Shown here in pieces: positions 1-64,000 of a DNA stretch of 64,000 nt. Source of the stretch: Catenaria anguillulae PL171 (taxonomy: Eukaryota; Blastocladiomycota; Blastocladiomycetes; Blastocladiales; Catenariaceae); the NCBI GenBank assembly GCA_002102555.1, contig MCFL01000008.1, positions 372,001 through 436,000 of the forward strand. The letters run 5' to 3'. The position numbers and the translations under genes are program-made. Every line of letters begins with the position of its first letter. The first letter of the stretch is position 1. The notes below the pieces were generated by a model that was not told the DNA's origin, did no database searches, and saw only the letters and a program-made list of their open reading frames with translations.

Positions 1-1
1 C

Positions 2-1153
2 CGTAACCACCACCCACTCGGATTTATTCCTTGGACTCCATACTACCACATGCCTCGACTCATGCACTTTCAATGCCCTGCTGGCCACCGCGGATTCCCG
101 TACGCACAAGCCATGGTTCCCCAACATCTCCACGCCCTGGTATCTCACACGCGGCTTGAGTCGTTTGTTGCGCCTCTCCTTATCACGTTTGGCCAGCTCT
201 CGGACTACTCCGACGCCGACCATGGCGACGACGTCCACGACGACCCACCGCAGCCTAAACTTACACGAGTCACTGCGACACACCTCACCCACATTGACCT
301 TCATTCCCAATTTGCCGGCCCTTTCACGTCTCTCGTCAAAGTGCCCGCCCTCGAATCAGCCACATTATCGTCCGGAAGTAGCCATGTGGACACCCGCTGG
401 ATGCGTCACGTGCCCAACCTGACTCGATTGCACCTTAAGGTGCAGGAATTCAATCCGCGCACTTTCTGGCCGCCGCTCGCGCGGCGAGTACCACAACTGA
501 CACACCTGACTGTTGTTGATACGTGCAAGTGGAACCAAGCATACTTGAGCGCGTGTCCGAACGGCTCTCGTGCGTCGGATTGCGATTCGGACAACGGCGA
601 CGATGAGGAAGTGCCCAAGTGCCCTCCCGTAACCTTCGCCAACCTCGAATCACTTTCCTTCACCATGCACTCTGGCACCTACGATTTCGCCAACCTGTGC
701 CTTCCCCGCCTCAAGCACCTCAATCTCACGCTATCGCACCCAATCACGCACGCGCTCGCATCCGTGTTTCCACAGCTCGAATCGCTCACCGGTTGCAGGC
801 GACCAATGTCCGATTCAAGCACGCCACTTGCTCGACCACGTTCCCGCGCGCTGCCGGGTTAAGCTGGCACCGACTCCGGCACACTTTGAGCCTTGCGACC
901 AGGCGTGTGCTGTAGCAGAGCTTCGGCTGCGGTTTGCAGGCGACGGCAATCGGCACGTTTGGCGGGCGTTGCTTGATGGCGACAGGTTTGGTGCCTGGCG
1001 GCCGGTCGGTGAGAAGGTTGGGTATGGGTGGAGCAGAGGGCGGCGGTGAGGGAAACGGATAAAGAGTTGGTTGCAAGTGTGGTGGAGCATTTGATGGGTA
1101 GCGCGGATCGCGAGCCTGTTGTGACCGTCTATGATGAGGCTTTGAGGCAGTAG
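2..1153 (+). CDS. Leucine-rich-repeat-type protein, 5'-truncated, with two frame breaks
   Basis: The reading frame is already open at the left edge of the window, so the 5' end lies outside. The protein shows irregular leucine-rich repeats (LTRLHLKV, LESLSFTM, LKHLNLTLS), as in fungal F-box/LRR proteins; no F-box is visible. The first frame stops at 860-862. Coding-like sequence (ARHLLDHVPARCRVKLA, then AELRLRFAGDGNRHVW) continues from about 792 one frame over. From about 1013 it returns to the original frame (EQRAAVRETDKELVASVVEH) and ends at TAG 1151-1153. The two shifts compensate each other, and no GT-AG intron of reasonable size explains them. This is either a decaying gene or two indel errors in the assembly. 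Specific function unknown. Confidence 0.5.
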
Positions 1154-1343
1154 GAGGATTCGGTGCGAACGTGTGCTGTAAGTTTTCCCAGCCACTGGCA
1201 GCCGTTGCCTGGCAACGCAATGTTAATGGCAACCCGTCTTGTCTGCAACTGCAACCAGGAGTTAAAATGTGACATCGAAATTTAATCGGCGCTAGTTTAT
1301 TTTGAATTATTACCAACTTGAGTAAACTGATCAATTTTGCCAT

Positions 1344-3682
1344 CTATCCCTTGGCCTTCTTCCCACCCGCTCCGTTGTTTCCCTCCTTGCCCACCCCACC
1401 TGTGCCAGGCGTTGCCGAGGTCATTCCTCCCGCCCTTGAATCTGCCTGCCCACTGCCCATCATCTGCATGTATTGCTGCCGCACGGCCATATCCCGCTCG
1501 CGTAAAAACTCGGTTGCGAGCTCCTCGGCCTTCAACGATGCAAAGTCGTGTGTTGGCGGTGTTCCGACCTGGACACCTGACCGCTCTGCCTGTTGTGACC
1601 GCTGCTGTGGTGGGCGGTCCAAGAATAATCCAAACTCAACGACCAGCGGCCGTGATCCTTGCGCTCCAGGCAATGGGTTGGTGTCCACCAAAGCAACTGC
1701 TGGCATAACCACAACTGAATTCTCACCATAGAGCAACTCGGACACGTCCAGGTCAACTGTCCCGAGCGTTTCCGACGCCATGACCACCCGCTTGGCTTCT
1801 GGCGGGCTGGAGCCCAGCGACGTGCCCATTGCCTCCGCTGGCTTATGCCCAGCTTTCTTGCTCGGGCTGGTTCCGGACTTCGCGCCGCTCTTGGGCGACG
1901 TTGGGCGTGACGTTGGTGCAGGCGCTGCTGGAGCAGGAGCAGGAGCCGTAGTGGCGGCAGACGCGCTTCCTTTGAAACTTGGCCGGCGCGCGGCATTGTT
2001 GCCGCTTGCAGACAAGTTGAGCTGCGAGTCTCGAGGCATGGGTGGCTCAATGCATATCAGGTGGCGGCGAATACAAAGCGGGATGGGATCTGTTTGCTCC
2101 GTAATTCCATCTGGTCAGAATGACTTGACAGTCCTCCGGCTTATTGAATGAAAAGACGTATGTACGAGCCAACTCTTCCCGGAGCCCAACAGAGACATCC
2201 GCGATCCAGTCCTTGAGCACATTGAATACGACAGCCATGCTCGGCTGCCCGCCAACGGCCAGCGCGCCATGATGATCTGCCTTGTCCTTGTCTTTCTTAC
2301 CACCATTCTTTTCCTTGGCAGGCGAGGACGGGCCGGGTGCTCCCTGAGGAGCCGCCACGAGCATTTCCGTTTTGTGCTGCCCAAACTCGATCGAGTAAGC
2401 CACCTCCATTGGCAGAGTCTGCTGATTCGCTGTACTTGAGCTGGTATTTGCTGACCGCGGTTGCTGGCCGGCGCTCGATCCAGAATGTGCCGCGGTGCCA
2501 TCTGCTCCGCCAGTTACAGGAATCGGGAGATGCTCGCGACTTCCCGATCCTGCAGAACTTGGAACACAAGGCGCTGTTGTGGCGCAGGTGCCGTGGAATG
2601 GTGCGCGGGAGGACACAGTCGAGCACGTAAATCTTGGGCGGAAACGTCGGGAATATTGAGGAGGAGCCAATGAAGACTTTGAGGCGGACAACACGATCGG
2701 TGTTTGGTTCGGTCGCGGTGGCTATGGATGCGGATACCGGCCGTGACGGAGGAGCGGGTCCTTTTGTGGGAATATCGTCCAGCGTCGTCAGATTGGGAAG
2801 GGCAGACGTGAACGTTGCACGATACGTGGATACGAGTGAGAGTGGATTGCCTTGGAGGCAGAGCAGGCGAACACTCGATACTCGCGCAATTGCCTCTTTT
2901 GCGCTCGCTGTATCAATCAAGTGGTTGAAAGACAGGTCCAGGCTGCGTAGCGACTGAGGCGGAAGCAACTCATGCATGGCCGAGATGGATGCGATGCAGT
3001 TGTAGCTCAGGTTGGCATGTAACAGGTGCGGACAGGCGCTCAAGTTTGGGACAGACTTCAGACTGCGACAGCATCCCTTGGAATCAGTATTTTATTTCAG
3101 ATAGTCCACGAATATAGGGGTGCAATTGATGACATACCGATTCAAAGACAAGTTGAGCTCAACCAGAGTGACAGGAAACACGCCGTGGGACTGAATGGAT
3201 TCGATGGCGTTCCCGCACAAGTTGAGACGAGTCAGTTTCGGAAACGACGCTGTCAGAAAGCCAGGCGTCAAGACTTGAATCTGTCGGTTGGCCAATGGTA
3301 AAGTGTGACCGCATCCGCGACAGTCTGTCGCGACACTTGTCGAGCTTCCTTGATCCGAAGCTCGCTACACGGATCTTGGTCGGGACCCAGCTCAAAAGGA
3401 GGTAGAATGTCGGCAATATCTGGATAAATGCAATGGATATATATTCCAGCCCAGGTCAGCTTGGTTCAAGATATCTGTGGCGTGCCAGGAAGAAGGAATG
3501 TCACCTTCGGCCCATCGAGGGCGGCCTGCTCGCCCATGAGCAAGATCGGCCCAGTTCAGGCCGGTTGACAAGGCAAAGACTTGATCCCATGCATGGGCTA
3601 TTGTGATGGGTTTGGTCGTGGCAGTAGGCATGGCGAGTTGTTTGAATGTCGGATTCCGGTGTTGGCCTTCGTTCGCGGGCAT
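1344..3682 (-). CDS. LRRC43: LRRC43-like axonemal leucine-rich-repeat protein
   Basis: I read six exons: 3682-3505, 3419-3337, 3280-3138, 3062-2518, 2450-2125 and 2045-1344. All phases agree and give 658 codons. The first four introns (85, 56, 75 and 67 bp) are clear GT-AG; the fifth (2046-2124) is the least certain, and a one-base indel there would also work. The LRR core has LTRLNLCGN, LVELNLSLN, LRSLDLSFNHL and the LRRC43-like step LLCLQGNPLSLV followed by LDD. The Lys-rich linker and a C-terminal LVVEFGLFLD segment also fit LRRC43, a ciliary protein of animals and flagellated protists. The first 50 residues are poorly conserved; Met at 3631 is an alternative start. The identification rests on remembered family motifs, not on an alignment. 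Confidence 0.7.
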
Positions 3683-3926
3683 GTGTGGGAGCGGGAGCCA
3701 CGGCTGCGAACATTTTTTGCAGTGAGCAAGCTATTATTCACTCGATGGATTCGTATTTAAGCACGTAAGGGACAAGCAACAGAACCGAATCTATTTACTT
3801 TTCTGATTCGGCGGCCGAGCCAGTCTACGCAATTTCTATACGAGCGTCGAGACAAGACTCTACAATCACATTCCGATCCACTCCCAAGTCTTGCCTGACG
3901 GATAGACAGATACTGGATACGTTGCT

Positions 3927-4579
3927 CTAGGCGGGGCATTGCGACATGATGAGCATGGTGCACGCATCGCAGCGCTCAAGGTTCTGCGAATAAAAGCAAG
4001 GAGGGTTTATGTCAGCAATGTGCAGAGACATGGGCGGACAGGAAGCGGAAACGAAACGTACCTTGCACCACCACTTGCCCCAGGCATCAATGACAAGATC
4101 ACACTGACCGGCAGGGAACGGCTGGTCCCGACCCCAGTTGCCAGCATCGTAAAGGTTGGGCGTATCAATGTGACCCAAGGCAGCACCTTCGCGGGTGTAC
4201 ATGACTCCCTCGAAGCCATTGTCCTCCAAATTGGTGAGTTTCTATGGGACAAAGACAGGGAGGGGCAGTTGACATAAGGCCAGTCGATTGGTGTGAGCGA
4301 ACGGTAGGTCGGACACGGTGGAAGGCCGCAAGCGGCACGCACCTTGATGTAGCATCGCTTGTTGTCCCCGCGGAACACACCAGCAACGCCGTTCCTGCGC
4401 GAAATGATGGCCATGCAATCCTCGACGCCGTTGGCGGCCTCTTCGCCGTCGTCAAACTTGTAAGGAGTGTCGCGGCCTTCGAGGCGGTAGAACATGGGGC
4501 ACCGGGCAAAGCGGCGCTGAGCCGAGGCAAGGGCGGCCAGGGTGGCGAGGATGGCGATGAAGAGGAAGGTCGAGTTCAT
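3927..4579 (-). CDS. Small secreted cysteine-containing protein (PAN/apple-like)
   Basis: Three exons, 4579-4343, 4241-4062 and 3983-3927, each a whole number of codons, give 157 residues. Introns are GTGCGT...TAG (101 bp) and GTACGT...CAG (78 bp). Residues 1-20 form a signal peptide (FLFIAILATLAALASA, cleavage likely before QRR). The mature protein has six or more cysteines. The stretch EDCMAIISRRNGVAGVF, then CYIK, resembles the helix-and-strand core of PAN/apple domains, which bind carbohydrate or protein outside the cell. It ends LERCDACTMLIMSQCPA. The secreted nature is well supported; the PAN assignment is tentative. Confidence 0.6.
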
Positions 4580-5479
4580 TGTGCAGGGTCGTTGGCTGGG
4601 CGAGTTATATATGTAGGAGTAAGGACAGCACGGTTGATGGACTGTCGTCTTGACTTTGCGAAAGGCTTCCGCGTTGTCCGTGGGCGCTGGTACGGCTTTG
4701 TATAAATGGTCTGCTAGTCATACGGCAACCTGGCTCCCCTGCTGACCGACCCCAGACGGCGGCCCATACGGTGGCACCGCAATGTATTATTCGGTTTGGT
4801 GCATGAATCGCAGCAGGAATTTCCGCAGGTGAGCAAAGGTTGGCCGGTCGGCATGGGCCTCGAAAAGCAAGGATTTCCGCAACGCCGACATGTTTCACTT
4901 TCCTTTCCCTGGCGGTTTGAAGCTGATCTGGCACATTGTGTGGCGTCACTCGATCAACTTAGCGCGTAAAAACCTGACCAGAGAATGTATTGGCCTGACG
5001 ATGCCAATGCTCATCGGCTCCCAAGTCCTCATGGTACATATAAAGCGAACCCATGACAAAGCATGAATCGGGTCGCCGTGTCTCACGACAGGATCGCGTC
5101 GAATACTCAGCGGAGTGTTACCTACGGTCGCACCTGCACTTTCAGAGTTTCAGCGCGTCGATGGTCATTCTGCTGAGCTTTTTATGCATCCACCAAAGTT
5201 TCCCACATGACGGATGATGGAGCGACGACCATTTGCGCACAACAACGGAGTCGACCAATGAAATGACACTAGAATGTAGAAACAAGCAACAACCGTCGGC
5301 CATACATGAAGCGGGCGATTATGGACGGTCATTGCCGGCGCAAAGCGACGATCAGACGAGCTCACTCAACGAACCACCGTTACGACATAATTTCCGCTTT
5401 GGCCGTGGTCCGTTGGTTGGTGGACTCTCTGCTTGACTTCACGTATTCTGCCGTTACACAGGATAGCGTGCTTCTCGTG
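4580..5479. other. Intergenic, no supported gene
   Basis: Promoter side of the secreted-protein gene. Open frames here have no coherent codon bias, splice structure or family motif. I see nothing else to report. Confidence 0.5.
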
Positions 5480-5784
5480 CTACTCGCCTGGAATGATTCC
5501 AATGCGGATTTTGTTGCCCTCGTTGGGCCTCAGTGCAACGCCGCAGATTGCATCGGCGCCCTGGAAGTTGCCGTCAATGACTCCGACCCCGTTATGGGCA
5601 TTCAAAATTTCGCAAACTCTGCGACTGTTCTCGCCAAGGAAAGCTGCTTGTTAGCGGAATTCCGCAGGCGAATGAAGCTACCAGCCATCAGGATTTCAGC
5701 GCTGGATCGACGAGTCTGAGCTGTCGACACATCGGTCGCTTGGCCGAGAAACGCCTCATCGACGTCCACTGACATGCCCAGCAA
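5480..5784 (-). pseudogene. Possible gene fragment with an eIF4E-like tail
   Basis: Between about 5650 and the TAG at 5480-5482 the minus strand encodes a coding-like stretch: ADAICGVALRPNEGNKIRIGI, preceded by VCEILNAHNGVGVIDGNFQG. The order acidic patch, I-C/N-G-V, then G-N-K-I-x-I recalls the C-terminal part of the cap-binding protein eIF4E (for example I-N-G-V-V-L-S-I-R...G-N-K-F). The cap-binding tryptophans are absent from the readable part and no full gene can be assembled. An upstream frame (5784-5602) may be another exon. This could be a remnant or chance; low confidence. Confidence 0.25.
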
Positions 5785-6211
5785 CTGGATTTCCTGCTTG
5801 CGGCGGCCATCGCAAGTAGCATCTGAGATGTGTCTTGACGTCTTAGAATGGCTGACAAGTGGTGGTTAGTCGGTTACTCTTTATTGCGGATGATATCGAG
5901 CAATCTATGTCCAGCAAAACCCGGCCAGCAGCAAGCCAAGCAGCGAGCCTTGCAGCGGATTGTACTAGTGGTTCCCTCTCGAGTGCTTGCTTGGCCGCGG
6001 GAAGCACAACAACATTCCCCCACATAAGCCAAACCCAGGACTACAAGTAGGCGGCGTTATCCTCTCAACTTTTCCGACTTCCGGTACTTCATTACACAAA
6101 CACAACACAACACAAGTCTCGAACCGACTTCAACTTTCAAGCTGTACCCCACCCGTATCCCTGACTCCCTTCCCCGCACGCTTTCCTTCCTCATACAACA
6201 CCACCACAGCC
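5785..6211. other. Intergenic region upstream of the RING gene
   Basis: Promoter region of the + strand RING gene starting at 6212. A pyrimidine-rich, CA-rich tract (about 6090-6210) directly precedes the start codon. No gene seen. Confidence 0.5.
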
Positions 6212-7441
6212 ATGCTTTCGCCAACGCGTGTTCCGACGATTCACGCGTCTCGGCACTTTGGCCCACCACTTTCCCATGCGCAAGGAGCCGTACACGACAA
6301 CCGTCCTTTCGGTACAATGGATTTATCCGTCAATGGCTTTGGGAATAACACGACCATCCTTCGCTCACGTTTTTCCCCTCAGCCCACAATGACATTGAGC
6401 TCGGATTGCACACAGACGAGCGCCGCGGCCATCCAAATGCGCACAGGTCCGCGTCAACCAGGGCCAGTATTTTCCTTTTGACGCTGACCGCCATCACGCA
6501 AATCCTGGCCCTCTTCTTTACCATCGCTGTTGCACATCACGCCTTCGCATCGCCCGCACCTGTCGACATGCGTGCATTGCCATGTGCACGATGGGCCTTG
6601 TTTCCGGATGCTGGCTCATTGTCCACATTGTACATGCAAAATGGCAAAGGTATCACCCCGAGCAGAGTAGCAGCATCAACAGCAAGCGGTCATGCGGAGG
6701 AGCAAGTGTCTGGGTCGGCAGAATCAGTATTTTGGCGGTGCTCGTGCCAACAGTGATCTCGGCCACGGTGCTGTGTGAATGTGGTATGAATCCTTTATTG
6801 TGCACGCGGTTGAATCGCTTGTGTCTCACCTGTGTGGTTGCGCTGATGATTGTATATGTATTAATAGTCTCGAATGGTGTCTCTTCACATTTGACCCTGT
6901 GTGCGACTTGGTCGACGGGGCTTTGGGCGACTCAGCTGCTCTTGATCTCTTATGTGAACGTTTGCACTGTACGCATGTCCCTGACCATCCTTCATCTTGT
7001 GTCGAATGAGAACGATACTGACTTGGCTTGGTTGTGGATCAGGCCCGTCCTTTACCACAGACTCGTATCCGCCCCACTCTATCATCGCCACTTCAACTCT
7101 CAAGTGCACTCGCTCATTCCTCGAGCTCTCCGTCACCTGGTGCAACCGCACGATCGTTGAACCACCTCGTGCCTTACTACCCGCCACCATCACCAGTCCG
7201 CGTTCCCCTCATTGTACCCTCACCGCCCACAGCCTGCTACGAAACCTGCTCCATCTGCATCGAGGACTTTCAACCAACGGAAATGTTATTTCGGCTGCCA
7301 TGCGGTCACTTGTTTCATGCAACCTGCGCTTCGCCATGGCTGGCAGCGTCGCAAATGTGCCCAAACTGCAAGCAGCCCGTGTTGGAAGATCTTGTTTCGC
7401 CCGTGATTTGCCAAAAGCGAGCAGATCGTCGTGAGACATGA
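6212..7441 (+). CDS. Multi-pass membrane RING-H2 protein (putative E3 ubiquitin ligase)
   Basis: Exon 1 is 6212-6311; intron 6312-6382 (phase 1) is clear. The last intron is 6969-7042 (phase 0) and the last exon 7043-7441. In between, a transmembrane-like stretch (FLLTLTAITQILALFFTIAV) is in one frame. The following hydrophobic segments (GLVSGCWLIVHIVHA, ISILAVLVPTVISATVL, LTCVVALMIVYVLIV) are in another. I could not find a consensus intron between them, so one junction near 6560-6600 is unresolved. The C-terminus has a RING-H2 finger with C3H2C3 spacing: CSIC, LPCGHLFHATC, CPNC. Such proteins act as membrane-anchored E3 ligases. It has the same plan as the gene at 18601-19954. Confidence 0.65.
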
Positions 7442-7674
7442 CACTTAAACATGCCGTCGTTTTTGCTTGCCTGTACTCTGCCACATCATCATTTACTTCA
7501 AGTTGACGTCTTCACCCACACTCAACCCCAACTGTTTTGTTTCTTCAATACCCCCACTCTCAATCTTGTTATTGTCCGAGCCAATTTACACTTACTGAAC
7601 AAGTATATACATACGGAAACCGTCGCTCTCAAGTCACAAAACGAAACAAATACTGAAAGGGCTCAACCAATCCA

Positions 7675-10216
7675 TCAATCCTCTGTTGCCACCGTGGCCA
7701 TCGTGTCAAGCACCCTTGCGACCTCCTCATCCTGCCTGCTCTCGCGCTCGACCCATCGCCGCCACCACTCGATCACCCTCCTACCACGAGCCCTCCTCAC
7801 GGCAAACTCACTAAACCTAAGCTCCCACCCACTCGTTGCCCACCATTCGAGTACAAGATGCTGGCCCCTTTCGCTCGCCACATCCACAAACCTGGTTGTC
7901 CCCTCCACCACGCCCCTGGGCGGCCCACCCAAATTCTTGCGCCACCACTCCAACACTTGAACCCTGCCCAGCTCGCACGCAAGCACCACGGCCTCCTCGG
8001 CCGCCCTAGCTTCATCAAACTCAAACGTATACCCATTCTCCACACACCATGACAACACCATGGTATGCTCACCGCCCTTAATGGCATCCCGCACGAGTGT
8101 GACGAGCTCTGCACCCAGTGCCCCGAGCGGGGCGCTTTGCGGCATTTTGCCTGCGGCCCGCAACCAGTCGAGCGTGCTGACATGCCCATTGGCCGCCGCA
8201 ATCCCCGCACATTCAGCCCAATCGGCCAATCCTTCGGCATACCCGCGCGCGTGGAACCATTGCAGCACGTTGATTTGATTGCCGCGGCATGCGATTTTCA
8301 GGCATTCGTTGGCGGCGGCAGCCATTGGGTTGAACGGTTCCCACCATTCCAGCACACTTGTGTGCCCGAATTGCGCCGCGTGAATGGCGGCCAAGGGCGT
8401 CGACACGGAGGGAAGCGCGCGCCAGGTGAGTTGGTCGAGAAGGTCGCGGCGGCCAAACGCCGTCAGCGTGTCCATGTCAATGGGCGCCAGTGTGGACGTG
8501 TCGCATGTGGGTGTGGGCAAGAGGTCGGGGGGTTTGTCGCCGCGCAGTAGGGCAACGAACCGTGGACAGTTTGACCACCATCTGATTCAACACGTGTGTG
8601 TTTGTGAGAACCCAAGTAAGTGAAGCAACAACAGGGGAGAAAGGGAAGACATACCTAGCAATCTCCTTGTGCCCGCCCTTGAGCGCCAACTCGCCCACAT
8701 TGGGCGTAAACCTGAGCTCCAACCCGCTCGCGCGCCACCACTCGAGCGTCGCGAGATGCCCGTTGCGCGACGCAAACTTCATGGCCCGCGTCGTGTACTT
8801 GCACTCGTTGCCCAACTCTGCGCGCCAAAACTCGAGCACTTGCACATGCCCATTCATGCTGGCCAAATCCATGTTGCTGACCTCGACGCCCTCGCCGACA
8901 GCAAACCCGGCGGCCTTGAACCATTTCAGCAAATGGACATGACCAAACTCGCTCGCGCACACGCCAAATTCCGGGAAATAAACAAACGCGGGGCCCAAAA
9001 ACTCGCGCCACCATTTGACCACGCCCAAATGGCCCCCACGACACGCCGCTGCAATGGCCGGACTCGTATCGTAATTCAACACGAGCGCTCCGCCCGTGGT
9101 TTTCACCCACCACTCAAGCACGTGCACGTGGCCACGTGCACTGGCCACGACCATGGCGTCCCTTGGGCATTCAATGGGCCGGCCCGAGTTGATCCACCAG
9201 TCGAGGACCGAGGTGTGCCCGCCGCGCGATGCCGCAGTGATGGCGAGCGGGAAGGGGTCGAGGGCAAGCCCCAAGGCAATCAAACAGTTGAGCGTGGACA
9301 GCGAACCGTAGGTGCAAGCCGAGAGGACGAGGCGGCGGGTAAAGAGCGGGTCGAGTTTGAGGGCGGGGACCAACAGGGCAAGCAGGTGCTCGTTGCCAGT
9401 GCGTGCGAGGGCGATCGATGACGGGGTTGGTGGCGGGAGTGGCGGTGAGGGGAGTGTGGATGAAGCGAGCCGTGGGCCAATGCCGCTGCCATTGCTGGAG
9501 CCATGGGCCGCAGTGGGTGTCGGGCGCGGGCGCGGCCGGACGAGTTTGTCGGTGGTGATGAACCTGCCGTCGCTTTCGGCGTCGTCTGGGTCGTCCATCG
9601 AAGGTGAGGTGACGCGTTTGTTGGCACTCGCGAGCGGTTTGAGGTCCGGGGCGTAGGCGTCGCCAAAGCGGACGAGCGATTGGAAGGCGCGCGGGACAGA
9701 GAGCGGGTGCAGAACGTTGAGGATGTGCATGTAGGTGGAGCACTTTGGTGTCGGGCATTTGGGAACGAGCGCCAGGATGGTGTCGACGATGGACATGGGC
9801 AGCAGCTGTTGATGTTGATGTTGATGTTGGTGATGGTGATGGGGATGGTGCTGGCCCAGCGTATGGGTATGAGAGTGGCCGTGGTGGTTCTTGGCCATGT
9901 GGTGTGGGTGGGAATGAATCGGGTACAGGGCCATCAATTGTTGGTTGAGCTGCAGAGAGCGGCCGGGGGCAGCAGGCTTTGCCGCGCCGGTGCCGGTGCT
10001 GGTGCTGGTGCCGGTGCTCGGGTGTGCGCCGTTCACATTGGCGTTTTGTGGCGGGGGGCGATGTGGGTGCGGGTGACGGTTGGCGTGCATTGCGGAAGCA
10101 GTTGCAGTTGCAGTAGTTGCGTGGACATAGACGGGCTGCGTGAGCAAGTAGTCGTACTCGTATCCGAAGCCGTCGCCCACGTCGTCGTCGTATTCGCGAA
10201 GAAAGAAGGCCGCCAT
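7675..10216 (-). CDS. Ankyrin-like repeat protein with a histidine-rich N-terminus
   Basis: Two exons, 10216-8655 and 8581-7675, joined by a 73-bp intron (GTATGT...CAG, 8582-8654) in phase 2, give 822 residues. Residues about 50-150 are low complexity, with long His/Gln/Pro runs. Then comes an F-box-like opening (MSIVDTILALVP). About 14 ankyrin-like repeats follow, each near 33 residues, with the signature A-x3-G-H-x-x-V-L-E-W-W; examples are GHTSVLDWW, GHVHVLEWW and GHLATLEWW. Ankyrin arrays bind partner proteins; the partner is unknown. The tail ends MATVATED. Paralogues lie at 16111, 28403 and 36151, plus a dead copy at 27160. Confidence 0.85.
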
Positions 10217-11098
10217 GTTTTGCTAAAGGAAAACTTTACTGGAACAGGATGCCAGCGTTCCAGAGCACTCGACAGCCAGCGAACGCGGGGGTCCCCACGC
10301 TGTTTTGAACCCTTGGTCCAGAACACGCTTCTCGAAAATACGCAACACTCGCCATGTCACGCGCCGCCCTGGCAAGCCTTGTTCATGACAACGGTTCCAG
10401 AACCCGAGCGCCGACAGCACGTGTGCGGAACCTTTTCATTGGTCACACTCTGGAACTTTATTCTCGACGCACACAACGCAACGGCCCTGCTTGGCCACCA
10501 GAGACGTTTTCGGGCATTCCCCCGCGTGCACCTCTCCCCCACCGACAGGCCACAGCGTCTGGATCCATGAAGCTCCGTATGCATTCAGTGTGACCCGACC
10601 AGCCATGAGCTGCGACTGTCGCTTCCAGTCAGCGAGATCGCCTCACTCTGCTCTCAGGATGTGAATGCATTCGCATTGCTGCACGCGGCCGAAAAGTCCA
10701 AATCAACGTGAATATTTACATGTGGAAACAAAGCTCACTTGTGGTCACCCCTCTTTCCACTGAGGCAAACGGGTGAAGTAAAGTGTGGCACTTGTACATT
10801 CAAGCAATACCGTGACGACACGAGCATCGCGGTCAGTTTGTCTGCACTGTTCGAGTCGAAACGCAGCGAACGCCTACCCCAGCTCCTTCCGCAATGGGCC
10901 AATATGGCGATGGTTGGTTCAATCAGCGATCAGCGCAACGCCCATATGAGCGAGCAAACTCAGTCGCTGGAACCCCAGAGTCCACCACGTACAGATAAAT
11001 GTGCGTCAGCCCCCCTTCAGCTCAGGCTCACTTGAACAGCAACCAATGAAATCGTGTTGCAAGGGAACAACCACAAAGTGTATCGACCGTGCATGAAA
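10217..11098. other. Intergenic region between divergent genes
   Basis: About 880 bp between the start of the ankyrin-like gene (-) and the start of lectin copy 1 (+). It should hold both promoters. Open frames here lack coding bias and recognisable motifs. Confidence 0.5.
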
Positions 11099-13286
11099 AT
11101 GGGCTCATCCAAGATCAAGACCAAGACCAAGCTGCTCCCATTGCTGGCGGTACTCAGTGGCCTCCTAGCCGTGGGCGTTGCGCAATCCGCATGCGAGTAC
11201 CGCTTGACTCAAGAAATGAAACCACTCGACAGGGATTGGTGTGTCGCTCGCTCAAACTCGGACAATAATGGTCCGCTCGTTCAGCAGTCCTTCTTCTCAC
11301 ATCTTTTTCCACGTTTGAATCAATCTAATCCTTTCTGTTTGCTTGCAGGTCCATGGCATGCGCCCGCGCACCTGTGGGAATGCAACTCAAATGAAGATCA
11401 AGTGTTTCGCTCGCTTCATACCCGAGGCCAAACCTCAAAATGGTCGTGTCGTTGGCAGGCTTGAAGTCGGGTATCGGCCAAACATGCCGCAGCTGTGCTT
11501 GGATGTTGAAGGTGGGGTGCGAATTCATTCTTTTGCGTGTCAAGGAACGAATGCATGAACCGATCTTACATATGTACCACCTTTTGTTGCCATCTGTCTC
11601 TCAGGTCTTGGTTGATGGGCGCCCTGTGCAGCTTTGGGAATGGTATGCTTGCGTCATTCAAAGGAATACACACTTCAAGTTACATGTGTCCTGCGGCATT
11701 CTCACCAATCAGTTGCCTCTCGCCGCCACCAGCAACGGGACCGATGCTCAACGTTGGGTCATCAATTACGTCTTTGACACTTACGGACTGATCAATGGTT
11801 TGGGTCTTCCATACGAGGAGTACTATTTCCACCACATCTCTCCCGCGGCAGCACCGGGTCTTTGCCTTCGTCCATCTAATGGTCCGCCATGTGATAACAC
11901 CGCCCTCTGTTATACATGACTAACACCTAGATTCCGCAACTTGGTTTGTCAATCAGCGTTTGTTACTTGGGTCACCGATCCTGCAGCCATCCGAGGCATA
12001 CGTTTGACGGTGTCAAACTGCGATCGCGATTGGCTGTACCGATGGGACACATTGCCAAAAGGTCTTGGGTCCCCAGTTGCGCTCACGGCGCCAGTTTATC
12101 CACGATACGTATCCCGATTTGCCGACCTCAGGCTCGGTACGCCGCAAGGACTCAACACGACCGACTCGATTCTCTGGGTGCGCGACCCAAAGGCAGCGCC
12201 TCCGGCTTTGCCTGCCATTGCCATCAAGTCTGCATATGCTTCGACCAAGTGCATTGCTCGCAACAACGATCGCAATACAATGAGTATGTATGCTGCTCAT
12301 GCTCAGACACGGGGGCATGCACCCGAGCATTGACTTGGATTCGTACAATGTTTAGCTGCATGGTCGGGCCTCATTCACCTGTGGGATTGCAATGTTTGGG
12401 CCGAGGACCAGAACTTGCGCTTCTTGCCATCGCCTGCTCCTCGTAATGGCCGTATTGTTGGCATGTTGCAGTTGGGGATTCGTCACGATGCGTTTTCTCA
12501 ATGCTTGGATGTTCCTGGTGGGGTACGTTGAGATCCCCTGCTCGTTGTTTTTTCGCTTCCGGCATAGGCTCACTCATCAGTGCGATTCTATTTTCTTGTT
12601 GAATATCATCAGGTTTTCGATATCGGCCAGATTGTCAGGCTGTGGGAATGGTCTGTGGACCTGGTCTTCTTGAATGGTACAAACCTCCAACGCTGACGCT
12701 TCTTGTCATTTCACAGCAACGGGACCGATGCACAAATGTTTACATTGAATCCCACAATTGTCGGCAATGAACGTTGGTTCAAAGTATCGCCCATTGCTCG
12801 CCCAGACTTGTGTGTGACCATTTCCGGTGCCAGTACGTCAGTTGATCATGATCTCCTTCTTCTTTTTGACTGCAACATTATCTCATAAACCCACTGTCTT
12901 TTCCAGATGTCACTCCAACCAGCGTGACCAACGGCATGGGCGTTGTTCTTGAGCGATGCGAGGCTCGGCCAGGTCCAATGGCATCCGATATTGCAACCCG
13001 ATCGGATTGGATCATTCATGTCCGAGGCGGAGAAAAGGAGTACGTCCAAGCAGTCCCGCGCATGAGTAAGTTTTGATGGGCAGCCCAGCCGTTGAACGAG
13101 ACACACTCGCTGTCATGGGTTTCCGGGTGTGGCACATTTGATTCGAGCTCATGCATCGATCCCATCAGTCCGCCGCCACCACCGTCCAGCGGCGGCACAA
13201 CCTGGGGTACTGGTGTCACTGTTGGGCGGTACAAACGCTCGGTCGAGAGCGAGTGTGGGGCTGCACATGACTGCGACGAATTGTGA
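11099..13286 (+). pseudogene. Secreted ricin-B-type beta-trefoil lectin-like protein, copy 1, with disabling lesions
   Basis: The plan matches the intact neighbour at 13704: signal peptide (LLPLLAVLSGLLAVGVAQS), then lectin subdomains with LWECN, CLDVEGG, GTDAQRW and a C-terminal Pro-rich tail. Exons read 11099-11270, 11349-11516, 11605-11642, 11733-11881, about 11996-12283, 12356-12522, 12613-12650, 12717-12832 and 12907-13286. Two lesions stand out against copy 2. A tandem 4-bp duplication at 11408-11415 shifts the frame inside exon 2. An in-frame TGA at 13074-13076 replaces a Phe codon. Sequence after both lesions is still well conserved, so inactivation is recent, or one lesion is an assembly error. 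It is lectin-like only; no catalytic toxin chain is present. Confidence 0.7.
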
Positions 13287-13703
13287 GTGTGGACGAGAAT
13301 TAGTTGTTGTTTGCAAGGGCAACCTTGCTGGTTCGTGAGGAATCGATGCTATTGTCGTGTAATGAACAGTTCAGTGACGTACACACATTTCTTTCCAATA
13401 GTGTGATTAATTTTCAGTCATGACTGGAAGAAAGTGACGCAAACTTGAAGTGTTGTAAGAATTGTTACCACTCTTGCATTCCCTGCGGTTTGTGAGTTCA
13501 AATCCGTCCGAAAGACCACATTGGTTGACTTCCCCGCACATCCAGTTTCCATTTTTTCGGCGCGATGTTCCAGCTGGCTCATCGCCTGGAGATCTCAAAT
13601 CGGACAGCAAGTGATAAATTGAGCATCCACCCCACTCCTAACCCCCTGAAATACATACACTCAGATCCCCTGTACACTCTTTCGTCAATCGTGAGGCACG
13701 ATA
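13287..13703. other. Intergenic spacer between the two lectin copies
   Basis: Holds the presumed terminator of copy 1 and promoter of copy 2. No coding signal was found. A T-loop-like string near 13500-13530 was examined and does not fold as a tRNA. Confidence 0.5.
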
Positions 13704-15862
13704 ATGAGCTCAACTTACACATCTCGAAAATCCAAGTTGTTGCCCTTGCTGGCGGCCCTTTGCGGTCTGCTGACCGTGTGTCTTGCCCAAGCGCCATACG
13801 AATTCAACTTGTCTGTCAATGACCGTTGGTGTGTTGCACGCTCCAGCTCGGACAACCTTGGTTCGCGTCATATCGTTTGTTGGCCCCAGACCACCATCAT
13901 TTGTGTCGACACCGCACTCACAATAGTTTTCCTGTCGGCAGGTCCATGGCATGCACCGGCACACTTGTGGGAATGCAACTCAAACGAAGATCAAGTGTTT
14001 CGATTCATACCCGAGGCCAAGCCCATCAATGGTCGCGTTGTTGGTAGATTTGAAGTCGGGTATCGGCCCAACATGCCGCAGCTGTGCTTGGATGTCGAAG
14101 GCGGGGTGCGTAAAACTGGCCAGGGGCACGAAAGGCTGCATCCATCCGACATGACGTTCTATCGTTTGGTGTTCTTCGTGTGTAGGTTCTCGTCAATGGA
14201 CGCCTCGTTCGACTGTGGGAATGGTACGCGTCGCTTTTCTCAGCGTGTGGGTGACAATTCACAGCCCGCTAATTGTTCCGTACATTGCTTCTTTGCTTGT
14301 CAGTAACGGGACCAATGCTCAGCGTTGGGTCCTCAGAATCGGCTTCACTACTCAATATACATACACGAGCGACGGGCTGAGCTCCATCAACAACTATTTC
14401 ACCCAGTTGTCCCCGTCAGCAGCCCCTGGTCTTTGCCTTGGCTACCCAAGCGGTTCGGCAGCAATTCTTTTCAAAGCGGTCTTAGCCATATCGAAGATGA
14501 TTTTTTGACCTAGCTCCCATTCCCCTGTCAACCACTTTGTGCTCGATATTGCTACTCGTACGTAGGTTTAAACTTTGGTTCACGTATCGAGCTCTCCGAC
14601 TGCGTTATCAACGCGCGCAGCAGCTGGGGCTGGGGTGTGCGACGTATTGGGGGTATTGTGTACCCACACATTGTGTCCAAATTCGCCAACCTCACGGCGG
14701 GATCGCCTCAAGGCATCAACACGACTCACTCGATGTTGTGGATGAAGTCGCCCACGGATCCGCCCCCGGCGTTGCCAAGTGTGCTGCTCAAGTCTGCACT
14801 CGACTCGGCAAAGTGCATTGCGCGCAATGGCGATCCCAGAACAATGAGTATGTATATTCAAGTCTTGAAAAAAAATGACGGGGGGCACTCCGCACTCTGA
14901 CGGACTGTCTCGTCCGATTGTGTCTTGTGTAGCCGGATGGTCAGGTCTCATTCACATGTGGTCATGCAACGTGTGGGCCGAGGACCAAAACATGCGCTAT
15001 TTGCCGTCGCCTTCACCTCGCAACGGTCGAATCTTTGGCATGCTGCAGTTGGGAGTTCGTAACGACGCACATGCACAATGCTTGGATGTGCCTGGCGGGG
15101 TGCGTTGAGACCACTGCGCTCTTTGCTAGGCTTTCTTCAAGATCTCACCAGTCTAGCGTCACTCTGATTGTTGTTGAATACTCCCAGTTTTTCGACGTGG
15201 GGCAGATCGTGCGCTTGTGGGAATGGTGCGTGCCGTTCCTTGTGGCTGCGTGCGGAAGGATGGATTCAAGTTGATTCACCCTATCCTCGTCACATGTCTA
15301 TCATAGCAATGGGTCCGACGCTCAGCTGTTTTCGCTGGATCTCACATTTGACGGTTACGAGCGGCGCTTCAAAGTGTCGCCCATTGCTCGCCCAGACTTG
15401 TGCATGACCATTTCTGGCGGATGTGCGTACAATCTCACATACCATGTCTCCTGAATTGCACGAACGCTGTTGCATTGCTGATGATCCTGCTCTTCAGATA
15501 ATCCACCTGCCAGCGTTCCCAACGGAGCCGGCCTTATCCTCGAGCGATGCGACAACTTTGTCAACCAAGGCGACAGACCGCCGGCAACCAGGGCAGATTG
15601 GTTCTTGCCAGTTCAGGGCGGAGGAACAGAGTACTTCCAAGCTGTTCAGCGCATGACCAAGTTTTTCTGGGCCGCTCAGCCGTTGAACGAGACTCACTCG
15701 TTGTCATGGGTCACTGGATGCGGTACCTTTGACTTGAATACGTGTCCGGACCCGATCAGTCCGCCGCCCCCGCCGCCGATTAACATTGGAGGTAGCGGTG
15801 GCGCTGGCGGCTTGAAGCGCTCCATTAGCGGATGTCAAGCGCATCTTTGCGACGAGTTGTAA
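13704..15862 (+). CDS. Secreted ricin-B-type beta-trefoil lectin-like protein, copy 2 (intact)
   Basis: Nine exons: 13704-13860, 13942-14105, 14186-14223, 14304-14452, 14566-14847, 14933-15099, 15188-15225, 15307-15422 and 15498-15862. They total 492 codons with consistent phases. The protein opens with a signal peptide (LLPLLAALCGLLTVCLAQA). It has two trefoil-like halves, each with C-L-D-V-x-G-G, V-R-L-W-E-W/C-N-G and Q-x-W or similar motifs (NAQRWVL, DAQLFSL). The family binds galactose-type or other glycans outside the cell. Two 38-bp microexons encode the matching V-R-L-W-E strand in each half, which suggests internal duplication. The tail is Pro-rich (PISPPPPPPINIGG), then has a Lys-Arg pair and ends C-D-E-L. 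Ligand unknown. Confidence 0.8.
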
Positions 15863-16110
15863 CCGTGAAGCACTATGTCTGGTGCGGATTGAATTGCTCC
15901 TCAGGTGGGAGATTGTACATATCTTGCGGCGCCCTTAGTAAGTACCTCGTCTTGTGTTGCTGTCAGTTCTTTGGTTCCCTCTTTCGTGAGGTATGCTCTA
16001 GGTACATATTTGTGTCGAGACTTCTTTCAACCCACTTTATGTAGTTAATCAATTCTGTCCAACGAGCAGTCATCGTAAGAGCATTGTCAATGCACCCAAG
16101 AACAAATATG

Positions 16111-18114
16111 CTATTGTTCAACGTCATCTAGGTCTGAATCAGGAAACACATCCGTCTCAAAATATGTGCGCAAAGACGGCGACAACTCCATCCGACTCTC
16201 TCGTAAACAATACCGCATCACCTCGACCGACGCATTTGACCTAGCCAGCTGCAACGCCCGCTCGGAAATGGGCAGCACCTTGCCCGCGTTCACGTTCCAC
16301 TTGACCACCTTGACCTGGTCGTACTTGCACGCCAGCTCCATAGGTGTTTCGAGCGACTCGGGAAACTCAAACCCGCGGTTCATCCACCAGGAAAACACAT
16401 CAACACGGCCAAACTCTGCGGCGGCCGACAGAGGATCCATGGCAAAGTCGTACGGATCCATGCGTGCGCCTTTACACACAAGCACGTCCAACACATTAAC
16501 CCTGCCCGCCTCGGCCGCACACACAACGAGCCTGGGCATCAAGTCGCGCATTTTGGTGTCGGGCTCGTGGACGCGCAAATACTCGATGATCCAATCAACC
16601 GCCAAATACGCCCCAGCCCTTGCCGTTTCCTCAAGCACCACTTCCCACACCTTGCTCGAGGGCATGGCCGATTCGGATGTGTTGCGGACAAGCCACTCGA
16701 GCGCTGCACACTGGTTGTTTCGAGCCGGACCGACAAGCGTGCCAAGATTCAGTGGTAAGTCCCGGAACAGCGACTGGTAGTCGCGCAGCACGTGCAATTG
16801 GCCATGCTCGGCGGCCTTGTCGCGCATGTGTGCAATGACATGATCGGGTTCTTGGGCCAGCGACAACAGGTCGGGCATCCACTCGAGGCGGCCAAATGCC
16901 GCAAGCATGACGGGATCGGCGCTGGTCGAGCCAATGCTCGGGCCGCGGTTGGAGCTTCCAAATCGCATCAACCGATACCGGGTACACTGATCCCACCACT
17001 CAACCACATCGTCGTACCCATTATCCAATGCCGAACGATGCGCCATGGGCGTAAACTTCATGTTGAGCCCAGACTGCGCCCACCACTCCAACACGTCCAA
17101 CCTGCCGTGTTCGCTTGCGGCATCCATGGCATGCACCGAGTACTCGATGGCCGGCGACTTGATGGCAAACCACGACAGGCAATTGATGTGCCCGTGCTCG
17201 CTCGCAATATCCATGGCCGTCGGCGCAATCGCCGACTCTCGCGTTGGGAACTGCACGTCGTACCGATCTGAATTGCGCAATGCCCAGTCGAGCACGTGGT
17301 CGTTGCCATACTCGCATGCCTCGCGCCAGTGACTCAGCTCGAACGTGGCGCCGCCGCCGTCGCGCGCAAACCAGTATCGAAGCACGTTGAGGTTACCCGA
17401 ACTGCATCCGTACATGATGCCTGTGCGCGTGTCGTCGCTGCTGGCGATAACCGGAAACGATAAAGCTGCCTTAGCCCACCAGTCGAGGACATGTGAATGG
17501 TCGTTTTTCGAGGCAGACACAAGGGCCTGCGCCGAATAGAATGACTCGAATGACTCGCCCAGGTCGATGGTTGCAAGCCAATCGAGCACGTCGACATGCC
17601 CAGCCTCGGATGCCGAGTCAAACATGCGCACATTGAGTCGGGAAAAGTCAAAGCCGCGGGCATGGAGCTTTTGCAGCAGAGCGAGTTGGCCTCGATAACA
17701 CAGCGCATCGGTCAATCGGCAACAAAACAGAAATGGCAAGGACGTTTCCGGTGCGCACATCCATTTCGACAGGGGCAATTGCTCGACAAGCGACCACAGG
17801 GTGTCGACTGAGCCGATTTTGCAAACAGTGTAGAGGTCGAGGAACGGATCCGGCCCCGCTTCGTACACTGCGCAGTCGGGGGATGAGTTGACGACGCAAA
17901 AGAGGGCACAGAAGGCGGCCGGGGTGGCCGAGAGAGGCAGGACTTGGAGAAGCGAGAGGCTTGGGTTATGGATACCATGATTAGGCTCGCCCTTAGTGTC
18001 AATGAAGTGCGGTGCGAACGATAGAATGAGGTCGAGGATGCACAGCGGCAGCGTCGGGGCAAGGGCCGCGATGGATGGTGGCATGATGGTCGGTCGGGTC
18101 ATCACCTCTGGCAA
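16111..18114 (-). CDS. Ankyrin-like repeat protein
   Basis: A single open exon of 667 codons. The N-terminus has an F-box-like segment (LPLCILDLILSFAP). Many degenerate ankyrin-like repeats follow (GHVDVLDWLATIDLG, GHINCLSWFA, GRLDVLEWWAQSGL, GRVDVFSWWMNRGF), spaced about 32-35 residues. The tail is acidic (DSDLDDVEQ). It lacks the His-rich extension of the 7675 paralogue and needs no intron. Met at 18084 (MPPSIAAL) is an alternative start. It probably serves as a protein-interaction scaffold or an F-box-type adaptor; neither role is shown by the sequence alone. Confidence 0.85.
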   Translation of the reverse strand: MPEVMTRPTIMPPSIAALAPTLPLCILDLILSFAPHFIDTKGEPNHGIHNPSLSLLQVLPLSATPAAFCALFCVVNSSPDCAVYEAGPDPFLDLYTVCKIGSVDTLWSLVEQLPLSKWMCAPETSLPFLFCCRLTDALCYRGQLALLQKLHARGFDFSRLNVRMFDSASEAGHVDVLDWLATIDLGESFESFYSAQALVSASKNDHSHVLDWWAKAALSFPVIASSDDTRTGIMYGCSSGNLNVLRYWFARDGGGATFELSHWREACEYGNDHVLDWALRNSDRYDVQFPTRESAIAPTAMDIASEHGHINCLSWFAIKSPAIEYSVHAMDAASEHGRLDVLEWWAQSGLNMKFTPMAHRSALDNGYDDVVEWWDQCTRYRLMRFGSSNRGPSIGSTSADPVMLAAFGRLEWMPDLLSLAQEPDHVIAHMRDKAAEHGQLHVLRDYQSLFRDLPLNLGTLVGPARNNQCAALEWLVRNTSESAMPSSKVWEVVLEETARAGAYLAVDWIIEYLRVHEPDTKMRDLMPRLVVCAAEAGRVNVLDVLVCKGARMDPYDFAMDPLSAAAEFGRVDVFSWWMNRGFEFPESLETPMELACKYDQVKVVKWNVNAGKVLPISERALQLARSNASVEVMRYCLRESRMELSPSLRTYFETDVFPDSDLDDVEQ

Positions 18115-18600
18115 GTGCTTCTATTGCATATCAGTCGTCGATGCCTCATGTACGAGCACATTTTCTACATAGCTCCTCGCAAGGACAACCCCGACCATCA
18201 GGCTTGGAATCATTCCAACAAGATCGACACGACCGACAACGGCGGGTCTGGTCCCTTCTGGACGCCTTCTGGGTCCCTTCTGGGTTCTCTGTTCAACCTT
18301 GACAGGTACACACCGCACTATTTGCGACGTCGAGTGAGAGATTGCTATGCAGCACAATGCAACCATGAGCTATGTCCATGTTGGTCTTTTGATACCTGGC
18401 GCATTCACTCTCCACACGGATCGAGCGTAGCGTTTACTTCTACTTCAGTCGGCAGTCCGGCGCTTTGACACAGTCTCGCTCAACCGTGCGGCAACACGCT
18501 CCTGGCTCGAAGTTGACCGTGGTGTGCCCCTTGTCCCGTGCAAGTATATTTGTAGTCGTAAGTGACATACACCAACTCTGATTGAACCAAACGTCAAGAA
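18115..18600. other. Divergent promoter region
   Basis: Lies between the ankyrin-like gene (-) and the RING gene (+), so both promoters should be here. No gene or repeat seen, apart from a short direct repeat of TCTGGGTCCCTTC-like sequence near 18250-18290. Confidence 0.4.
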
Positions 18601-19954
18601 ATGGATGCAGAGGACGAAGATCCAGCCTTGCTTGGCGACGCATCGGCATCCGTCGGGGTTCCGGTCGCGTCCATGGCTCTCTTTGCCTTTGCGGCGACCG
18701 CAAACCTGCTTCGTCAAGCAGGTCACTCTTTTCTCCATCGGTATATGTGCACCCTCAGTCTTTCCAAACTTGATCTGTCCTGACCTCGTGGCTTCACTAC
18801 GAACGAACGTGTAGCGCCCGCGACATGTCTGCGATTCAGCTCGTTGCGCCTCCCATCATCATTTCGCTCCTTTTGCTCGGTATCTTTCTTCCACTTTGGC
18901 TTTCGCTTTTGCACATTGTGCTCGGGGTTCAACAGTGTGGTGACCCAAACCTGCGCTCAATACCCAGACCACTCGTCCAGATCGTCCTTTATTGCCCTTG
19001 CCATGTTTCTCGTCTTGAAATCGGCATGGGTGCTCGACTCTGTTCGCAGCGCTTTGCATCCAACTCGCCTGTTGATGCACCAATCCCATACCAACAATAA
19101 CAACAACATTCGCGTCCCTCTCAACTCGGCAAGAACAATTGACGAACGCGTCGAACAGTCTTTTCGAGCCATCATCACCCTTCTGACATGCGTAGTTGCC
19201 GCCACATTTGCTCTCAGTACGTGCCGATTCTGCCACCCACTTGCATACCATCCGGACATCACTCACTTGAGCCCAACGTTGTACACTGCACATAGCCCTT
19301 CTCATCATCTCATCGCACAACCACGCTCTCATTGCTTCCCACCTCCCCGTCCTCGCCTCCTCGACCCTGCGCCTCCTTGCAAGTTACCCATCCGCCGATA
19401 CCTGGGTCCTCCTCTCCGTCACCATGCTGCCCCTCATTCTCGCCGTTGCAGACCCATGGGTCGGGCACTTGTGGACGTATCCCCACAACCAGCGCACACC
19501 AGCAACGCTCTCCGACGCCATTCGCCGCATTGATTTCGGGCAACTCGTTGGCCGCGTGCGATTGCATGTTGTCTGCGACCGCGATCATTCAGTTGACAAC
19601 ACGGCTGTTCCTGCAGCTGCCCATGCAGATAAGGAAAACCATGGCAACACCTTGCTGATTCCTGTCCAGGCTCGCGAAATGGTTCCCATGGTCTGGTCAC
19701 CTGTCAGCGCATGCCCCAACCAGCTCCTTCTTGGCCGCCCCGCATCACCCGATTGTGGGATTCATGTACATATTCCCCGATCGGAAGCGTCGTGCGCGAT
19801 TTGCTTGACGCATTACGTGCACGGCGATCCGGTCTGGCGATTCAACTGCGGCCATCATTTTCATTCGCATTGCGTCGTCAAATGGTGTGCCATGGTGTCC
19901 AGCTGCCCATTGTGCCGGCAGTCGATCGAGGACATGGACGTGGACGCCAAATGA
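18601..19954 (+). CDS. Multi-pass membrane RING-H2 protein (putative E3 ubiquitin ligase)
   Basis: Four exons, 18601-18740, 18815-18934, 18981-19216 and 19296-19954, give 384 residues with all phases consistent. The 46-bp second intron is unusually short. An acidic N-terminus is followed by hydrophobic segments PPIIISLLLLGIFLPLWL, SFIALAMFLVLKSAWVL, AIITLLTCVVAATFAL and WVLLSVTMLPLILAVAD. The cytosolic tail ends in a RING-H2 finger: CAIC, FNCGHHFHSHC, CPLC. The family transfers ubiquitin from E2 to membrane-associated targets. The exon plan and topology match the gene at 6212-7441, so the two are paralogues. Confidence 0.8.
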
Positions 19955-20128
19955 GTTGCCGCCTTTTCCCTTTTATAATTACCCGATTGGGCCCAGCTTC
20001 CCCAACCGGACTTATTGTTTTTTTTTCCTGCATGTTTTCATCTTTTTTTTTGGCAATCTTGTCTCTTTTTGTTTATTTGGAATCAAATGAGAAACAACCA
20101 TGTAAATATGCCGACCATTCCCCACAGT

Positions 20129-22498
20129 TCATCCAACCACCTTGTCTAACCGGAGCACCATTGCAATTGCGTCCGTCAACCGCCTCCCCTCGAGCTTTTT
20201 CGGTTCTTTTGGTTTCCCATCTCCATCCAATTGATCCTTTTCATCGTCATCTGCTCCCTCAATCGTGGTCAGCTCGGGCGCACTTGGATACTTGACAACC
20301 TTGCGCAGTTTGAGCAACGGAACGTGCTTGCGCAGGTCCACCTTGTTCCACGTGTTGTCGGCCAATCCGCCGTGAATGGAGAGATTCGGCAGCGAAACAG
20401 AGATGGGCGGCGTGGGTGGGCGCGACACGGGCTTTTCAATGTGCTTGATGCGGACTCGGTAGCGGTGCGGGGATGCCGAGTTGGATGCAATGAGCTTGAG
20501 TTTTTCTGTGATGATGCACAACACTTTGGGAATAAGGCGATTGAATGTGCACGATCACCTGGATGACGAGATATACTGGACCTTTGCGCTTATCCGCCAG
20601 CTTGCGTTCCATCTCCTCCACCTCAGACAATGTTTGCAACCTGCTTGCCGCCTGCCCCAACGCACTGGCCACCGATCGATTCCCACCCGCGCCCGACCCG
20701 GACGTGGACGCCCCAGAGCCGCGTGAATTGGCCGCAGAAACTCTGGCGCGCGCCTGCTGCACATAGTCCATGCTCTTCTGCAACTGCTCACTCTTTTCGG
20801 CCTTTTCTTTTGCAATCTCGTCACGCCGTTTGTCCTCGGCGGCCTTGGCCACGGCCCTGGTCTGAATCAGCCGCTCTTGCAACTCAACAATCGACATTTC
20901 CGTCAACAGCCCCACATTGGACGAGCTCGTCAAATCCACGACATTGGCGCCATTCAACATTTGCCTGCCGCTCACTCCAACCAGCGCCACCGTTGCGGCC
21001 TCGAGCGCGCGGATCTGGCGAATCAATTCACGGCGTTCCTCGAGATCCTGCGCGGCGCGCCGGGCAGCGTCTTGGCGTTGCCGCTCGGCCTCGGCCGCGG
21101 CTTCACGTGCCAGGCGATGCTTTTCTTCGGCCACGCGCGATTTGGCGAGTGCCACGCGATCAGATAGGTCTTGGACCTCGGCCACACGCGCTCGGTTAGC
21201 CGCGTCCAGCTCGCGTTGCGCGAGTTCAAAGTCGGCAATGCGTGCTTCGAGGTCGGATTTGACTTGCTGAGCAGCAATTCTACAAGGACCACCATACCGT
21301 TAGTCAGTCAAGTGCACCCACCCCCCCAACCTAAATCGACTGACGTACTGTTTCTCCTTAACCGCCACCTCGCGCTGAATCCCAGCCTCCTCCTTTGCCA
21401 ACTGCACACTGATGCGCAACCGCCTCAACTCTGCCTCTCTCTCCTCGTGTACCGCGCGCCTTGCCTCTGCCTCTGCCTCGCGCACCTGGTCGGGATCCAC
21501 AAGGCCCATGAGCGCATGCGCCAGGGCCTTGTCTGCAGCCGCCTCGCGCTTCTTGTGCATGGCAGTTTCACGCATGATGGTTGTTGCAGTGAGCTTTGGA
21601 CCGCTGGTGGCAAGTGGCGACGACACATAGCTGGGCATGTGGCCCAATTTGTGTGGCAATGTTGGCTCCGGTGCATCGACGCTTGGCGTTGGCATGGATT
21701 GAGTGGCGGTGGCTGCGACTGCCGACGGCGCCATGTGTTTTGCGCGCTGTTTTGCATGTTGCTGCATCATGCGCCGCCGCTCGCGCTCGCGCTTTTCGTT
21801 GGCCAGCTGCTCTTTGGTTTTACGAACGTAGTGGGATTCCGGGATGGTACGTGCTTTGGGCTGGTTGGGCACGGGTTCGGGCGTGGGCACGCGAGGGGTT
21901 CGTGGGCGCGTGAGGACGGGCGCAATGGGTTTGGTTGGCTGTGCGGAGGAGGGCTTGGTTTGCTTGCCGCGGGATATGTAGAGTTGGAGTTTGGTGAGGA
22001 ATGGGGCGAGGGTAGTGAGGCGGGAAGATAGGTTGGCTGATAGAGTCTGGTTATGGATATCATTGTTAGTTCATTGCAAATCCGTCGGCACCAAGAGAGA
22101 ATCCGCTGAACCTCTCGGTATGTTTCATCGTCATAAATGTCGGCCAATGCTGCCGAAACAATGCGATGATGATGTTTGAGAAACGTCAAGAATCGATCAA
22201 GCTTCTTGGCCGCCAGGTACGAGCCAGCAATGCCCGTCAATTCCGGGATCACGCTCGACGTGGGAATCGCTTGTGTCCACAGCACGATCAAGACGGCTCG
22301 GCACTGCTGAATGTCTTGCTGCTTGACGGTCCTGCCCGAGCTTGCACCAGGGACTTGCGAGGCATACGAAGAGACGACTGAATGAATTGCACGCTTGTGG
22401 CTGTGGTAAAAAGTCACAGCTCGTGCGAGGAGGGCCTCAGGTGCCAACTTGCCGCTGCCCGCTGAAATCGTCATGCTCTGCGCGCGGGTGCGAGCCAA
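20129..22498 (-). CDS. CFAP99: CFAP99-like cilia- and flagella-associated protein
   Basis: Four exons, 22498-22112, 22046-21349, 21279-20582 and 20505-20129, give 719 residues; introns are 65, 69 and 76 bp. The N-terminal half is helical and includes LDRFLTFLKHH...ALADIYDDE, matching the FLxFLF...IYD region of CFAP99. Next come a proline-rich RPRTPRVPTPEPVP segment and IPESHY. A long charged coiled coil follows (residues about 300-560). It contains the family hallmark E-x-x-R-Q-I-R-A-L-E, then V-V-D-L-T and L-L-T-E-M-S-I-V-E-L-Q-E-R-L. CFAP99 is an axonemal protein of motile cilia, so its presence implies a flagellated life stage. Met at 22474 is an alternative start. The family call comes from remembered motifs. 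Confidence 0.75.
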
Positions 22499-22518
22499 TC
22501 AGTGAGGTGCATGTGACT

Positions 22519-23355
22519 CTAAGCCTGATGGGCGACGAAACGGACATGTTGTTCTTCTTCCGGCATTGAGACGAATGTTGTCAACGCTTCAATCAGACCC
22601 GCCTTTTTTGTTGAACCCATTGTCGGTTGCGGATCATTGTCAATCGCAGAGTCAGCTGAACTCGGGAGGCCTGGCGATGGCTGAGCATTTGGCAGATCGA
22701 TTGGTCCAATGGACTCGACGGAATGCGACGAAAAAGGACGAGCCAACATGTTGCTGAGTGTCGCTTGTCCGTATCTACTTCATTTCATGCTACTTCGCCT
22801 TTCGGCGACATCCGCGCCCACTCGCGACAACACGCGCCTGTTCGCAGTCATCCTATGGTGTGCCGCGTAATTGCCGACAATTGCCGCAGTACCCTGGATT
22901 GCCGACTTGCTTGCCAAACAAATTGAGACATTATACGCCTTCATAGCTACACTGCAGTTCGGCCATGTACACGCCATCCCGCTGCCATTGTTGTTGCCAT
23001 GTTCCCTCATTAGCGCCTCAGATCTAGAGTCCTCGTCATCACCAGATCGGCCAATGCTGATGGACATCTATCCGCAGCAATAAGCTAGATCGGTCTTTGT
23101 CGTGGCCATGTATGGCGCCGACGTCGCACAGCTTAGCGTGGGCGCCGTCTTCTTGTCTTCTTGGATGCGGAAAAGGTTGATGGCAGGCACCGAACGCGTT
23201 AATTGAGTCCGCCACTCACTGGACGCAACTGCGAAATTGGCATGGGAAAGAGCAATGTGCGTGACAAAACCAATGCTTGCGCAGGCGGCCATGGGTCCTA
23301 AACCGATCGTGGCGGCGGTGTATGCCGGCCCGTTGCAGACCGGCCTGCCCCTCAT
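22519..23355 (-). CDS. Hypothetical gene, structure unresolved
   Basis: Three consecutive open segments on the minus strand (23355-23068, 23067-22780, 22749-22519) have GC-rich third positions. Their residue composition looks coding, for example MAACASIGFVTHIALSHANF, SVPAINLFRIQEDKK and LIEALTTFVSMPEEEQ. The first segment could contain a membrane helix. I could not connect them with phase-consistent introns, and I recognise no family. It lies head-to-head with the M1 aminopeptidase, 87 bp away. It may be one gene, two small genes or a remnant. Confidence 0.3.
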
Positions 23356-23442
23356 AACCCGAGCCCAACCCTCGCTGATGTCACCCTATCACGAACTACT
23401 CGACCGAGCAATCTTTGGCCGACAATCAACATAACCCGCCAA

Positions 23443-26400
23443 ATGCTTTCCTCACAACAATCTGATTTACAGCTTATGCCGGCTGCCCCAGAGCGGCCCC
23501 GAGTGGAGCTCCCAGCCAACGTCATTCCTCGACACTACGACCTCACGCTGCGTCCCGACTTGGCCACGTTCATTTCCCAAGGACAAGTGATCATCACATT
23601 GGATGTGGCAGCTAACTCGACTTCAATCACGCTCAACGCGCTCGACATCCAGGTCAATGCTGCCAAATTGGTGGCGGGTGACGGCGCGGCGCCGGTGGAT
23701 GCGGAGGGTGATCCGGTTTACAACTTGGTCGAGCAAACGGTCACACTGTGCTTCCCGGCGCACTCGCTGTGCGTCGGATCCAGGGGAGTCAAGCTCATTC
23801 TTGACTTCACGGGCGAAATCAACTCTGGTATGATGGGATTCTATCGGTGCAAGTATTCCGAGGGAGACGGCAAGGACGATGCCTGCGCAAAGTATGCCGC
23901 AGCGACACAATTCGAAGCAACCTTTGCGCGCGCTGCTTTGCCATGCTTTGACGAGCCAAAGTACAAGACCACGTTTGACGTGACGATCGTGGTGGACAAG
24001 CACTTGACGGCGCTGTCGAATGGGGATGTGGTGAGCCGGGATCCTGATCCGGCCGACGCTGGTAAGAAGGTGGTGAAGTTTGAACGCACGCCTGCCATGT
24101 CAACCTATGTACGGTCACGACGCTCTCTCCATGGTACACGCTCGCCATCGTACTCTGCGCAAGAACAATTTACCATGTCCCATAAATGCAGCTCCTAGCC
24201 TGGGCAATCGGCGAATTTGAATACATTGAAGCCTACACCCGCCCAACACCTGCGCTGCCCGACCCGGTCCGATGCCGCGTGTACACGACCAAGGGCCTTG
24301 TCCACCGCGGCCAGTTTGCGCTCGCTCTTGCGACCAATTTGCTCGAGCTCTTTTCCGACATGTTTGCCATTCCATACCCGTTGCGCAAGTGCGATCAAGT
24401 CTGTGTGCATGAATTCGCATGCTTTGCAATGGAAAATTGGGGTGTGGTGATGTATCGTGACATTGCGCTGTTGTTGGACACGGCGGCGGAGGGACCGAGC
24501 GGGCGAGGGAACTCGGCGGCGGCTGGCACGGAGTTGGCAAGCGAGCAGGCCAAGATGATGGTTGCGACTACGGTGGCGCATGAGTTTTCGCATCAGGTAC
24601 GACCATTGGTTCAAGTTCGACTTGAATGACCTGGATAGTGCAGCTGATTGCGACTTCTTTGGATGTCGCAGTGGTTTGGAAACCTTGTCACATTTACTGA
24701 GGTGCGTCCGCATCATCCTTTGCTGCCTTGCCTTGCTTGCTTGAATTATCAACTCACTTGCGCAATCGTGCACTGTACCGATAGTTTGACGACCTTTGGC
24801 TCAACGAGGGGTTTGCCACTTGGGTGGGTACCTATGGGACCGCGCTCATGTACCCGCAATGGGAGTATGTATTGTTTTACACATTTTCCATGGCATCGTC
24901 GCTCCGTTTGGCTGACCATCGACTTGCTTCTGTGGTTCGCAGTGTCTGGACTCAATTCGTTTCTGACGACTTTTCATTTGCCCTTCGGATCGATGGCTAT
25001 CGCTCGTCACACCCTGTTCAAGTCCGAGTCGTTGACCCAAAGGAGATTGAGGAGATCTTTGACGACGTTTCGTACAGCAAGGGGTCCAGCGGTCCGTTCC
25101 TGCGCTCTTTCTCAGACTGACCGGCCACCTGACTTGCTCACAATCATCCGAAACACAGTCATTCGCATGCTCGCTGAATGGCTTGGGCCTGACACCTTCC
25201 TCACCGGAATTCGCGCTTACCTGCGTCAATACGCCTACCAAAACACTACGACCGAGGACCTCTATCGCATTCTGTCGGAAACGTCTGGGCAAGATGTCTC
25301 GTCCGTCATGGGCGTCTGGACTCGTAAAGTCGGATACCCAGTTCTCACGCTCTCGGAAAGTGGTCGCTTGACGCAACGCCGTTTTCTCCACACTGGCCGC
25401 ACCGACGAGGACGAGGATGATGACTCGACCATCTGGCCACTGCCGCTCAACATTGCCCTTGTCCTAACCGCTTCTGATTCAACGGATCAGATGCCACGTC
25501 CATCAACCACTGTCCTGTCGCGAGAACTCATGGTTGACAAGCACCTCGATTTGCGCATTCTGGAGACCAGCTCAATGTCGCCACCTCTCTTTGTCATCAA
25601 TTCGGACCGGATCGGGCTGTACCGTGTCGCATACCCACCGGCCCACCTGCGCTCGCTCGCGCACGCCGCAGCTCAAGGGCGCTTGTCGGTCCGTGACCGC
25701 CTCGGCCTTGTTGACGACGCATTCAACCTTGCGCGCGCGGGAGACATTCAAATCACCGAGTACTTGACGCTGCTGGCTATCATGATTCCCAACGAACGCG
25801 ACTTGGTCGTTGTCAAGGAGGCGGCTCGCGGAATCGGAGCATTGAGCCAAGTCGTGCGCACAGCGGTCGAAACACGGGCGGATATGGACGTGATGCGTGC
25901 GTTCCGAGCGCACTTGTTTGGATCGCACGTGGACCGGCTTGGGTTTGATCCGGTCCCGGGCGAGGATGCGTTGGTCAGGTTGTTGCGGCCGCTTGTTGTC
26001 GAGCAGGTTGGGTTGGCTGGTGGTCAGCACGTGATTCGTGAAGCGCAGAGGCGGTTTGAGCTGTTGTTGGAGGGCGGCGGTGGCGAGGACGGTAAGGCCA
26101 TCATTGCGCCGGACATGTACAAGGTCGTCTTTTCATTGGTGGTTGCAAATGGTGGAGAGCAAGCGTGGCAGCATGTGTTCGATTTGTACCAGTCGAGTTC
26201 GTTGGCGGACATCAAATTTGGAGCCCTGTATGCCCTGGGACAGGCGACAGACGAGACGCTCGTCTTGCGGACGTTGGCGTTGGCAATTGATACAGACGTC
26301 GTGCGTCAGCAAGACATTGACCATGTACGGAGCGCCTTCACTTTGCCCTTTCCGTATTCTTCTTCTTGCTCATGTTCCCTTGCTCCCCTAGGTGTTTACA

Positions 26401-26784
26401 TCGGTGAGCGAAAACCCAACCCATCGGTCGCTTCTATGGTCATTTCTCAAGTCCAACTGGCCGCTCATATTTACCCGATACGACGCCCAAGCCGGCATCC
26501 TGGCCCAGTGCATCTCGAATGCGACCATTTTCGCGACCACAGACCGTGACTTGGCGGACATCAAGGCATTTTTTGAATACAAGGATACGTCGTCGTTTGT
26601 TCGCACGCTCAACGAGGTGTGTGAGCGGGCATTGGCCATGACGTTGTGGGTCAAGCGGCAAGGCAAGGACGCGGTGAGCTGGTTGAGGCAGTGGAATGTG
26701 GCCGTCGAAAACAAATCGCAGGAGCTTTATAGCGTCCTTGAAGGTGACCATCATCCCTCGATTCAGGCTCCACTGTCAGCGTAG
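23443..26784 (+). CDS. M1-family zinc aminopeptidase
   Basis: Seven exons: 23443-24108, 24192-24596, 24672-24701 (30 bp), 24785-24864, 24943-25091, 25159-26324 and 26392-26784. They give 962 residues with consistent phases. Zinc ligands are H352-E-F-S-H356 and, 19 residues on, E375 in LWLNEGF. The substrate N-terminus motif is F-A-M-E-N (300-304) instead of G-A-M-E-N. The catalytic-tyrosine segment YSKGSSVIRML is present, and a C-terminal ERAP1-type helical domain completes a normal-length enzyme. There is about 16 extra Gly/Ser/Ala-rich residues between FAMEN and the zinc motif. It has no signal peptide, so it is probably cytosolic, like yeast Ape2/Aap1 and puromycin-sensitive aminopeptidase, trimming N-terminal residues from peptides. 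Confidence 0.92.
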
Positions 26785-27159
26785 TGGACCATTGTCCGAT
26801 TTGGTTTCCTGTTGATTGCTTGCACTCTGCACATGTACACCCAATACACACGGCGGTTACCACGAGTTGGTTCCTTATGGTACCTGGCGATCCGTCGTTG
26901 TGGTTGTGAACGGGGCCCACATGTGGGAATCTTTTGAAGACAGCCAGGAGCCGATCGTTGCACTGGAACTGTGTTTTCGTGAGTGGCCGCTTCGTCTCAG
27001 GTTGAAAGCCTCCCTCTCTCAGTGACATTACAATAAGCTGGTGACTCTTCAATGGATAGCGTCCTAATGCAACCAACCGCCACGTCTTTGGCCACAGTAA
27101 ACACTCGAACAGCCCGACCGGGATTCGGCCCAGATGCTTGTCAACGGCCAAACGCCGGA
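26785..27159. other. Intergenic
   Basis: Spacer between the aminopeptidase stop and the ankyrin-like remnant. No supported feature. The remnant may begin slightly earlier than annotated, but similarity to its paralogue cannot be seen before about 27160. Confidence 0.4.
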
Positions 27160-27183
27160 ATCGCCCTCGTCGCTGTCGAGCTG

Positions 27184-27248
<65 letters not shown>

Positions 27249-28000
27249 ACGGATCTCGCCCGTCCCCAAACCAACATACTTGTTTGCACTCGTTGCTGTC
27301 CCTCCTTCCACCGTTTCTTGAAGATTGCCTTGAAGCGGATTGTTGCAACGCTGTTTCGCGCGCTGGGCATGTCCACGCTCTTGCACCCTATTCTGAAAAG
27401 TTGACGTGGTGCGAGGAGGACCAGGGGCAGTGAATGGAATATGCAGCCGCATACAACCATGTGCCAATGTGGCGTTTTTTTGGTTGAAGACTTGTACAAG
27501 CTCATTGTCAACGACGAGGACTAGGAAGCATTGAGGGTTTCGAGTACAACGACAGCGGCCAAGACGTGATTGACTTGCACATGATCAACATCATTATACA
27601 CAAGACCCCTCAGGCTGGATTTTCTAAGCTCATTCAAGCCGCTTGTCAAGCTGGATCCATCAAGATTCCCGAGTACGTGATTGACCATGGGCATTGGCAC
27701 TTTGGTAATTGCAGCCAGTTTCAGAAAATGGAGTGGATCAAGCAGGCTGCTTTGCAAGGGCATGCAACCGTTCTGAGGTGGTGGGATGCCCAGAGTCGTC
27801 AATCGTCAAGCTTCCTCATTTTTTTTTCCCAGAATGGTTGCAGTTACTCGCTAGTGCTACCCGCCGACAGGGCGTGCAGCTGAGCTGGAGTGGATTGTGG
27901 AGACATCTGGGAGCAATTCCTTCACCATGTCTCGTCTCTACGTCCAACGTCCAAGTCGTCGGAAAAGGATGCGACAGGGTGTTTCTTGTGTGGGTGCTGA
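27160..28000 (+). pseudogene. Ankyrin-like gene remnant containing a CA microsatellite
   Basis: Broken pieces match, in order, the intact gene at 28403-30445. An opening LVAVELI, interrupted by the CA tract, is followed by PKPTYLFALVAVPPSTV (intact copy: DPTYLFALMALPPSVV). After a large gap come AACQAGSIKIPEYVIDHGHW (intact: GACKGGAVRILQYLIDNRHW) and GHATVLRWWDAQS (intact: GHVHVLDWWHRT). A tail LEWIVETSGSNSF (intact: LEWIGNTFGWSAL) follows. The frame is broken many times and most central repeats are missing. This is a tandem duplicate that decayed. Confidence 0.75.
27187..27247. repeat. (CA)n microsatellite, about 30 units
   Basis: An uninterrupted run of CA dinucleotides. It sits where the intact paralogue encodes L-A-H-V-P-H (GCTCACGTACCGCACGT), a sequence already rich in CA/CAC, so expansion probably began inside the dying coding sequence. 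Confidence 0.98.
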
Positions 28001-28402
28001 AGGGTGCCGCACAGACAGTATCATTGCCGGCTGCTTGCATTGAGTGTTTGCTTCTGGCATTGGCTTGATGGTGCCGCTCTTTTTCTCATAGTGAAATTGT
28101 CGCCAGGATATCACGTACTGCCTTTCGAATCGCCTACTTCATTATCCATGGGTGCTTTCCCATCCGAGCAGTTCCGTCGTATGCAACTCTGTATGTACTC
28201 ATGCAGATGTGAAGGATGTCTGTGTCTGCTCTTCGGTCTGCTCTGTATTTGACATATGGAACGTGTACCTTCAACGCCCCTCCAGACCAGTTCTATCACT
28301 CAGGCAGTCCATCAGGTCTTCATAACATTGAAAACGCGGGCTCAATCGAAAACGAAATGTGATAGAAACCACGTCCATGAAGTTTACTTTCCACCTTGCG
28401 CA

Positions 28403-30445
28403 ATGTATTCCAATAACATGCACGATAAGTCCCTGGCCTCGGCCAATGGCCACCTGTCACTCGGTAACAAGCCGTCGGCCGCTCAAGGATCCTGCGGCCC
28501 ATCCACAACAACACTTCCCATGTCGCTGATCGAGCTCATTCTCGCTCACGTACCGCACGTTTCTCGCCAACCCGACCCGACATACTTGTTTGCCCTGATG
28601 GCTCTGCCTCCTTCGGTAGTCCCTCTGGCCTTCCAATCCATTCTGTGTGCTGCCAACAAGCCAACGTCAAGCGAGCAGCGCACGTCCGACGACAACGACG
28701 ACGGCTCCATCATGATCACCGATCCGTGGCTCTGTGTCTCGCGGCTTGCGCGCCCACGGCCCGAGTTTCAGCGCATGCTCGATCTTGCGCTACCCGTGCT
28801 CACGTGGACCGCCTCGCGTGCTCAGGTGCTCCATACCAAGGGTGAAATGGTGGACAGGTTCATTACTGGACTTTGCAAATGTGGAAATGTGGCTGGCCTG
28901 GAGAAATGTGCGGCGGCGTCCTTGATTGCAAAGTCGCCGCAGGTCTTGTCCGAGTATCTCGCTGCCGCCTCTGAGAGCGGGCTTGTTGAAGTTCTTGATT
29001 GGTGGTTTCGAGAGCTGGATCAGTTTTCGACGTTGATGACCACTTGGACATGGACCACGTGTCTGCATGAGTGCGTGCGGATGGCATGTCGATCGGGAAG
29101 AGTGCATGCGGTGGATTGGTGGGCCAAATACTTGCAGTCACAGGGGCGAGACTTGGATCGCATCATTGATCGCTTGTCCCCTTGCTGGCTGGAAATGTTT
29201 TCGTTGGGGCATGTCGAGTTGCTCACGCATGTCCACTTGACGTTGCGCTGCGAGGTGGCTGTAAATGAGAATGAGGATGGCTTCCACGATGACGTTTGCT
29301 TCATGGATGTTGCGAGCGCCATGGGCCAAACTGCCTCGCTCGACTGGATCATGACTTATGCCATTGCGCCGCATTACACAACCGAAGCAATGGATCGCGC
29401 AAGCGCCGCGGGGTATGTCCATGTGCTTGACTGGTGGGCTCGTTGTGGAATGCCGCTCAAGTTTACGCCTGCAGCGAAAACCGATGCTGCGAAAGCAGGT
29501 CAGCAAGCTGTTGTTGAATGGTGGAACACGTTTCCATTGTATCGAATTCTTTTGTGTGGCCCCCTGCTCCCGAACAATCCCACCACTGCCGCCCACACGA
29601 CGGATGAAGTGACGCTGGCTTCGTTTGGTTGCCTGGACTGGATGCGCAAGTTGGCTAAATGTGAAGATGGCTTCATCACGATTTACAAGGCCAGGGCATT
29701 TTGTCAAGCCATTGCTCGATTTGGCCACGTCCACATCATGCGCGAATACGGCATGGTGCTTGATTGCCGTGATGACTTGCATGACGAGAGCATCGTGACA
29801 GCTGCCAAGTTCAATCAACTTGCCATGTGGCGGTACTTGGTGAAAGTCATGTACGACCTGTACGAGGAGGAGGATCCCAATTTATCTGACCTGTGGCTCC
29901 AATGTACGCTGGCCGCAGCTGAGCACGATTCCGTTGACGTATTCGACATGCTTCTCATTAATCTCAAAACTCGTCCAAGTCCTTGCAGCTTCCCGGATGT
30001 TGTTTTGGGCGCGTGCAAGGGCGGTGCCGTACGCATTTTGCAGTACCTGATTGACAACCGGCATTGGAAGCCGAGTCTCATTTCGGCGGCCCAGCAGCAA
30101 GGTGCGCTCCAAGCCGCCATTGCCGGCGGACACGTTCATGTATTGGACTGGTGGCACCGCACAGCCGCGGAACGGTCCCTGGCGCCTGATGTCAAGTCTT
30201 CCGAGTCTTGGCTGGATTCGCTGGTGGCGCTTGCTTGCGTCCACGGTCATGCCAATGTGCTTGAATGGATTGGCAACACGTTTGGCTGGTCCGCATTGAC
30301 CATTTCGTCAGCCGACGTGCGGGCTGTGGGAATTAACAAGAGCAAAAAGGTGATTGCGTGGTTGATGGCTGCTCACGCCAAGTCCAATATCAAGCTTTCG
30401 CCGGCCTCGGTCAAGTATCTCGAGCTGGCGTCGCAGTCGCAGTAA
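28403..30445 (+). CDS. Ankyrin-like repeat protein
   Basis: A single exon giving 680 residues from the Met at 28403 (MYSNNMHDK). The frame stays open upstream to 28256, but that part has no family similarity. The N-terminal F-box-like segment is LPMSLIELILAHVPHV, then a helix (ALPPSVVPLAFQSIL) shared with paralogues. About fifteen degenerate ankyrin-like repeats follow; clear ones are GLVEVLDWWFRELD, GRVHAVDWWAKYL, GYVHVLDWWARCGM and GHVHVLDWWHRTAA. The position right after a decayed copy indicates tandem duplication. Confidence 0.85.
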   Translation: MYSNNMHDKSLASANGHLSLGNKPSAAQGSCGPSTTTLPMSLIELILAHVPHVSRQPDPTYLFALMALPPSVVPLAFQSILCAANKPTSSEQRTSDDNDDGSIMITDPWLCVSRLARPRPEFQRMLDLALPVLTWTASRAQVLHTKGEMVDRFITGLCKCGNVAGLEKCAAASLIAKSPQVLSEYLAAASESGLVEVLDWWFRELDQFSTLMTTWTWTTCLHECVRMACRSGRVHAVDWWAKYLQSQGRDLDRIIDRLSPCWLEMFSLGHVELLTHVHLTLRCEVAVNENEDGFHDDVCFMDVASAMGQTASLDWIMTYAIAPHYTTEAMDRASAAGYVHVLDWWARCGMPLKFTPAAKTDAAKAGQQAVVEWWNTFPLYRILLCGPLLPNNPTTAAHTTDEVTLASFGCLDWMRKLAKCEDGFITIYKARAFCQAIARFGHVHIMREYGMVLDCRDDLHDESIVTAAKFNQLAMWRYLVKVMYDLYEEEDPNLSDLWLQCTLAAAEHDSVDVFDMLLINLKTRPSPCSFPDVVLGACKGGAVRILQYLIDNRHWKPSLISAAQQQGALQAAIAGGHVHVLDWWHRTAAERSLAPDVKSSESWLDSLVALACVHGHANVLEWIGNTFGWSALTISSADVRAVGINKSKKVIAWLMAAHAKSNIKLSPASVKYLELASQSQ

Positions 30446-30853
30446 GTATCGCAGGTTTGCATAGTTCATTTACTAGTATCCAACCAACAATGCAGTATCT
30501 CTTTCATACTTGTGGGGTTCTCGTCTCGCGGAACCTTGCCTGGCTCACAGAAGAGGGCAAGTGGGAAGGGATTTTGTCGGTCCGAGTAATATAGTGCTGT
30601 ATCGAGCCACTGTGGATACGGGCGCCGACAGCGAGCACCCAGACGATGACCTTGAGCAACCGCCATCCATCCATCAACCTATGATGTAGTAAGTAGCTTG
30701 CTTGGATCGATCGGTGGGGCGGGCCAACCGCCGGGCCAAATCACCGCCGGCATGCGCGCAAATCTTCGTCAAGGACGCCATTACATGAAGTCGAATGAAT
30801 CGACCGGTGCGACTTGATGCAATCGGCCTGCAACACTGTTTTTGACCATCAGC
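30446..30853. other. Intergenic at the left edge of the RRM-like cluster
   Basis: No coding signal. It separates the ankyrin-like gene from the first RRM-like array gene and should contain that gene's promoter. Confidence 0.4.
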
Positions 30854-32974
30854 ATGCTCGCGGCCGAGACCACGTACCACCCGTCGACAGGCTTTGCGTC
30901 CCCGGCGGACGCCGACTCCAACCCAAACTCGTCGCGGGTGCTCGTGATCCTGCCACCTTCGCACAAGCACGCCGACGTGGACAGGGTCCTGGGCCTCGCT
31001 CGCCGTGCATTCGCCGACCAGTCGCTCTCGCTCGTCGACCTGTGCCTGCGCTTCGCAAAGGTAAGCAAGGACGACCTCGTTCTCGGGTCAGATCCTCCGT
31101 CGGCGGCGGCCGACTCGCCTCACACCGCCAATGGTAACGGTGTGGGCACCAAGGGCAACAACAGTAACAACAACGATGGTTGGGACGACGATGAAGACCC
31201 CAATCCAATCACCACTCTCCCTCCGCCGCTCTTCACCTCCATGCCCAAGCAGCCCAACCCGGCCGCGGGTAACCCGCCGCACACCCACAAGCTGTTCGTA
31301 TCCAATCTCTCAACGGCGGCCGCCGATTCCGACCTCAAACTCCTTCTTCCTCCCGGTCTCACGCCCGAAGAGACAAGCATTCACGCCCCGGCTCCGCGCG
31401 GACCTCGAAAGGAGATTGTGCGCGCCGTGACGTTCATTTTCAAATCCGAAGCGGATACCGTCAAGTGTTACAAGTGGGTCATGGACCAGTATGCTAAGGG
31501 CGCTCTGGCAAAGCTGACGTTGCCCCAAGTCAAGCTCAGCATTCCAAACCCTCCACGTTCCTTGGCGCTCGCCGCAGAGGCGCATCCGGAAGCCTCATCC
31601 AAACCTGCGCCGTCCGCAGCAACTGCCTACTCTCACGACGGGACACCGTCGGCTACAACCGTTCCAGCAGCTACGGACAATAGCGGAAACGGCAAATCTG
31701 CACGCTCTGTCCCCGAGCCGCCACCGACTGCACCGTTCATCAACGTCTCCAACCTCCAACCGACACTCTCGGAAACTCAAATCCTGACCTCACTCGTCCC
31801 ACACCCAATCAAACTTGCCGGCGCTATTGTTCATCCTGCACGCATGGTCGGCCCTCACAAGGAGCTCGTCAAGCAAGTCAAGCTGGCGTTCAAATCGCTC
31901 GATGACGCGCAAAAGTGCCACGATTGGATCAAGGAGCACGCCGTCGAAAAGGGCACATTGGCCAATATGGTCATCAAAAAGACGAGAATCAGCGTGACTC
32001 GACCCATTGTACCCAAAACGCCCACGGCTGCTGCTGATGGCACGACCAAGCCATCACCTGCGATGACAACCGCCGTCGCCGCAAACGCAGCACAAGAACA
32101 ACAACCTGCCGATCCGCAAGCCCCCGCTCCCTCTCCATACCCGCCCGCATCCCCAAACCACTACCGCCTACACGTTGCCAACCTACACACCTCCCTGCCC
32201 GACTCGACCCTGCTCTCGCTGCTCCCGCCCGACGTGCCGCTTGCCGGCGCAACACTTTACCCCGCGCGACCCATTGGCCCGCGCGCACTCAACATGCGGT
32301 CCGTGACTTTTGCGTTCAAGGACAATGAGTCGGCGCACACGTGCTACGAGTGGATCAAAGAGTACGATGCGGGCGGCAAGGCCACGCAAATGACGGCGGT
32401 CAAGGGCATCAAGGTGTGGGTGTCGAAAGTGGTTGGGCCGGGCGAGACGTTGAGAGAAATGTCGGCCGCAGCGGCAGATCAGGGCCAGGTGGATGCGGCG
32501 GCAAGTAAAGGGAAAGGGAAGGCAAAGGGGACAGTAGATGCCGCGCCGCAAAGTGCGCCGCCGTCGCGATCCCAGTCGCGTGCAAGCACACGTACTTCGA
32601 CAGCGGGTGCACTCGCACCTGCACCCGCCCCGGCCGCTTCGGCATCTGCACCTGCGCCAACAGCCAATCCAGTCGCCGATCAGCCAATCGAACCCATCGT
32701 CACCATCAATGGCATCAACCCCGAGTCGCCCGTGACAACGGTCATGGGCCTGATTCTTGATCCGATCCGCGGCCAACTCGACCCAACGCGCATCTTGCAG
32801 ACAGGCGTCAAGCCGCTGGATGGAACGGGCCCGCTCGCCCGCGGGTTGCAGTTTGTGTTCGACACGACTGACACGGCCAAGCGGTTTGTGGCGCACGTGA
32901 GGCAGGCAAGTCGCGATGGCAAGTATCGCGAGATTCAAGTTGTTGGGAGTGAGTTGAGGGTGGTCAGGGGATGA
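30854..32974 (+). CDS. RRM-like array protein, subfamily II (N module + 3 repeats + C module)
   Basis: A single exon of 706 residues from Met 30854 (MLAAETTYH); Met 30842 is in frame upstream. The N module is at about 28-78 (RVLVILPPSHKHADVDRV). RRM-like repeats begin near residues 143 (KLFVSNL, an almost canonical RNP2), 294 (INVSNLQPTLSETQI) and 436 (YRLHVANLHTSLPDS). Each has a hydrophobic VKLAFKS or VTFAFKD third strand and a W-I-K helix (CHDWIKEH). The C module starts near 615 (VTINGINPES) and carries LILDPIRGQLDPTRI. Linkers are Ala/Pro-rich and disordered. RRM folds bind single-stranded RNA or protein; RNA binding here is inference because the RNP1 aromatic pattern is incomplete. Confidence 0.8.
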   Translation: MLAAETTYHPSTGFASPADADSNPNSSRVLVILPPSHKHADVDRVLGLARRAFADQSLSLVDLCLRFAKVSKDDLVLGSDPPSAAADSPHTANGNGVGTKGNNSNNNDGWDDDEDPNPITTLPPPLFTSMPKQPNPAAGNPPHTHKLFVSNLSTAAADSDLKLLLPPGLTPEETSIHAPAPRGPRKEIVRAVTFIFKSEADTVKCYKWVMDQYAKGALAKLTLPQVKLSIPNPPRSLALAAEAHPEASSKPAPSAATAYSHDGTPSATTVPAATDNSGNGKSARSVPEPPPTAPFINVSNLQPTLSETQILTSLVPHPIKLAGAIVHPARMVGPHKELVKQVKLAFKSLDDAQKCHDWIKEHAVEKGTLANMVIKKTRISVTRPIVPKTPTAAADGTTKPSPAMTTAVAANAAQEQQPADPQAPAPSPYPPASPNHYRLHVANLHTSLPDSTLLSLLPPDVPLAGATLYPARPIGPRALNMRSVTFAFKDNESAHTCYEWIKEYDAGGKATQMTAVKGIKVWVSKVVGPGETLREMSAAAADQGQVDAAASKGKGKAKGTVDAAPQSAPPSRSQSRASTRTSTAGALAPAPAPAASASAPAPTANPVADQPIEPIVTINGINPESPVTTVMGLILDPIRGQLDPTRILQTGVKPLDGTGPLARGLQFVFDTTDTAKRFVAHVRQASRDGKYREIQVVGSELRVVRG

Positions 32975-33248
32975 GGCGTCATGTAGGTAGACATGTGGGT
33001 GTGGTGGAAGCTGCAAGTTTTTCATGTGAGGGTCACGATTTGCTGCAGGTAAGCTTTTCATATATGATTCCGTTTTCCAGTTTCCTCACACTGAGATTCC
33101 TAAATTTGCTCCGGCTGGTTGGCGAGACTGGGACAGCGAACTTAATTCATTCTCGCTGGCTATGGCACCGTCGCGACGGTAATGATGAAGACTCTATGAA
33201 AACATCGCACTGCATGCCATCCAACACAACAAATCGATCTGGACAGGA

Positions 33249-35621
33249 ATGACGCCACCAACAGTCAGCACCTCGACCAAATCGCCCGTCCTCGTCATCT
33301 TGCCGCCAACGCACAAGTGTCCGGACCTCACTCGAGTGCTCAAGCTTGCCCGCAAGGCCTTTGACGATGTCACACTCGACATCTTGGATCTCAACCTCCG
33401 ATTCGCTTGGGTATCAGGCGACGAGTTGGAGAAGGACGGCCCTCAGGCGCCGCCTGCCTCAGCCGCGCTACGATCTGTACAAGCGCCCCCAGCTGCACTG
33501 TCGCCAACTGTCATTGAGCCGGTTCCTGCACACTCGAACGCACTCACTTACATTGGATCCATTCCACCGGCTAGTGTTGCTCAACCGCGTGTTCTAATTT
33601 CTGATTTCGTTCCGACCTTGAGTGACGCCGAGATACTCAGCGCATGCCGCAACGGCGCGGATATTGCGGGCGCTACATTCTACCCTCCGCTTCCTCTAGG
33701 CCCTGGCCAGTCAAGCGTTCGCTCGGTCTTACTGGCGTTTTCCAAACTGAAGAGAGCCAAGCTTCACGTCCAATGGATCAAACAAGCGGCAGGCGCAGGG
33801 CTCTTGGCAGGCAAACTCGTGACGCATGTCGTGTCCGCAAATGCTATTCCGCGTCATGCGTCGCCTGACACCTTGATTCGACACAAGACGGCGGCAGCTT
33901 CCACAAGTGATTCGACTCTGCCATTTTCACCCGATCCTGCGTCCTTATCCAGTGTACCGCCTGCCGCAAATGTGCCAACAATTCTTTCCGATGCATTAAT
34001 CCCAGCGTCTGCATGGCATTTCAACGTCAACAACCTGTTTGGATCTTTGAAAGACGCCGACATTTTGGCCAGCATAGTTCCCCAAGGAATCCCGCTCATC
34101 GGAGCCTCTCTTTCCCCGCCCAAACGTCGCAGCAAGAAGCGCCCCGAACTGGTTCGTGCCGTGTCGCTGTATTTCAAGAGTGAAGTCCATGCCAACTTGT
34201 GTCTCCTTTGGATTCGTCATCACTCGAAAATCCCGACCGGACCTGTGGCCAAGTTGAGGAATCCAGAAGCTGACATTTCCATGAATCTTTCATGGAAAGG
34301 GCTGTATAAGACGGCGAAACCCAAGCATCCAACTCGCTTAGTCGCCACCTCGACGTTATCCTCAAAGCCGCAAGCCACTGTTGCTTCCTTTTCGCCGCAA
34401 TTGACTGTCGCCTCCTTGACGCCCATCATTACACAGTTACCAACACTGTACCGCCTCACCATCGGCAACCTTCTTGATCATCTCACCGAAGACCAGCTCC
34501 GCACCACCCTCGTGCCACCTGGTGTCATACCTGTTTCATTTCAACTTTTACCGTTGCGGCCACTTGTCGTCTGCCCCGTGATGGCCGGGACGGTTCAGCT
34601 TGATCTCGCTTCTGAGCGCGATTTAAACCTCACGCACGACTGGATCAAGGCCGAGGCTGTTGTTGGTGGTCGCGTGGCGCAATTGTTAGTTCCCAATTCC
34701 GAAATCTCTGTCCACATCCTCAAACTCACTGCTCCGCCAGCCCCGACAGCACTCACGTCACCCAGTTCAACGCCCGAAAACCCTTCCACTCCCGCTTTGC
34801 CTGCTCAGCCTGCTGGACCCGCCCCAAGTCCGCTTGATGTGTTGCCGGAAGCGTCACCTGAGCATTACCGCTTGCATGTTTCCAACCTCAAGCCTGGCCT
34901 CGAACTCGCGCAAATAATTCCTGCGCTTGTCCCTCACAACATCAAACTCGCGGGCGCCACCCTTTTCGAGCCGCGCCCGATGGGCGGATCTCGCCGTGTG
35001 CTTGTGCGGTCGCTCAAGTTTGCCTTTTTCACGGAATCGGATGCCAAGCAATGTCAGCAGTGGATCAAGAAGGATCTTGACGGAGGCGTTTCTCGGCTCG
35101 TGCTTCCGGGTGCAAAGCTTGTTGTCGGCAATCCCATGGACCCAATGGTGTCCAATGTACCAGAATCGCATCATGATGATCTGGGGATGAATGGCAATCC
35201 GGATGTATTTCAGCCAACGGCGCCAGCCGGCCCATCACGGTTGCGTTCGCCGTCGGCTACTTCGGTCGCGTCATCAACAACCACGGCAACCTCAATGGCT
35301 GGCGAGTTATCCACGTCGCACTCTTCCTTGCAACAGCTCACGCAACACAAGCAATTCCGCATTTCTCTCACTGGGATCGACCCGTCCTTACCTGTTTCGA
35401 CCGTGTTCAGTACCATTCTCGGCTCTCTTGAAGGTGCGGCTGCTGAGCCGGCACGTGTTGGCGTCAGGAGCGCAAACGGGCATCGAGGGGCAGAGTTTGT
35501 GTTTGACTCGGAAGCGACGGCAAAGCAGTTTGCATTGCAAGTGTGGAATGGCATCAGAAAGGGAATGTATACGGGGTTGACGGCCGTGGGGGAGGAACTG
35601 ACGATTGAAAGGAAAGTATAA
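33249..35621 (+). CDS. RRM-like array protein, subfamily I (N module + 4 repeats + C module)
   Basis: A single exon of 790 residues. The N module is at 12-62 (SPVLVILPPTHKCPDLTRV, RFAWVSGDELE). Repeats begin near 113 (RVLISDFVPTLSDAEIL), 255 (WHFNVNNLFGSLKDADIL), 400 (YRLTIGNLLDHLTEDQL) and 539 (YRLHVSNLKPGLELAQI). The fourth has the strongest RNP1-like strand (VRSLKFAFF) and ends PGAKLVVGNPMDPM. The C module starts near 703 (FRISLTGIDPSLPVSTVF). It is the only subfamily I member on the + strand here, and its closest relatives are on the other arm (48181-63126), so an inversion or an inverted duplication created the convergent layout. Confidence 0.82.
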   Translation: MTPPTVSTSTKSPVLVILPPTHKCPDLTRVLKLARKAFDDVTLDILDLNLRFAWVSGDELEKDGPQAPPASAALRSVQAPPAALSPTVIEPVPAHSNALTYIGSIPPASVAQPRVLISDFVPTLSDAEILSACRNGADIAGATFYPPLPLGPGQSSVRSVLLAFSKLKRAKLHVQWIKQAAGAGLLAGKLVTHVVSANAIPRHASPDTLIRHKTAAASTSDSTLPFSPDPASLSSVPPAANVPTILSDALIPASAWHFNVNNLFGSLKDADILASIVPQGIPLIGASLSPPKRRSKKRPELVRAVSLYFKSEVHANLCLLWIRHHSKIPTGPVAKLRNPEADISMNLSWKGLYKTAKPKHPTRLVATSTLSSKPQATVASFSPQLTVASLTPIITQLPTLYRLTIGNLLDHLTEDQLRTTLVPPGVIPVSFQLLPLRPLVVCPVMAGTVQLDLASERDLNLTHDWIKAEAVVGGRVAQLLVPNSEISVHILKLTAPPAPTALTSPSSTPENPSTPALPAQPAGPAPSPLDVLPEASPEHYRLHVSNLKPGLELAQIIPALVPHNIKLAGATLFEPRPMGGSRRVLVRSLKFAFFTESDAKQCQQWIKKDLDGGVSRLVLPGAKLVVGNPMDPMVSNVPESHHDDLGMNGNPDVFQPTAPAGPSRLRSPSATSVASSTTTATSMAGELSTSHSSLQQLTQHKQFRISLTGIDPSLPVSTVFSTILGSLEGAAAEPARVGVRSANGHRGAEFVFDSEATAKQFALQVWNGIRKGMYTGLTAVGEELTIERKV

Positions 35622-36150
35622 AGCAATAGTGGTGGTGATAGAGCCGGTTGTGGTCGTGGGAGGTAGGTGTACGTGGAATATTAGATGTGGCCTCAACTGA
35701 TGTCTTCAAACTGTTGCATGTTTGTCACCCGCTATGCGTGCGACCAGTTGTAAGTACTGTTTCTAGAGGCGAGGCGTCGTGAAATTGGTTGTGTAAAGCG
35801 GGCGTGAGCTGACCTCGGCAATGCAACAGGCAGGTGGGAGTGTTGTAGATGCGGAAGGGTCTACTAGAACGGATTATATAATCGGCCTGGCACTCGATTA
35901 GAGGGGCAGGAGAGAGGGGTGTGGGGTCTCGCCGGAGGTTTTGTACCCGACCTCAGGCACCCACACACCATACTATACAGGGCAATAAATATACACATGG
36001 AGGGAAGAGAGCTCGAGAGGTGGGAAAGGCAGCGGCGAGTGCACGACCTATGTATTTACTTTGACTCTGGAAACCGTGGATTCATTCAAGACAACAAGCG
36101 CTATAAGGGCAACGTATTTCGCTCGCAAGTCCACACTCTTTGGCACCCTT
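35622..36150. other. Intergenic between convergent genes
   Basis: About 530 bp between the stop of the RRM-like gene (+) and the stop of the ankyrin-like gene (-). Purine-rich on the + strand. No gene seen. Confidence 0.5.
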
Positions 36151-38139
36151 CTATATCTCATGACACCCTTTTGCGCTCTTGAGCGTTTCGAGCATACACA
36201 GACCATTGACGAGCCCAGAATTGATCCACCATCGGATCACGGAACTGCGATTCTTTGAGCGTTCACATCGAATGGAATTCCACAGCGCTTGCTCTGAAAA
36301 GAGAAACGACCATCCCGATTCCTTCAACCACCATTCAAGGACGAGCGCACGTCCATGGAAACTGGCCAAGTCAATCGCTTTTGTGACTGTGCGCGGACTG
36401 GGGGCTGGAAGATTGCGTTCTTGCCACCATTCGAGTACCGAAATCTGGCCCGACCTTGCCGCAGCCTGAATCACAGTGTCCCTGTGTGGAGAGGTTTCCA
36501 CCGCCGTAGAGATCCAGCCAAATGCGTAAAAGAGGTCAAGAACACAGAGGGAAGCGAATTGTGCTGCTTGCTCAAGGCATTCGCTGCGCACGGACTCCAG
36601 CATCCCCATACCGTTTAAATAAGTCAACATTTCCACATGTCCTTGTGCTGCACAGTCGGAGATGACTTGATTCATTTCCAGCATCTGGTTGAGATCGTTT
36701 GCATAGTCCCAGCATCGCTTACCAAACTGAGCAACGAGCCATTTCAAGCATGCAACCTGGTTGTTCTCAATTACATCACTCACAAAGTAAAAGAGAACGA
36801 GGTCGTTGGTTGTCTTAACCTTGATGAGGGGCTGTAGCTCTTGTAAAAGGTGGACGTGCCCAAAGCCACATGCTTGCCGCACAACCTGGCCAAATTGCAA
36901 CTCGTCCATGGTCATCAAATCTTGGTTGACAATCAGGTCACCGCACCCAAAAGCAGCCAACATAGCTGAGTCCTTGGGAACCCGGCCCAGCGCCATCATT
37001 TGCGCACTCGGCCCCACGAGCATTTGCTTGTACAAGTTGCATTTGTTCCACCATTCAATCACGGCCACGTGTCGCTTTTCACAAGCATCAAGATACGCTT
37101 GAGGCGTAAATCGAAGCTCCAAACCAGAAAGGGCAAACCACTCAAGCACGGCCAAATGCCCGTTTTCGCTGGCCTTGTCCAGAGCCCATACCGAGTAGCG
37201 GAAAGACCCTGGGCCAGCATTTGCAAAGAACCAATCAAGCACATTGACGTGTCCGTTTTCTGCTGCACTGTCTACGCAATCCTCGACATCTGCTGGCAAT
37301 GGCCAGAGCATCTTGACAAACCAATCCAGGACAGTGACATGGCCACCGCAACTTGCCGATTCCCACATATTGTCCGTGATCTCGGGATCAGACAAAGTCG
37401 CGTACCAATCAAGAGCATCTGTCCCTCCAAGTGCAACGGCAACCTCGAGTACAGTGACAGGGTCGAAAACCGCTTCATTTTCAGATTTTTGATACAGATG
37501 CTCCAGCATGTCAGTATCTCCACGCTCAACAACCTTCTTGATCGAATCAATCGAAACCGCCGGCAAGTGGTGTCCCTGGCGAGTCCACCATTGGACGACG
37601 TGAAAATGACCCGCCGCGATCGCACCATTGACAGCATCCACGCTCGAGCTCGCCATCCAAAGCTCTGGATCCGTCTCGGGCATGCTTTTCCACCAGTCCA
37701 GCACACTCAGATTACCCGCCATGCACGCGGCGGAAATGATTGCTTTGCCCAAGGCGTAATGGTCCCGAGCGGGTTTCAGCAGCTTGAGAAAGCGAGAGTG
37801 CGCATGATCGCCTCCACGAAAGAGGCCAGTGAATCCCTTTCGGACATGATTAAAATCGTCCTTGATTGCAGTGCACAAGGCCGAGCAAAAGGCTGCAGGC
37901 ACAACGGTTGGCGGCAAGACGTGGATGAGTGTGAGAAACGGTGTGGGCGGTTCATCGAGGGAGGCGATCACGGCGAGGACGAGTTCTTGCACGTTGAGCG
38001 GTAGGGTTGGTAAAGCGTCGCGGCGGGACATGGTGGATGGGTTGCTGAGAGTATTGGCATGTGTCATGGCATTTTTATTCATGGTACTTGTGGCGAAAAT
38101 CTGCTGGCCGCGATCCATCGATCGGCCGGAGCCGCCCAC
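36151..38139 (-). CDS. Ankyrin-like repeat protein inside the RRM-like cluster
   Basis: A single exon, up to 662 residues. Alternative starts are Met at 38082 (MNKNAMTH) and 38031 (MSRRDALPTLP). The one at 38031 directly precedes the conserved F-box-like segment LPLNVQELVLAVIA and leaves more room for a promoter. Repeats include GNLSVLDWWKSM, GHVTVLDWFVKML, GHVNVLDWFFANAG, GHLAVLEWFALSGL and GQISVLEWWQERNL, about 33 residues apart. It lies head-to-head with the 38166 gene, the two most distal starts only 26 bp apart. Confidence 0.85.
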   Translation of the reverse strand: MGGSGRSMDRGQQIFATSTMNKNAMTHANTLSNPSTMSRRDALPTLPLNVQELVLAVIASLDEPPTPFLTLIHVLPPTVVPAAFCSALCTAIKDDFNHVRKGFTGLFRGGDHAHSRFLKLLKPARDHYALGKAIISAACMAGNLSVLDWWKSMPETDPELWMASSSVDAVNGAIAAGHFHVVQWWTRQGHHLPAVSIDSIKKVVERGDTDMLEHLYQKSENEAVFDPVTVLEVAVALGGTDALDWYATLSDPEITDNMWESASCGGHVTVLDWFVKMLWPLPADVEDCVDSAAENGHVNVLDWFFANAGPGSFRYSVWALDKASENGHLAVLEWFALSGLELRFTPQAYLDACEKRHVAVIEWWNKCNLYKQMLVGPSAQMMALGRVPKDSAMLAAFGCGDLIVNQDLMTMDELQFGQVVRQACGFGHVHLLQELQPLIKVKTTNDLVLFYFVSDVIENNQVACLKWLVAQFGKRCWDYANDLNQMLEMNQVISDCAAQGHVEMLTYLNGMGMLESVRSECLEQAAQFASLCVLDLFYAFGWISTAVETSPHRDTVIQAAARSGQISVLEWWQERNLPAPSPRTVTKAIDLASFHGRALVLEWWLKESGWSFLFSEQALWNSIRCERSKNRSSVIRWWINSGLVNGLCMLETLKSAKGCHEI

Positions 38140-38165
38140 GCCCGCCGGCCGTCGTTAACGCAAAG

Positions 38166-40573
38166 ATGCGTGTGCGTATAAATGCGGCCCCCGCTTCGAC
38201 TTCCCGACGAGGCGACAATGTCATTGCAATGAGTTCACTCGATGCAATCATGTCTGATGAGCACAAGTCATCGCTGCCGCCGTCATCAACCGGCCCGGCC
38301 CCCGTTTGCCACGCTTGCGGTTGTCGGTGTGGACAAACGTTGGTCTCTCACGGCCAACTGGCGACCCAGAGCCAAATAGATCACTCACAGGTCCTTGTCC
38401 TTATCGTCCCCGAGTCCCATTCCACTTGCACTGGCGACGGCGACTCCATTTCCAATCAAGTCCTCGCCCTTGCCAGGGAGACGTTTGGCAACGCTTTCAT
38501 CGAGCCTCACCAATTGCACATCAAGTCGCTTGTGGACGAGGATACCTCTGCAACCCACCGGGCTCCACAAGCCGAAATTGATCCTGCCACTGTGCCATTG
38601 CCTCCGTCGCCGTTCTTGACGGCCGCCGAGTTCGACGACCCTGTTGATTGCCCCGACCTCGGCCACGAAAACGACAATGAGCTGCCCGAGGCTAGCTCGC
38701 CGCTCACGGACTCGCTTCATGCTCAAATCGTTCAAGCGCATGACAGCGACCTGAAGCCGTCTTCAAACCATCAAGAGGAGCCGGCGGCGAAACCATCACC
38801 TGCGTCTCGCCTGCCTGAAGCGTCCCCCGACATGTACCGCATCATCCTCAGCAACCTCGTGCCGACCGTGACCAATGACCAAATCTACAGCCTCACTTTC
38901 CCGTACTCGCTTCTTGTTCGCGGGGCCACCTTTTACCCGCCTCGCCCGACCGAACCGGGCGGCCCAATGGCCCGGTCTGTCATGTTTGGGTTCCGCGACC
39001 ATAACTCGGCAACAAAGCTCGCCAATTGGTTGATTCAAGGTCAAGCGGGCGGCCGGTTGCCTGAATTGGTTGCGCCGTTTGGTTTCGCCAACATTTCCCC
39101 TGTTATGCGGCCCGTATTGCCAGAGCCAGAGCCACTGGTCAAAGACACTGCACCATCAGAGCAAAACGGCAACGCTTATTCGATTGATCTCGATCTTGCG
39201 GCTCGCACTGCCAAGGCCGGTTTGCCCAATGGTACTTTCTATTGCTGCGTGTCATGACTCTCTTGATCTGGATAAGCTCCTGATACACATTGCTTGTCCA
39301 TGTAGGCTCCTCCAAGCAGGAATCACAAGCTCCCAAATCAACTACTCGCCGGCCAATTGCATCCATCATTACGGATTCCGACCACCGTCTTCAAGTCTTC
39401 AATCTCCTTGCCACCCGCTCCGAATCAGACATTCTATCTCTCATTCCGGAGCACATTCAGCTCACAGCTGCCGTTTTCCAACCTCCCACCATGGTTGGTC
39501 CCAACCGGCAACTCAAGCAATCCGTCACTCTTGGATTTGCCAACGGTGCAGATGCCCTTGCGTGCTACCACTGGATCCAGAATCTCCTGACCAATGGCAT
39601 GTTGGCGGATTATCTGGTTCCCGATACCAAGATTTGTGCGGCTCCGCCGTTGCAACCAAAAGCGATTCATCCGAGGCCCGAACCTTTACCCGCATCCGCA
39701 CTCGCGACTGCTCAATTTCAATCGATGGCACCCACTTTTCCATACCCTTCGCACATGTCCTTCCAGCCTCAACCCCAACCGCAGCAGCAACAATTGCAAG
39801 CGCAATCACAACCGCCTCCCATGTGGCCATACCCGCCTGCTTTCCAAAATTCCGTCTGGGCTGTCCCTGTGAACGCAGTCCCACTCCAACCTGTCGGCGT
39901 GTATTACCAGCAGCCACAAGCCTCACGCCCGCCCACCTCACCGACCTACTTTTCCGCCGCACCGTCTGCGGCTCCGTCATGCGTGGACAAGCGGCACATT
40001 TCGCACGCCAGACTGAATCAGCCAGTAGCGTTTCCCTTGCCTCCATCGTCCATGTCGCCTGCGTCGCCACAGCCCGCTGACCCAATGCCGCCCAAATCTG
40101 CTCCGGCGCCACAAACCAACAACCCTTTGTCGGCACTCGCGTCCGCGTCCGCACCCACCTCGGCTCCTATTTCGCCACCCATCACACCGACCGTTACGCC
40201 TGTTCCGCGCAACCCGTCGCTCGAACCGCAACCAGCCGACCCCACGCCTCGGGCGGTCGATTCCGTTTCCGGTGCCGACGAGTTTGGCATTACCATTCAC
40301 GGCATCAATCCGCTGGCCTCCGTGTCTGCAGTCCTTGGCACCGTTCTCGACCCGTTGCGTGGCCGCGTGAGCCCGATTCGCATTCAGCAAACGGGCGTGC
40401 ACCCAATGCTCGACACGGAGGATGTGCAAGTGGAAGCGCGCGGGGTGAGGTTTGTGTTTGCGAGCGACGATGACGCAAAGCTGTTTGTGAGGCATGTGTT
40501 TGAGGCGAGTTTGGATGGGGAGTTGAGCGAGATTACGGCGGCTGGGTGTCGGTTGAAGGTGGTCAAGGGGTGA
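38166..40573 (+). CDS. RRM-like array protein, subfamily II, with an N-terminal Cys cluster
   Basis: Two exons, 38166-39231 and 39306-40573 (74-bp intron GTACTT...TAG, phase 1), give 777 residues. Met 38229 is an alternative start. A cysteine cluster CHACGCRCG lies near residue 48, found in no other member. The N module is diverged (VLVLIVPESHS near 76, with a longer loop before NQVLALARETFG). Repeats begin near 224 (YRIILSNLVPTVTNDQI) and 383 (RLQVFNLLATRSESDIL). A Pro/Gln-rich linker (about 480-560) leads to the C module near 682 (ITIHGINPLASVSAVL, VLDPLRGRVSPIRI). The Cys cluster might bind metal; this is not testable from sequence alone. Confidence 0.78.
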
Positions 40574-40756
40574 ATCACGAGTGCGAGTGTGTGTATTATC
40601 AATAAATACTTAGGCCCAGCATCATGGCTCTATGTTCCGACGCTACATGCTTTGTTCTGACAATCGAAAATGCCACTTCGATCTTCTGATCTTGTTCATC
40701 ATCACAAACCAGTTTGTGGACGATACGAAAACATCAATAGAGTCCATTAATGATAC

Positions 40757-41263
40757 TTGGACCATGGCCTGCCAAGTCAACGGCCCGACGCATACCATCT
40801 GACACTTGATGCAATGATCCACTCCTCGTATCCTAACCCGTACCTCATCTCGGTGCCCTTGACATACGCCCAAGGCCATGGCCACGGCCACGCCAATGAT
40901 CAACAGTACAGCTACGGCCCCGGTCCCGGACATCAATGGGGACCATCCCCTTCAACGGCCACCAACGGAAACGGAAACGGAAACGGACATGCTTCCTCCT
41001 CGTATGGTGGGCCGCCGCCTCTGCCGCCCCCGCCGCCACAGCAGCCCAGTGTACTCGTGATCCTGCCGCCGGCGTACCAAAAAGTCAACTTTGCGCGGGT
41101 GCTCGACTTGGCCCGGTCGGCCTTCCAGCAGCCAAACGTTGGCCTCGACGACCTCAACTTGCGGTTTGCGTGGGTGGCAGAGGCTGACCTCATGGTAAGC
41201 AACACCGCGACTGCAAACGAAACCACTGCCTCCACGCGCAACTCCTCGTTCCAGCAACCGCAA

Positions 41264-41320
<57 letters not shown>

Positions 41321-43205
41321 GGAGTTGCAAGCAACGGCAACGGCTCAAGCACTACAGAATCGCGTGATTTCTTCAGTCATCCTATTCAGAAACACTTTGC
41401 TCGTCCTTTTCTTGTGCCTCCTCCCGCTCCACAACAACATTATCCGCAGTATCATGCGGCGGCCACATCTATTGTGACGCCCGTCACTCCCGACATGCAC
41501 CACGTTGTCCTGTCTAACCTGTCGCCATCTACCTCCGATGATCATCTGCTACACCTCATCACGCCCTTCCGTGCCATGCTCACGGGTTTCACATTGGCTT
41601 CCACCTCACAATCGTCGCTCTCGGCCGCTTTCGGGTTCCGTGACCGTGGATCGGCCGAATCATGCTACGGATGGCTTGTGCACCAAGGAATGGGCCACGC
41701 AGCAGTGGCCAATCTGGCCGTGTCGGGAATGGCCGTCAGCGTGCGACTGTATCACCCGGCAGGCCTGGGTGCACAGGCACGACCCACGTCGGCACATTAT
41801 GTCGTGCCTGCCCAGCAGGCGCAGCCTATGCCGCCGCCACAGACCCCGCTGGAAAAGGCACAGGTGCATTTGAGGGCTGCGCGTACGTCCACAAGTGGAC
41901 TCTTGCTGTGATTGGTTGCTTTTTACTCACACGTCTAGCTGGCTTGTAGAAGCCGCAATTCATCCTGGCAAAGTGCCTGCCAGCTTCGCGAGCGCCGCAA
42001 ACTATCGTCCGCAAGCTCCAGCTCCCCAGCCGCCCTCCCCGCCTCCATCGTCCTCGTTGCAATCACCCGATCTGCCAGACGCAAACGTCGATGCGACATC
42101 CAAGTGGACTGAGCCCGTGTCGCCAGCGATCATTTCCGTTGCAAATCGCGACCTGGCCGAACCCGTTTCGCCTGCGCAGCAGGTGCTCGCCACCTCTCGG
42201 TCCTTTATTACCGAGGTGGCCACGCCCGAGCCTCCGTCGCCCACACCGCCGAGCCCTCAAAAGAGCAAACCAGCTCCTCCGCAACCTGCACCTGTCGCGC
42301 CGACATTATCCATTGTGGATGCAGCCTCTCAAGAAGCGCGCGCGCCATCAGAACCACTCGCTGCCGTCTCTGAGCCTCGAGCCGTAGATTCGGCACTCTT
42401 GGCACTGCTATCGCAACTCAATGTGCGTCGAATCTCGACAGAACTCGCCTCGGACAGTCCTAGATCGGATGCGGTCACGATCACACACAAGGATCCGTCG
42501 TCCCTTGCTTTGTTTTCACTATTGACTGGTTCCCAGGCCGCGGATGGCAACGCACGGTTTCCAGCGGAAGCGAAATCCGATGCCGCATCACCAGCGCCTG
42601 CTGTTGCCTCTGGCGACACAAGTGAACCGAAACCGGTTGAAGAATCCAAGGCGTCACCGGCTCGACCCGACCCTGAACTGCCTGCTACCCCACCACCCAC
42701 CACCCAACCGAAACGAGAGCCCACCTCACCGACGTCCACAGCACGTGCGCGCCCACTGCCTCCGGCGCTCAATCTCGATACCCGCGCACCCATAGCGTTG
42801 ACCTCACCGCCCATCACATCCCCAGCGCCTCCGGCTTCCGCTCCCATTCCGGCTCAGGCTCAGGCTTCCGCTACTGTTCCAGTAGCACCAAAACCAACTC
42901 CGACCTACTCGGTCAACATCCTGGGCATCAACCCATCCACCAGTGTAGCCCAAGTGCTCAGCCTGTTTATTGACCCGGTGCGTGACCAATTTGGGCCCGT
43001 GCGCATCCAGCAGCTGGGCGTGTGGCGGTCGGCAAAGGACGGCGACAACAAGAAGCCTGCTCGTGGGGTAAGGTTTGTGTTTGAGAGCGAGGAAAAGGCC
43101 AGTGGGTACTTTGATCAGGTGACGATTTGGGACAAGGTTGGGGTGTTGAGTGAGGTGAGGGCGGACGGGTGGGAGTTGCGCATCCAACCAGAGACGTCCG
43201 TGTGA
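40757..43205 (+). CDS. RRM-like array protein, subfamily II (N module + 1 repeat + C module)
   Basis: Two exons, 40757-41882 and 41950-43205 (67-bp intron, GTACGT...TAG, phase 1), give 793 residues; Met 40814 is an alternative start. The N-terminus is Gly/His/Asn-rich, then PPPLPPPPPQQ, then the N module near 97 (SVLVILPPAYQKVNFARV, RFAWVAEADL). A (Gln-Gly)10 tract follows near 169. One RRM-like repeat begins near 248 (HVVLSNLSPSTSDDHLL, FGFRDRGSAESCYGWL). A long Pro/Ala/Ser-rich disordered region of about 350 residues precedes the C module near 694 (YSVNILGINPSTSVAQVL, IDPVRDQFGPVRIQQLGV). Confidence 0.8.
41261..41320. repeat. Hexanucleotide CAAGGT tandem repeat, 10 units
   Basis: Ten perfect 6-bp units lie inside the coding region of the 40757 gene, in frame, encoding alternating Gln-Gly. 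Length change in 6-bp steps would keep the frame. Confidence 0.97.
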
Positions 43206-43324
43206 GGTGCACCTGGCTCTTGAATGGTCGGCATGTCGAGTATGGGCGTTGTGAGAGCCGGCAGAGTGTCGTGTTTCGGTCGTGATGTGCATGAATCAAT
43301 GATGTCAGTAACCCATAAATCCAC

Positions 43325-44857
43325 TTGGCAACCTTTCGCAATGCCCATTTCCCCACCATGATGGGTAGATCCGAGTCCCACACATTGCTGGCTTCGCCCC
43401 TTGCGCTTGCCCTCCCGCACCACCACGGCCGCGTCGACGGCCAAAGTGATCACACAAATGGCCTTGACAAAGGGTGCTCGGCGACGTGCGGACGCCAAGG
43501 CATCGGGCAACAGCCGCAAGTGCTCGTGATTCTGCCGCCAGCCTTCAAGAACACTAGCCTTGACCGCATCCTTGAGATTGCACGCTCAACGTACCGCAAC
43601 CCATCACTCGACATATCCGACCTGCACCTCAAATTTGCATGGGCCACGCCCGATTCCGACGCCGACACGCCGCCGCCGCAAGCCGTGGGGCCAGCCACGA
43701 CTGTACCCAGTGCCACGGCCACGGCGTCTGATTCCGCTGCTGACCCTGAATTTGGTCCCGCGGCCGTGGCCATGTTTCGCGTCCGGATCACGCACCTACA
43801 GCCGACGCTCACGCGCGCAGACATCTTGCAACTGGTGGTCCAATCCGTGCGGCGGGGTGAGGTCGCCGGGGTCTCCATCGTTCCGCCGGTGCCCACTGCG
43901 GATGTGGACACGGCCGCTGCCAGTGTTGCGTGGCGGTCGGCCACGTTTGCGTTCACAAACTTCAACGCCGCCAAATCTTGCTACCATTGGCTGAAAAAGG
44001 TGCAGGCAGGCGACTTGATGAGCAAGGCAGTGGTCCCGGGCGCCGTCGTGGCTAAAGTGGTCACGTTTTGGAGTCCGAATATTGACATTGTGAGCGACGA
44101 CGAAACGGGATCGGTTAGGTCCGTGTCGGTAGGTGGGGGCGCAAGAGATTTCCGACCCAGTTCCGGGTCGGATGTGGACCGCGGGGATTCTCAGCGGTCG
44201 TCGCCGCCGCCGCCCGTCATTCCTGCCCAACAAGTGTTTGTATCACGAAGCTCGACCGCTTTGGCAACGGCCAACGGCCCCACGCCATCGTGGGCTACCG
44301 CGTTATCATTGCCGGCAGACTGTGCCGATCCCGACCCGCAATCGCCTTGGTCAAACAATCAACCGACTTGGGCCTCGGGCACACCCGATTCCGCGAATGC
44401 CTGGCCGGCCGAGACACCATCGCCTGCCTGGGCTTCACAGCCCTCGCAACACCAAACGACCCATTGGCCTCTCCCCGACACAGATTCAGACACTACCCAT
44501 CCCGTCGTCCTCGCCTCGCCTCGGGCTACTCCGCCTCGTCCCTCATCCCCTCCACCCAAGCCCCATGCGCTCTGGTCCGTAACCATCTCCAAAATTGACC
44601 CGCGCGCCAAAGCAAACTCGGTCTTGAGCCCGATCCTCGACCCGGTCCGCGGCGACCTCGACCCCGTCCAAATCCGGCAATTGGGGGTCAATGACACGCA
44701 CGGGCGCAGCGTCATGTTTGTGTTTGACGACGAGCACACGGCGCGGCGGTTCTTTGCGTACATGTGTGCGGGCAAGCAAGCGCGTGGATTCGATGGGTTT
44801 GCAGTGGCAAAAGGAGAGATTTTAGTTGATCGGGTCAAGAGAGAGGACGGCGAGTAG
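43325..44857 (+). CDS. RRM-like array protein, subfamily II (short form)
   Basis: A single exon of up to 510 residues; Met at 43361 is an alternative start. The N module is near 65 (QVLVILPPAFKNTSLDRILEI, KFAWATPDSD). One RRM-like repeat starts near 151 (FRVRITHLQPTLTRADIL, third strand ATFAFTNF, helix CYHWLKKV). A Ser/Pro/Trp-containing linker (TPSWATALS, TPSPAWASQPS) precedes the C module near 417 (WSVTISKIDPRAKANSVL, ILDPVRGDLDPVQIRQLGV, VMFVFDDEHTARRFF). It is the shortest intact member. A 12-G homopolymer lies 19 bp past its stop (44877-44888). Confidence 0.8.
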   Translation: MATFRNAHFPTMMGRSESHTLLASPLALALPHHHGRVDGQSDHTNGLDKGCSATCGRQGIGQQPQVLVILPPAFKNTSLDRILEIARSTYRNPSLDISDLHLKFAWATPDSDADTPPPQAVGPATTVPSATATASDSAADPEFGPAAVAMFRVRITHLQPTLTRADILQLVVQSVRRGEVAGVSIVPPVPTADVDTAAASVAWRSATFAFTNFNAAKSCYHWLKKVQAGDLMSKAVVPGAVVAKVVTFWSPNIDIVSDDETGSVRSVSVGGGARDFRPSSGSDVDRGDSQRSSPPPPVIPAQQVFVSRSSTALATANGPTPSWATALSLPADCADPDPQSPWSNNQPTWASGTPDSANAWPAETPSPAWASQPSQHQTTHWPLPDTDSDTTHPVVLASPRATPPRPSSPPPKPHALWSVTISKIDPRAKANSVLSPILDPVRGDLDPVQIRQLGVNDTHGRSVMFVFDDEHTARRFFAYMCAGKQARGFDGFAVAKGEILVDRVKREDGE

Positions 44858-45086
44858 CTTGGAGACGATGGGGTCGGGGGGGGGGGGGACGGATCGATGG
44901 GATTGGCATTGATGAATCTATGCTTTATTGCCCACTGGATATGCACACAATCGAGACATAGCTCACACTTTTTTTGGACTTGTTCCTTCTGCGATGGACC
45001 AAGGATTATGTACATGGTGCGTTACCAGCACAACACAGGAATTTCAAGCATTCACAACCCCGACACGCTCAACCGTAACAGCGCTG

Positions 45087-47023
45087 TCACTCCCACGCCT
45101 TGATATTCCTCAAATTGCCTTCTACCATGCACCCGCCGACGCGGTCCACAAACCGCTGTGCTTGGTCCTCGTTTCCAGATGCAAAGCACACGGGCGTCGC
45201 GCTCGTCAAGTGTGTCGCCATGCAGCACACACCGCATGAGCACGGGCCCGAGGTGGTCGCGGATCGGGTCCAGAAGCCAGCCCGTGACTTGTGGATTGAA
45301 CGCGGATGGGTGCAGGTTGTGCAAGGCGGTTATGAACTTGTTACTTGGGGCGGCGGGCGGATGGACGGATAAATGTCTGGCGCCAGAGAAGGTGGCGAGA
45401 GAGGTTCCGAGGGCTCCGAGTGATGCGAATCGGATTCGGCAGGTGATACAAAGTGTGGAGGCAGGGTGGCGGAGATGGACGGCGGAGATGATGGGCGCTT
45501 GGGTAACGAGGGAATGGAAACGGCGGTATTAAAAGGTGCAGTCGACTTGGCCATGATGGATGGCGATGCCGGAAATGTAGCGGGAATGTAGAGGATATAC
45601 ATATGTTGAAGTTCAGGGGACACCGCAAGACGCGGCGGAAGGTGCGAACGAGAACGGCTCGTGGCGAAGAAAGGTGGAGTTGATGGACGCTTGGGGAGAG
45701 ACAAGTCGCGGTGAGGCTGTTCTGGCGGTCGTTGGCTCAGAGTCGACGAGATGCGGCCCGCTCGTGAATGAGTCAAAAGCGTCGGCGACGACTCGGGTGT
45801 CGGCAGCCACGTTGGCGACAATGCCGCATCAACCACTCTTTGCTGCCGGGGCTTTGAGCGGGATTGCATGTGATCAGCTTTCCCTCTTCTAACCGGCCGC
45901 CGAAAGGACATGACTGATACCCGCCAGAGCCTCCGCGACATCCTCAAGAGCGCCCTTGACAGGTTCAAGAAGCTTTGAAACAAGCAACAGTCGGTTTCCT
46001 GCACTGCCGCCCGTGACCAACCACGTCCGACACACCATGCCGCTGCGCTTGTGGCAAAAACTTAGCATGATGCGCCGGGCAAGGGCAACTCGCAGGCCGA
46101 TATGAGCAGGCGGATAGAATGTCGCACCCGAGAGCCTGTCAATGTGGGGTTGCACGAGCGTGAGGATGGTAGCATTGGACAGGTGCGGTTCAAGATTGGA
46201 AAGGATGAGGCGGAACGAATTGTGCGGCGCGGGCGGCAACATGGCGGGTGGGGCTGTGGGTGGCGCTGAATGATTGATGGAGGAACGGACCGTAGCTGTC
46301 GTCGAGTGAGTGAAAGATGTAGGAACACTTTGAACTAAAGAGGGTGAACCAGACGGTCCCGTGTCGTGTCGGGGACTGGAATGAGCAGAAGGTTGGGGCT
46401 GTGACTGCTGTTGGTGATTGGGGCATAATCCCGAACGATCCGCGACGGATGCGCAGTCTTCTGGAGCAGCACGCCAGATGCCCGATCCGACAGACCTTGG
46501 ACAGAAGGTACTGCAACCTGCCGACCACTGCTTGCTTGGAGCGAACTGACCAGTGGCTGCACCGGAGAGCCTGTTATCGCCTCATTGGTGCTGGAGGACA
46601 TCAGCCAAGGGTTAACTCACCACAATCGAGAGAAGAGCTCAATCGCCCATCATCGTACCAAGTCGTTTCCCAGTATTTCCTGGCCAATTGCGACTTCTCA
46701 ACACACATGAGTTGCGCAACGACTTGGTTGAGCTCAAGTCCAGGGCCATGAAACGCGCTCTGGGTGAGATCCGGTGGCACTTTGGCGGGACACACGCCGT
46801 GTATTTACCACGGCGGGAAAAAAACCAATACCCTTGGTGGATGATCAGCGACCGATTCCGAGTCTTTCGATTTAATGGATGCGGTAGCGTGATGCCGCCT
46901 CGACGAGCAAATCAGAGGGACCGCAGAACAGTCGTTGATCGCGGCAAGACCACTGTTGGCTGGAAGTGACGTGCCAGTTTGGAGCGGTACAGCCTCGACG
47001 GAAGTCGACGGGTCGGGTGTCAA
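45087..47023 (-). pseudogene. Degenerate RRM-like array gene, subfamily II
   Basis: Family landmarks are recognisable in order on the minus strand but in different frames. The N module (PRVLVFFPP) starts after Met 47023, then SAFHGPGLELNQVVAQL is out of frame. One RRM-like repeat is RLILSNLEPHLSNATIL, SGATFYPP. A Ser/Pro-rich linker follows. The C module (WLLDPIRDHLGPVLMRCVLHG, then FASGNEDQAQRFVDRV) breaks frame again before TGA 45087-45089. The LDPIR signature places it with the + strand members although it lies on the other strand. At least three frame breaks argue for a dead gene rather than missed introns. Confidence 0.65.
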
Positions 47024-47496
47024 GTGCGGGAAAGCCTTTGCTCAGATTGAATTGTACATGAATGCGTCATACCAGCCTGAGCACACGTATGACAGGATCT
47101 TGCAACGTTGAGACCTGACCTCGGATTGCCAATGCCTTAAGTGCCATCCTCCTTTTGGCTCCTTTTAACGCTCGCAGGGCGCTAGGTATCAAGTTTGTCG
47201 TCAAGATCTTCAGGTTGTTATTGACATGCATGTTCCGGAAATTCAAATTCCTTCGTGGAAGTATCGTTCATCAGACCGACGGCATAGTTGACAGACAAAG
47301 CCACTCCATCATGCCATGGAGCCATGTTTTTGACCATTTCTCTGCGAATCGCATTGGGCAACGGTGCGACTTTGCCTGAGCGAGGTGAGGAAACGAACAG
47401 CCATGTTGAGAGGTATACATCGAACGAAACAAATGACCGAACAACGGAACGCCTGCGCTAACAACGGTCGCAATCCAACAGGCAATCGCTGTTGTT
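47024..47496. other. Intergenic next to the inverted repeat
   Basis: AT-richer than the surrounding genes; no coding signal. Probably promoter-side relic of the degenerate gene to its left. Confidence 0.4.
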
Positions 47497-47685
47497 TACC
47501 GTAATGTCCTTCATAAGGTCACTTGTGACTTTACAAGTCAGGAGCATTTTATAAATCTCAGCGCTCTGTTTTTCGTAAGGTCCCGCGAGTTTACGTGTGA
47601 TGGCCATTCTGTAAGGTCCCGCCGCTGTCGTAAGGTCCCACTCCCAAACATGGGCAATTTGGGCACCGTTTGATCGGAATGCATG
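47497..47685 (+). repeat. Left arm of a 189-bp inverted repeat
   Basis: Its reverse complement is at 47980-48168 with the same length and only two mismatches that I count. The outer end begins TACCGTAATGTCCTT. Inside the arm the decamer GTAAGGTCCC occurs three times (47575, 47611, 47630). No target-site duplication or transposase is visible. Confidence 0.93.
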
Positions 47686-47979
47686 CCCGCTCAGGTGTGG
47701 CGGCGGTGGGGCAGGAGCCCTAACCAGAATGATAGTTGCCGATTGAGCTGACTTGAGAGACAGACGGGCCTGCGCAACTGGATGTATTTGAAGGGTTCCC
47801 AGCATGGCAAGGGCCTGCCATCTGGCTCGGTTTTCCATCGCCACATTTTACTTTGCAACCAACGTGTGGCATGCTGAGCCTCTCAAGAGCTGTTCTGAGA
47901 CATGGCTCTGAGAGATTTCCGGCGACAACCAAGAGTCGCGGCGCCGTGCACATTCGTGTCCTGTGCCAGTCAATTCAGT
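47686..47979. other. 294-bp spacer (loop) of the inverted repeat
   Basis: Unique sequence between the arms. It contains a small imperfect palindrome near 47879-47913 (CTCAAGAGC ... GCTCTGAGAG). No gene is seen. Confidence 0.6.
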
Positions 47980-48168
47980 CATGCATTCCGATCAAACGGT
48001 GCCCAAATTGCCCATGTTTGGGAGCGGGACCTTACGACAGCGGCGGGACCTTACAGAAAGGCCATCACACGTAAACTCGCGGGACCTTACGAAAAACAGA
48101 GCGCTGAGATTTATAAAATGCTCCTGACTTGTAAAGTCACAAGTGACCTTATGAAGGACATTACGGTA
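47980..48168 (-). repeat. Right arm of the 189-bp inverted repeat
   Basis: Mirror of 47497-47685. It ends 12 bp before the stop codon position (48181-48183) of the minus-strand RRM-like gene, so it lies in that gene's 3' untranslated region or just beyond. A long frame stays open through both arms, each encoding the same peptide (KQSAEIYKMLLTCKV), but this is a by-product of the repeat. Confidence 0.93.
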
Positions 48169-48180
48169 CCAGTCATTGAC

Positions 48181-50675
48181 CTAGCATTCTGCGCCGCCCC
48201 GACCAGTGCTCCCCTTCACAATCTTGAGCTCTTCACCTTCCGCCGTTACTTCCGCGTACTTTCCCTCCTTGATTCCCGTCCATACCTGCAAAACAAACTG
48301 CTTTGCCATTGCCTCCGAGTCAAACACAAACTCGGCGCCACGGCGACCATTGGCGTTGCTTATACCCATTCGCGCAGGAGTCATCGAACCGTTGAGTGAC
48401 CCGAGAATGGTGCTGAAAACAGTCGGAACGGACTTTGTTGGGTCGATGCCTGTGATCGAAATGTGCGACAGCTTGGAAGGTGTTAAGCTTGGCGTACAAG
48501 ACGGTGATGATGGCACAACTTCCCGCACTGGCGAGTGTGCGCGCGACAAAGCAGGTGCGGCCGGTGAAAGTACACCAAGATGAAGCTGGGAGCCTGTTGA
48601 AATGGAAGACGACTGCTCATGCGACTCATCAAGCGCGGGTGCATCAAGGCTCATTGGATCCATTGGATTTCCCACAACAAGCTTTGCACCTGGAAGGACG
48701 AGCTGAGAAATGTCTCCGTGAAGACCCTTCTTGATCCACTGCTGACACCTTCTGGCCTCCGATTCGGTGAAAAAGGCAAACTTGAGCGACCGCACAAGCT
48801 CACGGCGAGACCCGCCCATTGGGCGCGGCTCGAAAAGGGTGGCGCCCGCGAGTTTGATGTCGTGAGGGACAAGCGTGGGAATGATTTGCACGAGTTCGAG
48901 GCCAGGCTTGAGGTTGGAAACATGCAAGCGGTAATGCTCAGGCGACGCTTGTGGCAACACGTCGAGCGGACTTGGGGCAGGTCCGGCAGGCAGAGCTGGC
49001 TGAGCAGGCGAGGCGACAGCAGCCGTTGGAGTGTGAATCCCATTTTTTTTGTACTTTTGGCTGATGATGGACACTTTGGTGTTCGGAATCAAGAACTCGG
49101 CAAGGCGACCACCCGGAACAGCCTCGGCCTTGACCCAGTCAAATGTCGCTTGCCAATCGTCCAGGAAACTAAAATCGAGTCGGACATATAGGGACATTTC
49201 AGGACGGCCAGAAAGCGCTGCCAAAGGCCTAAGTTGCAGATTCACAGGAACAATGCCAGCTGGCACAAGGGCGGCGCGGAGCTGGCTTATGGTGAGATGG
49301 TCAAGGAGGTTTCCGACAGTGAGGCTGAAAAGCCCAGGTGATGATGACTTGGATCGACTCGAGGCAGTGGCTGAAGATGTATTCGGTGTGGGTTCAGCGG
49401 CCATAGCTGGATCAATTGATGACTTTGTCGGCAATTTGGCAGGCATAGCTGGAACATTTGGAACCGTCGTGGAAGCCTTAACCATCACAGATCCAACATT
49501 TTGCGTCGATTGGCCAATAGAAGATTGTGTGCTGGCTGTACAACCATGCCTCAACTCACGGTCATCAGTATGGGATGTGAAACGAAACAAATGGAAGTTG
49601 GAGTTTCACGTCGTCGCACTCACGTACAGTTAGGCTTCGAAGGAGCAGTGTGTTGGTCTGCCGGGAGGCTCGTTGTGATGTTGAGCCAGGATCCAACTAC
49701 GATAAGGCTTTTGAGATCTATGCTCGCATGTGATTGCCACCTTATCCATCCCCTGTACCACTTCAACTTGCCCTCGGTCTCGAATGTGAGCTTGACGGAT
49801 GGACCAGAAGGTTGCTTTGATGGGTAAACCGACACGCCAGATGGGACCATTCTTCGCGGAATAACAACCGAGAGAATCTCGAGGTTACTTGCGCTTGCAG
49901 AAAAGCCTATGAGCGTGACATGCCAAGGGCAAGATTCAACTGCTCCAGGCAAAGCGCTGAGAATTAATGAAGAGTCGGTTCCAAGAAACAAGTCAGCGCG
50001 TTTGAAGCTCATCGATGACTCCACGGCGTCGTTGGGCATTACAATGATTGTGTAGGCGTCTGATCTACGAGTAGTGGCACCCGAAAAGGCGAACGAGCCA
50101 GCCAGGGTGCCACTGTTGACTGCCGATTGTATCCACGATTGATACTCCTTGATCTGAGCTTGGTCACCAAATGTTAATGCGACCGATCGCACCATAGCCT
50201 TATTTGGGCCAAGTGGGCGAGGAGGGTAGAAGGTAGCGCCAGTGATGGACACGGCAGGAGGTGCGAGCTGAAGGATTTCAGCATCAGACAAGGTCGGAGA
50301 AAAACCAGTAACGAAGAGGCGAATGGTATGGTAGAGCGCTGGAGGAATTTTCAGCGAGTCTCGAGCTCCGTTTGGTCTCATCGATACCACGGCTGATGCT
50401 GCTGGAGTCGCTGATGACAGTGGTGCAGACATTGCTGGCACTGCAGCGTCTTCAGCTGGCCGCAGCGTGACATCCTCGTCCTTTTGGAGCTCATCATCGG
50501 CCACCCATGCAAATCTGAGGTTGAGATCTAAAATGTTGAGTGAGACGTCGTCAAAGGCTCTTCGAGCAAGCTTCAGAACACGCTCCAGATCCGGGCATTT
50601 ATGTGTTGGCGGCAATATCACAAGCACAGGCGACTTGGGAGAAGAGGTGTACATGGTTGATGATGGCAACAGCAT
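48181..50675 (-). CDS. RRM-like array protein, subfamily I (N module + 4 repeats + C module)
   Basis: Two exons, 50675-49628 and 49535-48181, with a 92-bp intron (GTACGTGAG...CAG, phase 1), give 800 residues; Met 50654 is an alternative start. The N module is at 15-65. Repeats begin near 118 (IRLFVTGFSPTLSDAEIL), 247 (WHVTLIGFSASASNLEIL), 418 (FSLTVGNLLDHLTISQL) and 551 (YRLHVSNLKPGLELVQI). The fourth keeps VRSLKFAFF and GNPMDPM. The C module starts near 710 (ISITGIDPTKSVPTVF, RRGAEFVFDSEAMAKQFV). The intron sits between repeats 2 and 3, at the point where the 51694 gene also has its intron. Confidence 0.82.
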
Positions 50676-51223
50676 GCATGAATGGCGGTTGCGGGTTGTT
50701 CCTCACTTTCTATGTCATTTCCTGTATTGCTGCATTGGGATGTATGCATCTTTACCCGCCTGTGTTCTATTCACTTCGTGAGTGATCCAGGGTTCGTGTA
50801 TACCGATTCAACTTGTCATGGGACCAAAAATGGGAGGAATCCAGCGTTTCAAGTCCAACGAAAACTTGCTTTCAACGCACAATCAAACGGCATCTTCCAC
50901 CTATACAGCATAGCATGGAGTCTCAAAAGCACGACAAGAGACAGTGGGCCAACCATACTCCAGGCTAATCCACAACTAGGTACTAAATCCCTGCTCATAC
51001 CAAAGCTTCAATCAGCATATGGACTCCATTTCCACAACAAACATTTTGGCAATACCTGAATGTACGGACTAGAAGAACTTGAATTGTGGTTTAATCCTGC
51101 TTGTTGTTGGATTCCATGTGGTAAACAAGCTTGAGTCGCCACTCAAGCTCTCAACGCTACTACTCACCCAAACCCACAACAACATCATGGTTACCCAGTC
51201 TCGAGATCTGCGAGGTGACCACG
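50676..51223. other. Intergenic
   Basis: About 550 bp, AT-richer than the genes, between the start of the 48181 gene and a deletion remnant. It should hold the promoter of the former. No gene seen. Confidence 0.4.
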
Positions 51224-51465
51224 TCAAGGACCGTTCGATCCATCCATAGGGCTTTGATTGACCTGACTGATAACAATCTTAGCACCTGGCAATGCAAGTT
51301 AGGACACGCCTCCACTGACATCGTTCTTCATCCACTCTTGACACCGCTGCGCATCCGATTCCGTGAAAAAGGCAACCTTGAGCAATCGGACAAGCTCACG
51401 GCGCGAACCAAGTGCGACGGCGGCAGGGTCACGAGCACGGGCGCCTTGGTTGAGGTGGTGGTCAT
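51224..51465 (-). pseudogene. Deletion remnant: RRM-like N module joined directly to the last repeat
   Basis: Starts like an intact member (ATG at 51465, then T-T-T-S-T-K-A-P-V-L-V-T-L-P-P-S). Within a few bases it jumps, in another frame, to the second half of the type-4 repeat (GSRRELVRLLKVAFFTES, RCQEWMKNDVSGGVS). After a stop it continues LALPGAKIVIS and a vestige of the PMD motif. Everything between is missing, as expected from an internal deletion between related positions. It is not expected to give a functional protein. Confidence 0.75.
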
Positions 51466-51693
51466 GGCGGCAACACCAACGAGGAAGCTTTGCTCGGTGT
51501 CCGGTTGATTCACAACTCATAGACATTGCACAGCAAGACAAGACTTTATTGCATGTACATAGTCTACCAATCGTTCGAGCTCCCCTCGTCCAATCCCGCT
51601 CGCGATGTGTTATTTATTAGGTTCGTTCACCACAACTGTACCGCGACAACGCCGCAACGAACAGGAACCGAATGTACTGCACCGGCTGTCCGT

Positions 51694-54600
51694 CTAAGCT
51701 CCACTTCCACCCCGCCTGCAGTTCCCCGTCACAACTTTGAGCTCTCTCCCATCCGCCGTCAGCCCAGCATACATGCCTGCCTTGATTCCCGTCCGCACCT
51801 GCAACACAAACTGATCTGCCACCGCCTCCGAGTCAAACACAAACTCCGAGGTGAGCCGTCCATTTGCACTACGCACGCCCATGCGCACAGGCTCAACGGG
51901 ACCCGTCAACGAATCAAGAATGGTGCTGAACACGCTCGACACGGGTTTCGACGAATCAATCCCAGTGACGGAAACGTGCACTTGCCTTGATGGCGTCGGA
52001 CTCGGCGCTTCAGATGCCAATGACGGGAGTGTCGGAGAAACGCGTTGTGTCTTGGGCACCGGCGACTGCGTCCGTGACCGTGACAAAGGTTGAAACGGAT
52101 GTGTAGGCGGATCCGCCATCATTGGGTCCATGGGATTCCCCACGACAAGGTGTGCACCTGGCAATGCGAGCTTGGACACGCCTCCCCCAACGTCCTGCTT
52201 GATCCACTGCAGACATTGCTTGGCATCCGATTCGGTGTAAAAGGCAAGCTTGAGCGATCGAACGACCTCGTGGCGCAAACCACTTAGTGAACGCGGCTCT
52301 AAAAGCGTGGCGCCGGCGAGTTTGATGCCGCGAGGAACGAGTACTGGAATGATGTGAACGAGCTCGAGGTCAGGTTTTAGGTTAGAAACATGTAAACGAT
52401 AATGCTCAGTTGATGCTTCGGGCAACGCGTCGATCGCGCCCAGCACATCGGGCTCGTGCGACGCCAGAGGAGTGGATGGATGTGGAACAGTTGGACTGGA
52501 TGGAAACGGTTCAGTAGGTGAGGTAGCTGCCAGCGTGGCGCCCGTGACAGTGACATTGGTATTGGGAACGAGCACCTTGGCAACAGAACCACCCGCAACA
52601 GCTTGATCTTTGATCCAGTCGTTCGTCAGTTGCAAATCGCGCTGGGATTCAAATTTCAGTTGGACAAATCGAGCCTTTTCCGGTCGACCCGCGAGTGACT
52701 TCAAGGGCAAAAGGTGCATATCAACCAGCGATACGCCGGCTGGTACGAGCGCGGAAAGAAGTTGGTTCTTGGTGAGATGGTCGAGCAGGTTGCCAATTGT
52801 AACACGGTGGATTGCTGGTGGCGGAGTGACTGGCTGAGCCGCGGGCATGTCAGACGACGATGAATGGGGCGGTGTGGAAGCTGACGAGGCAATAGATCTA
52901 GTCGTCGAATTGGCTTGCGGCGGCTTGCATGAATGATTCATGTAAATGCTGGCTGTTCGCACAATCATTTTGGCAACACATCCACCCGGTTTCGAATGAT
53001 GCTTGATCCAAAGTCCACACAAATTGGCTTCGACTTCGGTCTCGAACGCAAGCGTGACAAACCGGGCGAGTTCGGGACGGCCAACACCAAGAGGTTTGAG
53101 TGCGTGAAGAGTTGCGCCAATGAGCTGAATTCCGTCGGGAATGATGTTGGCAACCATTGACTTGTCCGCAAATGAATCGCGCAAGTTGCCCACCGTCAGG
53201 CGCCATGCAGCGTCGTCGGCATCTGGCAGGTCACTCGGTACAGATGCGGCTGACGGGACGGCGGCCAAGGATGATGGATCAGGTGAAAATGGTAAAGGAG
53301 AATCGGACATCGCGGCCGCTGCTGCCGCCTTGACGTGCATCAAGTCTCCAGGCGATATGCCTGCCGGCAGCATGTTCACCGATAAAACTGGCGTCACAAC
53401 CTTGTCAGCCAAATCCCCAGCGCTTGCCGCTTGTTTGAGCCAGTCAATGTGCAGCTTGGCGTTCTTGGGCTTGTCAAACGCCAATAAAACGGAGCGAACC
53501 TTTGATCGCCCAGGACCCAACGGGAGCGGCGAATAGAATGTCGCGCCCTTGATAGCGGCGTCACCATTGGAGCATGCGCTGAATATCTCGGCGTCACTCA
53601 ACGTTGGCACAAAGTCGCAAATGAGGACCCGTGGGTCATGGATGGCGGCTGGTTTGATATTTGACACGTCGCAGGCGAGGGCATGAGACTCGACAGTGGC
53701 CGGCTTCATCGTATGAAGCGAAGCTGGAGAGCATGGCTCCGCGGCCACAGCGACATTAAGAGGCGATGCAAGTATGGAGTCACCACGGACTGAAGGCTTG
53801 AATCAGTTGAATGCACAGCAACGAGAGAATCACGCGCAAAGATCAATACATGCCATCAGAAGGAGTCGCCATCGAAACCATAGGAGATGGGACTTTTGGG
53901 TTTGACTCGACTTCGAGCCGCGATCCCTCCACGATTCTCTTGAGGTCCAAACTGATATTGAACTGCCACTTGATCCATCCCTTGTACCACTTGATCTCCT
54001 CCTCGGACTCGAACACGAGCGTGACAGAGCGACCAGTGGGATGCGAGAGGGGTTGAAATGACACGCCAAATGGGACCAGTCGTCGCGGAACGGCATTCAA
54101 GAGAATGTCGAGGTTGCTTGCGCTCGCAGCAAAGCCCGTGAGCGTGACATGCCAGGGACTTGATTTCGCCGCAGCGGGCGGCAGATTGCTGAGCATGTGA
54201 GAAGAATCGGTCCCAAGAAATAAGTCGGCTCTCTTGAAGCTCATGGAACCTTCCACAGAGTCTCTCGGTAAAATAACCATTGTGAAGCAGTTATCAGGCC
54301 GCCCACCTGGAAACAAGAACGATTCACCAAGGCTGCCTTTGCTGACGGCCGAACGCAACCACGACTGATATACCTTGACATGACTGGGATTACTGAAGGC
54401 AAAAGCGGCCGATCGCACCATGCTGTTGTTTGGACCAATCGGTCGGGGCGGGTAAAACGTCGCGGAGCTGATCGTGACATTGTGCGGCGCTAGCTGAAGG
54501 ATTTGAGCATCAGACAGAGTGGGAGCGAAGCCCATGACAAGGAGACGCATGGAATCGATTGGCGCTGGGGAAATCGCATTCGCCGGCTCGGTAAATGATG

Positions 54601-54877
54601 CCATCGGCGTAGGTGCAGGTGCAGGTGCAGGCGGAGAGCTCGAAACCATTGTCGACGCAGCTGGGGCTGCGGGTGTGGATACCCGCACCGTGTTTTCCTC
54701 GTCCGCTTGCAATTCGTCACCCGACACCCACGCAAACCTGAGGTTGAGGTCCAAGATGTTGAGTGACAGATCGTCAAAGGCTTTGCGGGCAAGCTTGAGC
54801 ACTCGAGTGAGGTCCGGGCACGCGTGCGACGGCGGCAGGATCACCAGCACGGGCGCCTTGGTCGAGGTGGTGGTCAT
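51694..54877 (-). CDS. RRM-like array protein, subfamily I, largest array (N module + 6 repeats + C module), possible GC-AG intron
   Basis: Two long open segments (54877-53854 and 53789-51694) join if a 64-bp intron with a GC donor (GCATGT...TTCAG, 53790-53853) is removed in phase 1, giving 1039 residues. The first half matches the start of the 48181 gene: N module, then repeats near 106 (MRLLVMGFAPTLSDAQIL) and 239 (WHVTLTGFAASASNLDIL). The second half matches the 33249 gene minus its start: repeats near 393 (RVLICDFVPTLSDAEIF), 535 (WRLTVGNLRDSFADKSM), 665 (HRVTIGNLLDHLTKNQL) and 800 (YRLHVSNLKPDLELVHI), then the C module near 950. It therefore looks like a recombinant of two members. If the GC donor is not used, it would be two partial genes. 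Confidence 0.7.
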
Positions 54878-55338
54878 GGTGGCGGCAAAGAATAAATGAT
54901 GATGCGCTGCGACAGGTCGAGGGCTTCCTTTGCTTTGGCCTAGGATACCAATCCATTGAGTTTTTTTTTGCCGCCGGCCGCGGTCACGATCATGAGATCA
55001 ATGATTCCTGGGCAACGCCTTCAAGGCGGTGCGCCGACGCTGGCAAAAAACCTTCCACGTGTATCATACAGAGCACACATGTCGAAAGACAGATGGATTG
55101 AACGAAGGAGCGAGAAAATACATGGCAATAGATGGCACTCGGGCAAACCCAGACGCCGAATTACAGAACAATGTCCCACTCGCCAGTTGTTGATCCTGAC
55201 GAAAAATCACGGCTTTCCATACTCGACCGGTCCAGGGCATACTCGGAACGTGACAAAAACCAAGCAAGTCATGATGGCAACAAGGCACATCGTAACTTTG
55301 CGTGCCCATCGGAATGTTGCTGATGCACCCACGATTAC
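54878..55338. other. Intergenic
   Basis: Upstream of the 51694 gene and downstream of the 55339 gene. The missing C module of the latter was looked for here on the minus strand and not found. A T9 run lies at 54960-54968. Confidence 0.4.
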
Positions 55339-56907
55339 CTATGCTGCCATTGGATCCATGGGATTGCCCACAACAATCTTTGCCCCGGGCAACACCACTT
55401 TGGACGCACCACCACCCGAATCTAGCTTGATCCACTGCTGACACTTTTTGGCATCTGACTCGGTGACAAATGCAAACTTGAGAGACCGCACCAGCTCGCG
55501 GCGAGACCCGCCCATTGGGCGCGGCGCAAAGAGCGACGCACCAGCGAGCTTGACGCCGCGCGGTACGAGCGAAGAAACGAATTGGGCAAGCTCGAGGTCA
55601 GGCTTGAGATTGGAAACGTGAAGACGATAATTGTTTGGTGATGCTTCGGGTAAAGGGTCGTCCGTGGTAGCCGGAACGGATGAGGTTGCAGTGGCTTTTG
55701 GTGTGGTGTTGGCGGTTTTCGATGGTGTTGGCTTTTGTGCAGCTAGAGGTACGGTCGACCCTGATGACGACACAGCCGCAGACGACTTGACCTTACGAAT
55801 GTCTGCAACGACCTTGGCTTTGGGGACGAGTAGATTTGCAATGCGGCCACCCTTGCCTGACTCGGCCCGAACCCAGTCATGCGCTGCTTGAGCGTCACCT
55901 TGGGTGGCAAAGTCAATCCAGACATAAAGGCACTTGTCTGGCCGGTCACTGAGTTGAACGAGAGGTTGAACACTGAGATCAATGAACGACACGCTGGGTG
56001 GAATCAGAAGTGAAGAGAGCTGAGACTTGCTGAGTGTCGGTAAAAGGTTACCAACAGTCAGGCGGTATCGAGTCGACTTGTCCCCACTTGAAGTCGGTGC
56101 AGGTGGACGAGTCACTGGCTGGGCAAGAGAGATGGGCGTGGTGACTGCAGGCGCAGCTGAAGTTGAGGAAGAGCTAGGAGTAGGAGACGAGGAGCGGGTA
56201 CGAGCTTTACGAGGTGCGCTGGGCTCATTGAGACCAATTTTTCCTTTTGGCGTAATGATTTTGCGCAACGCCCCGCCATCCTTTGATTCCTTCTTGATCC
56301 AATCGTAGCACGCAAATGCGTGCGCTTTCGACGCGAATGTCAGCTTGATAGATCGCACCGTTTCGGGCCGCTCCTTGCCAAGTCGACTCGGAGGGAGGGC
56401 AGTCGCACCGGTCAGGGTCACTCCTTTAGGAGCAATGTGAGCGAGAATCTCGTCCCTGGACAGGGTACCGATAAAGTTGCCAACGACCAGCTTCCAATCA
56501 CAATCACGGGCATCGGGAACAACTGTTGCCGTGGCTGATGCTGCTGAGCCGTTTGGCAACGCGGCCAGAACAGTCACAGGCGCAGCAACCTTGGCGATGA
56601 TGGCGGCAGGTCGCGCAGGTGGTTTGGGCGGTAATGGCGAATCGAGTGCAGGCGCGGGTACCACTCTCGTCTGTGCCGGAAGCACGACAGGTTGCGCGGC
56701 AGGCGGTGACCCAATGGCGTGAAGAGCAGGGTTTTCAGTCTGCAGCTCGTCGTCGGATACCCAAGCAAACCGAAAGTTGAGATCCAAGATGTTGAGTGCG
56801 ACATCGTCAAAGGCCTTGCGGGCAAGCTTGAGGACTCGTTCCAGATCTGGACACTTGTGCGTTGGCGGCAAGATGACGAGGACGGGCGATTTGGTCGAGG
56901 TGGTCAT
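55339..56907 (-). CDS. RRM-like array protein, subfamily I, lacking the C module
   Basis: A single exon of 522 residues. The N module is at 6-56 (SPVLVILPPTHKCPDLERV). Repeats begin near 136 (WKLVVGNFIGTLSRDEIL), 283 (YRLTVGNLLPTLSKSQL) and 430 (YRLHVSNLKPDLELAQF). The protein ends just after the GNPMDPM motif of the last repeat. Every other intact member continues there with a 60-120-residue linker and a TGIDP module. The stop is clean (TAG) and no trace of the module follows, so the loss is by deletion, not by a point mutation. Confidence 0.82.
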   Translation of the reverse strand: MTTSTKSPVLVILPPTHKCPDLERVLKLARKAFDDVALNILDLNFRFAWVSDDELQTENPALHAIGSPPAAQPVVLPAQTRVVPAPALDSPLPPKPPARPAAIIAKVAAPVTVLAALPNGSAASATATVVPDARDCDWKLVVGNFIGTLSRDEILAHIAPKGVTLTGATALPPSRLGKERPETVRSIKLTFASKAHAFACYDWIKKESKDGGALRKIITPKGKIGLNEPSAPRKARTRSSSPTPSSSSTSAAPAVTTPISLAQPVTRPPAPTSSGDKSTRYRLTVGNLLPTLSKSQLSSLLIPPSVSFIDLSVQPLVQLSDRPDKCLYVWIDFATQGDAQAAHDWVRAESGKGGRIANLLVPKAKVVADIRKVKSSAAVSSSGSTVPLAAQKPTPSKTANTTPKATATSSVPATTDDPLPEASPNNYRLHVSNLKPDLELAQFVSSLVPRGVKLAGASLFAPRPMGGSRRELVRSLKFAFVTESDAKKCQQWIKLDSGGGASKVVLPGAKIVVGNPMDPMAA

Positions 56908-57239
56908 GGCGCAATGGCATTGGGAGTATGAGTTGCTCTGAGTGCGTTACGTCATTCCACAATATGCATTGCATGGACTCGTAGTCACGGTGTTTCTTTA
57001 TTCGATCCATTCTCTTAACCTCCATGTTGAAGGAGCCATCGTTCTCGGCGTTCGGTTTATCGCGATGCAAACAGTGCAGACACCAGAATTACCTCCGAAT
57101 GGCCTTACTACGAATGGTATATGAGGGCCATACGCCAATGCACGTACGCATGCATGACGAAATTGAATTCACAAGAGCTCTTTGTGCCTTTTACAAAACA
57201 TTGCAACACCGAAACACACCCAATCAAAACCATTGCCAA
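56908..57239. other. Intergenic
   Basis: Short spacer between two tandem minus-strand members; it should carry the promoter of the 55339 gene. No coding signal. Confidence 0.4.
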
Positions 57240-60194
57240 TTATCTCCAACCGCTGCCGCCCTTGGCAATCTTGAGCTCTTCTCCTGCCGCCGTCACTTCC
57301 ACATACTTTCCCTCCCGGATTCCCATCCACACCTGTAACACAAACTGCTTTGCCGTCGCCTCCGAGTCAAACACAAACTCGGCTCCTCGCCGTCCATTTG
57401 CGTTGCGGACGCCCATGCGCAGGGGCTCAACAGGGCCCGTTAGCGATCCGAGAATGGTGCTGAACACGGTTGACACGGGCTTGGCTGGATCGATGCCAAT
57501 CAGTGAGATGTGGAGCAAGGGCGCACCCATCGAGGAAGTGCGAAGCGACGATGTGTTGGACGACACGGATGGCGAACGTGATGGCTGACGAGATGCGAGA
57601 TCGGAAGTGCGCTGTGTGTTTGAGGTGGCCAACACGGCCGTGGCCGCGTGCGGGCTGGGCGGCAATGGCCGTGCTTGGGCGAGCGCGAGAAGGCTGGGAG
57701 ATATCGGCTCTTCCACCGCACCACCCGCGCTCTTGTCAGCCTCGGCCGGCGGATCCGCCATCATCGGGTCCATGGGATTGCCCACAATAATCTTTGCACC
57801 TGCCAACACCACCTCGGACACACCACCACCCGAATCTTGCTTGATCCACTGCTGACAACGTTTCGCGTCCCATTCTGTGAGAAATGCAAATTTGAGCGAC
57901 CGGACCAGCTCGCGGCGCGATCCGCCCATTGGTCGTGGGGCAAAGAGTGACGCGCCAACGAGCCGTACGTCGCGCGGGACGAGCGCGGGAATAATTTGCT
58001 CAAGCTCAAGGTTTGGATCAAGGTTGGATACGTGCAGACGGTAGTTGTTGGGCGAAGCTTCCGGAAGGTCGGTAATGGTAGCAGGTGAGGCATGCAAGGA
58101 GTTTGAATGTGCCGAAGATGGTGGACTGTGCGTGTGTGACGAACGAGGTGCGGGTGCTGGTACCGGTACTACAGAAGGAGAAGTGGATGGCTTGATGATA
58201 TTGATAACCGGCTTGACTTTTTGCGGCAGTAAGCCGGCAACAAGTCCTCCTGCCACTGCTTGCGAACGGATCCAGTCGTGTGCGACTTGAAGTTCATGCT
58301 CGGATTTGAACTCAAGGGCAACGTAGCGGCACTTTTCGGGATGGCCAGTGAGCTGTTGGGATGGATGAAGAGTCATTCTCGAAGGTGAAAGGCCTGGTGG
58401 GAGAAGATTGGCAAATAGCTGGTCCTGAGTAAAGTGATGGAGAATGTTGCCAACTGTGAGACGAAACGGCGATGATGGATTTGCCCCGGGAATGCTGGCC
58501 GGCTGTGGGGAAATGGCGCACGCTAAAGGTGGGCCCGATGCTCCAGTGGTGATGCTGCCTAACGAGATCGATGCAGGCGGAGTCATGGCAGCCGAAACGT
58601 AAACCTTGGCTCCGGGTGAAACCAAGTCAGTCATTGGGCCGCCAACGTCGGCTCTGGATGCGATCCATTCGCGACACACCCGTGCGTCAGATTGGGAGTC
58701 AAAAGCGAGCGTCATGTAGTGAACGGGCTCGGGACGGCGAGTGCCAAGGGGGCGCGGGGGGTGAATCGCTGCGCCTGCCAGGTTAATGCCGGAAGGGATG
58801 ATGTTTGCAAGCACATCTGCAGCGAGTGCGGACGGCCGTAGGTTGCCAACCTTGATCCGCCAATGACAGTCTTGCGGTTCTGGTACGCTGGCGGGAAGAG
58901 TTTGGGCAGACAATGGAAGCGACGGAAGCTTTGCCTGTGCACCGCCAATTTGGAGCGGACGAGAGGCAGTCGGTGATGGGGTGGGCTGTTGGGTAACCGA
59001 TGAAGCCGGCGGTGAGCTGTTGTTGGTCGGGCCAGCGGGAGTCGTAGCAGGAATGAGTGTGGCGGCCGTTGGACGAGGAGCACCAGGTTCATTCAGACTG
59101 AGCTTGCCATTTGGCGTGATGATTTTACGCACAACCCCGCCCTCATCAGACTGATTCTTGATCCAATCGTAGCAAGCAAATGCATGGTCTTTTGACGCAA
59201 ACGCCAGCTTGATAAACAAGACCATCTCAGGCCGCCCTTTTCCAAGTCGGCTCGGTGGGTACATTGTCGCACCTGTCAAAGTGACGCCTTGAGGTACAAG
59301 GCTGTTGATAATCTCTTGCTTGGAGAGGGTGCTGATAAAGTTTCCTGCGACAAGCCGCCAGTTACGATCGGTGGCCTGGGGAAGACCGTGCGGCACTGCT
59401 GCTGCCGCCGGGGCGCAGGATGATACTGTAGCAGCGTCTTTTGCAACTTGCGGGGCCGTCAGCGAGTTGCCGAAAAGCAACGACTTGTTGGGCTCGCTCA
59501 ACGTTTCCTCGAGCTCCACTCTTTGCGGAAGGAAGATGGTCAAGACACTCTTGGTCATCAACTTGCCCGCCAGCGACCCATTCGCGGCTGACTGCTTGAT
59601 CCAATCGAAATACTCCTTGGCGTGCTTGGCCTTGGCAAAGGCAAAGACAACCGAGCGAACCATCGACCTGCCGAAGCCCAAGGGTCGCGCTGGGTAGAAT
59701 ATTGCGCCAATGATTTCAATCTCGGGAGGACACATGCCGAGAATTTCGGTGTCAGACAAGCTTGGTGCAATGTCGGAAAAGAAGATTCGGAAACAGTTGG
59801 GATCCGCCTCCTTGATGGACAATTTGCGGACTGCGACTGCCGTTGTCGTCGCGTTATCTGACTGAGCGGCCAGTGGCGCGGGCAGCGCAGGCCGAACGGC
59901 TGCCGGCACCGGTGCTGCACCGGCGTGCGGTTGCGGAAGCGCTGGGCGACTTGAGGTGGTTTTCGCAGGCGAGAGTCCATGGGGACCTAAGCTGGGAGCG
60001 AAACCCTCCTCCATCAAGTCTGGCTGCAGCTCATCGCCCGATACCCAAGCGAATCGAAGGTTGAGGTCCAAGATGTGGAGCGCGAGGTCGTCAAAGGCTT
60101 TTCGGGCGAGCTTGAGGACTCGTTCCAGATCCGGACACTTGTGTGTGGGCGGCAAAATCACGAGCACGGGCGATTTGGTCGAGGCGGTGGTCAT
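57240..60194 (-). CDS. RRM-like array protein, subfamily I (N module + 5 repeats + C module)
   Basis: A single exon of 984 residues from the ATG at 60194, chosen because it sits in a strong context (CCGCCACCATGACC) directly before the N module. The frame is open further upstream but without family similarity. Repeats begin near 133 (FRIFFSDIAPSLSDTEIL), 277 (WRLVAGNFISTLSKQEI), 443 (WRIKVGNLRPSALAADVL), 573 (FRLTVGNILHHFTQDQL) and 717 (YRLHVSNLDPNLELEQI). The C module starts near 893 (LHISLIGIDPAKPVSTVF). It has the longest array without any intron. Helix 2 motifs read FDWIKQS, CYDWIKNQ, CREWIASR and CQQWIKQD. Confidence 0.83.
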   Translation of the reverse strand: MTTASTKSPVLVILPPTHKCPDLERVLKLARKAFDDLALHILDLNLRFAWVSGDELQPDLMEEGFAPSLGPHGLSPAKTTSSRPALPQPHAGAAPVPAAVRPALPAPLAAQSDNATTTAVAVRKLSIKEADPNCFRIFFSDIAPSLSDTEILGMCPPEIEIIGAIFYPARPLGFGRSMVRSVVFAFAKAKHAKEYFDWIKQSAANGSLAGKLMTKSVLTIFLPQRVELEETLSEPNKSLLFGNSLTAPQVAKDAATVSSCAPAAAAVPHGLPQATDRNWRLVAGNFISTLSKQEIINSLVPQGVTLTGATMYPPSRLGKGRPEMVLFIKLAFASKDHAFACYDWIKNQSDEGGVVRKIITPNGKLSLNEPGAPRPTAATLIPATTPAGPTNNSSPPASSVTQQPTPSPTASRPLQIGGAQAKLPSLPLSAQTLPASVPEPQDCHWRIKVGNLRPSALAADVLANIIPSGINLAGAAIHPPRPLGTRRPEPVHYMTLAFDSQSDARVCREWIASRADVGGPMTDLVSPGAKVYVSAAMTPPASISLGSITTGASGPPLACAISPQPASIPGANPSSPFRLTVGNILHHFTQDQLFANLLPPGLSPSRMTLHPSQQLTGHPEKCRYVALEFKSEHELQVAHDWIRSQAVAGGLVAGLLPQKVKPVINIIKPSTSPSVVPVPAPAPRSSHTHSPPSSAHSNSLHASPATITDLPEASPNNYRLHVSNLDPNLELEQIIPALVPRDVRLVGASLFAPRPMGGSRRELVRSLKFAFLTEWDAKRCQQWIKQDSGGGVSEVVLAGAKIIVGNPMDPMMADPPAEADKSAGGAVEEPISPSLLALAQARPLPPSPHAATAVLATSNTQRTSDLASRQPSRSPSVSSNTSSLRTSSMGAPLLHISLIGIDPAKPVSTVFSTILGSLTGPVEPLRMGVRNANGRRGAEFVFDSEATAKQFVLQVWMGIREGKYVEVTAAGEELKIAKGGSGWR

Positions 60195-60552
60195 GGTGGC
60201 GGTGACCTGAGCTGGAGATGGACCCACCGGGTGGAGTGGCATGTAATGGCTGTAATGAGTGCATCGAGTCGACGTGGCCGTCTTCGCACATCGCATTAAC
60301 TGTATTAAGGTTAATATCATATGTATGTTTGCTTGCCTGCTTTGAATGCATATGAAGTGGACAACGATAACAAACAAAAACAAGGGAGCCGCCATGTGTT
60401 TATAGCGAGGGCAAACGCAGTATTTACAAGAAGGGAGGCCAAAAACAACAAGTTTGCACAGCACATGCCACCGCCCATTACCAACATTCCCATCACCACA
60501 GCCAAGTCGCCAATCCTCATCTCTTGACCCCGGCCATCTCAGGCTCTCTCGC
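60195..60552. other. Intergenic
   Basis: Promoter side of the 57240 gene. No coding signal distinct from its neighbours. Confidence 0.4.
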
Positions 60553-63126
60553 TCACTCCCGATTCTCACCTCCGCAGCTCCCTCTCCCGATTCGCAACTC
60601 GCACCCATCGGCCGTAATGCTCGCAAGCGTCCCTGCCTTGATTGCCATCCACACCTGCAGCACAAACTGCTTGACGACGGCCTCAGCGTCAAACACAAAC
60701 TCGACTCGCAGCCGTCCATCGACATCCCGGATGCCCATCTTGTCCGGCTCAACCGAGCTTGGCAGCGACCCAAGGATGGTACTAAACACAGTCGATGCGG
60801 GCGTACTCGGGTCAATGCCGCTGATGGAGATATGAAACTGTTTTGCACTTGTTTTGGCTGACGTGGTTGACGCAGCCAACTCGGCCGCGGTCGGCAGTGC
60901 TTGCGAGTCGTCACGTCGACGAGACAGAGACGGAGACGGCGGATCGGAACCGCAAGCGTTGTCAACCAGTTCCACACTTGCCTCAGGCTGTGGATCCAAC
61001 GACACATGTGGCTCCTGGAGCTTCCCAATGTCTAATCTGATTCCTGACAACGCAACCTTGGCCACACATCCGCCCAAATCCTGCTTGATCCACTCGCGGC
61101 ACCGCTTGGCATCTGCTTCCGTCACAAACGCCAGCTCAAGCGACCGCACCAGTTCACGACGGTACCCGCCCATTGCGTGAGGCGCAAGGAGTGTTGCACC
61201 GGCAATTGTCATGTCTTGAGGGACGAGCATGGGAAGGATTCGCGCAAGGTCGAGGTCTGGTCGGAGATTCGACACGTGAAGTCGAAAGTGGTCTGGTGAA
61301 GTGTCGGGCAGATTGGCAAATGAGGACGATGCTATCATATGAAATGACATGGGAGATGCGCGTCAGTCAAGACCAAGTGGGCCAAAAGCCAAGAATATGT
61401 CGGAGATCGCACATGTTGGAGGCGGTACTGGTCCCAGCGGCAACTTGCTCATTGTCACGGCAACCCTGACATTGGGCGGCAAGAGCTTTGCAACGCGTCC
61501 GCCGGCCACTGCTTCGGATCGGATCCAATCATGCGTTGCTTGCAAATCGTGCTCAGAATCAAAGTCGAAAACAATCGAGCGGCACTGTTCTGACCGGCCA
61601 GAGAGCTGCTGGAGCGGTTGGATCGACATGTCCGTGGGAATGACGCCTGGCGGGACAAGGGCGGCAAACAGTTCGTCGCTCTTGAGATGATGCAGGAGAT
61701 TGCCGACGGTAAGCTGAAACCTTGGAGTGGGCGGATGAGGAGGGGAGGAAGAGGGTGAAAGATGATTTAAAGGCGAGCCAAACGAGGAAAAATCAGATGA
61801 TAGCGAAGATATCAGGGTTGAAAGCGAAGAGATGGATGGTGTCGAAGTGGATGCTACGTTGTCAGATGTAGAATCGCATGTGCTTGATGGCGCTGACACA
61901 ATCGGCGGCAATGGGCGACTGATGCTGATTCTGAACGTCGGAACAATCACCTTCGCCACCAAGCCACCAGGGTTGGATCGCTTGAGGATCCACGCCCGGC
62001 ACGCGATCGCATCAGCTTCGGAATGAAATGCCAGCTTGACGTCCCGCCCCTGCGGAGTCTGCTCGGTGTGACCGCGTCCGTTGCTCCCAAGTGCCTTGGG
62101 AAAACGGATCGTCGCGCCCGCAAGAATACAGTGACGAGGCACGATGCTAGCGAGAATCTCGGATTTGCTGAGCGACCCAATCACGTTTCGCACAATGAGC
62201 CGCCAGTAGGAATCGTGCGCCTCGGGTAGGTGAGCGGGACGAGTTGGTGATGGTGAAACAGGGTTTGCGGGCTGGTCTTGACTGGTCACAGCCGGGTCTG
62301 ACTCGCCATCCTGGTTCAAAAACGCTACCCTCTTGCCCTCTGGCATGAGCTCTTCTGGCGCCATTCCCCGAGGTAGAAAGTACACGGTCACGCTTGGGAC
62401 CACAAACACGCGGTCGAGCAACCTGTTTCCGGCCTCCTTGACCCATGCGTGGAATTCCTTGGCCTGCCTTGCCCTTTGGAACGCAAATGTGGCCGAACGA
62501 ACCATCGTACCGTTTGCACCGAGCGGCAACGGCCGGTAGAATGTGGCGCCATTGATTATCGTGTCGGGCGGGCACACCTTGAGAATGTCGGAATCCGACA
62601 GGGTTGGGACAAGGTCCGATACAAACACGCGGAAGCAGTTGATATCAGCTTCTTGAATGATCGTTGGCGTTGTCAGAGAGACCAATGAAGCGTGAGCGGC
62701 GGCTGATGGAGGCTGCTCGGTCGCGTAATATTGAGCACCGCCAGGAGCAAGTGGCAAGCATTGAGTGACGGCCGGCGCCGGAGGAGGAAAAGATGCTGCA
62801 GGTGAATGAGAAGGTAAAGCCAAAGAAACATGTTCTTGCGTCGTCGCTGATCCAGTCGACCCATTCGCCTCATGATGATCGGCCCAGCTGGCCGTGGCGG
62901 CCGGTGTGTCATCCGGCAGTGGAGATGATGAAGGTTCATCGTCCTTCTGCAACTCGTCACCGGCAACCCAGGCAAACCTCAGGTTGAGGTCCAAGATGTT
63001 GAGCGCGAGATCTTCGAAGGCTCTGCGCGCGAGCTTGAGCACGCGCTCCAGGTCCGGGCATCGTTGTGTCGGCGGTAAGATCACGAGCACGGGGGATTTC
63101 GTGGTTGTAATCGAGGTGGCCAACAT
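60553..63126 (-). CDS. RRM-like array protein, subfamily I (N module + 4 repeats + C module)
   Basis: Two exons, 63126-61413 and 61331-60553, with an 81-bp intron (GTGCGA...TAG, phase 1, TTGACTGAC branch-like sequence), give 830 residues. The start MLATSITTTKSPVLV is chosen because it directly precedes the N module. Repeats begin near 164 (FRVFVSDLVPTLSDSDIL), 305 (WRLIVRNVIGSLSKSEIL), 468 (FQLTVGNLLHHLKSDEL) and 587 (FRLHVSNLRPDLDLARI). The C module starts near 736 (FHISISGIDPSTPASTVF). A Ser-rich linker (SISSLSTLISSLSSDFSS) lies before repeat 3. The intron lies between repeats 3 and 4, unlike the introns of the 48181 and 51694 genes, so introns were gained or lost independently. Confidence 0.82.
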
Positions 63127-63262
63127 TTCGGTTGTGATTTGTGAGTCACAGAGGATTGCATGGGGTCGTTGGAAGTTGCACGATAAGAAATATACATGGC
63201 AGAGCTGACTGGACAATCCTTCGTAATCGAACACGATCTCTGCTCACACGCTCTTACCCACT

Positions 63263-63842
63263 TCAACTCGCACCCTCGGCCGTGATCCCACCCTGCTTTG
63301 CCTCTGCCTCTGTACAAAATGTGAACAATGCAACCCCTTCGCCGCCCGTTCTCATGCCGAACGCCCACACGCAGGTTCAACAGGGCTCGACAAGGACCCA
63401 AGAACAGTGCCGAAAACGGCGGCAACAGGCTGTGCCGGATCGATGCCTTAGATGGAAACGTCATGTTCTGGTTCTTGCGTCCGGTCTGGCAAAGAGCGCG
63501 ACGAGGGCGAGCCTAGCGAAGCTTCCGTTGAGTACGTTCGTGATGAATCGTCTGCGCTGAGCGTGGGAGAGAACGGCGAAAGTGAGAATAGCGGCGAGTA
63601 AGGCCGGATCAGTAGCTTGACATGGAAGGGGCGGGTTCGTTTGTGCGTTTGTGTCGAGTGGGATAGAACGCGGCATATGGTGCAAAAAATCTTCGCTTGC
63701 TTCCAGCCTTTCAGGCGACTGCCTCCACGGCACAGTTCGCCGACCTGTCCATCTTACGAGGGCACTGGTGTCAGGGCGGCAGGATCACGAGCACGGGCGA
63801 CTTTGACGAGGCAGCCAGTGGACCGGAGGCGGTGGCGGTCAT
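63263..63842 (-). pseudogene. RRM-like array gene remnant (N module start and eroded C module)
   Basis: An ATG at 63842 is followed by an N-module start (SSKSPVLVILPP) that runs into TGA immediately after the two prolines. Near the other end, IDPAQPVAAVFGTVLGSLSS and VALFTFCTEAEAKQ, then ITAEGAS, match the C module in two frames. A 16-18-residue piece (the FVLQVWMGIK helix) is deleted. All central repeats are gone. The remaining middle is Leu/Arg-rich and unrelated. Confidence 0.7.
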
Positions 63843-64000
63843 GGTGTGTGAACGTTGGGTCTATAGGGTCAAAGCCAAAGAGGCATCGATCAATACTGTT
63901 TTCATGGGGTGATGCCGCGGGAATACGTTGCCTGGCGTCCTTTCACTTTTTTATTGCCATACCCCTCTCATGAATGCAAATCGATGTCGAACATTGATCC

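Follow-up and report, generated by a model that had tools for sequence, protein, structure and literature searches.

A tandem family of genes with putative divergent RRM-fold repeats in Catenaria anguillulae

The 64,000-nt window analysed here (Catenaria anguillulae PL171, contig MCFL01000008.1, hereafter C436, positions 372001-436000, from a 41-Mb assembly) carries a tandem set of repeat-bearing genes, and it raises the question of what fold their repeats adopt and what such repeats would bind. Open reading frames (ORFs) and HMMs trained on the module sequences of the window itself locate ten family genes in the interval from 30.8 to 63.5 kb, with three remnants among them (Table 1), five genes on the plus strand (30.8-44.9 kb) and five on the minus strand (48.2-63.1 kb), giving two convergent blocks. 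The common plan consists of an N module of about 50 residues, between one (genes 40814 and 43358) and six (gene 54877) repeats of about 85-95 residues, and a C module of about 88 residues, separated by long Pro/Ala/Ser-rich linkers. The own-module HMMs recover this order with E-values mostly from 1e-15 to 1e-35, which rules out chance for the module plan. A preliminary description had reported ten intact genes and three remnants on one plan; the counts and the plan are borne out by the HMMs, but ‘intact’ is not, as an intron is required to join the two ORFs of each of five genes (38166, 40814, 50675, 54877 and 63126), and gene 56907 (56907-55339) is without a C module. All three modules lie in a single ORF in genes 30854, 33249, 43358 and 60194. 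The two ORFs of gene 54877 are joined in the public protein BCR44DRAFT_1295695 (P0002, 1039 aa), which when read against the DNA points to an intron of GC-AG type, about 64 bases long (window about 53790-53854, minus strand); a search for GT-AG introns gave no candidate for this gene. The ORFs of genes 38166, 40814, 50675 and 63126 are presumably joined by introns as well. For gene 38166 the N module falls under the HMM threshold and was recognised by eye only.

Table 1. Coordinates and module content of the family genes, remnants and modelled repeat in the window
Feature	Window position	Strand	Content
Gene 30854 (g31)	30854..32974	+	N 30932-31078, three repeats, C module 32699-32968; 706 aa, one ORF
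Gene 33249 (g33)	33249..35621	+	N 33282-33428, repeats A-B-C-D, C module 35361-35612; 790 aa, one ORF
Gene 38166 (g38)	38166..40573	+	Degenerate N (by eye), two repeats, C module 40289-40567; two ORFs, putative intron near 39232-39305
Gene 40814 (g41)	40814..43202	+	N 41045-41191, repeat 41498-41734, C module 42909-43187; two ORFs, putative intron
Gene 43358 (g43)	43358..44857	+	N, one repeat, C module; 499-aa ORF; mostly missing from the other haplotype-like copy
Remnant, one truncated repeat	45997-46215	-	HMM E 6e-19
Gene 50675 (g50)	48181..50675	-	N 50487-50633, C module 48214-48465; two ORFs, putative intron near 49536-49627
Repeats of g50	50094-50321, 49692-49925, 49072-49329, 48679-48933	-	Located by HMM
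Class-D repeat, query of single-domain model	48679..48933	-	AlphaFold2 pLDDT 92.5; query ends before expected last strand
Remnant, 3′ part of class-D-like repeat	51308-51418	-	HMM E 2e-8
Gene 54877 (g54)	51694..54877	-	N, six repeats, C module; annotated 1039-aa BCR44DRAFT_1295695
Gene 56907 (g56)	55339..56907	-	N, repeats B-C-D, no C module; 522 aa
Gene 60194 (g60)	57240..60194	-	N, five repeats, C module; full protein modelled
Gene 63126 (g63)	60553..63126	-	N and A-B-C in ORF 61363-63126, D and C module in ORF 60553-61350; putative intron
Remnant, C-module piece	63370-63447	-	HMM E 1e-5

The array extends 12 kb past the window edge with two further genes, up to about C436:448,325, and six outlying genes or partial genes lie elsewhere on C436: one near 462 kb, a pair at 476-480 kb, another pair at 533-536 kb and one at 590-592 kb. 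The outlying genes were located by genome searches with four family members, and the sites were then read by HMM. In all, C436 holds 18 family genes, full or partial, within 190 kb, counted among the best candidates that the genome searches scored, such that distant copies could escape. Gene 43358 has in addition a weak match at C436:490443-490616 (E 0.008). Among the matches listed, the only other contigs were C448, C95 and C18, all with near-copies of C436 genes; C448, on which most of this array recurs at about 94-98% identity, is probably the other haplotype of the C436 array. Homologue searches matched solely proteins of the same contig (P0001-P0005). As evidence of absence these searches are weak: two scored only the 7,995 and 7,994 candidates with the most words in common, and the third (3,108 candidates) failed to recover the known paralogues P0001, P0002, P0003 and P0005. 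The family has been seen so far only in C. anguillulae, and the searches leave room for orthologues in Allomyces or other zoosporic fungi. Its initial characterisation as undescribed stands as far as tested: no Pfam RRM model matches it, and the accessible parts of the open-licence literature on RRMs, gene families and comparative genomics of Catenaria, Allomyces and Blastocladiomycota held no description of it.

The neighbourhood of the array contains genes of other kinds. Large ankyrin-repeat ORFs (Ank_4 and others) flank and interrupt it (window 7675-10222, 16111-18120, 28256-30445 and 36151-38118), the third, on the plus strand, lying at the array edge and the last, on the minus strand, inside the array. 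Upstream, an ordinary M1 aminopeptidase gene occupies two ORFs at 23302-26549 (+) with Peptidase_M1_N, Peptidase_M1 and ERAP1_C domains.

Whether the repeats have an RRM fold was addressed through profiles and structure models. Aligned with hhalign, the 34 window repeats and 18 RRMs of the same genome score 31.9 (P 3.7e-6) over 67 co-linear columns, a score reached by none of 200 column-shuffled RRM profiles (maximum 16.4). Control profiles of ACT, HMA and EFG_C, each of only 5-7 sequences, score 7.5-8.0 against the repeats. The C module is homologous to the repeats (hhalign P 5.1e-10); compared with the RRMs directly it gives a non-significant P of 0.048, and its link to them runs only via the repeats. 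No Pfam RRM model matches at E up to 1 in eight array ORFs or 34 single repeats, and a genome scan with RRM_1 (PF00076) gave 142 matches, none of them on C436 (150 of 157 candidates scored). Against the PDB, the repeat profile has nine matches, five of which are RRM entries at E 0.42-1.7. Napin and pronapin matches in the PDB (E 0.0045 and 0.034, about 21 residues) were dismissed as a local helix match. Likewise dismissed, as chance, were the Pfam candidates PH_35 on gene 56907 (E 0.0011, 19.4 bits against a cut-off of 28), Tir_receptor_M (E 0.13 in ORFs, 0.019 in single repeats), Umbravirus_LDM (E 0.083 in array ORFs), and SseB and DUF3950 in single repeats.

Structure prediction was applied to one repeat and to one whole protein. 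AlphaFold2 models the class-D repeat at 48679-48933 with pTM 0.79 but no clear fourth strand, the query having been cut short. In the model of the full 987-residue g60 protein, the complete six-element beta-alpha-beta-beta-alpha-beta order is seen in four of the five repeats and in the C module, as the preliminary description had proposed for the repeats; the class-D repeat is the fifth of g60, and a clear last strand is absent from it in the full model as well. Repeats of g60 are mostly at pLDDT 80-97, with dips to 63, and the linkers, which we take to be disordered, are mostly under 50. Foldseek returned 13 matches to the full g60 model at E up to 0.001, eight of them multi-RRM entries (the best being the U6 snRNP core, 4n0t_A, 8e-6) and five non-RRM entries. 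With the single D repeat there were no matches at E up to 0.001, and UPF3A/B chains made up eight of the best 22 rows, none significant. Fold comparison alone does not separate RRM, ACT and PII-like domains, as ACT chains score as well as RRMs. The repeats could be ferredoxin-like domains of another family, such as ACT or PII-like small-ligand sensors; we regard this as very improbable, given that the ACT profile (only seven sequences) scores 8.0, the level of the shuffled controls, against 31.9 for RRMs. Taken with their controls, the profile comparisons and AlphaFold2 models thus support the proposed RRM-like fold, with class-D repeats short of a clear fourth strand, and the repeats are homologous to RRMs and appear to be divergent RRM-fold domains. 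The C module is probably a terminal, more divergent RRM-fold bead. For the N module we found no relation to the repeats and no PDB relative, and its structure model is of low confidence.

The beads are not interchangeable along the protein. In a tree of 46 repeats (87 columns, many unresolved forks), 34 group by protein position and not by gene, indicating that whole genes were duplicated with bead order retained. The set comprises 42 repeats from C436 in and beside the window and four from outlying genes; partial repeats were dropped, as were the near-duplicates of C448 and L017 and the outlying genes L033 and L034. Support is high for class D (the last repeat, 8 rows; 96/98), class C (9 rows; 95/87) and class A (7 rows; 98/92), and weaker for class B (8 rows; 80/78); two repeats form a separate pair, B2 (100/100), and the other 12 are without class. 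Gene 54877 has an additional A plus B2 block in common with gene 50675. Judging from the alignment, class D is nearly fixed on its putative sheet face, where R2, H4, S6, N7, S48 and A52 are each present in 8/8 members and K50 in 7/8. Class charges are +5.8 for the strongly basic D, +3.0 for A, +5.2 for B and +0.3 for C.

Do these beads retain the means to bind RNA? In a canonical RRM, three aromatics stack on RNA, at RNP2-2, RNP1-3 and RNP1-5 (PMC11638515, available excerpt). With the residue register taken from the repeat-RRM hhalign alignment and the hydrophobic alternation of strand 3, these positions are aromatic in 6, 10 and 1 of the 46 repeats, respectively, against 15, 15 and 16 of 18 RRMs from the same genome, a reference drawn from the top-scoring of 142 and hence leaning canonical. 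In the C modules each of the three is aromatic in 0/14 (by eye in the alignment). The stretch VRSLKFAFF had been taken for an RNP1-like strand, a reading that fails in this register, where S and K, not aromatics, occupy RNP1 positions 3 and 5. Asparagine at RNP2 position 5 (36/46) and F/Y at RNP1 position 8 (45/46) are common, the latter F being most likely a core residue whose conservation says little on RNA. Unlike usual RRMs, the repeats have a conserved W in helix 2 (42/46) and an aromatic before strand 1 (35/46). Mean charge is +3.2 per repeat (n=46) compared with -0.7 in the 18 RRMs, and mean pI 9.0 compared with 6.6.

A close rival to the reading that we favour, and one we consider possible, is that the arrays bind RNA (or DNA) through this basic, aromatic-poor face and the loops, with class-specific short motifs combining into a composite site. 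Their RRM homology, basic pI, RNP2-5 asparagine and RNP1-8 F/Y all speak for this, as does the single aromatic kept by part of the class A, B and C members. There is also a precedent in Trypanosoma P34, which binds 5S rRNA mostly by RRM1 and in which mutation of the RNP aromatics did not disrupt binding (PMC5436847, in the portion available). On the other hand, RNP1-5 is almost devoid of aromatics, no class has the usual three, and the probable core role of the position-8 F gives it little weight for RNA.

Our own reading, which we put forward tentatively, is of an intracellular, multivalent scaffold that works in a UPF3-like way, mainly through contacts with proteins. We take it to be intracellular because inspection by eye showed no signal peptide or membrane segment, and protein contact is suggested by analogy with UPF3B. 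The RRM-like domain of UPF3B is without typical RNP2 residues, binds dsRNA poorly on its own (9.2 uM) and is described as suited primarily to protein-protein contacts, with UPF2 as partner (PMC9177958, as far as its accessible text goes). The beads would act mainly as protein-contact modules via the basic, aromatic-poor sheet face, and any RNA contact would be weak and electrostatic. Docking to a common partner may fall to the shared N and C modules together with the nearly fixed class-D bead; the varying upstream A, B and C beads would determine what each gene copy brings to that partner, and the family would expand and shrink through tandem duplication and deletion.

Several known systems bear comparison with the array. 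It shares predicted fold, profile homology and beads on flexible linkers with the RRM superfamily (PF00076; raver1, Pub1, Prp24), and differs in having no Pfam RRM match, in having mostly lost the three stacking aromatics and in its own N module. DND1 RRM2 (PDB 6le1) shows 18-20% identity, and DND1 is a two-RRM RNA binder (7q4l was solved with RNA). UHM (U2AF homology motif) domains are defined by an Arg-X-Phe motif, which was not seen by eye in the helix 2-strand 4 loop of the 46 aligned repeats. They are RRM folds turned to protein binding (PMC11638515, same excerpt). The UPF3 RRM-like domain (Smg4_UPF3, PF03467) is structurally similar, and it too is an RRM fold in which the usual RNP residues are missing (PMC9177958, same text), whereas specific sequence kinship is absent and tandem copies belong to the array. 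Indeed, hhalign of the repeats with UPF3 of the same genome covers 19 columns at P 0.027, a weak test with UPF3 as a single sequence, and Smg4_UPF3 has no Pfam match among eight array ORFs. The array thus resembles UPF3 in manner, not in kinship.

Comparison of C436 and C448 shows which parts of the genes change. Over 14 exon stretches of nine genes, with exon limits partly guessed, dN/dS is 0.19 in domains (3752 codons) and 0.60 in linkers (3234 codons). Gene 43358, mostly absent from C448, was omitted, and the ankyrin row 28256 (419 codons out of frame) was unused. No stops occur in the in-frame array stretches compared on C448; for the gene-40814 stretch (42909), dS is 0.048 and dN 0.035, again with no stops. 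C448 is without 2.47 kb (window 43573-46040), including most of gene 43358, the start of which is still present there. Between the two haplotype-like copies the domains are under purifying selection, and linkers and copy content are what changes. The family had been called rapidly changing, which fits copy content and linkers but not the domains.

Two further differences between the copies were noted. Beyond the window, C436:439419-446266 (L009:3419-10000 and L010:1-266) is a 6.85-kb insertion confined to one array copy. Its ends are identical (100%) direct repeats of about 180 bp, accompanied by what seems a short target duplication, and the whole resembles a recently inserted LTR-type element lying between two genes of the array. 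A 1081-aa ORF inside it has no Pfam match at E up to 0.01. A 2.4-kb segment (L012 about 1237-3657) is present only on C448, at a site matching window 38106-38110, and has no match within the compared C436 stretch.

Two other explanations turn on these comparisons. The genes might be decaying or transposon-borne duplicates without function, for which the three remnants and the LTR-type insertion in one copy of the neighbouring array part could be cited; the open frames of both copies and the constraint on the domains make this highly unlikely. Alternatively, the copies could form a recognition repertoire that differs by strain or haplotype and mediates self/non-self or host interaction. A tandem family with remnants, structural differences between haplotype-like copies (including the loss of most of gene 43358) and ankyrin-repeat genes interleaved and nearby would suit such a role, and one paper, by its title, calls C. 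anguillulae nematophagous. However, domain change is purifying rather than diversifying (dN/dS 0.19), frames are open in both copies over the stretches compared for the nine other genes, no secretion signal was seen by eye, and we think this explanation improbable. Less improbable, though still unlikely in our estimate, is lineage-specific combinatorial recognition, in which beads stripped of RNA-stacking residues would have a common dock in the nearly fixed D bead and the N/C modules, with interchangeable A, B and C readers on gene copies that come and go between haplotypes.

The RRM is one of the most frequent domains in eukaryotes. To our knowledge, tandem families in which nearly all beads are without RNA-stacking residues, yet constrained and position-specific, are unusual, and Pfam is blind to this one. 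If the beads bind RNA, the family would represent a binding mode without the aromatic triad; if they bind protein, this lineage would have made a repeat scaffold out of an RNA-binding fold.
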